In this document: positions 1 through 64,000 of the stretch, one piece after another
How the letters are laid out: each line of letters opens with the position of its first letter
Numbering within the stretch: the stretch's first letter is position 1
Source: Litoditis marina
Lineage: Eukaryota > Nematoda > Chromadorea > Rhabditida > Rhabditidae
NCBI GenBank assembly: GCA_964036275.1
Contig: OZ038437.1
Span: 171,001-235,000 of the forward strand
DNA: 64,000 nt
Direction of reading: 5' to 3'
Program-made: the position numbers and the translations under genes
Notes under the pieces: generated by a model
What the model was told of the DNA's origin: nothing
Seen by the model: the letters and a program-made list of their open reading frames with translations, nothing else
Databases searched by the model: none

Positions 1-826
1 ATTCCATAGATATTTATAGGTATTCTTCAAATTGACGTCTATCTCATCGCACGCGACGCGCGCACGAGCCGCGAAAAAATGTGAAAATGAATGAATTTCG
101 ATAAACTTTGGACATCGTGAAAAACAAAAACGGTGATGATCATTGTTACCGATCCCCATGCCATATACTCAATTTCACTCACGCGAAGCGCGTGCACGCG
201 ACGCGGCAGAAATATCAAAATGAGTCGATTTATATGAAATTGGGATGGGTGGGGTTTGTTGGTTATGAATATATATCCGAAACTCGTAATACCTTCTTAT
301 CCGCGTGGCCAACCACTCCCAATCCCAAAAATTTATCTTCATGCACAAAAGTTAAAAATTTTTGTCGCGTCGCGTGCTGCGCGCGCTTGATCACAAGTTC
401 GTACCAAGCTCACATCTGACTTCAGAATGATCAATTTCCTCAGGTTCCCAAGTTTTATTGAATTCTACGGGTTTTTAAATTTTTGTCGCGGCGCGTGTAC
501 GCGTCGCGTGCGTGATATAAAATTGATATCCACATTCGCAATCTCCATGATCGATAATCACAGTTCACAAATTTGACCCAAATCTGCATATTTTCTCATT
601 TTGACGCGTCGCGCGCGAAAATTTTTTGCGGATACCAATCTGTTTTGTGTGGGGGTTGAATTAACTGTAAATAGACAATTGTTTTATTTAATCACAATAA
701 ACTATGACATAGGCATAAATGTGTCATTAATATGATTCAATAACATCATTCATAATTTATTGTATTGATCTACGTCGCTCTACGTTGAACTTACGTATAG
801 GCAGCAAAGGGAAAAACTAAGTTTTC
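1..826. repeat. AT-rich stretch with clustered CGCG words, no gene
   Basis: No convincing exon is present. Five short clusters of CpG-rich words (CGCGACGCG, ACGCGTCGCG, GCGCGC) lie near 20-75, 180-215, 360-395, 480-520 and 600-630 in otherwise AT-rich DNA. The outermost clusters are roughly mirror images: the left one reads CACGCGACGCGCGC then CGAAAAAAT, the right one TTTTGACGCGTCGCGCGCG then AAAATTTTTT. This looks like a repeat with imperfect inverted symmetry. It lies just beyond the 3' end of the ParB-like gene, so it could be a terminal region of the proposed mobile element, but this is inference. Confidence 0.4.
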
Positions 827-3800
827 CTATAATCTAATAAAATTAATTATATATTTGAGAAAATGGTGATAGAAGTTGAAACCAACCCTGATCCAAGGGG
901 TATTCTCGACGATTAGCTGCTTGAGCAACTCTTCTCCGAGTTTGTTGGCGGGGGACGTGAGTGGATTATCAATCTTCACACAGAAATCGACATTCTCAGG
1001 TTTCTGACCCGTTGTCTTTTTCAGGAAATCCAAATATTCCTCTATAGGAGTGTTAGCTGGTGCCACCTGAATTATATATTTTGTTTGATATCGTATAGTC
1101 GTGCACGATAGCCGCTAATTAAAAGATAGTCGATACAGTGCCAAACATGTACGTCGACATGCTCAGAAACATTGGCGCCGATTTTCTGCGATTAGCAAGC
1201 TACAAAAGCGAGAGAGCACGCGAGTCAATGAGGCCGCAGACAGGCTAGACAGTCTGCGTCTCTTTGACCTGCACACTCTCCCATCTAAGCCTCTACAAAA
1301 ATGGCTTGCTAATTGGCAAAAAGCTGTATGAGTGTGTAAAATATTATTCTGGATCTTCAATAGATGTTCAGTCTTTGAACTATTATTTATAATTTTTATT
1401 AGTCGAACATGTTGTATATACTCACTGTCCAAAACGTCGGCGGATTTAGGAACAACTGTAACGTGGAAATGGGTAGCCGATCGTATCCAGTTGCCTGTTT
1501 CATCCATATGCGTTGGTTTGCTAGAGGAAAATACGCCCTGAAATAACGTTAAAATCTAATGATATATGGTGATTTTATTAATCCTAATCCACAAAAAAAA
1601 AACATTCTGGAGCACACATTGACCATCTATCACACGTTATATAATCAGGAAGTCCGAAAAAGAGTATGTCTAAATGTGATTGCGTACGATAATGATATAA
1701 GATAATCTCACTTTCCGAATTGCCATAGCATTTGAACGATAATACCAACTGAATGGCTGTCGTCTGTCATGGCGGATGCATGACGAACAAAATGCTCCTT
1801 CCGCCCGGCCGTCCCACATACAACACAGCGTGCATAACCAGGTGCGCGGGGAAATTGGGTCGTAGTAACTTCCCATTTCTCTCCAGTTGTAGAGGACGCT
1901 GAAACATGTATATGTATTTGTTTTTTAATTAATGTGTTATATATACTTTCAGTGGAATCTATATGCATATTTTCGTTTTATATTATAAACGGAAAAAAAC
2001 ACACATAGGATTTATCAAGTGTGTCGATTTTTTTCTCCTATACAGTGAAAAATAAAAAAGATTTGTACCATAATTTGTTATCATCATTTGTGTAATAAGC
2101 GAACAGCTCACCGATAACATTCAATAGAGCTTGTTCATCTGGCTTCCAGAACTTGTCGGTGTGGAATCTGTCACTGGATACGGCCTGTCTGATTCTCTTA
2201 GGAACTTTAAACATACCCTAAATTATATAAATTCACAAAAAATACGTATTATAATTTGACGAAACCGCCATCTGTCAATTTTTTCGATACGTTACACCTT
2301 ACTACATCGTACATGTCATTCTAGAATATGTAAGATATTGAACCAGTCATTGCAACTGAACCATAAGCAACACGAACGAAAATAGAACAACTACATTCAT
2401 TGTAAAATATATAACTACTATTGTGAAGCCGACAACACATGTAGTCAGGATGCCACAACATATATGTGTACACCACGAAAAGCATGAAACAAACTGATCA
2501 CAGAACAACACGGATTCAAACTAATACTGACACAGTCTATAGTATATGAGAAATCAAAATTTGTCAGAACCCAACACAATTCATAAAATGGATCAGTGTC
2601 AAATGTGTACAGTAAAGAAAATATTAAACGAGTCTTTATATATTGATAGATGATCGTTATTAGTTTCCGTGGAATAGTAGTTGGTCCAGTTTGTGTTTGT
2701 TCTTCAACAACTCTTTCCCAATCAGGGCTTTCCATTGTGATGTAACATCCGATCCACCAACTCTGAGTATGTGAATCCTTCCAGGAATTTCCCGAATCAG
2801 ACGCAGAGTTCCTTCTGAAGATATGATGTTACATATTATTGTTATTCATTCCCACCTATGACACATATCGTATATTCCAGCATTTTCCAATTATATATTC
2901 GTATGATTTATACGACTTATGCGACAATGACGTACCACATAGGTGTACTACACCAAATCTTCATTACATCCATTTCACTCTCATCTATTCAATGTATTCA
3001 ACGAAATTTCAATTATCCATTCAAATATTATGGTTGAAATGAAGAAAAAAACCAAGCGATTGTATGACAGCATGTATAGCACGACCCACCATGCTCCTGC
3101 TCTGTCCCACTGCAAACAACTACGGTGACATCTTTGCCGTTTGCCACCAGATATCTGTGGAACGTGGCAACTGACACACAACCACGTGTCGGAGCATCGC
3201 GGTACGTTTTTCCGATGAACGGAGTCAAGAACGTATCTGAAATAACAAGGTATTTATATACAATTCCTACACAACATATCGCCCAATTGGTCTACTATAA
3301 CATGTATAAAATGTATAATCTGATGAGATGTAGTAATCATATACAAAAATATACCTTGCTCTCTTTTGAGGAGGATTTGTTGAATCCGTTGAGGCCAACG
3401 GTAGTCGCCGCCCGACGTATCCACACGATCTGATAGAATTTGCCCAACCTCGAAGTCATATCATGATGTGTTGTTGGAACCCGACACGATTGGCAACATG
3501 ACTCGCGACGTTTTGCCAGGACACACGGGTATGGTTCCAAATTGACGCCTGTAAATATATATTTATATTGCGTATGTATTCAAATTTGTGGTGATATAAT
3601 ATTTAAAATGCATGACTTCGACATGTTAGCCTACTGTATACAAACGATATCACAAACCCTTTCACACATGTCCCAAAATGACAACACATAACATAGACCA
3701 CACATAACCATACATATTACATAATAACGCAAACTACTCACATGTAGCCATAATTGGAAACAAGGGACGACATTCTGTCTGAACAATTCGATAACACTAG

Positions 3801-6800
3801 TGGCGTCGCACAGTGTCACTCTGCTGTCAAACTCTTGGATGGCCTTCTGGGTTTGTTCGTCTGGGCCTTGATCTGATGGATCCTATAATGTATTGGTTTG
3901 ATGCAAAACGTTGAAATTGTGATATTGATCAATAATGGATATTAAAATGATATAATGTGCTACCCCTGAGTTCTGGTCGTGATTCCCTTGCTCCTCGTCA
4001 GGACTACCAACGAAGTCGTCGTTGTCCACCTCATCGACAATGTTTTCGGTATTCATAGGGAAACCAAAAAATGCCGCGGCAAACTGAAATAATGAGACAT
4101 AATGAGTTTGTGTGGCATCGGGACACACGACACCTGAGTACCTGTGCACCCACTCACGTATTACTCGTTTATACACCCCATGTGATGATATCATAACCAA
4201 ATTCTTACAGCGTCGGATCCTTCTTGTGGCGTATGTGGTCCGGATGGTGATCGTTCAATGGGAGTACTGTCGCCATCGACATCATCGTGCTTGTGTGTGG
4301 ACTGTACCTGTAACGTTTTGATTATATTCCATTACTTTACACACGATCCAATATACCTATATATACGATACAAAATCGTATATGCACCAATCATACTAGA
4401 CGTCATTTCTAATAGAATTTTTGTGTGCATATTATCAAGCATATTATCAATCACATGTATTATCAAGTGAATATGCGTGCAATACGATGAATACGATATT
4501 TTATCACTTCAACTAATATGCATTACGCGATGAATGATGAAGTAACGATGAATTGATGATGAAGTCTAAGTCGATTATCAGTATCTGTTTAGTATTCGAG
4601 GATTCACGTACAACGTCGGTGTCGAGTATGTTCTGTGCGAATAGCTCGTGATCGTCGGGGCCCTCTGTACGGGCGTTTTCGATCACATTCGAGTAGTCAA
4701 ACGCAGTGTTGAGCACCTACAAGTTGTAATTATGATATTATATATCACACATAAGACATTATTCATGGACAGCAAATGGTTGAAATTCTCACATCGACAT
4801 CCTCGTTCCGCTGTACGGAATCAACATCGGCCTCGTGTATCGGGTCACACATTTGATCGTCATCTTCGGTCGGTTCTCCAGCCTATAACCAAATGGTACA
4901 GTTTATAATCATGACTACATATTTATGTGTATATACATTGGCCAAACATACTCATCTTATATAAATACTGCTATATTGGAATATAATTATAATTTGGAAA
5001 AATCGTGACAACCTAATGAGGGACGTCACTTATGAAATATAAACATCTTGTCATATTCGTATTAGTTGTAAACAACACAAACCTCAACAAATCCAACAGA
5101 TTTAAGCATTTTTTGCGCCAGCAGTACGTCTTGATTTGGAAGCGGTGGCGAATTGTAGAATGAATCATTCTCGACTGACGGCGACCGCTGATCTCTTGTC
5201 CGTTCGTCGACAATCGACTCACAGTGAGGAGGAGTTGTGTCTTCAGTGTTGTGTATTTTTTTGACAGACTCAAATACATTTGAAGCAACATCAGTCATAC
5301 GAGAAACTCTCGCGCTCTGGGCGTCGGGTTGATCCAAGGCAACAGTCGGTGTGTTCTGATCCGCATCACGACAAGGTGAAGATGAACGAATGGTTACGTT
5401 GTCGAATACATCCAGCGATTCCTCATGAGCGGACTGCGTACTGATTTTCACGACGTCATACGGAGACATGGTAATGGAATTAGGGACTTCTTCAATGACG
5501 ACATGGTCATCACTCTCTGCTTCCTCAGCACGTCCTTCCGACAAGGCCGCATCACGTCGACGACCGTCATCGTCATCGATATCACATATTACCTAGAACG
5601 GATATTGTACAAGGCTTATATTAACTCGTATAATCTCATAGTCGTTACGTTCGGAAAAAACGAGAAGGGTTTGATGCTATTACGTGCTATGGAATGCATG
5701 GAATATACGAAATTTCTACGATAACATCTAACCATATGTCCAACAATGCGCTTTTTGTTTGTACTAAACGGAAAGTAGATGTTCACTGTAATAGCACGAT
5801 ACTCACGAAGAAGACTATATTGTTAGCGTGATTTATACAGTTTCTTCCGTTAACGGGTTTCATATTAACGCAGTTTGCCTATCAATTTATAACAAACATA
5901 CGCACATGCAAATTTGTGTTCGGTGCGGAAGACTCGTTGGGATTCTGACAATTCTCCTGAGCCATCGAACCGCATTGGCGATATAGAGTTGGGATGACGT
6001 CATCATCGACGTCGTTCTATAATGAACAGTGTTTAGATGACATACTATTTACTGATGTACTACTATATTTATATACAATTACGCTTGTTGTAATCTAGTA
6101 TTTTCCTTACACGAACCTGGATGTCAGCGAGATGTTCATCTACACGTCCTTTCGAAACAATGGTCGTCGTCCTATGTGCTCGGATCGCGGAGTCTATGAA
6201 CTGGAATGTGAATATTTACTGAAGGTATAAAATTTTGATCACATTGTTATTATTTTATTTGTTATTTGATATTCCCATTTGATTTGAAATTAAAAATTAT
6301 ACCTTCTTGATAGCTTCCACTCCGGATATGCGCTCAGATTCAACCAGTACCATGATCTCTTCGAGCGTACGCGCACATTCGTTTTCGTTCAGGTTGGCAA
6401 GGGCTCGAAGGTGTCTTGATAGTCGACCAGTCACGAAAGACGTGCCGGACTGAAACGTATAATGATTGATTTGTTACATCATTCGAATATCGACCCACGT
6501 TTATATACACTGGAAAATGCGCCAATCTGTTGCAAGGAACATACAAATCAAGATCGAATAGCTTCTCTCACCTTGCAGACCATTGGATTGGTCGCCATTC
6601 GGATGAGAGGATTCCACATCGCTTCAGGTGAGGCTGCGAATTTGTATAGCGATTGCAATACGTTGGTCTGAAAGCAATTTAGGTAATTCATCAGGAAAAA
6701 AATCCGCGCTGTACACATTCAAAACATATTACACTCGCATTACATGTGAATATTTGAAAATAGTACTATCTATTCTCGTGTTCAAGAAGGAGAGAGTGGT

Positions 6801-9770
6801 CATTTTTTTCAAACTTGATACGCATATCAGTTAAACACTGGTATGATATCAACAATCACCTTGTTAACACTGCCTCTTTGAATTTGTTTGCCGAGTTTTG
6901 CGTACTTCATTTTCCACACCAGATCCGTCGCACCCACACTCTCCATCTGTCTTCTTAGGACTCTCATCTGGTAATAAAATCAGATTAGTATACATATTTG
7001 CACAAGTTACTCCCAATAATAGTGCGTATTCCCATATCGATGTACAAGACGTAATAATTGCAAGTTTCAGACAAATTTTCCACTCACCACTTCTGCATCT
7101 GAGTAATTGCATGAATGTAGTTCGCCCCATAACCGAGTGAACGCTACACATTCTACCGGTGTGGGAGGGGATCCCGATAAAACGCCGCTCGCACCATGTC
7201 TCGCGATATCGTCATCGGGCACGACAAAAACATCACAATCAACGAGTACCTGAATGTATACGTAAACTGCGATATAAACCAAAAAAATTAATTTAGGCTA
7301 CAAATTTATTGTAATAACACCTAGTACAATACATTCAGCAAATTGTCAAATACTCAAATACACCAAACATCATATTCTCACCGGGCTCGCCTCCGATATG
7401 CACAGATATCGTCTCTGATCGTCGTCAGACATCGACAACAATGCCGCACACCGATGTTGACCATCGATCAACGAAATCCTCCAACTGCAACAAATATATA
7501 TGACACATTGTATGCACCAGTACTACAAACATACACAATAATATACGTAGGCACGTGTGTATTTAGGCATCTATTATACCTTTCGATCGGTTCTTTCTCC
7601 ATCGACTGGGGAATGACTCCCTCGAAACGGAGTCTGTCCCTCTGATTGGCGTCTCTAACAATTGCCGCGCGAATAGTTGCCACATGGCGATCGCTGACGG
7701 GTCGCAGATACTCGGAGGGGATCAGAATAGACAACGGTACCTGAATGTTGTATCACAATCATTGGACACCAACTAAGACGCTTTTGACGATGAAAAAAAT
7801 CCCAAGATTGTAATACGTAGTGAGACGAGAGGATTGTTCGGCTACGCGTTTAGTTTTTTTCGTCTAGGGAATTCATCTCAAAATGATTATCGTAGTTACC
7901 CAGTTATCGTAGAAACACGAACTCCATACGAAAATATACACTGTTATGAATTTCAATAATCACATTGATTTAAAGACAAAAATGTAATTCGTCATCCTAT
8001 ATAATAGCAACATAAAAGCATACCTTGACATGAAGAGATAGTCTAGAATCGACAGACGAAATCTGTTTGATTTTCTGGAAGACGGTGGTTTCGTCTACAA
8101 GCAACTGACAGCGGTGGAGTGGGAACCTCAAATAGTAAAACTCAATTCAATGATAATATTTGGGAGATCTTTATCGATATATGGAGCAATGTCAATTCGG
8201 ATATGACATGACGGCATTTTTAATAGAGCAAACATACCACACGGAAAACAGTGGCAGAACTGGATGCATCACGGCCAGACGACTCGACGACAACAGATTC
8301 AGCAATTTTCCCTCTTCTAGGCTGTAACAGACAACATTTTATATTTTTACAATTTCGTTACATTTATAGTAAATATGCAAACCAGAAACTGAAAACAAAC
8401 AATAGTATGAGTACGCACCTTTTTATGCTTTGGCATGACAAACGCGCCGTCGTCATCACTATCACCTTTACATGCGAATGCTGTTGGACGGCGAGGACTT
8501 TCATCCGTCGATGTAGTCGGTACCGCAGCCTGTATACAAAGTAGTTGACAAATAAATGGAGTATCGTTCAACAATCAACTCCAACATAAAATGTCAATAC
8601 TATAAACGCTAAGCCCTGAGATGTTTGTGATGATGGTCCGTATTCTGTATTCTATATATCCCTATGAGTATCACATACATGTCCATAATATTAACCTGCT
8701 GTTGAATAGGTGGCATACGGCTGTTTCCAAGTGGGTTCTGCAGAGACTTGTGGATACTTTCCGCCCTGGATCTGCTTCTAATCGACCTTGGCGTTTCCAA
8801 ACACTTCTGTAAAATGATGGAATTCATAAAATTATTTCGATGGTTTTGTTTGTGGTTTTAGCAACCATAACACATGGGGTACCAGTCAAATTGTCAATTA
8901 TTCAAGTCAAAAATGGGTTCTCGTACGTTCAGAATATCAACACTATATACAATGTGCGACACGTAGACACAAGTATGTAATACAATCATTACCTTCCGGA
9001 CCATCGGCGACTTGTCAGGATTGACTTCAAATTCGTATATCGACTTGGGCAGTCTGTCACATAAACCGTCTTCGAAAGTACAATTTGCCAAGTCGTATAT
9101 CTTTGCGGACTTTCCGTCGCAGTTAACCACCTGAATAATTTCGTTTTATAGCATTGTGACATGTTCGTTTGCATATAAAAACATTTATTATCTGATCAGT
9201 TTGCACACTCATAGTTTAAGTACACATTTGTAAATATATAGCTCATTTATACAAACAACCTAAATGTTTCCCAATCAAATTATTGTACAAAAACATGAAA
9301 TTGAGACCATGGTGAATACATACCAGCTTGCGGTCCCTTTGTAGTTCTATTACGACGTTGCACTTCACAGGCTCGTCGTTTGAGATGAACGATTGACTGT
9401 CGGTCACGACGAACATCGTAGGCACAACGGAACGAGACGCTAATCGCCGAACGACTATCTGCTGATTACAAACAATGGGAACTTGTCCCCGCAGGCTTCC
9501 CACCGGAAGCATAGGTGAACCGAATAGGGCAACAGACACAATCTTGTCCACAAATTCTGCAAAATGTGATATGTACAAAACATAGTACCGATAATGGAAC
9601 ACTCATTTTCTAATTCATTTTATTGTGTATAGCTATCAACCACGGCATATTAGCAGGTCGTACTCACCTATAAAACCATTTATCTCAGTGATTCCTTCGA
9701 GATATGATAGCAGTAGTTGCGTATTCATCAATGCTGCCGAGGCAACGACGTTGATATCGTAAGCCAGCAT
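827..9770 (-). CDS. Multi-exon ParB/Srx-domain protein (duplication copy A and unique 3' exons)
   Basis: About 20 small exons read leftward from ATG 9770, which follows an acceptor-like TATTCAG. Early exons are 9668-9770, 9324-9556, 8993-9130, 8696-8806, about 8419-8530, 8239-8320 and 8024-8135. Exons 7580-7740 and 7382-7483 carry the recognisable domain: a beta-strand with a YLRPVS turn (the RP of ParB) followed by LIDGQHRCAAL, the DGxHR signature of ParB/sulfiredoxin-fold proteins, which bind or cleave nucleotides or nucleic acids. Later exons (about 7088-7251, 6861-6970, 6573-6670, 6302-6451, 6118-6200, 5083-5591) join in frame. The part below 5 kb is acidic and Ser-rich, then holds cysteine/histidine motifs, for example CVVC with HFVRH near 1780. 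Near 3.1-3.5 kb and 1.4-1.9 kb the frames do not join cleanly, so the 3' end may be partly decayed or mis-modelled. The last open frame stops at 827. ParB proteins normally serve DNA partition or as nucleases; the role here is unknown. Confidence 0.6.
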
Positions 9771-10294
9771 CTGAATATTGAGATAAACGGACACGTTAAC
9801 AGTTTAAAGAAACACCAACATGATATATAAGCTGTAGGTAGATAATCGAGAATAACAACTCGAGTATGTAAAACAATACATTTCATATACATTCCTGTTC
9901 ATTCTTGAAACAACATTGAATTTCATTCGAATTGTAACAAACTATGAAATGTAATCAACCTTTCAATAATAACAATCATTATCACAACAATAACCAGAAA
10001 CCAGATTGCCATGACAATAAACAACGTGACGTCTAGAATAAAACTGGATCAACATATCAACAAACAGTTATATACACATGAAAATGAAAGAAAATGATAA
10101 CCAGAAACCAGATTGCCATGACAATAAACAACGTGACGTCTAGAATAAAACTGGATCAACAATCAACAAACAGTTATATACACATGAAAATGACAATGCA
10201 GATTCCAATCGGCCTCATGCAATTGTAAATAACTATATTTATAACAACAAAAATAAATTGAAACTATAGCAACACGAATCAGTCACCAACACAG
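9771..10294. repeat. Spacer between recombinase and ParB-like genes with a 107-bp tandem repeat
   Basis: No exon is seen here. Positions 9990-10096 and 10097-10195 are two nearly identical copies of a 107-bp unit beginning ATAACCAGAAACCAG. The same pair is in duplication copy B (about 16271-16476), so it predates the 6.26-kb duplication. Just left of it, copy B has 22 bp (near 16217-16238) that copy A lacks. The spacer separates the stop codon of the recombinase/zinc-finger gene from the start of the ParB-like gene, and any promoter of the latter should lie in it. Confidence 0.75.
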
Positions 10295-11174
10295 CTACCT
10301 AATTCGGGTCCTCATAAAGAATGGCGAGGTGGCCCCATCTCGTGCACTCTGCAAGCAGAAAACTCATTGCATACTCTCATTATGACGAGTAATGGAACGG
10401 TAAGGTCCTCAGCTATGTTCCGTTGTGTGACCATGGTTCGATTTGTCCAATTTTCAGTGTATGAGAGTTATTACTTGCGTTATTTAAATGAAACTCACTT
10501 CGAAGACAATCGAAAACTCCCGGGACATGTATTCTGGCACTGGATGATACTTTTCGACGTGGTGTGCATGTGGATAGTAGCTGAAAAAAAAGTATCCAAA
10601 ATGTTTTTGCGAATCAAACAATGCGATACGACCAATGCGAGTTTCTAACAACTAATGTGTTCATTAATCTGCTAACCTCCTTGATGTTGTGCCGCATGCA
10701 CATGCGTATTTGTTTTTCGTCACGGCCGTATGTTGTATACGCATGTGCTCGTCGAATTGGTCCACTGATAGCAGTGCGGTGCAGCCGACGACTGGGCAGG
10801 TTATATTCGTTGACGACGTCGCTAGGGAGCTATAAACAAAATTCTAAATATACATAAATATTCGTATACGTTTCATCGTTAGATCTTAATTTCAAGCTTC
10901 AAAAGATATAACGAACAAATGTACCAGCCGAGTAAACTACAATTTAAATTTGTATAAAATGAACACTAAACACAATCACAAACCCCAGCAATTTTCGGGC
11001 GATTGATCCACTGCCCGTAACATCGTCCTCTATTTTTAGAAATAGATTTTCGACGGTGGCAAGAATATTGACGGGTTTGAAGGTAGTCCCAATCCTCTTT
11101 TGCGCTCGATCACGAGCACATTGAGGAGCAGACAACCAGGATTCCAGTGAAATATTCTGGGCCTCCGACTCTGT
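10295..11174 (-). pseudogene. Orphaned zinc-finger end of the recombinase gene (copy A)
   Basis: Four exons (11174-10984, 10829-10677, 10580-10499, 10348-10295) encode the same C-terminal part as in copy B: a linker, a C2H2-like finger (CPVVGC then HMRIQH), a second Cys/His cluster (ACACG then HHVEKYH) and a stop at TAG 10295-10297. All splice sites, including the GT donor at 10675-10676, look intact. The duplication separated these exons from the recombinase exons, so they have no start of their own here. They could only be used if splicing reached across copy B, more than 6 kb from the exon at 17636-17777. Confidence 0.6.
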
Positions 11175-11335
11175 CTGAATTAATATGTTGCATTGTCTTA
11201 CGAACAGTAAATAACTGGAACATAATATTGCCATCCAAAACAGTTTATTATAACACAACTTGTGTGATATTGATGGCTATTATCAGGACACTCATCTATT
11301 AGTGTGCAGAGAAAAAAAGAGACACTGGATTTGAC

Positions 11336-14300
11336 ACAAACCTCAACAAATCCAACAGATTTAAGCATTTTTTGCGCCAGCAGTACGTCTTGATTTGGAA
11401 GCGGTGGCGAATTGTAGAATGAATCATTCTCGACTGACGGCGACCGCTGATCTCTTGTCCGTTCGTCGACAATCGACTCACAGTGAGGAGGAGTTGTGTC
11501 TTCAGTGTTGTGTATTTTTTCGACAGACTCAAATACATTTGAAGCAACATCAGTCATACGAGAAACTCTTGCGCTCTGGGCGTCGGGTTGATCCAAGGCA
11601 ACAGTCGGTGTGTTCTGATCCGCATCACGACAAGGTGAAGATGAACGAATGGTTACGTTGTCGAATACATCCAGCGATTCCTCATGAGCGGACTGCGTAC
11701 TGATTTTCACGACGTCATACGGAGACATGGTAATGGAATTAGGGACTTCTTCAATGACGACATGGTCATCACTCTCTGCTTCCTCAGCACGTCCTTCCGA
11801 CAAGGCCGCATCACGTCGACGACCGTCATCGTCATCGATATCACATATTACCTAGAACGGATATTGTACAAGGCTTATATTAACTCGTATAATCTCATAG
11901 TCGTTACGTTCGGAAAAAACGAGAAGGGTTTGATGCTATTACGTGCTATGGAATGCATGGAATATACGAAATTTCTACGATAACATCTAACCATATGTCC
12001 AACAATGCGCTTTTTGTTTGTACTAAACGGAAAGTAGATGTTCACTGTAATAGCACGATACTCACGAAGAAGACTATATTGTTAGCGTGATTTATACAGT
12101 TTCTTCCGTTAACGGGTTTCATATTAACGCAGTTTGCCTATCAATTTATAACAAACATACGCACATGCAAATTTGTGTTCGGTGCGGAAGACTCGTTGGG
12201 ATTCTGACAATTCTCCTGAGCCATCGAACCGGATTGGCGATATACAGTTGGGATGACGTCATCATCGACGTCGTTCTATAATGAACAGTGTTTAGATGAC
12301 ATACTATTTACTGATGTACTACTATATTTATATACAATTACGCTTGTTGTAATCTAGTATTTTCCTTACACGAACCTGGATGTCAGCGAGATGTTCATCT
12401 ACACGTCCTTTCGAAACAATGGTCGTCGTCCTATGTGCTCGGATCGCGGAGTCTATGAACTGGAATGTGAATATTTACTGAAGGTATAAAATTTTGATCA
12501 CATTGTTATTATTTTATTTGTTATTTGATATTCCCATTTGATTTGAAATTAAAAATTATACCTTCTTGATAGCTTCCACTCCGGATATGCGCTCAGATTC
12601 AACCAGTACCATGATCTCTTCGAGCGTACGCGCACATTCGTTTTCGTTCAGGTTGGCAAGGGCTCGAATGTGTCTTGATAGTCGACCAGTCACGAAAGAC
12701 GTGCCGGACTGAAACGTATAATGATTGATTTGTTACATCATTCGAATATCGACCCACGTTTATATACACTGGAAAATGCGCCAATCTGTTGCAAGGAACA
12801 TACAAATCAAGATCGAATAGCTTCTCTCACCTTGCAGACCATTGGATTGGTCGCCATTCGGATGAGAGGATTCCACATCGCTTCAGGTGAGGCTGCGAAT
12901 TTGTATAGCGATTGCAATACGTTGGTCTGAAAGCAATTTAGGTAATTCATCAGGAAAAAAATCCGCGCTGTACACATTCAAAACATATTACACTCGCATT
13001 ACATGTGAATATTTGAAAATAGTACTATCTATTCTCGTGTTCAAGAAGGAGAGAGTGGTCATTTTTTTCAAACTTGATACGCATATCAATTAAACACTGG
13101 TATGATATCAACAATCACCTTGTTAACACTGCCTCTTTGAATTTGTTTGCCGAGTTTTGCGTACTTCATTTTCCACACCAGATCCGTCGCACCCACACTC
13201 TCCATCTGTCTTCTTAGGACTCTCATCTGGTAATAAAATCAGATTAGTATACATATTTGCACAAGTTACTCCCAATAATAGTGCGTATTCCCATATCGAT
13301 GTACAAGACGTAATAATTGCAAGTTTCAGACAAATTTTCCACTCACCACTTCTGCATCAGAGTAATTGCATGAATGTAGTTCGCCCCATAACCGAGTGAA
13401 CGCTACACATTCTACCGGTGTGGGAGGGGATCCCGATAAAACGCCGCTCGCACCATGTCTCGCGATATCGTCATCGGGCACGACAAAAACATCACAATCA
13501 ACGAGTACCTGAATGTATACGTAAACTGCGATATAAACCAAAAAAATTAATTTAGGCTACAAATTTATTGTAATAACACCTAGTACAATACATTCAGCAA
13601 ATTGTCAAATACTCAAATACACCAAACATCATATTCTCACCGGGCTCGCCTCCGATATGCACAGATATCGTCTCTGATCGTCGTCAGACACCGACAACAA
13701 TGCCGCACACCGATGTTGACCATCGATCAACGAAATCCTCCAACTGCAACAAATATATATGACACATTGTATGCACCAGTACTACAAACATACACAATAA
13801 TATACGTAGGCACGTGTGTATTTAGGCATCTATTATACCTTTCGATCGGTTCTTTTTCCATCGACTGGGGAATGACTCCCTCGAAACGGAGTCTGTCCCT
13901 CTGAATGGCGTCTCTAACAATTGCCGCGCGAATAGTTGCCACATGGCGATCGCTGACGGGTCGCAGATACTCGGAGGGGATCAGAATAGACAACGGTACC
14001 TGAATGTTGTATCACAATCATTGGACACCAACTAAGACGCTTTTGACGGTGAAAAAAATCCCAAGATTGTAATACGTAGTGAGACGAGAGGATTGTTCGG
14101 CTACGCCTTTAGTTTTTTTCGTCTAGGGAATTCATCTCAAAATGATTATCGTAGTTACCCAGTTATCGTAGAAACACGAACTCCATACGAAAATATACAC
14201 TGTTATGAATTTCAATAATCACATTGATTTAAAGACAAAAATGTAATTCGTCATCCTATATAATAGCAACATAAAAGCATACCTTGACATGAAGAGATAG

Positions 14301-17300
14301 TCTAGAATCGACAGACGAAATCTGTTTGATTTTCTGGAAGACGGTGGTTTTGTCTACAAGCAACTGACAGCGGTGGAGTGGGAACCTCAAATAGTAAAAC
14401 TCAATTCAATGATAATATTTGGGAGATCTTTATCGATATATGGAGCAATGTCAATTCGGATATGACATGACGGCATTTTTAATAGAGCAAACATACCACA
14501 CGGAAAACAGTGGCAGAACTGGATGCATCACGGCCAGACGACTCGACGACAACAGATTCAGCAATTTTCCCTCTTCTAGGCTGTAACAGACAACATTTTA
14601 TATTTTTACAATTTCGTTACATTTATAGTAAATATGCAAACCAGAAACTGAAAACAAACAATAGTATGAGTACGCACCTTTTTATGCTTTGGCATGACAA
14701 ACGCGCCGTCGTCATCACTATCACCTTTACATGCGAATGCTGTTGGACGGCGAGGACTTTCATCCGTCGATGTAGTCGGTACCGCAGCCTGTATACAAAG
14801 TAGTTGACAAATAAATGGAGTATCGTTCAACAATCAACTCCAACATAAAATGTCAATACTATAAACGCTAAGCCCTGAGATGTTTGTGATGATGGTCCGT
14901 ATTCTGTATTCTATATATCCCTATGAGTATCACATACATGTCCATAATATTAACCTGCTGTTGAATAGGTGGCATACGGCTGTTTCCAAGTGGGTTCTGC
15001 AGAGACTTGTGGATACTTTCCGCCCTGGATCTGCTTCTAATCGACCTTGGCGTTTCCAAACACTTCTGTAAAATGATGGAATTCACAAAATTATTTCGAT
15101 GGTTTTGTTTGTGGTTTTAGCAACCATAACACATGGGGTACCAGTCAAATTGTCAATTATTCAAGTCAAAAATGGGTTCTCGTACGTTCAGAATATCAAC
15201 ACTATATACAATGTGCGACACGTAGACACAAGTATGTAATACAATCATTACCTTCCGGACCATCGGCGACTTGTCAGGATTGACTTCAAATTCGTATATC
15301 GACTTGGGCAGTCTGTCACATAAACCGTCTTCGAAAGTACAATTTGCCAAGTCGTATATCTTTGCGAACTTTCCGTCGCAGTTAACCACCTGAATAATTT
15401 CGTTTTATAGCATTGTGACATGTTCGTTTGCATATAAGAACATTTATTATCTGATCAGTTTGCACACTCATAGTTTAAGTACACATTTGTAAATATATAG
15501 CTCATTTATAAAAACAACCTAAATGTTTCCCAATCAAATTATTGTACAAAAACATGAAATTGAGACCATGGTGAATACATACCAGCTTGCGGTCCCTTTG
15601 TAGTTCTATTACGACGTTGCACTTCACAGGCTCGTCGTTTGAGATGAACGATTGACTGTCGGTCACGACGAACATCGTAGGCACAACGGAACGAGACGCT
15701 AATCGCCGAACGACTATCTGCTGATTACAAACAATGGGAACTTGTCCCCGCAGGCTTCCCACCGGAAGCATAGGTGAACCGAATAGGGCAACAGACACAA
15801 TCTTGTCCACAAATTCAGCAAAATGTGATATGTACAAAACATAGTTCCGATAATGGAACACTCATTTTCTAATTCATTTTATTGTGTATAGCTATCAACC
15901 ACGGCATATTAGCAGGTCGTACTCACCTATAAAACCATTTATCTCAGTGATTCCTTCGAGATATGATAGCAGTAGTTGCGTATTCATCAATGCTGCCGAG
16001 GCAACGACGTTGATATCGTAAGCCAGCATCTGAATATTGAGATAAACGGACACGTTAACAGTTTAAAGAAACACCAACATGATATATAAGCTGTAGGTAG
16101 ATAATCGAGAATAACAACTCGAGTATGTGAAACAATACATTTCATATACATTCCTGTTCATTCTTGAAACAACATTGAATTTCATTCGAATTGTAACAAA
16201 CTATGAAATGTAATCAATTAAATTGAAAATTGTAGACAACCTTTCAATAATAACAATCATTATCACAACAATAACCAGAAACCAGATTGCCATGACAATA
16301 AACAACGTGACGTCTAGAATAAAACTGGATCAACATATCAACAAACAGTTATATACACATGAAAATGAAAGAAAATGATAACCAGAAACCAGATTGCCAT
16401 GACAATAAACAACGTGACGTCTAGAATAAAACTGGATCAACAATCAACAAACAGTTATATACACATGAAAATGACAATGCAGATTCCAATCGGCCTCATG
16501 CAATTGTAAATAACTATATTTATAACAACAAAAATAAATTGAAACTATAGCAACACGAATCAGTCACCAACACAGCTACCTAATTCGGGTCCTCATAAAG
16601 AATGGCGAGGTGGCTCCATCTCGTGCACTCTGCAAGCAGAAAACTCATTGCATACTCTCATTATGACGAGTAATGGAACGGTAAGGTCCTCAGCTATGTT
16701 CCGTTGTGTGACCATGGTTCGATTTGTCCAATTTTCAGTGTATGAGAGTTATTACTTGCGTTATTTAAATGAAACTCACTTTGAAGACAATCGAAAACTC
16801 CCGGGACATGTATTCTGGCACTGGATGATACTTTTCGACGTGGTGTGCATGTGGATAGTAGCTGAAAAAAAAGTATCCAAAATGTTTTTGCGAATCAAAC
16901 AATGCGATACGACCAATGCGAGTTTCTAACAACTAATGTGTTCATTAATCTGCTAATCTCCTTGATGTTGTGCCGCATGCACATGCGTATTTGTTTTTCG
17001 TCACGGCCGTATGTTGTATACGCATGTGCTCGTCGAGTTGGTCCACTGATAGCAGTGCGGTGCAGCCGACGACTGGGCAGGTTATATTCGTTGACGACGT
17101 CGCTAGGGAGCTATAAACAAAATTCTAAATATACATAAATATTCGTATACGTTTCATCGTTAGATCTTAATTTCAAGCTTCAAAAGATATAACGAACAAA
17201 TGTACCAGCCGAGTAAACTACAATTTAAATTTGTATAAAATGAACACTAAACACAATCACAAACCCCAGCAATTTTCGGGCGATTGATCCACTGCCCGTA

Positions 17301-17616
17301 ACATCGTCCTCTATTTTTAGAAATAGATTTTCGACGGTGGCAAGAATATTGACGGGTTTGAAGGTAGTCCCAATCCTCTTTTGCGCTCGATCACGAGCAC
17401 ATTGAGGAGCAGACAACCAGGATTCCAGTGAAATATTCTGGGCCTCCGACTCTGTCTGAATTAATATGTTGCATTGTCTTACGAACAGTAAATAACTGGA
17501 ACATAATATTGCCATCCAAAACAGTTTATTATAACACAACTTGTGTGATATTGATGGCTATTATCAGGACACTCATCTATTAGTGTGCAGAGAAAAAAAG
17601 AGACACTGGATTTGAC
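11336..17616. repeat. Tandem segmental duplication, copy B
   Basis: Direct repeat of 5077-11335, 6281 bp long because of a 22-bp insertion near 16217. It is the copy physically joined to the recombinase exons on its right. Differences from copy A include changes at two splice sites of my exon models: the donor at 16956-16957 and the acceptor at 15816-15817. Other differences are scattered through introns and exons, such as N to I in the ParB-like exon near 13903. Confidence 0.95.
11342..16029 (-). pseudogene. 3'-truncated copy of the ParB-like gene (copy B)
   Basis: Same exon order as copy A from ATG 16029 to the acidic exon ending at 11342. It includes the ParB-signature exons at 13839-13999 and 13641-13742 with DGQHRC intact. 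The unique 3' exons below 5 kb are missing because the duplication ends in the intron after 11342. The acceptor of its second exon reads TG instead of AG (15816-15817), so normal splicing of that exon should fail. Coding changes against copy A include S to F (about 15365), N to I (about 13903) and M to V (about 13690). It is therefore probably non-functional, although splicing onward into copy A cannot be excluded. Confidence 0.6.
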
Positions 17617-20600
17617 CAGTTATATCTGTGCTAACCTCAGCTGCATCCTTTGGGTGCATCTCGTAACCACCAAGCAATTTTGCTGTCAATGAACATCCCC
17701 ATAATGCAGCCTCCCAGTCTGCCACGGTGTTCTGCGTTTCGGAAACGGAATGTTCGCTGAGCGAGTCTGTGACTATCCTAAAAATTAAAATAATCTTTGC
17801 TCACAAGCCCATCTGTCGTAATCGATGATAACAGTGGTGGAGGGACACGGATAACAGATCTCAATGAATGTAAAACATTTGAAGCAGCCGGACCAACCTG
17901 ATATACAGCTTGCATACGGATGAGCTCCACCGTCGAGTGGATCGCAAGACCTGCTCAACATCGTTGGGAATAACCACCTCGTCAGATTTCTTGGTGTGGA
18001 ACCATCTCATCAGACAGGTGCTGGCGGAACCGGATCTACAATTTGAGGATAAAAGTTCAAATTTTCAGAATTAGTACATCATTATAATCTACGACATCGT
18101 TTGCCGATTTGAAATCACATACAAAACACGCCAATTTTCGATGAATTTAGTGATATATTCGTATTAGTAATCACCGTAGAGATCGCGGGCTGACGGTTGC
18201 ATCCGGAATTCCGCACAGCTTGGCCAATCTTTTCACGGACTTGTACATTTGACCCGTGGACATGCACGATCCCATCCGACCTCCGCTTCCATTCAGTGTG
18301 CCCACGAACATCGGGCTAGTCTCCCTGTCAAACGTTGACATTATTTTCAAACGATGACACAACACAGAGACTTAGAGATCGCGTCCCGCGACAATATTGA
18401 TTAATAACAAAATAGTTTGCGAGCTGTATGTCAAATTGTGCCCAGTCACTGATAGTCGAAAGAACTCTGTAAAATCCACCTTCCTGCAGGCGCGGTCCAG
18501 TTGAGTGTTTGTCCGGGCTTCAGTGAAGTAAATGAGATTATGTCTGCCCTCGTGAGCATTTTACGCAGTATGAGCTGTAGTATGATGGCTACAGCGGAAC
18601 ACATGCTCCAGTCAGGTGTGCTATCTCCAGCCAACAATGGGTACTTGCACACCCAGCGAACTACTCCGTCTCCAACATTTCCCAGTAGTTGGTTCTTATT
18701 TCTGTGAATGTTCAACATTGCGTGTATATAGAAAGGACCGCCTGCGTCTTCCTCAGCGCCTGTGATTCGGAGTGATACATGACCGATGTTCAGTCCTGTA
18801 TACAACTCATCCAACTCTTCGTCATTCAATCCCGTGCTAGACGAAGATGATCTGGCCTCGTCATCGAATGAAATTGGTCGGTTACCGTAGCTCCCAATTA
18901 TAAATCCGAGAAGTAGCGATTGAAATCGTCCTGTCGTGACGTTGCAAAAATTTCCTCCGAAACGAATTGCAAGTCGGATGACGTTATCGAATCCTTTTGA
19001 AGTGACTTGATCCTACCTCCCAAGCCTTCTTTACGGTTCTTCAGAAAGGCTTCATAACATCCTTTTACGGTTGCAACACACAATTTGCTATTGAAGCACG
19101 TTTTGATAAATATTATCATCCGTTCGGCAAGTTTCTTGACGGTATTATGTTCTCGCCGGTGTGCGCGGTCCGTGTCACCCCCCGCATAAACCTTTTTTGC
19201 GCGAGATGGGTTACGCATTGGAACATTCAGTTCTATCCATTGTATTGTTGATCTGATCAGAAGGCCAACATCATTGTCGAACAAACCGGGCAAATCTTCG
19301 ACACGACGAGCCGAGGCCTCTCTACCACCCCTTATCAGAAAACAGAGCACGTACGTGCCAGCTCGTCCGACTGAGGTCATCAGCAAATTTTGTGGTAAAT
19401 TTGATGGTATTCATATTCTATATGATGAAATATAAATCGAATTGACTGAAACATCAGTAAAAGCAAAGTACGCTTCTATTATTCAAGATCGAAATCGAAT
19501 GAATATAATAATGAGGTCAGTTGTCGATACGCACTCACAGTTCGAGTGAAAACATGATAACGTGACTTTAGTAAACCGAATTACGTACCACATGCCTGTT
19601 TCTACAACAGAAGAGGTCCTTCTGCACTACGTCCACATGCATCCGTTCTACCCTCCTCATAACGTCTTCGATTATCTATAAATGACAAATAGTTGACTTA
19701 TTCGTACAACCTATCATACACACTTATTCCACTAAATAACTAATAACACACGAATACAGTATAACTGACCGCAATGTCAACCGACAGATCCAACCGGTCT
19801 AAGCTTGCATTCGTGGTCGTAAATCCAGATCGCAAGTGCTGTAAAAGAATGGCGATAATTTTTTCGTATTAATTGTCGGCCGACGATAATGTCGATCGAT
19901 TTTTTAATTGATGTAATCCACGTAACTTGACATTAGTTGGGACACAAAAACGATGCAATAGATGTATTGACTTCTTACCTTGCAGTTAATGCTATATCTT
20001 GACTCTTCTGGCGTCATTTTCATGCGGCGGCCAAATGGCTATGGACAGATCTGAACATAACATGCGCAACTATTTGACAACAATGTAGAATATACAAATT
20101 CCACGCATTACACACATCACAACTCACAAAAAAATCCTACATATTTTTGTGGCGAGAAATTGGATAGAAAGTTCAATTGCTCGCAGTTCAACAGAGACAC
20201 TTGTTGAGAACGGTTGCATTAAATCACATATAAATCAAAATACAAATAGATAACATTGGAGTTAACCAATTTTGGGCAAACACAAAAAAAAATACGAAGA
20301 GTTGTAGACGTTTTATTTGCATCCGAAGACGTCATCCCCGATACGACCGTGTGTCTCCCACGCGGCCCGATGGCTGTAACACAGATAAGTTTACGAAATC
20401 TTAAACATATCATCGTTTGGTACAAAAATGTATACCTTCTGTTAACAAAGTATTACGTGAGACAATAATAAACTGAAAACTAAAGGAATGGAATCCTATG
20501 TCGTGGGGACCATTTTAAGTTGTTCGCTTGACTCACATTTCAAGCATTGACACGAAAATGAACACTTTAGACCGATCAATTTTGTCAATAAAAGGCAATT

Positions 20601-21191
20601 AAGTATTAATTTGCTCAAAAGCATCCGTATGTTACCTACCGAGAATCTTCTTCGTCTAGTCTGGCAAAATAGGCGGCCGTGTTCACCAGGGAGTCATCTA
20701 TAACAGAGACCGGTTCTGGCACCAATCTGGAAAGACACCACATGGTAATAAAAATGTTGTAACTATATGTTCAGTTACACATCTATTCTGCTATGAATGT
20801 GCGGGCGGGATGCCTTTCTCCATATACAATATAATCTCATATTTAGAGCGAGATACAGTTATGAAATAAACACTGTATACATTCGAATAACCATTCGCGG
20901 TTAATTTGAATAAAAAAAATCTCGCGCCATACTACAATGTAAACTCGCAAATCACCAAATATTCGTATGATATTTTTTTTACAGAGCATCTGAAGTTATA
21001 GTTTTTACTAACCGTCTGAAACTATACTTCTGCCACGAAACGAAGGCTGGTAGCCTATACTGGAAAAATCTGAATCGGGTCAACTGTTCCACATGTGCGA
21101 TGATTTGAGAAGGATGAACGTCAGACGTGGAGTCGAGCACAACGACCTGATGTCCCATATGGAACTCTGCGAGGATACGGTACTTCCACAT
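16576..21191 (-). CDS. Tyrosine recombinase with C-terminal C2H2-like zinc fingers
   Basis: Exons read leftward: 21191-21013 (ATG at 21191), 20726-20640, 20373-20331, 20038-19979, 19838-19770, 19675-19589, about 19370-19017, 18930-18480, 18324-18175, 18035-17898, 17777-17636, 17455-17265, 17110-16958, 16861-16780, 16629-16576 (TAG). Recombinase features come in the family order: first Arg in LRKMLTRADIISF (exon 18930-18480), GIPDATVSPRSLR joined across the intron to SGSAS (the HxxR box), then RRWSSSVCKLYIR ending in the presumed nucleophilic Tyr. Such enzymes cut and rejoin DNA through a 3'-phosphotyrosine link; Crypton, DIRS and Starship elements use them. A C2H2-like finger (CPVVGC, HMRIQH) and a second Cys/His cluster follow and may give target or end binding. 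Oddities: the box His is Arg, the zinc-finger exon donor at 16956-16957 is AT instead of GT, and the frame entering exon 7 is uncertain by one base. Confidence 0.65.
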
Positions 21192-21724
21192 CGCGGGTCG
21201 AAGCAATAAGAGCTACAACATGATAATTACTAAATGGAATAAATGCATGATCGATGGAAAATACGTTCACTTTGTGTACGATGCATACATTATTCATTGG
21301 TCAAATCATCACAATGGCATAAAATCAATTTTGATTAATTTGGCCAATTAAGTGGAAAATCGGGTACTTCCCGAAAATAATCGCGAACCAGTCAATGGAA
21401 AATGAAACCGCCCGGTTCTACGTGAAGCGGATCGAACCGATTGTATTTGCAAATAATAATATCGTTCAGTCCAATATCGGTTGCAAATCATAATATCTTT
21501 CAGTTCAATATCGTCCCCAATTTTTCAATAAATAATCGATCGGTTCAGAATAAGCGGTTCGCGGCTTGTATCGGTTCTTCCTGTTTAATCCTGTTAACGC
21601 GCTTGTTCACGTGAATTTGCCAACGTATGCTAAAACGTATTTCAAGTGGGTTTGCAAGTTAGAATTTGACGCGAGTTGGTTTATAAAATGGGGGATTATC
21701 GAGAAATAGGCGTAAAACAGATGG
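21192..21724. repeat. Spacer ending in a copy of the 1.43-kb repeat edge
   Basis: No exon is seen in 21192-21580. From about 21585 to 21718 the sequence matches, nearly base for base, the end segment of the 1.43-kb tandem repeat at 37299-37430, 42082-42212 and 43508-43639 (starts CCTGTTAACGCGCTTG, ends GAGAAATAGGCGTAAAACA). An 18S rDNA fragment follows directly, exactly as at 43640. Confidence 0.85.
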
Positions 21725-22848
21725 GTGCCCTTCCGTCAATTTCTTTAAGTTTCAGCTTTGCAACCATACTACCCCAGGAACCGAAAGACTTTCGTTTCCG
21801 GGAAGCTCCCCGACGAGGCAAAGATGCCCCATCGGATCGCTAGATGGCATAGTTTACGGTCAGAACTAGGGCGGTATCTAATCGCCTTCGAACCTCTGAC
21901 TTTCGTTCTTGATTAATGAAGACATTCTTGGCAAATGCTTTCGCTTTTGGGCGTCCCCCTGCGGTCCACGAATTTCACCTCTCGCGCAGGGATACGAATG
22001 CCCCCGAATTGTCCCTCTTAACCATTAATTCAGTTCTTGAACCAATAAATAGAACCGAAGTCCTCTTTTATTATTCCATGATCGAGCATTCAAGCAATCG
22101 CTTGTTTTGAGCACTCTAATTTATTCAAAGTAAACTCGCTAGCCACTGCAGGAACCGAAGTTACCCACAGAAAACCAGCAAAATAGTCACAACGAAGATT
22201 AACGCCAGAGGCGAACCAACGTACGTGACTCAGATCCAACTACGAGCTTTTTAACCGCAGCAATGACGATTTACACTAGTGGAGCTGGAATTACCGCGGC
22301 TGCTGGCACCAGACTTGCCCTCCACTGGGTCCTCGAAGAGCTATTTAAGCTCAACTCATTGAAATAACCGATCCATAGGATCGGTCTTTTTATTTTTAGT
22401 CACTATCTCACTGAAGTAGTGGATAAGTTACGCGCCTGCTGCCTTCCTTGGATGTGGTAGCCGTTTCTAAGGCTCCCTCTCCGGAGTCGAACCCTTATTC
22501 TCCGTTACCCGTGATAACCATGGTAGACTAATAGACTACCATCTGGTTGATAGGGCAGACACTTCTTTCGGTTATCGACGGATAAACCGTCGATAAGCTA
22601 CGGTATTCAGAGTCAACAAACTACGTCCGAAAACGATTGGTTTGTACTAATATCTGCACCTCTTCCGAAGTCGAGGCTTTATTGCATGTATTAGCTCCAG
22701 AATTGCGGCAGTTATCCATCAGGATAGCCGAAGAGAATGATAGCTGCTCTAATGAGCCGTTCGCAGTTTCACAAAAGTTGAACTTTCTACATGCATGGCT
22801 CATTCTTTTACTTGAGCATACAGCGCTGACAGAATCAATCAGATACGC
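21725..22848 (-). rRNA. 18S rRNA 5' fragment (about 1.1 kb)
   Basis: Reverse-strand small-subunit rRNA. The 5' end is recognisable at about 22848 (TGATTGATTCTGTCAGCGC, then TATGCTCAAGTAAAAGAATG). It continues through conserved blocks such as GCCAGCAGCCGCGGTAATTC (near 22290-22310) and stops at AATTGACGGAAGGGCACCC (near 21727-21745), roughly the first 60% of the molecule. The end is abrupt, joined to the edge of an unrelated repeat, so this is an rDNA fragment and not a working gene. Open frames inside it are spurious. Confidence 0.9.
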
Positions 22849-23378
22849 AGGGGGGCGAGAGTCGTGGAAGAAATCAGCAAAAATTCCGTGATACTTTAGA
22901 AAAACAATAAGAAGGCAAATTTTGAACGAAAAATCATGGAATTTTCACCGACCGTACAACGGCTTTCGCTAAATTTGAATTTTCACAAAACACCCGACAA
23001 AACATACGAAAATAGAAAAATTTGCTATTTACAACACCAGCTACTAATGTCTCAATAAAGAGACGTTTATCGCTCCGCTAGTCCGAAGACACGTTACGAT
23101 GTGTAGTTGGGAAAATTAATAATTTCTTTCGAAACTATTAGTCAGGAAAAAGTTGATAGAGTTCGGTGAGGTACCTCGATGAGAGGTGATATGAGCTAGC
23201 TGATCGGTTTCGGGGGGATTGCTACGCCGGCAGCTTTGGAGGGGAAAAAACAAAGACAATTGGCTGATACCAAATGAAGATTGGTGAATATGCGATCGTC
23301 AGTCAGAATGATTTATACATGAATCAATGTACAACAACGTTTACAACCCGATAAAAAAAAACAAATAGAAACAATGAT
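22849..23378. other. Flank of 18S fragment, possible external transcribed spacer
   Basis: No exon is seen. The sequence directly upstream (in 18S sense) of the rRNA start is probably the external transcribed spacer carried along with it, but I cannot verify this without an rDNA unit. At 23215-23232 it contains GGGATTGCTACGCCGGCAG, close to the terminal sequence of the MITE family at 50857 and 54667. Confidence 0.35.
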
Positions 23379-24108
23379 CAGACAATGACGCCTTCTATAG
23401 AATCAGCTGCATCATCATTACAAAATGATAAAATACCAGCAAAATCAAGATCATCATACATTTGAAGAGCGCAGTCGAATTCAGTGTCCATTAGGGATAG
23501 CGTCTCCTGTAATTAAGTTGTAATTGAAAAACACGGAGAGACAATTAAGACACGATTTGTTTCGGTCATGAGATGATACACCTTGATGTGATGGCAAACA
23601 ATGTAAATTACGAATTAGTTTCTGGACAAATATGTGAATATGAAGTTGTCACTAAGTGAAGTCTTATAACAACCTGCATTTTTCTGGCATCTGCTTGAAT
23701 CTCATCCCATACTAGATCATGGGCCCAAAGATCAATGTCAATCAAACATCGAGACCAGTCAACTTCGGTATACGCCTATAAACCGAACATGTCAACGTGA
23801 TGCCTATACACAGGCTGAGATAATGGTAAAATATGAAACTGAACTTGAGAGCTATTGAGTCTGAATATCCATTTGTCGAATCTGAGCTCTATTCATTATG
23901 TCATCGTGTAAAACTGTGCTATAATGCAGATACTCACAGAGTTAACAGACAGCGGCCTGTCACAGCCGAGTTCCTTACGCGGAATGTCTCTTCCTCTAAC
24001 ATGAATTGGCTTTTTTACGACATTGTGATTGATGTTGGCATGTCGAGTGCTCCACGCAGGAGCCGCATATAAAATACGAGGTTTGCGGATTCGCAAACTT
24101 CGTCTCAA
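23379..24108 (-). CDS. Small protein of unknown function, three exons
   Basis: Exons about 24108-23938, 23775-23674 and 23506-23379 (stop TGA 23381-23379) join in frame. The first part is basic (RIRKPR near its start); the rest is acidic with many Trp, Asp and Glu (WAHDLVWDEI, then MYDDLDFAGIL), ending DDAADSIEGVIV. The start is unclear: the open frame reaches 24108 without an ATG, and an acceptor or upstream exon is likely. I recognise no family. It has the orientation and intron style of its neighbours, so it may belong to the same locus. Confidence 0.5.
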
Positions 24109-24665
24109 TGTAGAAGAAGATTCCTTAATAAAAAGATTATATTATGCCTCTCCTATAATATACTTGAAATCAACAAAATACGTTAAGAAACACTATTTAC
24201 ACCTTCTTCTTTATGGCCTGTACAACTAGATTGTAAATAACATCCTCTCTTTTCATTTATCTCTGTGTTATTCTGTTGTATTCAATTCAGTCAAGTGAAT
24301 CCTCGACAATGACAAGTTGAGTACACTGTTGAAATCTACACAAACGTCAGTTTTACTAAATTGTTCGAGATTGTTGCCTAATTTCAACTCTGGCTTTCTT
24401 CTAGTTTTATCAAGTGTATAATGTCTTTTATGCTACCTCTGTAGAAACTGTTGGCAGATTTTGGATGGATCTACTCAATCCAGAAGTGACACACGGACGA
24501 ACCATACCACTGAAGTTGTGATACAATAGAACTGACATTACAGAATAAAATGTTAACGAGTATGAACGACATGCATGAATACGAACATAAGGATTTCAGA
24601 TATGAGAGGACATAACCGGTTGGGAAAAAATATTGATTGTATTTTATATTTATTATCATTTATCA

Positions 24666-24749
24666 TTATTCAATAGACGGAGAACTGTGATGAAATGCAC
24701 TGTCGAGTAGAATGGGACGTATCTGAGCTGCATGACACCAGATCATTGC
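24666..24749 (-). CDS. Possible terminal exon of an unknown gene
   Basis: An open segment follows an acceptor (TTTTTAG at 24750) and ends with TAA, coding for about 27 residues (AMIWCHAAQIRPILLDSAFH onward). I cannot place matching upstream exons, and the next gene to the right already ends at 25125, so this may be a relic. Confidence 0.25.
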   Translation of the reverse strand, partial: AMIWCHAAQIRPILLDSAFHHSSPSIE

Positions 24750-24932
24750 CTAAAAACAGAAATTTGTATACGAAGAAATAGATTGTGGTCAGTTTTTCAC
24801 TCATATGACTCAATTGGTCCGGACAGAATGTGATTATTCAACATGGATGTCTGTTTTTGTGGTCAATCATGTTACTGAATTGCTTGCGTATCTGTTTGTC
24901 ACTACATGTTTGGTTCGCAATGGCCCCAAATA

Positions 24933-25101
24933 TGCGTTTTTGCACATCAAACTACGATTCATCTAATTTCATAACCGGTCACAATTACACTCAGAGTGCG
25001 TTTTTGCACATCAAACTACGATTCATATAATTTAATAACTGGTCACAATTACACTCAGAGTTTGTTTTTGCACATCAAACTACAATTCGTCCAACTTCAT
25101 A
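24933..25101. repeat. 64-bp tandem repeat, 2.6 copies
   Basis: Copies start at 24933, 24997 and 25061. Each has the core GTTTTTGCACATCAAACTAC, followed by ATTCAT/CGT and a CACAATTACACTCAGAG tail. The core resembles part of the 69-bp satellite at 29-35 kb (GCGCATTTTTACCTCCATCAAACTAC). Confidence 0.9.
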
Positions 25102-25124
25102 GCCAATTCATTGTCATGTATAAA

Positions 25125-25867
25125 TTAATCTGATTCGTCTGATTTAACAACACATTCACCTCGTGTCAATGTGGTCATGAGGTCGTTGACACGGAAAGTT
25201 TTCTTTCGGTAAAAGATCATTACGGACTTGAAGTGTCGAGCCACCTCTTCCATTACACGAGCTTCACCTCGGAAGCCTCTGATTTTGGATTCAATCACTC
25301 TATGGTGTCTGACAGATATTTTCAACATCAATATGTCTAGGTCTCTTCGCTGAAATGAGGCTGATATATGTGATAATCTATAGAACAAACAAGATGATGA
25401 TGTAATTTTAAATTGAAAACCAAATGTTGGATAACTAACAAGATCAATATCGTTTGTGTCTCCAATAGATGGAGATATATAATCAATAAGTAGACGACGA
25501 TCTACGGTTTCCTGGCAAATTGCGTCACCGAATGACTGTTGGACCAACAAGGCGACCCATTGCTTGTTGTCGGTATTACCGTGGAGTTGCATGATTGAAT
25601 CGTGAACAGCCTGTAAAAAAATCTGAACAACTTGGTACGACGATATGACGTATAGGTATCTACATTAATAGAAGACAGTTGAGTGCATTTCGAGTTTTTC
25701 AAACACTGGTTGTCGTCTGATATCGACAGCTTACTCCGTCTAGTAGATGGAGATGAAACATTATGATTGAATTGAGAAAATTCACTTGTTCTCTGTCGGA
25801 CAACTGTGCACCATCGGGAGAATCTTGAACTATTCTTGCTTCCTGAGAACATTGTTGTGTGGGACAC
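25125..25867 (-). CDS. Unknown protein, about 199 aa, three exons
   Basis: Exons 25867-25664, 25610-25440 and 25349-25125 join in phase 0 with good GT/AG signals (GTAGAT, GTTAGT; TTTACAG, TTTCAG). The N-terminus is Ser-, Asn- and Arg-rich and likely disordered. The middle has QWVALLVQQSFGDAICQETV. The C-terminal third is basic and probably helical (RGFRGEARVMEEVARHFKSV), ending with TAA after KSDESD. The chosen ATG is 25867; an ATG 15 bases further in is an alternative, and an upstream exon is possible. No family is recognised. It lies between the small 24-kb gene and the decayed Ulp1 copy, on the same strand. Confidence 0.55.
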
Positions 25868-26153
25868 ACTTCCATCACAACGATTATCTGTTCGAGTACG
25901 ATGTTCAATGTATGTTTAATGTATGTGAAAACTGCCTAACGATTAAAGATTAACGATTAAAGAATGTTGAACACGTATACATCTGAACAACACTTTTTCA
26001 GTACAAAAAAAATGGACGAGACAGGCGATTAAGCACGTTCAAAATGAATAAAAATATGTGTGTGTATAGTAACACAATAGTGTAAATAATAATACTATAT
26101 TTCTGAACACTTCATTTATGGAAAATACTGAACATATTTTGAACACATTTTAA

Positions 26154-26590
26154 CTAATGGAGGAGACGGAATATTTCGGGAGTGGGCTCGGATGCGTTGT
26201 GAAGATCGCCAATCATCTGACGGAACGGTACACGATCTAATTCGGATGGCACAGCAAATATCCCGTGACAATCGTTTCCAATAATGGACTGCTTTGGACA
26301 AGATACTACGTTAATGGGGACAATGTTATTGGTCACATTCAACACGGCATTCTGGAATGCCACTAGTTCTTGATTGCTCAACGAAAATAACGGCAGAGTT
26401 GTAATAGTTGATAATATTTGCGGACAAATCGCATATCACTACAGAAAAATGCTTTCTACGCAGTACTGGTATTATGAAAATATCGACAGATTGATGTCTC
26501 TTCAGGGCTCGGCTCATCGTTGCGGTCAATCGAGCTGGCCATCCCGAAACACTCACCGATTCACGTAGAAAGTTTGGTGATTTGGTCACA
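26154..26590 (-). pseudogene. Decayed Ulp1/C48-like cysteine protease copy
   Basis: Reading leftward from an acceptor near 26594, the frame aligns well with the intact protease at 27.6-28.1 kb: KSPNFLRE matches RSPSFLRP, and IPVLRRKHFSVVICDLSANI matches IPMLRRSHFSLVILDLSASI. The catalytic His is present. Just after NYYNS the frame shifts by one base (near 26388-26400), and the rest, including GNDC with the nucleophile, continues in another frame to a stop at 26154. After the Cys the usual Gly is replaced (GNDCHG) and the tail is unlike the intact copy. No intron signal explains the shift, so it is most likely a pseudogene. Upstream exons were not found. Confidence 0.55.
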
Positions 26591-26794
26591 ATCTGAACTT
26601 TGAGATCGTGTTAAGTATTTGGCACAGAAATATATAATCTTCGTGTCAGAATCAATATGTTTGTCACGTTTTACTCAATTGAGCTATTATGTTTCCATCT
26701 ACTTCAACAATAGTCAAAAATCAGATCAATCATTTTTTGACGTCATATTTTAACATTCTTTATTTTTATTTGTCAGTTCGTATGCTCCTCTATA

Positions 26795-27203
26795 TCAAAT
26801 GGTAGTTGTTATATGAAGACTGACTCTCTGACTGTCACGATTGATGTACTCAATTCTGCCCAATACTTCCTCGAGGCTTTCCGTACTGGCGAGTGCACCT
26901 GATGTCTTACACATTTTGATAAGTTTTCTGAATGGATAACATTTTTTTCAAACGATTTTAATTTGAAAATGAGCCGTTCAAAATTCAATTCAAATTCAGA
27001 TCAAACGTTCAGACCTTCTCTCTCTTCGTATCACAACTATTTCAATAGTTGAGGTATTTTGATATCAAACGGAATTACGTACTCAGAACCCTCTGCATTT
27101 TTATTCAATTCTGAGCCGACGATGCTCGCTACACTTTTCTCGTGTTCCGATTTGCGTTTTAAGAACCTTTCAATGCGGATGGTTGGCATCGGAAACTGTG
27201 TTT
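26795..27203 (-). CDS. Two 3' exons of a small unknown gene
   Basis: Exon 27203-27083 follows TTGTTGCAG and ends at GTACGT; exon 26927-26795 follows CATTCAG and ends with TGA. They join in phase, giving about 84 residues. The first exon has TIRIERFLKRKSEHEKSV; the second has SGALASTESLEEVLGRIEYI. The second is probably helical. The start is not identified: an internal ATG near 27190 or an upstream exon could serve. No family is recognised. It sits between the two Ulp1-like copies, on the same strand. Confidence 0.45.
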
Positions 27204-27628
27204 CTGCAACAAAAAAACAGAGTATGATGAAAAGTGCCTACAAACACATAGGATTCCTCTGTCTCTAGTCTCACGATTTTTTGATATATTTTTCGCATAA
27301 TGTGGCTCCATTCATTATCACAAATGTGAATGTTTCCGTTAAATTCAGAAACAAAATTAAATTTGATGTATGCGACCTCTACAATCCGGTTCTCTACCTG
27401 ACTGGTATTTGTATCAAGTATTGACTTCTTCTTTTTTAAAATTGAAAGAATTATCTCTAATCAGAACGAATCAACACAAAAAAATACCTAGATGTATAGC
27501 AGTCGAGACTATATCAAACGACATAAGAATAGTACTTTTCTGAAGTTATATGTTTATATATATATACACCAATAATCACTAACAAACAAATGAGCAAACA
27601 ACCAGAAACACAAACATGTGATAGAGAG

Positions 27629-28943
27629 CTAAAACCCACAACGCAAGTATGAAGGGGGTGCGGCGTTGGTGGGTGCGACAATTTTAAGAATAGTCAACCT
27701 AATAAATTCTGCGTCAATAGGTGGGGGGATGGCGGTTGGCCCGCTAGATACGAAACAAAGAATGTTATTACATAAGTAGAATCCGCAGTCGTTCCCCTCG
27801 ATTGTCTGGGATGCCGTCGTCACGCGATTTAGCGAGGCTGGGCGCCCGGGCAAACGACAGAGGGCGCGAATGAACGAACCGAGTTCATCCTCTGATAGAG
27901 AATGGGACTCAAGGCTGTTCATATAATGAACAATAGACGCTGACAAATCTAGTATCACCAATGAGAAATGGGATCGCCTTAGCATGGGTATCAACACGTA
28001 AGAACATGCTGGATTCCGGCGCATGCTCCTCTGCACTGTGCGAAACAGCTTGTCCTCCCAGGTTTCAATCGGGCAGTCCGGTCGGAGGAAACTGGGGCTC
28101 CTGAACTCAATCTAAAACCACACATGGATGTATATTACGTGTAATTGTACTATTCTGTATGATTCCATCATGATTGTGATATCGGACAACAGTTGTGCTG
28201 ATATTGGAAATTATTCTCCAAATTCTAACCCAGTAAACATGGATTTCGTGAGATAAAAGCATGTTAGAGAAATCATTTACTGTCACGATACTGGCGAGTA
28301 TTCGATAACGGTTTTATGGGCCAATGTTCTATTGGCTTTACTCATTTTAACTATATATATACTCATATTACTCATTCTTTTGAAAAATGGGGAAACAGAA
28401 TAGATCCCACACCATTTTCTCATATCTTATACTTATTTAATGATCAAAAACCAACCCTATGATCTCCTATGTTTGCAGCCTCGATCCGCTCAATGACTGC
28501 CTCTATAACCGCCGTAGATATCATTCGGCCAGCAGATACGATCGACTCTACATCGAATCTAAAACGTATTAAAATTGAATATGATTACATAAATGCCTGG
28601 GTAATATTCGTTTCTGATTCCTTCTGTTTTAAGTCAATATTTTAGTCAAAAGTCCAATCAGGGCGAGTTCTCATACGTTGAACTGTATGGTATCCGGTTC
28701 AGTTCAGTCGTATCACACAAGACACAATAGCTATGACCAAAATTCGTTCTATCATCATAGTTGCACCATTACTTTTTGATACTCACGTGTAGAGTGTTTT
28801 TTCGTATGACTATCAAATGAGTTAACTCACAGGGTAAGTCCGTTCGCCAGAGGGCCGCTCCGGGCTTCCTCTACGATCGCTCCGGCTCTGGATCGGGCCT
28901 TTTCCAAGGACTGAGAACGTCGCCGGTTCTTAGTTATGCCCAT
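27629..28943 (-). CDS. Ulp1/C48-type cysteine protease, about 232 aa
   Basis: Exons 28943-28831, 28558-28456 and 28111-27629 total 699 bases and join in frame; an acceptor-like TTCCAGG stands just before the ATG, as at spliced-leader sites. The N-terminus (residues 1-35) is basic. The protease signature lies in the last exon: His about 120 in RRSHFSLVILD, an Asn about 137 in HYMNSL where the family usually has Asp, Gln about 174 and the nucleophile Cys about 181 in QTIEGNDCGFYLC. Members cleave SUMO or other ubiquitin-like tags, and related domains also occur in DNA transposons. It is short for a cellular SENP, which fits an element-encoded protease. It is the outermost gene of the minus-strand cluster. 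Confidence 0.75.
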
Positions 28944-29089
28944 CCTGGAACATGTATTTGATAATTAGAGTTCGGTGCACATTATGTCAGCTGGGAGACT
29001 GACTCGTATCGAAACTCGATCCCATATACAACTGAATTCGGACAGTATATTCAAATTCGATACACAAATAGTCAAATTTCGCTTTCACA

Positions 29090-32000
29090 CATTAAACTAC
29101 AAAGATGAGACGAAAGTGTGAGCTGGTCAAAAGTCCACTCGGAGCGCATTTTTACCTCCATCAAACTACAAAGATAAGACGAAAGTGTGAGCTGGTCAAA
29201 AGTCCACTCGGAGCGCATTTTTACCTCCATCAAACTACAAATATGCATACAAATAAACGAGGATCAACAAAACCATATGTTTTTGGCATTTTCGCATTCT
29301 TATTCAAATTCTACGTGATTGATTACACTAATTCATAGCGTTTTAGAAAAGAACGTTTTTTCCCAAATTTTCATCCCATACTACACCACAGGGTGAAAAA
29401 ATCGATTTTTCCGACTTTTATATCTCGATCGATTGTGGTGATACAAACTTTGTTTTTTCAACGTGAACTGATATTGTCCATTACTACAAATGTTCCAAGT
29501 TTCAAATTTCTGTGTTCATTTTGAAGCACCCAACGAGATGCCTCAAAATGACAAAAATCCGCATTTTAAGATTCTCGGCAGAAGTTGAGAAAAACGTGAA
29601 ACAAATGGAAATAGTCCAACAAAACATTTAATCCATTCCAAATTTTACGCTGATTTCAAAAACATTTGTCTCGAGTTCTGGAAACTATTGCGAGTTGCTC
29701 CGATAACTGTCACCTTCACTCTAGGTGCCACCCTTTGAGCCAACCTGTCATGTTTACGTTTAATTACAATCACCCAGAACCATGTTGGTGTTTATATCCA
29801 TAATCAAAAAACCCCATTGTAATAGTTTGTGCAGCGAAACGCCGTGTTTGGATAGTTTTCCCCATAACTGGCTCAGAAAAAAGTACGATTATCCGCGTTC
29901 ACACTGTTCATACCATCGAGAAAGTATACATTAAAGGTGCAGACAAACTTTTTGATATGCTTTAAATAACATGGTATTTCACACTTTAGTATTGTTGCAT
30001 TCCGTTTCGCCCATTCAAATTAACTACAAAGCCACAAACACTAAAATCTCATTTTCACCTCAAGGACACGCATCCACGTTTAACACTATTCCTGTCCTTC
30101 GAAATGAGCAATTTTCTAGTTACTCTGTTTCGTAGCGATTACCGTGTTCTGTTCCCTCGACACAACCAATGAATAATGCTCTGAGCCCCGACCCTATTCT
30201 TTTGTATAGTTGGTCTAGAGGTCAAAGTCGGTCACAATCTATGCTCACATTGCATATTTGAAGCTTGAAAAAACTCAAAATTCTATGAAAATAGTGGCCG
30301 AAACTGTGCTCCGAGTATGTTTTTATTTTTTGAACAAAGGCTTGGAATCAGAAAAAAGTGTGAGCTGGTCAAAAGTCCACTCGGAGCGCATTTTTACATC
30401 CATCAAACTACAAATATGCATACAAATAAACGAGGATCAACAAAACCATATGTTTTTGGCATTTCGCATTCTTATTCGGATTATACGTGATCGATTACAC
30501 TAATGCATAGCGTTTCAGAAAAGAACGCATTTTCACTTCCATCAAACTACAAATATGAAACGAAAGTGTGAGCTGGTCAAAAGTCCACTCGGAGCGCATT
30601 TTCACCTCCATCAAACTACAATAATAAGACGAAAGTGTGAGCTGGTCAAAAGTCCACTCGGAGCGCATTTTTACCTCCATCAAACTACAAAGATAAGACG
30701 AAAGTGTGAGCTGGTCAAAAGTCCACTCGGAGCGCATTTTTACCTCCATCAAACTACAAATATGCATACAAATAAACGAGGATCAACAAAACCATATGTT
30801 TTTGGCATTTTCGCATTCTTATTCGGATTATACGTGATCGATTACACTAATGCATAGCGTTTTAGAAAAGAACGCATTTTCACTCCATCAAACTACAAAG
30901 ATGAAACGAAAGTGTGAGCTGGTCAAAAGTCCACTCGGAGCGCATTTTCACCTCCATCAAACTACAAAGATAAGACGAAAGTGTAAGCTGGTCAAAAGTC
31001 CACTCGGAGCGCATTTTTACCTCCATCAAACTACAAAGATGAGACGAAAGTGTGAGCTGGTCAAAAGTCCACTCGGAGCGCATTTTTACCTCCATCAAAC
31101 TACAAAGATAAGACGAAAATGTGAGCTGGTCAAAAGTCCACTCGGAGCGCATTTTTACCTCCATCAAACTACAAATATACATACAAATAAACGAGGATCA
31201 ACAAAACCATATGTTTTTGGCATTTTCGCATTCTTATTTGGATTCTACGTGATCGATTACACTAATTCATAGCGTTTTAGAAAAGAACGTTTTTTCCCAA
31301 ATTTTCATCCCATACCAACCACCACAGGGTGAAAAAATCGATTTTTCCGACTTTTATATCTCGATCGATTGTGGTGATACAAACTTTGTTTTTTCAGAGT
31401 GAACTGATATTGTCCATTACTACAAATGTTCCAAATTTCAAATTTCTGTGTTCATTTTGAAGCACCCAACGAGATGCCTCAAAATTACAAAAATCCGCAT
31501 TTTAAGATTCTCGGCAGAAGTTGAGAAAAACGTGAAACAAATGGAAATTGTCCAACAAAACATTTAATCGATTCCAAATTTTACGCTGATTTCAAAAACA
31601 CTTGTCTCGAGTTCTGGAAACTATTTCGAGTTGCTCCGATAACTGTCACCTTCACTCTAGGTGCCACCCTTTGAGCCAACCTGTCATGTTTACGTGTAAT
31701 TACAATCACCCAGAGACATGTTGGTGTTTATATTCATAATCACCATAGTTAAAAACCCCATTGTGATAGTTTGTGCAGCAAAACGCCGTGTTTGGATAGT
31801 TTTCCCCATAACTGGCTCAGAAAAAAGTACGATTATCCGCGTTCACACTGTTCATACCATCGAGAAAGTATACATTAAAGGTGCAGACAAACTTTTTGAT
31901 ATGCTTTAAATAACATGGTATTTCACACTGTAGTATTGTTGCATTCCGTTTCGCCCATTCAAATTAACTACAAAGCCACAAACACTAAAATCTCATTTTC

Positions 32001-35000
32001 ACCTCAAGGACACGTTTAACACTATTCCTGTCCTTCGAAATGAGCAATTTTCTAGTTACTCTGTTTCGTAGCGATTACCGTGTTCTGTTCCCTCGACACA
32101 ACCAATGGATAATGCTCTGAGCTCCGACCCTATTCTTTTGTATAGTTGGTCTAGAGGTCAAAGTCGGCCACAATCTATGCTCACATTGCATATTTGAAGC
32201 TTGAAAAAACTCAAAATTCTATGAAAATAGTGGCCGAAACTGTGCTCCGAGTATGTTTTTATTTTTTGAACAAAGGCTTGGAATCAGAAAAAAGTGTGAG
32301 CTGGTCAAAAGTCCACTCGGAGCGCATTTTTACATCCATCAAACTACAAATATGCATACAAATAAACGAGGATCAACAAAACCATATGTTTTTGGCATTT
32401 TCGCATTCTTATTCGGATTATACGTGATCGATTACACTAATGCATAGCGTTTTAGAAAAGAACGCATTTTCACCTCCATCAAACTACAAATATGAAACGA
32501 AAGTGTGAGCTGGTCAAAAGTCCACTCGGAGCGCATTTTCACCTCCATCAAACTACAATAATAAGACGAAAGTGTGAGCTGGTCAAAAGTCCACTCGGAG
32601 CGCATTTTTACCTCCATCAAACTACAAAGATAAGACGAAAGTGTGAGCTGGTCAAAAGTCCGCTCGGAGCGCATTTTTACCTCCATCAAACTACAAATAT
32701 GCATACAAATAAACGAGGATCAACAAAACCATATGTTTTTGGCATTTTCGCATTCTTATTCGGATTATACGTGATCGATTACACTAATGCATAGCGTTTT
32801 AGAAAAGAACGCATTTTCACCTCCATCAAACTACAAAGATGAAACGAAAGTGTGAGCTGGTCAAAAGTCCACTCGGAGCGCATTTTCACCTCCATCAAAC
32901 TACAAAGATAAGACGAAAGTGTAAGCTGGTCAAAAGTCCACTCGGAGCGAATTTTTACCTCCATCAAACTACAAAGATGAGACGAAAGTGTGAGCTGGTC
33001 AAAAGTCCACTCGGAGCGCATTTTTACCTCCATCAAACTACAAAGATAAGACGAAAGTGTGAGCTGGTCAAAAGTCCACTCGGAGCGCATTTTTACCTCC
33101 ATCAAACTACAAATATGCATACAAATAAACGAGAATCAACAAAACCATATGTTTTTGGCATTTTCGCATTCTTATTCGGATTATACGTGATCGATTACAC
33201 TAAAGCATAGCGTTCCAGAAAAGAACGCATTTTCACTTCCATCAAACTACAAATATGAAACGAAAGTGTGAGCTGGTCAAAAGTCCACTCGGAGCGCATT
33301 TTCACCTCCATCAAACTACAATAATAAGACGGAAGTGTGAGCTGGTCAAAAGTCCACTCGGAGCGCATTTTTACCTCCATCAAACTACAAAGATAAGACG
33401 AAAGTGTGAGCTGGTCAAAAGTCCACTCGGAGCGCATTTTTACCTCCATCAAACTACAAATATGCATACAAATAAACGAGGATCAACAAAACCATATGTT
33501 TTTGGCATTTTCGCATTCTTATTCGGATTATACGTGATCGATTACACTAATGCATAGCGTTTTAGAAAAGAACGCATTTTCACCTCCATCAAACTACAAA
33601 GATGAAACGAAAGTGTGAGCGGGTCAAAAGTCCACTCGGAGCGCATTTTCACCTCCATCAAACTACAAAGATAAGACGAAAGTGTAAGCTGGTCAAAAGT
33701 CCACTCGGAGCGCGTTTTTACCTCCATCAAACTACAAAGATGAGACGAAAGTGTGAGCTGGTCAAAAGTCCACTCGGAGCGCATTTTTACCTCCATCAAA
33801 CTACAAATATGCATACAAATAAACGAGGATCAACAAAACCATATGTTTTTGGCATTTTCGCATTCTTATTCGGATTATACGTGATCGATTACACTAATGC
33901 ATAGCGTTTTAGAAAAGAACGCATTTTCACCTCCATCAAACTACAAAGATGAAACGAAAGTGTGAGCTGGTCAAAAGTCCACTCGGAGCGCATTTTCACC
34001 TCCATCAAACTACAAAGATAAGACGAAAGTGTAAGCTGGTCAAAAGTCCACTCGGAGCGCATTTTCACCTCCATCAAACTACAAAGATAAGACGAAAGTG
34101 TAAGCTGGTCAAAAGTCCACTCGGAGCGCGTTTTTACCTCCATCAAACTACAAAGATGAAACGAAAGTGTGAGCTGGTCAAAAGTCCACTCGGAGCGCAT
34201 TTTCACCTCCATCAAACTACAAAGATAAGACGAAAGTGTAAGCTGGTCAAAAGTCCACTCGGAGCGCGTTTTTACCTCCATCAAACTACAAAGATGAGAC
34301 GAAAGTGTGAGCTGGTCAAAAGTCCACTCGGAGCGCATTTTTACCTCCATCAAACTACAAAGATAAGACGAAAGTGTGAGCTGGTCAAAAGTCCACTCGG
34401 AGCGCATTTTTACCTCCATCAAACTACAAATATACATACAAATAAACGAGGATCAACAAAACCATATGTTTTTGGCATTTTCGCATTCTTATTTGGATTC
34501 TACGTGATCGATTACACTAATTCATAGCGTTTTAGAAAAGAACGTTTTTTTCCCAAATTTTCATCCCATACCAACCACCACAGGGTGAAAAAATCGATTT
34601 TTCCGACTTTTATATCTCGATCGATTGTGGTGATACAAACTTTGTTTTTTCAGAGTGAACTGATATTGTCCATTACTACAAATGTTCCAAACGTCAAATT
34701 TCTGTGTTCATTTTGAAGCACCCAACGAGATGCCTCAAAATTACAAAAATCCGCATTTTAAGATTCTCGGCAAAAGTTGAGAAAAACGTGAAACAAATGG
34801 AAATTGTCCAACAAAACATTTAATCGATTCCAAATTTTACGTTGATTTCAAAAACACTTGTCTCGAGTTCTGGAAACTATTTCGAGTTGCTCCGATAACT
34901 GTCACCTTCACTCTAGGTGCCACCCTTTGAGCCATCCTGTCATGTTTACGTGTAATTACAATCACCCAGAGACATGTTGGTGTTTATATTCATAATCACC

Positions 35001-35290
35001 ATAGTTAAAAACAAATTCGATACACAAATAGTCAAGTTTCGCTTTCACACATTAAACTACAAAGATGAGACGAAAGTGTGAGCTGGTCAAAAGTCCACTC
35101 GGAGCGCATTTTCACCTCCATCAAACTACAAAGATAAGACGAAAGTGTGAGCTGGTCAAAAGTCCACTCGGAGCGCATTTTTACCTCCATCAAACTACAA
35201 ATATGCACAAAAATAAACGAGGATCAACAAAACAATATGTTTTTGGCATTTTCGCATTCTTATTCGGATTCTACGTGATCGATTACTGTT
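29090..35290. repeat. 69-bp satellite in higher-order arrays
   Basis: The unit (AAAGATAAGACGAAAGTGTG, on through GTCCACTCGGAGCGC to CCATCAAACTAC) is 69 bp, so both strands stay open across arrays. Units occur in runs of two to seven, followed by a spacer of about 140 bp (ATATGCATACAAATAAACG to AAGAACGCATTTTCACC). This gives higher-order periods of 347 bp (32492, 32839; 33255, 33602, 33949) and 416 bp (32839 to 33255). A larger block of about 1.94 kb repeats on top (30258 matches 32194; 29339, 31272 and 34527 match). The larger block holds non-satellite sequence without a convincing gene; the 63-codon frame near 31718 is probably chance. Confidence 0.95.
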
Positions 35291-35632
35291 GTGTCTGTCA
35301 GTACACACAACTTGTATTTATTCCAGGTTATTCTGTGTGTTGAACACTTGCTATATATTACAGTTCATTCCAGATAATAGTTACAATAATAGCAGAGAAT
35401 ATAGAGGTCACGTTCCCGTAAAATCAGTATCATAACAATGAGCTCTAGCAGCCTTATATAGACAATGTGGGCGTGGTCAGGGCATTCTAGAAGCTCACGG
35501 CTAGATAGCATAGGGAGCATAGAGACGCTAGACAATGAGAGGGATATCAGCAACAGGGACGCCTGGCTGATTCCATGAGAAGAAATATAGATAGATAGTA
35601 ACGTTATAATCAAATAATAACGATATACAACA
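35287..35632. mobile_element. Solo LTR, 346 bp, with 5-bp target duplication
   Basis: It interrupts the satellite spacer between GATTAC and ACTAATTCATAG. It begins TGTTGTGTCTG and ends TATACAACA, so the ends are the inverted pair TGTTG/CAACA. ATTAC is repeated on both sides (35282-35286 and 35633-35637). The intact spacer elsewhere reads GATCGATTACACTAATTCAT, which confirms the empty site. No internal region remains, as expected after LTR-LTR recombination. Confidence 0.9.
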
Positions 35633-35689
35633 ATTACACTAATTCATAGAGTTTTAGTTTTTTTTTGTTTTTTTTCCCCAAATTTTCAT

Positions 35690-36173
35690 CCCATACCAAC
35701 CACCACAGGGTGAAAAACCATTCTATGAAAAACCATTCTATGAAACACAAGAAAAACGATTCTATGAAACCAACGCGCAGAGGGGCGAGAATGTGTGGGA
35801 AATTAGAGGAAAAGTAGCAGGGGAAAACAGAAGAAACGTTTATGAAATCGAATTTTACGTGCAAAATTACCGGAAAAATTGTCAGGGTCAATACTATTTG
35901 ACCATTCGTTTTAGTTTTGTAAACTTCTCAACTATCCGCATAACAAACTACAAGGAATGGCAGCGGATGTGTCAATCAGTAAACAAATTAGCAAAATTAC
36001 TGGCAAAATTGTCACTAAAAATATAGGTCAAACATTTCATAGTCTTATATCAGGTCAAAGCTCATGTCTCGATGTCTTTTTTCGATGAATTTCAGCCAAA
36101 ACTGGTCAAAGTTTCAATAGAAACGGCAAAATTAGAAGGAATTGTATCGATGTATCGGGGAAAAATTAGTTAA
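35690..36173. repeat. Partial leading copy of the 1.43-kb tandem repeat
   Basis: From about 35756 the sequence matches the second half of the 1.43-kb unit (CCAACGCGCAGAGGGGCGAG onward), then skips to the part starting GGTCAAACATTTCATAGTC (36026), with the middle missing. It joins the first complete copy at 36174. No gene. Confidence 0.8.
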
Positions 36174-37595
36174 ATAAACAGTCAATCACATTAGCTAGAG
36201 GTCTTGCAATCTAACAACTACTACCGGCTCAAATTATAACTACACCATGGTTTTGCGCCAAAAAAATTGATTTTATCGGCAAAAAAATCGAATTGGTCCG
36301 GTTCAACAGCCTACTGTAACCTCAGACTATGTGATTTTGGGCTATGGGTCATTTTCCGGTTCTGCTAAAATAACAGTTCTCATTGTTTTATTTTTTACCT
36401 GGCAAAAACGACGCTCGGAGTGCAGTTTTTGCCAGGTGAACAGGGAATTTTTTGAGAAAAAAAGGCAATTTAATCGTAGTTTTCTACGTTTCCCTGAACC
36501 GAACGCCGGCTGAAATTCACTAAAGCTCCCCACCGAACAGGTCTCTGTGTGAATCAATGTCTGCATGTTTTGAGTGAACTCGTGAGAGTACCTGCTCAAA
36601 ACGACATCAATTCTAGAGAACAAGTAAGGCAGAGTTAACGTTGAAATTCTCTCAAACTTACCTGATTGATCCAGAATTCCCACAATCTGTCCTGCCAGTC
36701 CACCAGTACTGCCCCGACCTCTAGCTAGAGTTCCGGTTCGTCAATGTACATGAAATTAAGCTGTATTAGTTTACCTAAACGAAAAATATGCAATGGAAAG
36801 GCTTAGAAAATCGAATTCAGTCCGCAAAGTAGCGGAAATCAGTAGAAAATTGAAGACAAATCATCGAGAAAAAACCATTCTATGAAACCAACGCGCAGAG
36901 GGGCGAGAATGTGTGGGAAATTAGAGGAAAAGTAGCAGGGGAAAAAGAAGAAACGTTTATAAAATCGAATTTTACGTGCAAAATTACCGGAAAAATTGTC
37001 AGGGTCAATACTATTTGACCATTTGTTTTAGTTTTGTAAACTTCTCAACTATCCGCATAACAAACTACAAGGAATGGCAGCGGATTTGTCAATCAGTAAG
37101 CAAATTAGCAAAATTACTGGCAAAATTGTCACTAAAAAGGGACTTAGTGCATGTTATTTAGGTTAAAATAAGTTAGTTATATTAGTTAAAAAGTTAAATC
37201 TAGGAAAATATCAATGTTTATGTTATAAAAAAGGAAGAGGCAGACAGACTGTCAGCTTGTAAGTTGGACAATGAGCAATCAATGGGCTTTTTCGCCATCC
37301 TGTTAACGCGCTTGTTCACGTGAATTTGCCAACGTATGCTAAAACGTATTTCAAGTGGGTTTGCAAGTTAGAATTTGACGCGAGTTGGTTTATAAAATGG
37401 GGGATTATCGAGAAATAGGCGTAAAACAAGGGAGATGATACAGAAGCTATAGGTCAAACATTTCATAGTCTTATATCAGGTCAAAGCTCATGTCTCGATG
37501 TCTTTTTTCGATGAATTTCAGCCAAAACTGGTCAAAGTTTCAATAGAAACGGCAAAATTAGAAGGAATTGTATCGATGTATCGGGGAAAAATTAG
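36174..37595. repeat. 1.43-kb tandem repeat, copy 1
   Basis: Starts AAATAAACAGTCAATCACAT. It contains a 13-bp perfect inverted repeat (ACCTGGCAAAAAC at 36397-36409, GTTTTTGCCAGGT at 36425-36437) around a 15-nt loop, and near 36660-36720 a minus-strand Gly-rich open segment bounded by splice-like signals. It ends where the LTR retrotransposon is inserted. After removing that 3355-bp insertion, the distance to the next copy is about 1427 bp. Confidence 0.9.
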
Positions 37596-38354
37596 TTTTA
37601 GGAATGGTTGGTTTAGGCAAGTATTGTAATTCGACGTCGCGTTAATAACATGTACGTAGTAAGCCGTCACGCACTAAAGCTTTGGTGCAAGGCTCTGGTT
37701 ACAATTGTCATGATGCAATTTTAGGTCTTCGTGGTTGTTTCTTTTTAGTTTCTCCTGGGTTTTTATCTGGTTTCGTAGTTAAATTTGGGTTTTCATGTAA
37801 TTCTTTCATATAAAGTAACGAAATCAAGTCTTTTGTTCTGTTCCAAGTGGTTTTCTACCACATATTATCTTTATATTTTGCATTTCACTGTTTACACGAA
37901 CTTCCGTTCGTAACTTGGGGGCCGAACCACTCAATAGGCAAAAGTAACAGGTTCACCAGGTGAGTTTCGATTTGGAGGATTTTATCGGAAGTTCTTCATC
38001 GTCGTCGCCGTGGCCTGTTCGTCCGACGCCAACATCACCAGTTTACTGTCCTTGGGAAGTACCTTGGGCAATAAATCTGCTGCATCGCCAACATCACCAG
38101 TTTAGTGTCCTTCGGGAGTACCTTGGACGCTGAATCTGCTGCATCGCCATCGTAGTGTTCTTGGGGAGTACCTTGAACACTACTTCTATACAACAATTTA
38201 TATTGTGAAATACTAGGTAGAGGCTCTACCCACGACGTATTGTCACCGACCCCCGCTGAGTAAGCAACCACTTGAAAAAGTGGCAATAGCCTTTTCCCTA
38301 GGAGAAGTGCTGCCCATTTTTTTTTGGTGGTGATTATTTGGCGAGGCTCGGAGA

Positions 38355-40283
38355 TTGTATATGGTATTGTATTCACAAGGATATCACACAATGGTAGTGA
38401 ATGGGTCCCAAGCGACACAACATTCACAAGGTGAAGTGAATCCGACGGATGGACTATCAGAACCTATCAGTGCTGGAGTATCGAGTTTGTTCACACGTAA
38501 CACTGGTACAAATCAAAGGAACGGCACAGCAGGAGTGATGTTACAAGTGAAAGATCTTGCCGTGTTTGAGCAATCTATTGCCAGAATAATGACAACAGTG
38601 GAAAATGTTGTATCACAATTGACTCAAGAAGAGGTCAGGGATACAATCATGAAGCCTATTCAGGATCAAGTGGCTGAAACCATGCAAGTTCTACGCAGTA
38701 GTCTGAAAAGGTACAGAGGAAAAGGATTGGTGGAGAAGGGACTTGCAGAAGGACTGAGATACTTGAACATACAATCAGGGCAAGATCTCAGAACAGTGTT
38801 GGAAAGAGCAAAGGCTGATAAAACAAGAGTGAGGGAACTGTGTGAGATTTGGGAGTGTGAACGAGAAGAAGTAGTGGAAGTAGCGCAGGAGAAACAGGAA
38901 ATACTAGATTCTCTGACCCATGCTTTCGAGTGCGAGGAAGAAGAAATTGTGAGCGAGTGTGAAAAGTTGGAGAAGGAAGTCGAGGATTTCAGAAATATGG
39001 ACCAAAGCGATGATTCTCAAAGAATTTCACCGGATGAGGACATTCTGCTACATGAGAATGGAGACTTGTCGACGAAGATTGATGAGGAAGAGAAGTACTG
39101 GATAGAAACGCGAGCGGAACTCAATCCAGCTAGGGAACAGGGCAGCCTACCACAGTTACCTCACCAACAAGGTTCACGTGAGAGAAGATCACCATGGACA
39201 GCACTATCGCGAACACCTTCCGAACATGGTACAATTGAGGATTTCCTGAGCCAGGACATGATTCAGAGACGAGGTAATGGTGGGGATGCTCGAACAGCAA
39301 GAGTACACAGACAGACAAACAGCATGAATCATGAACCAGATGGGATCACACAGGCACTGGTTCAATTATTGAAATCGCAAGCGGTACCAAAACTGGAACC
39401 GTTCAGTGGAGAGAAAGGAGAGAAATGGAAGGAGTTTGTGGAGAGTTTTTTGCTTCGATATCCGAGAAGTTCTTGGAATGACACACAACTCAAACCGCTT
39501 CTGAAGGATCTTTTGAGTGGTAATGCAAAGGCACATTACGCAACGTTGTCAGAACAAGACCGAGGTGGATCGTTTGATGGCCTAGTGGAGGCAATGAGAG
39601 TTAGACTGCAAGGTACAGAGAAGGTGGCAAGACTGAAAGCCGTGGAAAGGCTAAGGACACTAGAAATGCGTCAAGGTCAAACTGTAGCCCAATTCTGTCT
39701 CGAATTGGAGAAACTGTCATCACGCGCGGAACCTGGTCGCTCAGCAGAGTCTCTTTCTTTCATGAGAGCGGAAATGCTCTACAAACAATTGGCAGACTAG
39801 GATGGTTCTTTTCATCTAGCTCAGTTGATGGAAACTGCAGAGACGGATACCGTGTACGACAAAATGAAGGAGATGGCGTTGACACTCGAGAGGACAAAGA
39901 TGTCGATGAGGTCAGGAGGTGGCAGCAACGAGGCTGGATCTGTACAGAAAACAGGATGGGTGGATCCGGCTGGAAAACCGGTGTGTTTTCACTGTGGGAA
40001 ACCAGGACACGTGAAGAAGGATTGTAGAAAGCTACAACAGACTAGTAATGCCGGAGGTTGGAGGCAAGAACAACAACCAAAGCAGCAATATGTGATGGAA
40101 AATCCATATCAAGGATACGTCGTTGGCACTCCTGCTCAACAGCAACCAGGTTTTATGGCCAACGGGCAAGCACAGCAGACAACACCAAGATCGTTTGCGA
40201 TGAGGATCGTCGACGAATATCGCAATAACCATCATGTCTTGAGAGGTTCAGGAGGCATCATAAAGGCGTCCCCTCCGGTTTGA
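38355..40283 (+). pseudogene. Gag-like protein with one in-frame stop
   Basis: A long open frame (481 codons) ends at TAG 39798-39800 and continues in the same frame to TGA 40281-40283. The N-terminal 240 residues are rich in Glu, Lys and Ser and likely form coiled coils. Around codons 345-480 there is a retrotransposon-gag-type helical region (EKWKEFVESFLLRYP, then AKAHYATL). After the stop comes a CCHC zinc knuckle (CFHCGKPGHVKKDC, near 39985-40027), which binds RNA in the gag family, and then a Gln-rich tail. The single amber codon is either a recent nonsense mutation or, less likely, a readthrough site. Where translation starts is uncertain; several ATGs lie near the beginning. Confidence 0.75.
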
Positions 40284-40348
40284 AATGTCACCGACATCAG
40301 ATCAGTTTCATCGTTATCGCTATCATGGTTTCGTGTAATATTTCCGTG

Positions 40349-40560
40349 ATGCCTTCGGGCATATAGTCTCCGTGTGTGCTATTCTTGGTGCCTTCGGGCA
40401 TAGTTACCGTGTATTGGATTTCCTTGGTGCCTTTGGGCATAGTTACCGTGTACTCTAGTTCCGTGATGCTTTCGAGCATAGTTTCCGTGCATTGTTTCCT
40501 TGGCGCCATAAGGCACAATTATATCACGCCATGTTCTTGGTTCATTGAGGCCATAAGGCA
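40349..40560 (+). repeat. 39-bp tandem array of TTCG-loop hairpins
   Basis: Downstream of gag and before the 3' LTR, about six imperfect 39-bp units each hold a short stem-loop: ATGCC-TTCG-GGCAT (40349-40362), TGCC-TTCG-GGCA (40389-40400), TGCC-TTTG-GGCA (40428-40439), ATGCT-TTCG-AGCAT (40466-40479), then GCC-ATAA-GGC near 40505-40514 and 40550-40559. Unit four keeps its stem through paired changes. Open frames on both strands here are a by-product of the 39-bp period. Confidence 0.8.
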
Positions 40561-40954
40561 TTCACATTGTTGTTTTCATCCTGTATACCTTTTTCTCTGC
40601 CTGGGGACCAGGCAACCGGACCCCCCGGGATGTTAGTAATGGTTGGTTTAGGCAAGTATTGTAATTCGACGTCGCGTTAATAACATGTACGTAGTAAGCC
40701 GTCACGCACTAAAGCTTTGGTGCAAGGCTCTGGTTACAATTGTCATGATGCAATTTTAGGTCTTCGTGGTTGTTTCTTTTTAGTTTCTCCTGGGTTTTTA
40801 TCTGGTTTCGTGGTTAAATTTGGGTTTTCATGTAATTCTTTCATATAAAGTAACGAAATCAAGTCTTTTGTTCTGTTCCAAGTGGTTTTCTACCACATAT
40901 TATCTTTATATTTTGCATTTCACTGTTTACACGAACTTCCGTTCGTAACTTTAG

Positions 40955-42380
40955 TTAAATAAACAGTCAATCACATTAGCTAGAGGTCTTGCGATCTAAC
41001 AACTACTACCGGCTCAAATTACAACTACACCACGGTTTTGCGCCAAAAAAATTGATTTTATCGGCAAAAAAATCGAATTGGTCCGGTTCAACGGCCTACT
41101 GTAACCTCAGACTATGTGATTTTGGGCTATGGGTCATTTTCCGGTTCTGCTAAAATAACAGTTCTCATTGTTTTTGTTTTTACCTGGCAAAAACGACGCT
41201 CGGAGTGCAGTTTTTGCCAGGTGAACAGGGAATTTTTTGAGAAAAAAAGGCAATTTAATCGTAGTTTTCTACGTTTCCCTAAACCGAACGCCGGCTGAAA
41301 TTCACTAAAGCTACCCACCGAACAGGTCCCTGTGTGAATCAATGTCTGCATGTTTTGAGTGAACTCGTGAGAGTACCTGCTCAAAACGACATCAATTCTA
41401 GAGAACAAGTAAGGCAGAGTTAACGTTGAAATTCTCTCAAACTTACCTGATTGATCCAGAATTCCCACAATCTGTCCTGCCAGTCCACCAGTACTGCCCC
41501 GACCTCCAGCTAGAGTTCCGGTTCGTCAATGTACATGAAATTAAGCTGTATTAGTTTACATAAACGAAAAATATGCAATGGAAAGGCTTAGAAAATCGAA
41601 TTCAGTCCGCAAAGTAGCGGAAATCAGTAGAAAATTGAAGACAAATCATCGAGAAAAACCATTCTATGAAACCAACGCGCAGAGGGGCGAGAATGTGTGG
41701 GAAATTAGAAGAAAAGTAGCAGGGGAAAAAGAAGAAACGTTTATAAAATCGAATTTTACGTGCAAAATTACCGGAAAAATTGTCAGGGTCAATACTATTT
41801 GACCATTTGTTTTAGTTTTGTAAACTTCTCAACTATCCGCATAACAACCTACGAGGAATGGCAGCGGATTTGTCAATCAGTAAGCAAATTAGCAAAATTA
41901 CTGGCAAAATTGTCACTAAAAAGGGACTTAGTGCATGTTATTTAGGTTAAAATAAGTTAGTTATATTAGTTAAAAAGTTAAATCTAGGAAAATATCAATG
42001 TTTATGTTATAAAAAAGGAAGAGGCAGACAGACTGTCAGCTTGTAAGTTGGACAATGAGCAATCAATGGGCTTTTTCGCCATCCTGTTAACGCGCTTGTT
42101 CACGTTAATTTAGCCAACGTATGCTAAAACGTATTTTAAGTGGGTTTGCAAGTTAGAATTTGACGCGAGTTGGTTTATAAAATGGGGGATTATCGAGAAA
42201 TAGGCGTAAAACAAGGGAGATGATACAGAAGCTATAGGTCAAACATTTCATAGTCTTATATCAGGTCAAAGCTCATGTCTCGATGTCTTTTTTCGATGAA
42301 TTTCAGCCAAAACTGGTCAAAGTTTCAATAGAAACGGCAAAATTAGAAGGAATTGTATCGATGTAACGGGGAAAAATTAG
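40955..42380. repeat. 1.43-kb tandem repeat, copy 2
   Basis: Complete copy, about 1426 bp, following the LTR element's 3' target duplication. The 13-bp stem arms are at 41182-41194 and 41210-41222. It ends GATGTAACGGGGAAAAATTAG, the uninterrupted form of the site hit by the LTR element. Confidence 0.9.
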
Positions 42381-43639
42381 TTCAATAAACAGTCAATCAC
42401 ATTAGCTAGAGGTCATGCAATCTAACAACTACTACCGGCTCAAACTACAACTACACCATGGTTTTGCGCCAAAAAAATTATTTTATCGGCAAAAAAATCG
42501 AATTGGTCCGGTTCAACGGCCTACTGTAACCTCAGACTATGTGATTTTGGGCTATGGGTCATTTTTCGGTTCTGCTAAAATAACAGTTCTCATTGTTTTT
42601 GTTTTTACCTGGCAAAAACGACGCTCGGAGTGCAGTTTTTGCCAGGTGAACAGGGAATTTTTTGAGAAAAAAAGACAATTTAATCGTAGGTTTCTACGTT
42701 TCCCTGAACCGAACGCCGGCTGAAATTCACTAAAGCTCCCCACCGAACAGGTCTCTGTGTGAATCAGTGTATGCATGTTTTGAGTGAACTCGTGAGAGTA
42801 CCTGCTCAAAACGACATCAATTCTAGAGAACAAGTAAGGCAGAGTTAACGTTGAAATTCCCTCAAACTTACCTGATTGATCCAGAATTCCCACAATCTGT
42901 CCTGCCAGTCCACCAGTACTGCCCCGACCTCCAGCTAGAGTTCCGGTCCGTCAATGTACATAGAATTAAACTGTATTAGTTTAAATATACGAAAAATATG
43001 CAATGGAAATGCTTATAAAATTGAATTCAGTTCGCAAACTAGCGGAAATCAGTAGAAAATTGAAGACAAATCATCGAGAAAAACCATTCTATAAAACCAA
43101 CGCGCAGAGGGGCAAGAATGTGTGGGAAACTAGAGGAAAAGTAGCAGGGGAAAACCGAAGAAACGTTTATAAAATCAAATTTTACGTGCAAAATTACCGG
43201 AAAAATTGTCAGGGTCAATACTATTTGACCATTTGTTTTAGTTTTGTAAACTTCTCAACTATCCGCATAACAAACTACAAGGAATGGCAGCGGATTTGTC
43301 AATCAGTAAGCAAATTAGCAAAATTACTGGCAAAATTGTCACTAAAAAGGGACTTAGTGCATGTTATTTAGGTTAAAATAAGTTAGTTATATTAGTTAAA
43401 AAGTTAAATCTAGGAAAATATCAATGTTAATGTTATAAAAAAAGGAAGAGGCAGACAGACTGTCAGCTTTTAAGTTGGACAATGAGCAATCAATGGGCTT
43501 TTTCGCCATCCTGTTAACGCGCTTGTTCACGTGAATTCGCCAACGTATGCTAAAACGTATTTCAAGTGGGTTTGCAAGTTAGAATTTGACGCGAGTTGGT
43601 TTATAAAATGGGGGATTATCGAGAAATAGGCGTAAAACA
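42381..43639. repeat. 1.43-kb tandem repeat, copy 3, cut short by 18S junction
   Basis: Matches the unit for about 1258 bp, with stem arms at 42607-42619 and 42635-42647, and stops at GAGAAATAGGCGTAAAACA. In the other copies that point continues into AGGGAGATGATACAG; here 18S rDNA begins instead. Confidence 0.9.
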
Positions 43640-43643
43640 AGTG

Positions 43644-44502
43644 GGTGCCCTTCCGTCAATTTCTTTAAGTTTCAGCTTTGCAACCATACTACCCCAGGAA
43701 CCGTAAGACTTTCGTTTCCGGGAAGCTCCACGACGAGGCAAAGATGCCCATCGGATCGCTAGATGGCATAGTTTACGGTCAGAACTAGGGCGGTATCTAA
43801 TCGCCTTCGAACCTCTGACTTTCGTTCTTGATTAATGAAGACATTCTTGGCAAATGCTTTCGCTTTTGGGCGTCCCCCTGCGGTCCACGAATTTCACCTC
43901 TCGCGCAGGGATACGAATGCCCCCGAATTGTCCCTCTTAACCATTAATTCAGTTCTTGAACCAATAAATAGAACCGAAGTCCTCTTTTATTATTCCATGA
44001 TCGAGCATTCAAGCAATCGCTTGTTTTGAGCACTCTAATTTATTCAAAGTAAACTCGCTAGCCACTGCAGGAACCGAAGTTACCCACAGAAAACCAGCAA
44101 AATAGTCACAACGAAGATTAACGCCAGAGGCAAACCAACGTACGTGACTCAGATCCAACTACGAGCTTTTCAACCGCAGCAATGACGATTTACACTAGTG
44201 GAGCTGGAATTACCGCGGCTGCTGGCACCAGACTTGCCCTCCACTGGGTCCTCGAAGAGCTATTTAAGCTCAACTCATTGAAATAGCCGATCCATAGGAT
44301 CGGTCTTTTTATTTTTAGTCACTATCTCACTGAAGTAGTGGATCGCGCCTGCTGCCTTCCTTGGATGTGGTAGCCGTTTCTAAGGCTCCCTCTCCGGAGT
44401 CGAACCCTTATTCTCCGTTACCCGTGATAACCATGGTAGACTAATAGACTACCATCTGGTTGATAGGGCAGACACTTCTTTCGGTTATCGACGGATAAAC
44501 CC
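43644..44502 (-). rRNA. 18S rRNA internal fragment (second copy)
   Basis: Reverse-strand 18S sequence nearly identical to 21725-22580, starting at the same repeat-18S junction but lacking the first 270 or so bases of the rRNA; it stops at GACGGATAAACC (44502). It differs from the first copy by a few substitutions and a 6-base loss in ATAAGTTACGCGCC (near 44343), so it is not a functional gene. Confidence 0.88.
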
Positions 44503-44562
44503 CACTCTGTGAATAGGCAAAATGGAAAGTTGTAGGAGTACAACTAGCAAAAAGAGCACAAT

Positions 44563-44924
44563 TAGTAAAATGTGGGGGAACCAACAAATTTGTGAGTTGT
44601 GTTTGGTTTGACCTCTATATCAGCGAAAAATGAAAAAAATGAAATTCGAATTGCTGTGATACTGTAGTATTCTGCAAAAATAGAACAATACCAATGTTGC
44701 ACAATGGTTCCCAACGCACGCATGTTGTCGAAGTCCACATGAAATACCCTTCGGCAATTTCTGAAATATTATGCGGGCTTTGTGAACCATTGTGCAACAT
44801 TGGTATTGTTCTATTTTTGCAGAATACTACAGTATCACAGCAATTCGTATTGTTCATTTTTTGCAGATATAGAGGTCAAACCAAACACAACTCACAAATT
44901 TGTTGGTTTCCCCACTTTTTACTA
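44563..44924. mobile_element. Foldback MITE, 362 bp
   Basis: The two halves are near-perfect inverted copies. The left end TAGTAAAATGTGGGGGAACC is mirrored by the right end (TTCCCCACTTTTTACTA). Inner arms such as GAATTGCTGTGATACTG are mirrored by CAGTATCACAGCAATTC, with only about 60 bp of unpaired centre (about 44716-44778). It has no coding capacity; the small frames on both strands are mirror artefacts. Flanking AAT on either side may be the target duplication. Confidence 0.88.
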
Positions 44925-47900
44925 ATCTTTACTTTCTCCACACCCCTTTCTTATACTAATTGAACTCTTTTTCTATAGTTACGAAGAAACGGTAATTTTT
45001 GATAAGGATGATCTTTATGAACAATAAGCTAAACAAGGAATGTTTTGTTTTCTATGGGATTTTTTAACAGCGCCGTAGTTCAGAACGATTTGCGTAGTTG
45101 TAACCTCGTTCAAGTGAGAACAAATTTTGTGCTCCAGGAAGGAATCGAATCTTCGTTCGCCGTGCGTGGATAGAGCTTTTATTCAATCCGCCATTCGTTT
45201 GTCGGTATTTTCATAAATGCATTGTAGTTGATCTCTCTGAACATGCAGCATTTCCACCTCATTCATAAGACGGTTTCTCTCTCCAGCTTAGCGTTCATTT
45301 TTGTGTAGAGCTGCGCTTTCCGGCCACAATTCGAATTGTCGTTAATCAAAAAAGTGAATGAGTCGATAAATATAATTTATGCTCCATCTTACCTAATCGT
45401 AAAGTTCTACACTGAACTCTGTTGTATTCGAATGGCTGTTCAATATTGGACACACGAATTTTTTAGGATGTCTCCATACTTTTTGTCGGTAGAAGATATC
45501 AAATTTGATAACCATGTATCCGTCGTATACCGAATTGTATATCAAATTCGATAACCATGTATCTATCGCAGACTAAGAAAGTATAAAAGCAGCCTTAGCG
45601 ATCCAAACGGACAGTTCAGAGTAGTGAGAGTAGAGCACAAAGTATCAAAGTTTGAAAATTTCGAAAAAAAACTTCGAACGTGGAAAATTTGATGGAACAC
45701 TGACGATTGAGTGGTTCAAGGCATCGATTGCTTGGACCAAACTATACCTTGTCGGAGTTTTCTCATTGTTTAAATAAGTTTCTGTTTTTTTTCTGGCTGA
45801 GAAGCTACGGTACCCCCAGTTTCCCAATGGGGCGCGTTTTCTATATCTATTTTAAGTGACCTCTACAGGCGCATCATCTATAATAGTTCTGACAGAATCA
45901 ACAAACTATACTTAGTCGTGCGGTTTTTTTCTTATAAAATTACTTTTTATTCCAATGTGATTCCGAATGCTTTCCTATTCAACAACAGCTGCATAGTTTT
46001 ATAGATTATATAATTTTCACTGAGACTTTCAGTGAAATTACGAACGAAGAGAAGTGTTTTTGCTCACATAACCCTGTCATGACCATTTATGACAACCTAT
46101 TTTTTTATATGCTTAAGCTTGATCGAAAACAGTCCTGCATATTGAAAGGCATGCTGCTATAGTCTCAGTGAAGACTACCGGAACTTTATTCTGTCTTCTT
46201 GTTGTCAGTTCCGCAATAAATGATGTAATCCACGGTTTACAAGTCTTTTCGGTTTACAACCCAACAAACTTTTTCAGTACATTTGGAATTCAGTTATTTT
46301 AGTTTACAAGTTTGAGTGAAACATTGCATTACAAATTGGTTCACGACGTGACAATACTTCTCAGTTTTGAGTCATTTGGGCCAATGCACGAACGGCAGTG
46401 TTGGGGAACGCGATCATTGATCATCTTGGCAGAAAATGGGTGTGTCAGAAACATCCGGTTCTTGTCAGACTGTCACGAAAACAAAGTAATCTACAAAACA
46501 ACCCTGAGCAGTAGCACAATTGTCATGGGATATTGGTGAGAAAACTGGTTTTCTATATTCTCTTCTAACACGTACTAGAGAAATACACTATATATGTCGT
46601 CAGTCCCATTCCGTTAAACAACAGTGTTTCTCTTTCATTTACAGTCTCCTACTAACTTCATATAACTACTAACCACAGCTCTAATCACTAATCACATCCA
46701 GGTCAGGCATGTGTATACATATTGTGTACTTGTTGTTCTGAATGCAGTTGCGAATAACCAAAATCTCTGTTTATTATCGGTCCTATGAAGAACATGCAGA
46801 AAGTTTACATCACCCAGTTATAGTAGGTTGCATGCGGGAAAGCTATCACAAGATAATCAGAGATAATGAATTATCACAAGATAATCAGAAAGATATTATT
46901 ACAAGGTTGTTCATATATCCTTTCGGCTGTGTAGTTTGCAAAAGTGTACGAATAACGAGTTGTCGATAGTGTTGCGTGAACGGTCTACGTAGGCAACCAA
47001 AGCACAATGACGTATTGGGTACAAGAGGCACTGTATGTTTAATCAAATGAAGAAATCAAGATAGACAAAGCCATCGCCGCACGGTTATAACAGCAGAACA
47101 TTTCCGATCGGCTTCATTTCATTTCCCCATTTCGCTTGTTCAACGTTTTGATTTCGCTTTACAATTGACCCTGTATACTTTTCATTGTTTCCACAGAGAC
47201 ACCTACAGTATAAAGTTATTTCTTCGTTCTATATTTTCTCATGAGGAGATATAGTTAACAGGTAATTTTTGAACTGTGTTTTCTTACATGGAGACACAAT
47301 CAACTACCGGGGGCATTGAAGTGTTTTGAAATCACTTGAGTGAGGAATTTGGACTGATTTTTACTGTGAAAGGTGAAATTCCAGAGCTTTACACTACTAT
47401 ATACGTATTTCAATCGCATAAACCATATTGTTTTCTATCAGAACTTTTTCATTATTTGCATGTCGTAAACTGAAATAGTATCCGCTCAATGATGGCGTTT
47501 CAAACATAAGTTTGTCCACAGGAACTAGTCATATCTAGGTTGTAGTTTGATGCAAGGGGTTCCGAGATCCGATCGAGGTTCGTAGAATCAAACTACAAAC
47601 ACAGCAGATTAAAGGATGACCCACTTTCTCTTTCTATGCATTCTCGGTCTGGTGTCTATATTCACATCGCACTCGACTAGCTATTTCATTTTTCCGTCTT
47701 CCGGCTATAATGATGTGATATTATCGACTGCTCGCATCAAGTTATTTTCAAAGTCTCCGTGCACCACAATTCATCATGGTCTGATTTGCCGATTTTCTCA
47801 TTTCAATCCTTCAATCACTACTAGTCACTGTTTTCTCTATTACTCTTGCTCTCGTTCTCTCTTTCTCTTTCTTTCTCTCTTCTCTCTTTCTTTCTCTCTC

Positions 47901-48432
47901 CCTCTTCTGTTTGAACTTTTACTCCTTTAGCTGTTATATTCTCAGAGTTCCTGATGCCGTTGCAGTTAATTCGCAAGTTTTCGTTCCGCCACAAAAAGTC
48001 CTCCGAAAAAGAAGTGGTGGGTCATACTCTTAAAGTATAAATCATAACATATTTTACTGGCATGCTGCTCGAAAAACAAATTTGACTAAACAAAAACAGA
48101 TGACTCCGACCGATTTCAACGGAACGTGTGTTCGATTCTGTGTTCCTATTGTTGTACGGGTTGGTTTTGGATTCGAAAGTCTGATTTGTTTGATGCATCA
48201 GACTACAAGTTATCTGTCAGAGTTTAGTATAATGCACAGCATTCCTGCTGAGACCGTACGTGAAACTTTCCAACTAGTATTTTTCCCGATGACATTTACG
48301 TAACTAGTGGTAAGTTTCTCAGTACTAGCGGGAACTTCCTCAGAGGAACTGAAAACTGTTATTTCATGAAATGTACTATGTCACAATTAACCTTACATCA
48401 TCATATATGGTTGATGACCACTGTATTTGCAG
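44925..48432. other. Intergenic stretch, no supported gene
   Basis: I see scattered short open frames but no exon chain with consistent splice signals. Notable bits: ATCAAATTTGATAACCATGTATC is nearly repeated (45497 and 45540), followed by a TATA-like TATAAAAGC at 45582, which may be a promoter or an LTR edge. A pyrimidine-rich microsatellite lies at 47846-47913. TCAAACTACAAAC appears near 47589. Confidence 0.5.
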
Positions 48433-48444
48433 TCGTCTGTCGGT

Positions 48445-51400
48445 ATGCGAAAGTCTGTCTCGTGCAAAGGACTACTTCGTTTGGACAAATCAGTCGAGAC
48501 CCCCGTGCCAGACAAATGTCAACTGCCCAGTTCCCTCATTCACCGAATACTAGATATGACACATATTGTAGATCAGATAATATGGAGAGCCGTCAACAAA
48601 GACATCAAAAACCACGTAGATGGGAAAATGGCCAAGGTTCGTAATTATTTCGTGATTTATTTCAATGTTCCATGAATACGCATAAATTGTGAAGTATGTT
48701 TCTATAATAAAACAGATACTGCAACTGCAGTTTCGACATCTTTCAGTAGGATCATCTTCCAGCTCTTGCAGAAGTTACATACCTGATTCCAACCGTCCTT
48801 GATGGAAATAATAGCTCACATTATGTAGTTAATTCTCTATTATTGGTATTCAAAGTGAATAGGTTTTAGTTTGTTTTCCAGATAGACACTTTGAGTGTCC
48901 GGAAAGTGAATATTGGACAAGCGACTACATCGGACTGGTTTTATCTACAAAACAGCCAAGTTGCGCTGAAGATCACAGAAAACACATCAAACATTGTCGT
49001 GGACTCGAAGTGAGTTTTGAAAGTTATTAACTGGACTACCACAATTTTCCACAAAATACACGTTTGTGAAACAAGTACACAATTGCATTCTCTATTTTTT
49101 AATTTCTCAGAACTCGTAACGTTGTCGAGGTTCAACTGGATTACATCAGCAAGTGGAATTACCATTACACCAGTTGCCACTCACACATAAACAGATAGAA
49201 CGAGAACCAATTATAAAAGTTTCTGACAGTATGACAAACCGCACAAACCCAATGTTCAAATTGCCTAACCGGTTACGAGGTTTTTGATGATTACATAGAA
49301 GTCATATGAAAATCGAGTTACTATTCTGAAATATTACTGTAAATGTTCATAAACGTGTAAAGAACACTATATGTTTTCAATTCACGTCAGGTGGACTTCT
49401 CGAGACATCCAGTCAGTGGTTGGACTGATGAGCATGTTCCGAAGTGCCGTCAAACAAGCCACGATTGACGCCCCAATCGCTGAACTGGTGAGTAGTTCCC
49501 ATGGGTTCTCATGAGCTAACTAGAATGGCTGATTCAAGTGCTGAACTCAATGTTAGCCTGAGATTATGTGAGTAGAAGGCATACCACCAACACATTTTGT
49601 GATGCGTTTCTGTCATCGAACTGTATAGTATTGTACATTCTTTCCGAAGCAAAATTGTACAGTGTGTGTTGCCCATTCCACTGGGTTTTCAGTGTAAATA
49701 TAGACATGTCAGTAAGAATTACGAAAACTGGTAGAAGTCGTCAAAAATGTTATAAATCTGTTCTCAACTAAGCGAACGAGAGTTTTTGCATTTCCAGCTG
49801 GTTGTCTCTCTTTCTGCCCTCGACTTGAATAGATGGTACGCGTTCCAATGTTACATGAAGGCCATGGATGCTTTCGATTCGGATATGCACTTGGATTGTG
49901 ATTTCACGCACCCCGGACAGGTGGGTAATTTAGAGAGGGACAGAAAAAAAATTTAGTATAAAAGAGCTAATCAAGAGAAACCTATAAATATAACTTTTAA
50001 TTCGAACTAACGAACCTAATTTGCATACGGTTGACACGTGTTTGCTTGTTTTGGCGCGCGCAACGTTATATTTAGGTACCCTGGGTACCTAAACTAGCTT
50101 TCCTTTCTGGCCCCCTTCAACAACTATTGGAACATGAGAACAATTCGTGGAAATAAAAACAAATTTACCCCAACAGTCCAATAACAATACTTATGTGAAG
50201 TAGGTGTGGTCGTTACACATACACCTTTTCAAACAAGTCAACCAATAAAATGGCCTATTCACACTTACAGCTAACGTTTTTAGAACTTGTTACGACAGAA
50301 ACGTTTTAGAGTTCACGCAACACTTCAAAACAACTTTGTGAACATGGTTCGTTTGTGAAATTAAATTATTTAGAAAATGTGACTTCATCTCTCTCATCTT
50401 CTAGGTCTATTGGCCGAACCTAGTGAACTTGACGATTCGCACCACCGAAAAAGAGGCGCCACATCTTGCGAGGTAGGGGAGTGGAGAACATGTAGTGGCA
50501 CTGTTATTCGTAGTTCGGTTCGCGAACTCACAAGGAAGATCGCGTTTGTCTGAAGTTGTCAAACTACAAACACTTAGGGCATCACATACCCTGAAAGCTT
50601 TTTCAAAATCGACAGAAAATCGAGAATCATAACACACCTAGAAAGTACATTGTTACACAAAATATATTTGGTAGAATACAATTAACACTCTATTTAATTG
50701 TACATTTTCAGAGTTATTGACTACGGCGTGCAGTGCAACTGGGTGCTCGATAGACGAAATCTGGATCTTCTACGAATTGTCTTCAGCGACTTGGACTCAA
50801 CTTCGCGAGAAGTCAAGAGACATTTGTATCATTTCAGGTAGGAGTGACATTTTGAACAGGCGGCGTAGCAATCCCTCACAAATCTCGTGAGATATCTCAT
50901 GAGCTATTCGCACGAGCTTCTCATGTGGTTCTATTGGTTGCTATGCTACAACATTGAGAGTTCCCGATCAGCTCATGAGGTATGTGAACTTCTCATGAGC
51001 TTGGAGGGATTGCTACGCAGCCAGGATCAAATCTCACTAAAAATCTTTACGAGAGCCAGCCAATTTACTAATCAAATATATAAGTGACATCAGCAACCAT
51101 CAAACAATTAAATGATGTCACTGTGAGAGAGCATAACAATGAAAAAAGAGCAGTTTGAATCGTGGATGAACATCAGAAATCCAGTCCCTCATCATGATTC
51201 ATTCACGGATTTATGTTTTTACTATGCATACCAGTGAAAAATGGTACAGTTCACATTGTTCCTAATTACACTCCTACATAATACTTTCGAACTTTCAATA
51301 ACTACATTTCGATGTGAACTTCAATTTCGTTGCGGATACTTCAACGCTGATGAATTAGGAATCAGAGCCGCGTACAAAAAACTTTGACCTTTTCAATAAC

Positions 51401-51756
51401 ACTTAGCTAATTTAAATACTGCCTTTAGGGTCCTTTGGTATTAAAAAGCATGAGAAGAATAAAAGTATATGAAAAATACCCATCATTTATGTTCGCGTGA
51501 TAAATAGGTTATAGCGTACTCTGTTACCACATTGAGTCTAATACAGTGTGTTTCGCCTAATCCAATTGTTTTTGTAGTTTGATCCCGTCACATTTGTGAA
51601 ATTCTGTCGCATACGATAGCGTTAGCTGCGGGAGGCAGATAATTCACTAACTATTAATAATTCTAGACTCAATGTTCAATTATCTTTTGCAGATGTTGGG
51701 CCGGCTCTCTTGGTTTTGATCATCGTTTCGAACAGCAGTTTGGAGTTCTTATTTGA
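48445..51756 (+). CDS. F-box-like protein, about 279 aa, eight exons
   Basis: Exons 48445-48636, 48882-49009, 49111-49152, 49391-49487, 49798-49920, 50405-50472, 50712-50837 and 51693-51756 sum to 840 bases and keep frame throughout. The start ATG lies 12 bases after a TTTGCAG acceptor, which fits a spliced-leader site or an upstream exon. Near residue 30 the segment CQLPSSLIHRILDM resembles the core of nematode F-boxes (LPxxLxxxIL), which recruit substrates to SCF ubiquitin ligases. The remaining 240 residues show alternating beta and helix patterns and end without a recognised motif, possibly an F-box-associated type of domain. The donor of exon 3 (AA|GTGGAA) is weak. A MITE sits in the last intron. 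Confidence 0.6.
50857..51024. mobile_element. TIR-bearing MITE, copy 1 (168 bp, intronic)
   Basis: Begins CAGGCGGCGTAGCAATCC and ends with the near-inverse GGATTGCTACGCAGCCAG. The inside has repeated CTCATGAG palindromes. It lies in the last intron of the F-box-like gene. A relative in reverse order is at 54667-54850. Non-coding. Confidence 0.8.
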
Positions 51757-54152
51757 AAGGATCAATGGAAAACAGTTTTCTCCCAACTTTGCTCATGAGA
51801 TATTCTTTCAAACATTGACTTTGACTCATTTCTGTGAAGAAAACATCTTCGAGTGACCGATTTTCCGTGAATTACTTCTTCTCACTCATGTTTCCACCCC
51901 CGCAACTTGTTGATATCACACTGACCTGCTTTAACATATATCTTGCTGATAGTATAATCTCTGAAGCTGTTTAATATTTTCATCATTTTGTGTACGAAAG
52001 ATTTGTCCCTAGGTCTAATCCTAATAAACGCAATGTGATTATTATGTGAAAGAGCGCTGTAAGGACTCTATGGTACTCGAAATGAAGTTTATTCGCAGAG
52101 GATTACTAATAAAGGTGTCCGAGTACAGAAATATGCTGAAATATTACCTATGACGGATACGAATCCCAAGGGCTTGCGGATAGAGACGCAATCAACTTAA
52201 AAGGGAGCATGGAAATGAATTTGTAGTTTGATCTAAATAACTCGCGAAGTACAACTCGTTTCTGAGAACCTGTTGTTTTTTCTCTCATTCATCTCATGTG
52301 CACAACATTCTGCAAAACATAGCGTGGTTTTGCATAATTTGCATATTTTCTCTCGGTTTGTTAAAGGTCACATGGTTTGACAATCGTGACTATGTTGAAA
52401 ACCTTCCGAAAAGGGATAGAAGAATAAAACTGAAATAACAACAAGAAAAGTATATTGAGTGTTTCGTATAGGCAATTATCATAGCCGAATTGTAGTATGG
52501 GCTCGACACACGCAATAATTTACGACTTTAGATTTAAAAAGGAACGGGATAGAACTACAGATACGGCTAGATGTGGCGAAATACACCGTACTAGCTCGCT
52601 TTGAAATGATCGAACCCTATAGTTCAGTTATGTAGAAAGGAGTGTTTGCTTATTCATCATCTGCATATGCATCTGGTACAATCATCGTTTCAATTGTGCA
52701 GTACTGCAACAATGCATATTATACAATGAGCTCGTAACAGAGTAAGCAATACTCTACATTTTATTCTTTCTCCTAAATCTACAATTATAGTTTGTAGTGC
52801 CACATATACCAATGTGGAAAGACACGACATTCTATTCTATTCTATTCTATATTACCGGACCACAAACTACAACTCGGACTGTGCGATAAATCTTAGAAGG
52901 AAAACTAGTCACAAGGTTGCATTGAGATTACGTCGTATAATGTTAGTCAAGCGCACAGTCACTTAAAACATGATAAATGCAGCACAACTTAGAAACGTGC
53001 AATGACAAAGTGCACGACGCCTCATTAGAATGCTAACTTTACTTGACTATTCAATTCAATATAAATATACAACTGTACAACCTTCTGTGAAATTCACGAA
53101 TGTTTGGAATCTTGACAACACTTTGTGTTTTCGAATTGTAGGATGTCAACTTCGAAAGAGTCTGTTTTGGACAAAGCAACTTTTCATTTCAATCAGTTCC
53201 GTTGTATTGACCCCATTCTAGATTGTCTCATTCGAACACTTTCACTCAAATCACCCATGATACCGAAATGCTTTCTAATCATTTTGATTTCTGAAACAGG
53301 TTAGTTCAATAATGTTCACGTACAAACTATGGAATGTTAGTGTGTTATTTGTCCCCACTCGCTTTTCTGCAGAAACATAGTGAGAGATATATGTTTGATA
53401 CACATGGATTGACAAAAACTAAATCCAATGAACACAATATCTCGCTTTTTTGAACGACAGCTATCGTGGCGTTTCGTGCCATGGAAACTTATTCATTTTC
53501 GTCCTTCTGAGTTTCTAGTGTTTCATGTTCTGGTTTGAGTAGAGCTTCGATGTTTTGGTATTTTGTCATTCGCCGCGTGATCAAAATACCAAAATTTCAA
53601 AGCTCTACTCAAGTGTTATTCTTCGAGAGTGTTTGAAAGAACGTGACTATCACCTCACGTACACGACCGCGTAACTATCGGGTGCCTCAGGAGCAAAGAT
53701 ATGTGTTTGTTTGTACACAAATTTGAAAGACACTGTATAATTTCGTCGTTGTTCCAAAGTTTTTGTCGCGTTTTGAGGAACCCTCTTAAAGGACTGGTTC
53801 ACAAACCCGTCGAGTCTCTCAAACACACTGAAACCATATAATCATGTCCTCTAAAATGGCGCTGTTGGGAATCAATGGTGTTACTCTAAAGTGTAATGGG
53901 AGATTACAGTAAACTCATGCGAGGTCACATTGAACTGACAAGGGCTATAGCATAACTAGATTGTGCTGTGGTTGTTGTAGTAGAAGCTCATAAAAAGCAT
54001 TTTGAGATCGACCCTAATTCAAGACGATTTGGATTACATCCTGCAATTGAAACTCTATTAGAACCCCACTATCTTAAACGTTCTAGTAACACAATATAAA
54101 AACTGTGCAACTGAAAAGACTAAAATTATGACATAGTTGATCTACTCTCCAG
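51757..54152. other. Intergenic stretch, no supported gene
   Basis: No exon chain is visible. Contents worth noting: a short TATTC microsatellite near 52832-52852, dispersed copies of TACAACTCG/TTTGTAGTG words, and an inverted repeat at 53537-53610. The first exons of the following plus-strand gene may lie in its right part. Confidence 0.5.
53537..53610. repeat. 29-bp inverted repeat (hairpin)
   Basis: Left arm 53537-53565 (GAGTAGAGCTTCGATGTTTT then GGTATTTTG) is mirrored at 53582-53610 with two mismatches, around a 16-nt loop. Could form a stable hairpin or be a tiny foldback relic. Confidence 0.85.
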
Positions 54153-57100
54153 TTTCTTCCCAAAAGTATGGCAACGACGAGCCTTTGGTGATTCCCGTCT
54201 CAGGGGCCCAGGCCCAGTTCCCCGCTCTAATCACTGCCGACAACTTTCCTCTTTTCCCCTTCACAGACCAGTACGCGACCGGAATCGAAATCAATCCGGC
54301 CAATAAAGTTGTGAGTTTTCTATCGTTTAACTGTACTGTGTTTTTTCGAAAAGAAAAACTTCATCACTTCTCTCAACAAAAACGAGTTCTGTGGGACGTT
54401 ATATAACACTCTGGAACGTGTCTTCAAGTTTGCGAAAAATAAAATTTCAATAAGTCTCTCAAGAATGTCTCAATGTCGTTCACAGGCACTTTTAAAAATG
54501 TTCGTTGTAGCTCTATTTCAACATGTTAGATTCTTGTAACTTCTGTATACGGTGCTTCGTGCTTCTTACCACACGTACTCACTACTCAATAACTAGTTTT
54601 TCGAACCCAATATTTTCTGTGAAAAACTGTCACTCGAAAGTTTTGGCACACTCCTAATGAGTCTCCCTGGCGGCGTAGCAATCCCTCCAACCTCATGAGA
54701 AGTTAACATAGTTTCTCATGAGATACCTCATGAGCTGATCGTTAACTCTCAATGTTGTAGCATAGCAATCAATAGAACCTCATGAGAAGCTCGTGCGAAT
54801 AGCTCATGAGGTATCTCACGAGATTTGTGAGGGATTGTTACGCCGCCTGGTAATAATGAGAGTTTTGACATGAAACATAGGCTTCTAGGTGCATTTTCAA
54901 AACCAATTATATGATTTCCAGTCATTGGCTGGAGATTTCAATGTGCCTGTACCTGGCTGGGGCAACTTTGATGTGGACGGAAATCTCTATTTCGGGCATA
55001 TTAATGTCGACGCTAAGGTTATATTATAACCTTCTAAACAAAATAAATGGCATTTGTGTCGGTATTTCTGTGTACTGTATGTAGTCACATTTTCAGGAAA
55101 TAGGGCGTGTGATGAGAGAGTGAGGGTTCAGGTGAGAACGTGCCAGCTTTACCGATAGAGGGTGGCATATTCAAGTGATTGTAACTATGCATGAGCTCGA
55201 AAATAAAACCAATAGATGAAGAACTTGTTTATTCCGTTCTTCTCACAAGTCTCGGCACCTCACAAGAACCAAATGCAATCGAAACCAGAAATTTACAAAA
55301 TAGAATGTGGTCGTGAAAGCATCTCAAGAGCATAAATCGTCCAAAAATGTCAAAAATTCCTTGCACTTAGTGTTGTTTGTATATGATGTGTGGCTGGAGA
55401 GGAAGTTGCGTGAAGTTTAACGAAACCAGCTGTCAATAAAAATGGTGGGTTTCAAAGCTCTAATCAGCGATGAAGAATAAGTTTTTATTTTTTTTGTTCC
55501 ACAAATAATGAATTGAGATATAACCATTCTACTCTGCTCCGCTAAGGCGAGAACTATCAATGCTGATTTAGGTTGGATACCAAATCCGTCCTTCAAACAA
55601 ACTAGGTATAAAACCTGAAACTCTGGCGCTTCTGGCACAGAATCCGGAATTCCGAGAAGCGAGAAGTTAGTTTCATATTTTCATGATTCAATACTCGAAA
55701 GTAAAGTTCTACACATACAAGCATTAAATGCTGTTTAGAAGCATACAACGTTTTTGGAACATTGACACATTGCTAAAGCTTGTGATAAACTTCTATATCT
55801 CTCGTAATTTCGGGATATCTACTGGTTTCTCAACCCGTTGTACTGCGAAACAGGAATTGGATCATGCCATACGCATTTCATTACGAAACCTTTCCAGAAA
55901 AGGCGAAAGAAGTGGTTGTTGGTCGTATTCCGTATGGGTATGAGCCGATTAAGTGCAAACCACCGTACTGTAACCCCTTCGTACATCACACTGGAGTAGC
56001 TGTGGAGGTGGAGCAAGGTGAGTATGAGGAACGACTATTTCGTCAGAGCCGTTTGGCCTCACAACACGTCATAACACGAATTTCGTGCAAAACAGTGTGG
56101 AATCTAACTACAAACAGCGGTTCAGGGTGACATTCACCGCACGAACCTGTTTTGGAGCGCTAACTTATTTAAGGCAAACATCTTTGAATCGAATTTCGCG
56201 TTATCACATCATTGTTTGCCAGTTTGTCTGAAACGCACCGGTATCAAACTGCGAGACTGGTGGTAATGAAAAGAGCTCATGAAGAAACGCAGTTCTTTGC
56301 GATATGTTGTAGCTTATTGATGGATTAATGAAAATGTCCTGAACAAAAAAACGTATCCTATACTAAACAAAAAGCTGAGCGTGAATATTAAGTCGATAAA
56401 ATGAATAGTAACGCAAATAGTCCCACTTCTCGCCAAAAGTGAAGACACAATAACCACAGTGTATTTTTTTTATTGTATGTTCTTGAACTCTGATAGAAAG
56501 AATCAACATGTTACGGAAGCACTGACTAAAGGTTTGATATGATCTCGTTCTCTTTGAAATTGTCATCAATGCCGATCATGTCATGTCAATCCTGTCAATG
56601 TCAGGGGATCAATGGGTTTTTCTCTATGGAAACTCCGTGTTAAGGTGACGACTCGTTCTTCATTGGTGGCATTGACTTCCCACTGCCGATCGGAGAAAAT
56701 GGGGCCGGAGTTCGCTTCCCGCTGTCCGGAGCAGTTGAGGCGGTTCGTTTATCTGAATTCTCTGGAACTTCGAACAGAATGTTTCGGAAGTTTGTAATTG
56801 GCTGAACACGAACAACTATGGTCTCAAACACTGATGATAATTCAATGTCCGAAATTTTCGTGACAGCCGACATAATTCAGAAACTGACTGCATATTAGTT
56901 TCTATCGACAGTATACTTCAGAGCATATACATGCTTCAATAATGTTGTATTTGTACAAGAACTAAGCCTTATTCCCAGTGTTTTCCAGGGTACGTCTCCT
57001 TACGCCTACGCACACGGTCACGCCTTCAATCCCGTTTCACCTTTCGATTTAAAATCATTGCATCAGGAATATGATCCTAGCAGAGGTGAGCCAGAATATA

Positions 57101-57379
57101 GTTTCTAGATCTTGAGTGACTTTGATGTTCCGATGGTTGAATAAGAAAACCAACCAATTTATTTAGTTCGAGGACAACCCTCAATTTCGTTCAATCGTTT
57201 CATACTAGCGAGTAAGTTTTTGTGCTCAGTTGAATACTTCTATTTGTTCCTACGATTTTATTTAATGCCTACTTTTTACAAAATACATTGCTTTGCTATC
57301 AGGAGTGCGTCGCAGTCCCAAGAAGAAAATCAACAAGAAGGAGTTCTACAAGAAGTTTTTCGACAAAATGCCAGATTAG
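54153..57379 (+). CDS. Unknown nematode-type protein with CKPPYCNPF motif (5' incomplete)
   Basis: Exons 54153-54310, 54922-55017, 55572-55665, 55854-56017, 56645-56793, 56989-57085 and 57303-57379 (TAG) are supported by good coding content. All junctions keep frame except 55665/55854, which is off by one base and needs transcript evidence. Contents in order: an acidic/aromatic part (FPLFPFTDQYATGI), VPVPGWGNFDVDGNLYFGHI, LGIKPETLALLAQNPEFREA, the Cys motif CKPPYCNPFVHH, then FFIGGIDFPLPIGENGAGVR, SPYAYAHGHAFNPVSPFDL, and a Lys-rich tail (RRSPKKKINKKEFYKKFF). The beta-rich repeats of Gly, Pro and Asn suggest an extracellular protein, but the N-terminus with any signal peptide was not found. 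No family is recognised. Confidence 0.55.
54667..54850. mobile_element. TIR-bearing MITE, copy 2 (184 bp, intronic)
   Basis: Begins CTGGCGGCGTAGCAATCC and ends GGATTGTTACGCCGCCTGG. Compared with the copy at 50857 its inside runs in the opposite direction (CACGAGATTTGTGAGGG sits at the right end). It lies in the first intron of the CKPPYCNPF gene as modelled. Confidence 0.8.
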
Positions 57380-57832
57380 TCGATAGAACATGTAATGAAC
57401 AAATGTCAACTAATAAATACATACCTGTTTCGATTGTAATTTTTGTTCGAAATTTCATAAAGATGCCTAGTTCGGAACATCAGCGAATTGAATTCTGTTT
57501 TATGTACGTGATCCACTACCGTGGAAAACCTTTTCGTCCATATATCGAGATCAAACTACACGGACGAATATATTGAAACTACTGAGATACTCCACGATTC
57601 CTTCAAATACAAAAGAGTAGACGAAAATTTATACATGTTATTTCGAAACAATGTAGGTGGATCTTTTTCTACGAAATACGCAATAGATCAGAATACATAA
57701 CATAGAACAGAATGTGATTGCTAAGAGAAGAATATAAATGAAGAGAAGTGTTTCTTTTTCCCTGATTCCCAGAAAAGGCAGTTCGGGACTCAGCTCCTGA
57801 AATGTGACATTTCAGGAAAAGAGTCGCCCTGG

Positions 57833-58040
57833 GTGTCTATCTATACCTTCCTCTCTGTTGCGTTTCTTCTTCTCATCTCTCTTTTTCTTTCTCCCTTTTT
57901 ATATACCCTATCTCTCTCTATCTCTCTTTCCCTCTCCCAATCTTTTCTATTTCTTTTCTCTCTTAGTCACTTATCTCAATTAGTCTCTCTTGTCTCAATT
58001 CGTCTCTCTCTCCTCTCTCTCTTTCTCTCTCTCTCCTTGT
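57833..58040 (+). repeat. CT-rich microsatellite tract
   Basis: A low-complexity run of TCTCTC and TTTCTC words, densest at 57905-58035. It borders the last exon I can trace of the minus-strand gene to the right. Open frames in it are compositional. Confidence 0.85.
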
Positions 58041-61000
58041 TTCCAATAATCTACCTCAACAGATGTCTCCAAAACCCCTGACTCTTCCTCTGAGTCCACG
58101 TGAAATTCATCATCATACGGGGCGAAATGGTTCTGCTGAAAAATAAGTTTTGTGGTAGAGGCAAAATGTAACATTTTTACCACAATAATATTCATAATAG
58201 ATCAGTTCTCGAATTTATCTTAAGAGCTTTGTCTTCATTTTATCATAAGACAAAATTTGTTAATGTTAATCAATATACAATATTATCGTGAAACTGATAG
58301 TCAATATTGTTTTTTTTCTTTGGGTCTTTTGAGATATTCTCGCTGTCACATGTTTCTAATTATTACAATACAATTACAATCGTTTATTACGGGATTAGAA
58401 TCGGTACAATTCGCCGCAACGTATTGTTTCTCATATGTTCCAATAATAGTGTATATGTTTGTAATACTACTGTCAATCTCGTGTGGTTCATCAACTATTT
58501 GCATGGGCATCACGATAGTTCTACCTCGGTATTGATGTACTCATTATCCGGCTCCGCCTCTTGCCACGACTCTGGCTCGCTTTCTGGAATACAACATAGA
58601 ACTCGGTCTTTCGGAAGTGAACCTGTACGTCAGCAGGTTCAGCTTCAGTCTTTTCCATTCCTACTGAGACTCCTACAGTAAGATTTCTAGCAGTTTTGCT
58701 ACTTCCAAGTAGTTTTGCTAACTTACTTTCGATCGGAGCAGTTGATGATTCTCGTACCTCATTCTCCTTCTCAGGCAGAGTAAGTAAACCAGAGGATTTT
58801 CCATGAACTTCATTTTCAGCTTCACAACAGCCTTCGGGGGGTTTGTAAGGTTATTGTAGGAGTCCCAGTAGGAATGGTGTGAACTATATCACGCTCTGTT
58901 TGTAGTGTGATGTCGTTGCTTTTGAGCTTTTGCTTCACACCGCGGGATGTCTTCATTAAACCTAGTAAACAATATTTGCAACCAGATCTAACTCCAACAA
59001 AGAATTCGTCATTTCCTTCACGTTCGAGAACCAGTAGGCCGTGAGCATCGTCTAGGGGTCTTCAAACACATCTCTCGTAAGCTTCCCAGAATAGGAAACT
59101 GGGAGTTTGAGTTATTGATACACAACTCATTCATTTGGCAATGGTTTTCAAAACTACTCGGTAATAAGGCGAGATTTGTTTCTATCCCTGTATTTGCTCT
59201 CTTAATCTCCTGCATTGTTTGCTTATCCTACATCGTTCCCACTGAACCCCCCACAGTTCTCACTGAAACTTCGATGATTTGCACATTCAAAACGCAATGA
59301 AATTTTGAAATTATTCTGAGGTCTCGACGAGTCTCGATGAAAAAAATACTTCAACTAATATAGTTTTTGATTCGCGGCAATACTCCACTCTGTCAACCAA
59401 CCAGTACAGTCTCACGACTCGGAAGAAAGAAATGTTGGAAGTGGAGTGCGCGCGGAACAGTTGAAACTCTAAGGGGTTATTTTATCTTTGAAAGTTTCCG
59501 AGCTCACGTGTTTACAGGTAATTGTTCCGGAAAAACCGACCCGAGTATCTGTTTTCCACATCTTTCTTCTTCAATATGGGTCGAACTACTATCCGACTTT
59601 TCCGGAACAGCGGAGTGACACTATCCTCTGGTACAGCAGTCGATGAAGTGGTTCCGGGTGGGGAACTATAAACTAACTTTATGTCAACAATCAGCCCTAC
59701 GTCCAGTTCGCAGCTCGGACTCATTTTCAAACTTAGGTTTATCTGAAATATATGCTCGGGCAAGTTATATTTTTGAGGTGCTTTTCCTGCAGAAAGCGCG
59801 TTGACAGAACAGTTCTCTCTCAATCGATTGATATTTCATAGTGTAAATAACCACGGCCAAAAGGACCCGACATCAAACTACAGACATAACAGAACTAAAC
59901 AAAAATTTCGCTGTTGCCGTTCATTGGAGATTTAACGGGTGCAACAAAGTTCGTTCATACTATGAGTTACTGTGGGACCCGCCACTCAGAAACGAGAAAC
60001 TATACAACCGAAAAGCCGAAAAGGAACCATAATGCTTGTGTAGGAAACGATGGGTCGTTTACAGACGCAACCGAAGTTTCCTCATATAATAAAACTCACA
60101 CTGTAGACATTTTTGGTGGCATTTCAGAACTAACCTGGTTGCATTTAAAGGAGTCCAAAAGTTTTTTTACGGAAGGCTGGCTGGAAGCTTAATGGTTGCA
60201 TGCAACCATCAAGCTTGTATGTAGTAACGGCCTAAAAGTGCACGTATAAATGACAAGCACTATACCTGGTTTGGTGTGACGAGGAACTCTCTTGCTTCTC
60301 TTCAAAACTACTTGACGTAACGCCGGGACTTTCGGTTGAAGAAGTATCTTGCATCTCTTCACTTCCGTAGTGCATATCATCCATACCGAATAGGGTACTC
60401 GTATCTACTACCACAGGAGTCACTATATCCCGATCTCTCTGCGAAAAATGATGATAGTAATTTATAGAGTACAAACATCAGACTACCTTAACATACTTTC
60501 TCACTTTTATTCGCTCTTTGTGCAGGAACATTTGGTAAACACTAACAGTTTTCAAGAGCAATTTTATTGTAGATATTGTACTCACTAGTCAATCTTGTCA
60601 TCAACAAGACCAGGAACGAGGTACATTGAAACGCGCTCTTCAGCCACTTCAGTATGAATTTTGCAATTTCAGCTAGTTCCCATCAATAATTAGCAGCATG
60701 TTGCCCCTCTGCCTCATGGAATTATTACAGTCGATATTAGCACTGCGACCTTTTCTCTTGAGCATTGTATGAACTGGCAATATTTCTCTCAGGATCACAA
60801 TCCCTCTGAATCGCAATCAGTGGTCCCCTCTATTAAACTCTCCACTGTTAAAGATTTTGAACAAACAATTTAAAAACGGACTTACGGAAATCTTTCACCT
60901 TTAAATTTGAAGCTGTCTACTGATATCAATTGGTTATTTTCGTATTATTACTCACAGTGCTGTAGTGTCCTGCTCTAAGAGATGAATACGCAAAGTTGGG

Positions 61001-63640
61001 CGGCGTGTACTCCATACTGTCATCGGAAAACACGCGTCGAATCGTCGTGGATTTCGTAGTTGCATCAACTGAAAACGATCGGGTTTGCCTTCTTCGAAGC
61101 AAGTTCACGCGGTGTATGTTTCACTATCTCGCTGTGTTTGTAGTTTGTTTTTCAGTCGGATTTTGTCCCGGCGTGCATGGGAATCAGGCTACAACCAAGA
61201 TTCGGTCACTCTCTAGACACCAAGTTTCTAAAATTAGTAAACATGTGTGTGGCTGTGGCTGTGTGGCTCAATAAAACAGCATAGATCTCTTCTAGAAATA
61301 ATGGATAATTGGTGATTGAACATGTCATTTTCCACACCGTTAGATGTCGCATCCCGGTTGAAAAATTGTTAGATGAGGTGAAGAATTAATGTTGTGCACT
61401 GAGGTAATATGCCCACACAAACATCTCGATAAGGTCGAAACCTATCTAATACACTGACATTATAACTACATGTTTCTCCAAGATTTTTTATTAACTGACC
61501 TTCCGAACCCGTCATTTCTAACTTCGGATCTGACTCCTTCTCATCTGTGACTGTGCTGAATCTGGTTGTGTTATCCTCCACTGGAAGTCCGTCAGCCGGC
61601 AATCTAGTTGTATTCGCCAGCGCCTCTTTTGTCGTGGATTCATCAACAAATACTGCTGTTGGTACAGATATCTTGTGCGAGTCAGCTGCAGGGAGCTCTG
61701 TTGTTTCCAAACCTTCAGCTTCTTTTTTCCGTGCTGCTTCCGACGACATCTCTACCATCCGTGGTGAGGCTGTCGGAATCATCATTGACGTTCCGGCAGG
61801 GAGAAGACCAGAAGTGGCTGTTGTATCAAACTCCTGCGAGTTCTCTTTATGAGAAGTGCGTTCAATCTCACTTGAATGATCAGTGGAGAGAGTAGATTCA
61901 ATTCGCAATGTTTCGGATTCATTGGGGTCTTGAGGAAATGTTTCGTTCGAACTAGAAGGCTTTTCAGGAGCTAACAGTGTGTTGAGCAGATCGGAAAAGG
62001 CCTAAAACAGAAAATATCCGTGTGAAAGACAATGTTTGCTAATGTCACTAGTGTACCATACCTGGCGAGCACACCAGACTACAATGATAGATGTACTATT
62101 TAATCTTATTTCATTAAATTAGGTCTTGCGCTGAGCGTTTCATTGTATGTGTTCTTCGCATTCGATGCCGCTCAGATAATTCAAATGTCTTTTCGGTCCA
62201 AACATGAATCAGCCACTGCTCGTATTTGTGAGCAAATGTCAGTCGAATGTCAAATGTCAGTCAAATGTCAATCTGACCAACATCGATGAGTTGAGTTGGT
62301 ACAATGGTTAGAGCCGGCATCCGTGTTAGTTTAGCAACTGGTTTGAATTTCCTAACGAGACAATGGTTCATTGACTCTTGTTCCACCTTTCTGTCCTCTA
62401 TCTCCGAACTGGATATAGAAGGAGCAATAGAGGTTTCCACAGTAGACTCGAGCATCCATTCCTGCTCCCACTTGTTTATTATTGTGGTGAGTTCCTGAAA
62501 ACGCTGCGATACACGTGAAACAGAAGGTGACGCGGCTGCTTATCATAGGGCTTGCTTTTTCTGAACAAATCCCAAACGAGTACATCACCCTAGCCCGGAT
62601 TGTTTGTAGTTTGATCCCGTTCCTTTTTGGTCAAGTTTGTGATTTTTAACGTATGAGGTATACAAAATATATCAAATCTTATTCATTCCCATAGCTGGTC
62701 GTAGCAGGTATGGATCAGAGACAAAGACTGTCCGCGTCTAATTGACCGCAGTGCTCTGACACCATCGCTAACGGCTAGTCTCATTCAAAACTACCAAATA
62801 GTTTGATCGTCACATCCTTTGAAATTGTCAGGTTCAAAGTTGTTTCAAATGAAAATCACACTAATGATCAAGTTTCAACCGTAAAAAAAGGTCCTGACTG
62901 AATAACTATGCAATAGCGAAGATTAATCTGATTAGAAAACTGGTAAAATTATAAGAATAAAATTAGTTTTCTATCAGATGTTTGTTCGAACACCATATTC
63001 GTAGATGTGGGCGTGGTTGCGCATTCCATTCTTCTCATTCCTTTGTAAAAAAAAAGGTGGCTAGTTTCTGTGAGCAACGCCTTTTTCTAGCTGACCTCCT
63101 CCAGCTCTTTTTCTCCCACTGGCTTGGCATCTCGTACAAAGTCGAATATTTGACAACTATCCAAATCAACGTCATCGAATATCGTATCTTGCGAAGGTAG
63201 AATGAAATTCAAAAAATAGTCCCTGAAACAATTTGAGTTCCAGTATTTTGTGTTTGAAATAAGTTTTTTGCGGGAAACCGTCTTGTAAGAAGAAAATACA
63301 AATTCCGGTGAAATATGCTTTTTTTGGGCGTCAACCAGAACATCAACTGGTTTATGCCACACATCTCTCGTTTGTTCTGTAAAAATAAAGAGTACCATTC
63401 GGTGTGAATTAAATGTGGTATGCTCTGCATCATTTCTACTGCGAGCCCTATAGTATTCATCGTATTGTCCCATGCCTGCTCTTTATTGCAAACTTTTCTT
63501 CGATAATATTTTCAATCACATTACAAATGGCAAAGAGAATGAGCACATCTTCCAAAGTGGCCACCATTTCCGATGAATTTAACGTAAGTAAAATAGTGTT
63601 CCTATCTAAATACAATCTATACATTATTGAACAAACCAAT
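58040..63640 (-). CDS. Ser/Thr/Glu-rich protein of unknown function, many exons
   Basis: Leftward exons with good signals include about 63600-63519, 63407-63099, about 62493-62370, about 62003-61468, about 61075-60954, about 60440-60268, about 58807-58730, about 58586-58530 and about 58136-58050. Those at 61-60 kb join in phase. The encoded chain is acidic and low in complexity: EFDTTATSGLLPAGTSMM, KISVPTAVFVDESTTKEALA, HYGSEEMQDTSSTESPG, EPESWQEAEPDNEYINTE, FHVDSEEESGVLETS. Such composition suits a disordered nuclear or scaffold protein, or a glycosylated surface protein. I see no domain. Neither the start (it may lie at 63.6 kb or beyond the window) nor the end is fixed, and the 60.2-58.8 kb part is the least certain. 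Confidence 0.45.
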
Positions 63641-64000
63641 TGGGACTTACCTGAAGTTGAGTCGTCGAAAAATCTTCTTCGCTTTCGGACAATACGTAGA
63701 TACAGTGTTCTCGAGACAAAGCGAATTCAAGTGAAGATATCTGAAAGGTCGCTCTACGTAATTTCAATATACTCGGTGTTGATTATGGGGTTTCTTCATT
63801 CAAATGCAAAACAAAACCACTTGCTTTTGAACGCTGGTTTTTGAGCGGCTTTTCGATTCCTAAAGTTCTCACCTCGGCATCTTTAAGATGCGCGAGGGGT
63901 CGTTGGAATCTTATATATTTTGTTTAGTTTCATGTCAAGTCCGGAACCTTTCATAGATATGGAGATACATAGAGATGAAGAGAAAAAAAAAGATAAAAAG

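Follow-up and report, generated by a model that had tools for sequence, protein, structure and literature searches.

Organization of the locus

The window considered here is a stretch of 64,000 nucleotides from Litoditis marina (C1:171001–235000, forward strand), and genome-wide searches took in the 261.8-Mb assembly; positions without a contig name are those of the window. In agreement with the original prediction, the gene finder (models of at least 60 amino acids only) placed short-exon models on the minus strand between 827 and 28943, the single exception being a low-scoring plus-strand model of 67 amino acids that overlaps an rRNA fragment. This interval had been regarded as one cluster. 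However, an rRNA match on the minus strand (21724..23143), which comprises spacer and the first 1,122 nt of 18S rRNA and is cut after GGGCACC, splits it into two neighbouring element copies, and therefore the Ulp1-like protease (Ulp1) side and the tyrosine recombinase (YR) side belong to different copies. Compared with the rDNA unit on C4, the fragment has 5 substitutions in the 1122 positions of its 18S part and 4 in 293 positions of spacer.

One copy has its first element base at 21723 and leaves the window. Its left end (21191..21723, minus strand) is followed by MWKYR (20313..21191, minus strand), the first gene past that end, which has three exons and no assigned function and is supported by a gene model and by a second, diverged lineage of the element (lineage B, the copies in the window being of lineage A). 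Beyond the recombinase-like gene described below lies a further gene (596..2214, minus strand), known from the gene model only, in which a CxxC...HxxxH pattern is visible by eye. The neighbouring copy runs from 43643 down to 23144 and has as its left flank a second 5' fragment of 18S rRNA (43644..44501, minus strand; Rfam stretches it to 44574). It carries the protease genes and, likewise without assigned function and based on gene models and lineage B, MEVCP (25125..25875, minus strand; three exons) and MKRED (23378..24256, minus strand; four exons). MKRED is the last gene ahead of the right end, of which a tail remnant is left (23144..23377, minus strand), with 92 bp that are 87% like lineage B; the terminal repeats and the 3' part of 18S are absent.

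A predicted recombinase-like gene with C2H2- and ParB-like parts

The ParB signature had been assigned to a gene apart from the recombinase with its C2H2-like fingers, but according to the gene model the YR, C2H2 and ParB parts would be phase-compatible exons of one predicted gene. The YR-like part (17636..19380, minus strand), recognized by motifs, gene model, lineage B comparison and PHROGs, has exons at 19380–19017, 18795–18480, 18324–18175, 18035–17898 and 17777–17636, the gene start and the first exon boundary being uncertain. Two of the recombinase landmarks named earlier are present as read, LTRADI at 18539–18556 and WSSSVCKLYIR at 17897–17929, whereas SLRSGSAS occurs in no single DNA frame and arises on joining exons 18324–18175 and 18035–17898. 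The arginine of LTRADI does not hold as a landmark, since lineage B has TQND there; the nearby conserved arginine is that of LILR[KR]. Over 367 codons, the two lineages share 50.4% amino acid identity (pS 0.758, pN 0.333), and at this level of identity LILR[KR], SPRS[LF]R[SA]GSA, RRWSSS and YIR are conserved. By the general anatomy of YRs, these are presumably the catalytic arginine, the [HKR]xxR motif, the H-or-W position and the tyrosine; judged by its residues, the YR part would thus display the catalytic pattern in the proper order.

Integrase is the sole PHROGs family common to both YR members (0.21 for one and at best 0.098 for the other), although all these matches are weak and below curated thresholds (E 0.098–0.25); reversed YR and ParB sequences matched neither the integrase nor the ParB-like PHROGs name. 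A Pfam scan of the window models, YR included, gave no integrase and no DUF3435 match, the PDB search with the YR part gave chance-like matches and no recombinase structure, and NCBIfam gave nothing recombinase-like. Among scored candidates from 5.8 billion proteins, no relative of the YR chain was found at E <= 1. Plasmid searches yielded nothing useful, and viral contigs queried with YR, Ulp1 and two alignments gave no confirmed relative. Pfam names such as Ytca, Herpes_UL49_2 and HtrL_YibB were sub-threshold and were taken as chance.

The YR exons are followed by a 6.26-kb ZnF-ParB block that, as had been missed before, is tandemly duplicated with 99.3% identity: a first copy at 11334..17616 (17616–11334, minus strand) and a second at 5075..11335 (11335–5075, minus strand), the latter defined by self-comparison and gene model. 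Between them there are 10 nonsynonymous and 3 synonymous changes. In the first, a splice donor and an acceptor of the second are missing, and on both counts this first copy looks as if it is decaying. The duplication also explains why the DGQHRC signature, which was confirmed, occurs twice (13707–13724 and 7448–7465).

The C2H2-like exon (10677..10829, minus strand; gene model) has a CPVVGC...H...H pattern, and a second finger-like pattern runs on into 10580–10499. The fingers of the original prediction are thus visible by eye, but the Pfam scan placed no finger domain above cut-off. The exon has the same length in lineage B (153/153), with 59% amino acid identity. The ParB/Srx-like exons (7382..7740, minus strand; 7740–7580 and 7484–7382, with a copy at 13999–13641), recognized by the motif IDGQHRCAALL and PHROGs, have 82% amino acid identity between the lineages over 164 codons. 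Both ParB members match a ParB-like partition protein in PHROGs (E 0.0078 at best, below curated thresholds), and one of them scores better with phrog_34007 (0.0019), a family of unknown function. Pfam DndB matches at IDGQHR only, sub-threshold (E 0.03–0.044); no Pfam ParB match was obtained, PDB matches were chance-like only, and the search of 5.8 billion proteins gave none at E <= 1 among scored candidates. The exon-by-exon comparison between lineages covered all but two of the 19 exons of the block (6967–6860 and 6016–5906 were left out) and did not include the first YR exon; two lineage B exon boundaries were placed by hand. The 3' exons of the gene (2660..4882, minus strand) come from the gene model only.

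Ulp1-like proteases

Two Ulp1-like proteases, one of them decayed, had been predicted, and both are present. The first gene consists of exons at 28831..28943 and 28456..28558 (gene model, minus strand; lengths in lineage B identical, 113/113 and 103/103) and a catalytic exon (27629..28111, minus strand) with HFS...NSL...SQTIEGNDCG. The latter matches PF02902 with E 4.6e-7 and 30.3 bits (cut-off 20.7; lineage B 37.0 bits), and this score above cut-off, together with the His and Cys, places it among the Ulp1/C48 proteases. The top PDB chains are SENP2 (E 0.0099) and Ulp1 (E 0.024), with Asn in place of the Asp of SENP2 YLDS. Protein P0001 is 92% identical to the exon product. Folded alone, the exon gave a mean pLDDT of 43, and the model was not used. 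Between lineages A and B, pS is 0.79 and pN 0.18 over 227 codons. The second copy, Ulp1' (26154..26610, minus strand), is broken by a frame change and by sequence loss after the active-site DC, while its lineage B counterpart is an open frame. Of the 11 genome-wide matches to the Ulp1 exon, 7 fall on C1 and the other 4 on C196; the C196 relative reaches 18.9 bits, slightly under the PF02902 cut-off.

Junctions with 18S rDNA

The left junction, in 18S directly after GGGCACC, recurs at C1:192709, 156087 and 140669, with a variant at 214643, and a right junction of lineage B lies at C1:131789, with its mirror at 112831. When the left and right junctions are placed on the uninterrupted unit, no more than 11 bp of it (1985–1995 of L037) are missing between them. 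This sequence, ACCAGGAGTGG, is neither kept nor duplicated in either flank, unlike an ordinary target duplication. In the genome-wide search the junction patterns were found on C1 only, the left-junction pattern being blind to a differently starting element with first base A, and 362 uninterrupted 18S target sites (at most 2 mismatches) were counted. The conserved ends and empty sites that were to be looked for are there in part: a fixed position in the rRNA gene alongside empty copies in this assembly, as befits an rDNA-specific mobile element. A defined footprint with both ends intact was found in no single copy, the right end of lineage A and the left end of lineage B being lost.

The 18S flanks are 99.2–100% identical to the main array on C4. 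In lineage B they have 0 substitutions in 622 and in 693 positions and 1 in 1526, with 4 in 2841 for the mirror copy; in lineage A there are 5, 9 and 1 in 1122, and 5 in 858. The flanking spacers are less alike (98.6%; for the 140-kb copy including spacer 93.9% by BLAST). Judged from these identities, the rRNA flanks are young, whereas the elements that they border are anciently diverged. No terminal repeats were detected between the left 150 bp of lineage A and the right 150 bp of lineage B (direct p 0.38, inverted p 0.31). The right end does not convincingly resemble the target (p 0.036 for a 22-bp and 0.10 for an 11-bp target), and the left end showed no resemblance (p 0.78 and 0.44, respectively).

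Palindromes and repeat arrays

A 13-bp palindrome, GCACTCNGAGYGC, occurs in several otherwise dissimilar repeat arrays adjoining element genes. In the window these are 64-bp repeats (24933..25104), one with the palindrome as ACACTCAGAGTGC at 24988, arrays of 69-bp and 347–416-bp repeats with CACTCGGAGCGC (29090..35201), and repeats of about 1.43 kb (35750..43641) in which 132 bp of the left end are found together with the palindrome, the latter within a larger inverted repeat. The 64-bp and 69-bp repeats were counted as one context because their common sequence exceeds the palindrome. The first 255 kb of C1 (C1:1–255000) hold 93 strand-counted matches to GCACTCNGAGYGC, all within element-assigned parts, the null used there being a crude 100-base block shuffle to which the backwards pattern is preferable as a control. 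Genome-wide, 421 matches were counted against 49 for the backwards control; these are totals, with positions listed for a part. The 69-bp array is also found on C3. On C196, satellites with the palindrome accompany Ulp1 relatives, but the 50 kb read of its 176 kb showed neither YR nor ParB.

Two diverged lineages

The expectation of a fixed gene order holds inside two blocks, MWKYR-YR-ZnF-ParB and ULP-ULP'-MEVCP-MKRED, each with identical internal order in lineages A and B. The lineage B blocks are not collinear in the assembly, and the order of the two relative to each other is therefore taken from lineage A only. Exon length is equal in 25 of the 33 pairs compared, two of these 25 having one hand-set boundary. 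Synonymous divergence is saturated for most genes and just 0.07–0.13 for MEVCP and MWKYR. One exon pair, of 27 codons, has pN > pS; otherwise, the codon comparisons show purifying selection on the element genes.

The copies that were read are partly decayed; they are located close to where C1 begins, within and next to fragments of rDNA. A 35-kb copy is without the first Ulp1 gene and has the Ulp1' piece alone. It also contains a Gypsy-type gene with reverse transcriptase (RT), RNase H and rve, which looks like a separate insertion; LTRs flanking it were looked for and none were found.

Comparison with known elements

Cryptons that bear a C48 peptidase are much smaller than the present element; the rDNA-specific R elements are non-LTR retrotransposons and Pokey is a piggyBac-type transposon, with no YR in either. 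What R elements and Pokey do share with it, in the accessible text, is a fixed site in rRNA genes (PMC4912750). The association of Ulp1 with a YR is not new, as some oomycete Cryptons (CryptonF-2_PS and some CryptonS) carry C48, but the accessible part of that description mentions neither ParB nor an rDNA target (PMC3212892). Cryptons have a YR without RT, and the 35-kb copy has the Gypsy-type RT gene. A nematode survey, as far as its text is accessible, gives a single Crypton, in a cnidarian, with more only under lenient settings (PMC4157794). DIRS, Ngaro and Pat1 elements, which combine RT and RNase H with a YR and have no DDE integrase, are not matched: the only RT seen is joined to an rve integrase, and the scanned models of the window show none close to the YR. 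Starships resemble the element as giant multi-gene YR elements with the YR near one end, and some of their captain families are stated to prefer 5S rDNA, but they are fungal and their captain is DUF3435/PF11917 (PMC12134995, in part). No PF11917 match was obtained in the predicted proteins.

A precedent for a giant YR element in animal rDNA is formed by the 28S-rDNA-specific endogenous nimaviruses (whispoviruses) of crustaceans, which, in the sections of the report accessible to us, share the animal host, giant size, a multi-exon tyrosine recombinase, a fixed rRNA-gene site and an 11-mer target sequence, with telomere-specific relatives that have C2H2-bearing YRs (PMC10871703). They differ in that the target is 28S there and 18S here, that the 11-mer is duplicated there and missing from both flanks here, and that they have viral core genes and related genera of 278–401 kb (PMC10871703); ParB and Ulp1 do not come up in those sections. 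The Pfam scan found no viral core genes in the predicted proteins.

Proposed explanation and alternatives

On balance, the locus probably belongs to a giant DNA element of about 35 kb that has a tyrosine recombinase and 18S rDNA as its specific target. The earlier reading as a mobile YR element is thereby strengthened, but altered into an 18S-rDNA-specific element, two copies of which are neighbours here. Compiled from lineages A and B in the rRNA sense, its order is 18S 5' part, left end, MWKYR, YR-C2H2-ParB gene, next gene, palindrome arrays, Ulp1, Ulp1', MEVCP, MKRED, palindrome repeats, right end and 18S 3' part. The YR part would cut and join at the conserved 18S site GGGCACC-ACCAGGAGTGG-AGCC by way of an excised intermediate that is probably a circle. 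The C2H2/ParB part of this protein would bind the palindrome GCACTCNGAGYGC, and the targets of Ulp1 would be SUMO-type marks or proteins of the element. Since all A and B copies were seen within one 255-kb stretch of C1, their number is explained in large part by local duplication.

That same confinement could also indicate a subtelomeric host gene cluster that once became lodged in an orphan block of rDNA, by insertion or capture, and whose copies arose through segmental duplication and inversion; its YR would be domesticated or dead, and nothing would move. Such a history, which we consider rather unlikely, would fit the position of all A and B copies seen in the first 235 kb of C1 among palindromic and tandem segmental duplications, the very intron-rich genes under purifying selection, the restriction of the junction patterns to this region, and the low synonymous divergence of MEVCP and MWKYR, which points to exchange between copies. 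It does not readily account for rRNA flanks that are near-identical to the C4 array while most genes are saturated, for two lineages that meet the same 11-bp 18S site, or for the presence of element-type arrays on C3 and of Ulp1 relatives on C196. The RT gene, for which no flanking LTRs were found, weighs somewhat against the 18S-specific element and for the host cluster, as does the fact that palindrome positions are listed for a part of the matches.

The remains of a large DNA virus that entered rDNA by means of its YR, in the manner of the crustacean whispoviruses, are improbable. Size and intron-bearing genes would be compatible, and the precedent offers both a multi-exon YR at a 28S site and C2H2-bearing YRs in telomere-specific relatives (PMC10871703, in part), but no virion, polymerase or packaging domain exceeded the Pfam cut-off in the predicted proteins scanned, the viral-contig searches gave no confirmed relative, and the unit of about 35 kb contrasts with 278–401 kb in the genera for which sizes are given there. 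Even less credence is due to an assembly artefact, with junctions and palindromes that stem from hairpin reads and from rDNA that was collapsed or joined into chimeras. The palindromes of 99.7–99.9% identity and the N runs in the region might raise that suspicion; against it stand the occurrence of the left junction at four places with 1–9 substitutions in the 18S flank, the ends of different lineages falling within 11 bp, and the diverged second lineage, which is independent of junction assembly.

For the 18S-specific YR element, a plasmid-like upkeep in the germ line can be envisaged, although we regard this as quite speculative and unlikely. The fused YR-C2H2-ParB protein would integrate the excised form into 18S and bind the GCACTCNGAGYGC arrays as a centromere- or parS-like partition site, and C196 would be a relative specialised into a piece of chromosome that is rich in arrays or maintains itself independently.

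Among the matches listed from the open-access literature, a body of text mostly without subscription papers and preprints, there was no animal element with YR and ParB and no YR element in 18S rDNA. If the proposed explanation is right, L. marina would harbour a giant YR element of animals that resides within the 18S gene, beyond fungi and recognisable viruses, and that unites a recombinase with a ParB-like domain and an array of palindromic sites in one protein–DNA system. It would also provide a testable case for the persistence of large elements in rDNA.

Copies of the proposed element and their gene content

The original prediction placed a recombinase, a ParB-like gene and two Ulp1-like proteases in a single cluster at window 827-28943. 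Minus-strand, small-exon genes across this region were confirmed by the window's gene models, made with a purpose-built exon-chaining gene finder; the single cluster did not stand, since window 23143-21724 is rDNA and the reported cluster therefore comprises two element copies. Copy 1 (35,202 bp) runs from window 21723 downwards, leaves the window and extends to about position 157522 of the contig, C1; it lacks the first Ulp1 gene and holds only a piece of the second (Ulp1'). Within it, a gene model at C1:166997-170739 combines RT (RVT_1), RNase H and rve integrase domains and resembles a Gypsy-type insertion; no LTRs flanking this pol model were found. Copy 2, which lies between the second 18S fragment, at 43643, and 23144, carries repeats of about 1.4 kb, arrays and the genes from Ulp1 to MKRED, the last predicted gene of the element, and has no YR. 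An LTR-type element without pol (window 37598-40951) is inserted into the 1.4-kb repeats; its 319-bp LTRs are 99.4% identical, and by eye it has a gag-like frame with a CCHC knuckle, without Pfam match, and an apparent 5-bp duplication, TAGTT. Outside the cluster, window 50848-50983 and 54723-54858 form a 136-bp inverted repeat, 93% complementary, with arms 3.7 kb apart.

By Pfam, the Ulp1 exon at 28111-27629 encodes a C48 peptidase (score 30.3 bits against a cut-off of 20.7), for which the top PDB chains were SENP2 (E 0.0099) and Ulp1 (E 0.024); it has Asn at the Asp position of SENP2 YLDS. Exons encoding two C2H2-like patterns and a ParB-like domain follow the YR exons (19380-17636) in phase; recombinase, fingers and ParB-like domain are therefore predicted to form one protein. 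The YR and ParB matches lie under the curated thresholds in all libraries searched. In PHROGs, the sole family shared by both YR members is integrase (0.21 for one, best 0.098), its match spanning a region with an HxxR-like motif, and both ParB members match the ParB-like partition protein (best 0.0078) as well as a family of unknown function (0.085), and one member scores better (0.0019) with an unknown-function family; the reversed sequences gave no integrase and no ParB match in PHROGs. Together with candidate YR catalytic residues kept at 50% identity between the window's element type (lineage A) and a diverged second type on C1 (lineage B), and the ParB motif IDGQHRCAALL, invariant in both, these matches make the YR and ParB-like identities likely. 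The arginine of LTRADI, a recombinase landmark in the original prediction, is not among the candidate catalytic residues conserved between the lineages.

The fingers and ParB lie in a 6.26-kb block that is duplicated in tandem at 99.3% identity, both breakpoints lying, as read from the sequence, inside introns of equal phase. Between the copies, 13 substitutions fall in 2,769 coding positions and 11 in the 3,492 others, along with 22 gap columns. Of the 13 coding substitutions 10 are nonsynonymous, and a donor and an acceptor site of the second copy are missing from the first, so one copy at least seems to be evolving without selection.

Two lineages

In the assembly of one genome (261.8 Mb, 522 contigs; the window is C1:171001-235000), the Ulp1 query gave 11 matches, seven on C1 and four on another contig, C196. 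Within C1:1-255000, the sequence read, near-identical lineage-A segments lie at 148-162 kb and, inverted, at 139-148 kb. Lineage B is represented by MWKYR (the first predicted gene after the left end)-YR-YR-ZnF-ParB at 91.8-107 kb and, inside a palindrome, by ULP-ULP'-MEVCP-MKRED at 109.7-135 kb. The fixed gene order that had been proposed as a check holds inside each block, where lineage B agrees with lineage A; the assembly does not place the two B blocks in collinear order. 5S rRNA genes lie in tandem units of about 1367 bp at C1:63169-70017 and 81337-91790; the latter array stops about 15 bp short of the left side of lineage B, which is truncated.

Between the lineages, YR has 50.4% amino acid identity over 367 codons (pS 0.758, pN 0.333), and exon lengths are equal in 25 of 33 pairs (a boundary was set by hand in two of these). 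The pS/pN values are 0.75/0.31 for the YR catalytic exons (241 codons), 0.66/0.27 for the remainder of the ZnF-ParB block (597 codons), 0.44/0.09 for the ParB exons (164 codons), 0.79/0.18 for Ulp1 (227 codons) and 0.66/0.21 for MKRED (132 codons), as against 0.07/0.03 for MEVCP (138 codons) and 0.12/0.03 for MWKYR (105 codons); in one 27-codon exon pN (0.35) exceeds pS (0.29). These totals argue for long-standing selection on most element genes and for a recent swap of a few between the lineages.

In the 50 kb read of the 176 kb of C196, only Ulp1 relatives were found. Its stretches at 1-30, 81-85 and 146-166 kb hold such relatives (26-32% identity) and satellites with the GCACTCNGAGYGC palindrome; a 257-aa Ulp1-like gene model there is open. 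P0001, a protein on a 1870-base ENA contig, is 92% identical to the window Ulp1 and probably comes from a different genome, since the next-best copy here is only 66% identical.

Four contexts, otherwise unlike one another, contain the palindrome GCACTCNGAGYGC (core CACTCNGAGYG): 69/64-bp arrays, four repeats right before the lineage-B right end, a larger inverted repeat within the 1.4-kb repeats, and a C196 satellite. C1:1-255000 has 93 strand-counted matches, all within parts assigned to the element; crude shuffles gave 0-2. The window has 36 sites, a count inflated by the tandem arrays, against 5 for the runner-up among 1,024 palindromes of the same shape. Genome-wide, YRCACTCNGAGYGCR gave 301 + 120 matches and the backwards pattern 23 + 26; the matches whose places were listed, fewer than half and taken in contig order, fall on C1, at one place on C17 and for the rest on C196, with a dense run at C196:81-85 kb. 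The 69-bp array form is present on C1 and at C3:21526-22776. We infer that the palindrome is a candidate protein-binding site of the system, bound by the ParB or C2H2 part.

Junctions with the 18S rRNA gene

Rfam models identified 18S 5' fragments inside the window, more such parts on C1 ahead of the lineage-A MWKYR and, downstream of the lineage-B MKRED, an 18S 3' part with 5.8S and 28S behind it. At base level, GACGGAAGGGCACC precedes the left end, and the lineage-B right end is followed by AGCCTGCGGCTT. Aligned to L037, an uninterrupted unit of the main array on contig C4, the window left flank corresponds to 568-1984 and the right flank to 1996-4836, with only 11 bases, ACCAGGAGTGG, between them and kept by neither. 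The chance of unrelated left and right breakpoints falling within 11 bp in an 8-kb unit is estimated to be small, about 23/8150, or half that with orientation. Of the conserved ends and empty sites expected of a mobile element, the left junction was recovered genome-wide at three places and one variant, all on C1, and uninterrupted sites number 224 + 138 (at most two mismatches), all on C4 among the places listed. The right junction has two mirrored places, both on C1; lineage A has lost its right end together with the 18S 3' part, spacer following the MKRED tail. The left-junction searches are blind to another element starting with A after GGGCACC.

The rRNA flanks are young. Substitutions in the lineage-B right flank number 0/622 (18S), 0/693 (ITS/5.8S) and 1/1526 (28S), and 4/2841 in its mirror copy; the lineage-A 18S flanks have 5/1122, 9/1122, 1/1122 and 5/858, with 2-7 gap columns, and the spacer part of a lineage-A flank 4/293, the flank of the 140-kb copy, spacer included, being only 93.9% alike (BLAST). 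Saturated genes within near-unchanged rRNA genes are the pattern that separate insertions would give; alternatively, gene conversion may have made the flanks alike. Rival explanations for the whole arrangement are local subtelomeric amplification, a virus remnant and an assembly error. The element region of C1 contains palindromes and runs of N, and its large near-perfect inverted repeats (C1:109651-120891/123760-135000 and 139269-148244/148542-157521) are either true palindromes or hairpin assembly artefacts.

Probable mechanism and relation to known systems

What the observations show is the anatomy. In the probable mode of action, the YR would excise the element and integrate it at the conserved site in 18S; palindrome arrays would be recognized by the C2H2/ParB part, and Ulp1 would alter SUMO-type marks or process element proteins. 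In behaviour, the closest system is that of the 28S-rDNA-specific endogenous nimaviruses of crustaceans, whose YR genes are described as multi-exon and whose target duplication is an 11-mer (PMC10871703); in gene content, it is that of some oomycete Cryptons, reported to have a C48 peptidase (PMC3212892). Some Starships are described as preferring 5S rDNA (PMC12134995), but their DUF3435 was not matched in the present element. Pokey is cited as a transposon targeting rDNA (PMC4912750), and a survey of YR elements in nematodes reports one Crypton, from a cnidarian, with further ones appearing only under lenient settings (PMC4157794). The element is filed not as a member of the nimaviruses, Cryptons, Starships or Pokey, but as a variant among giant YR elements.
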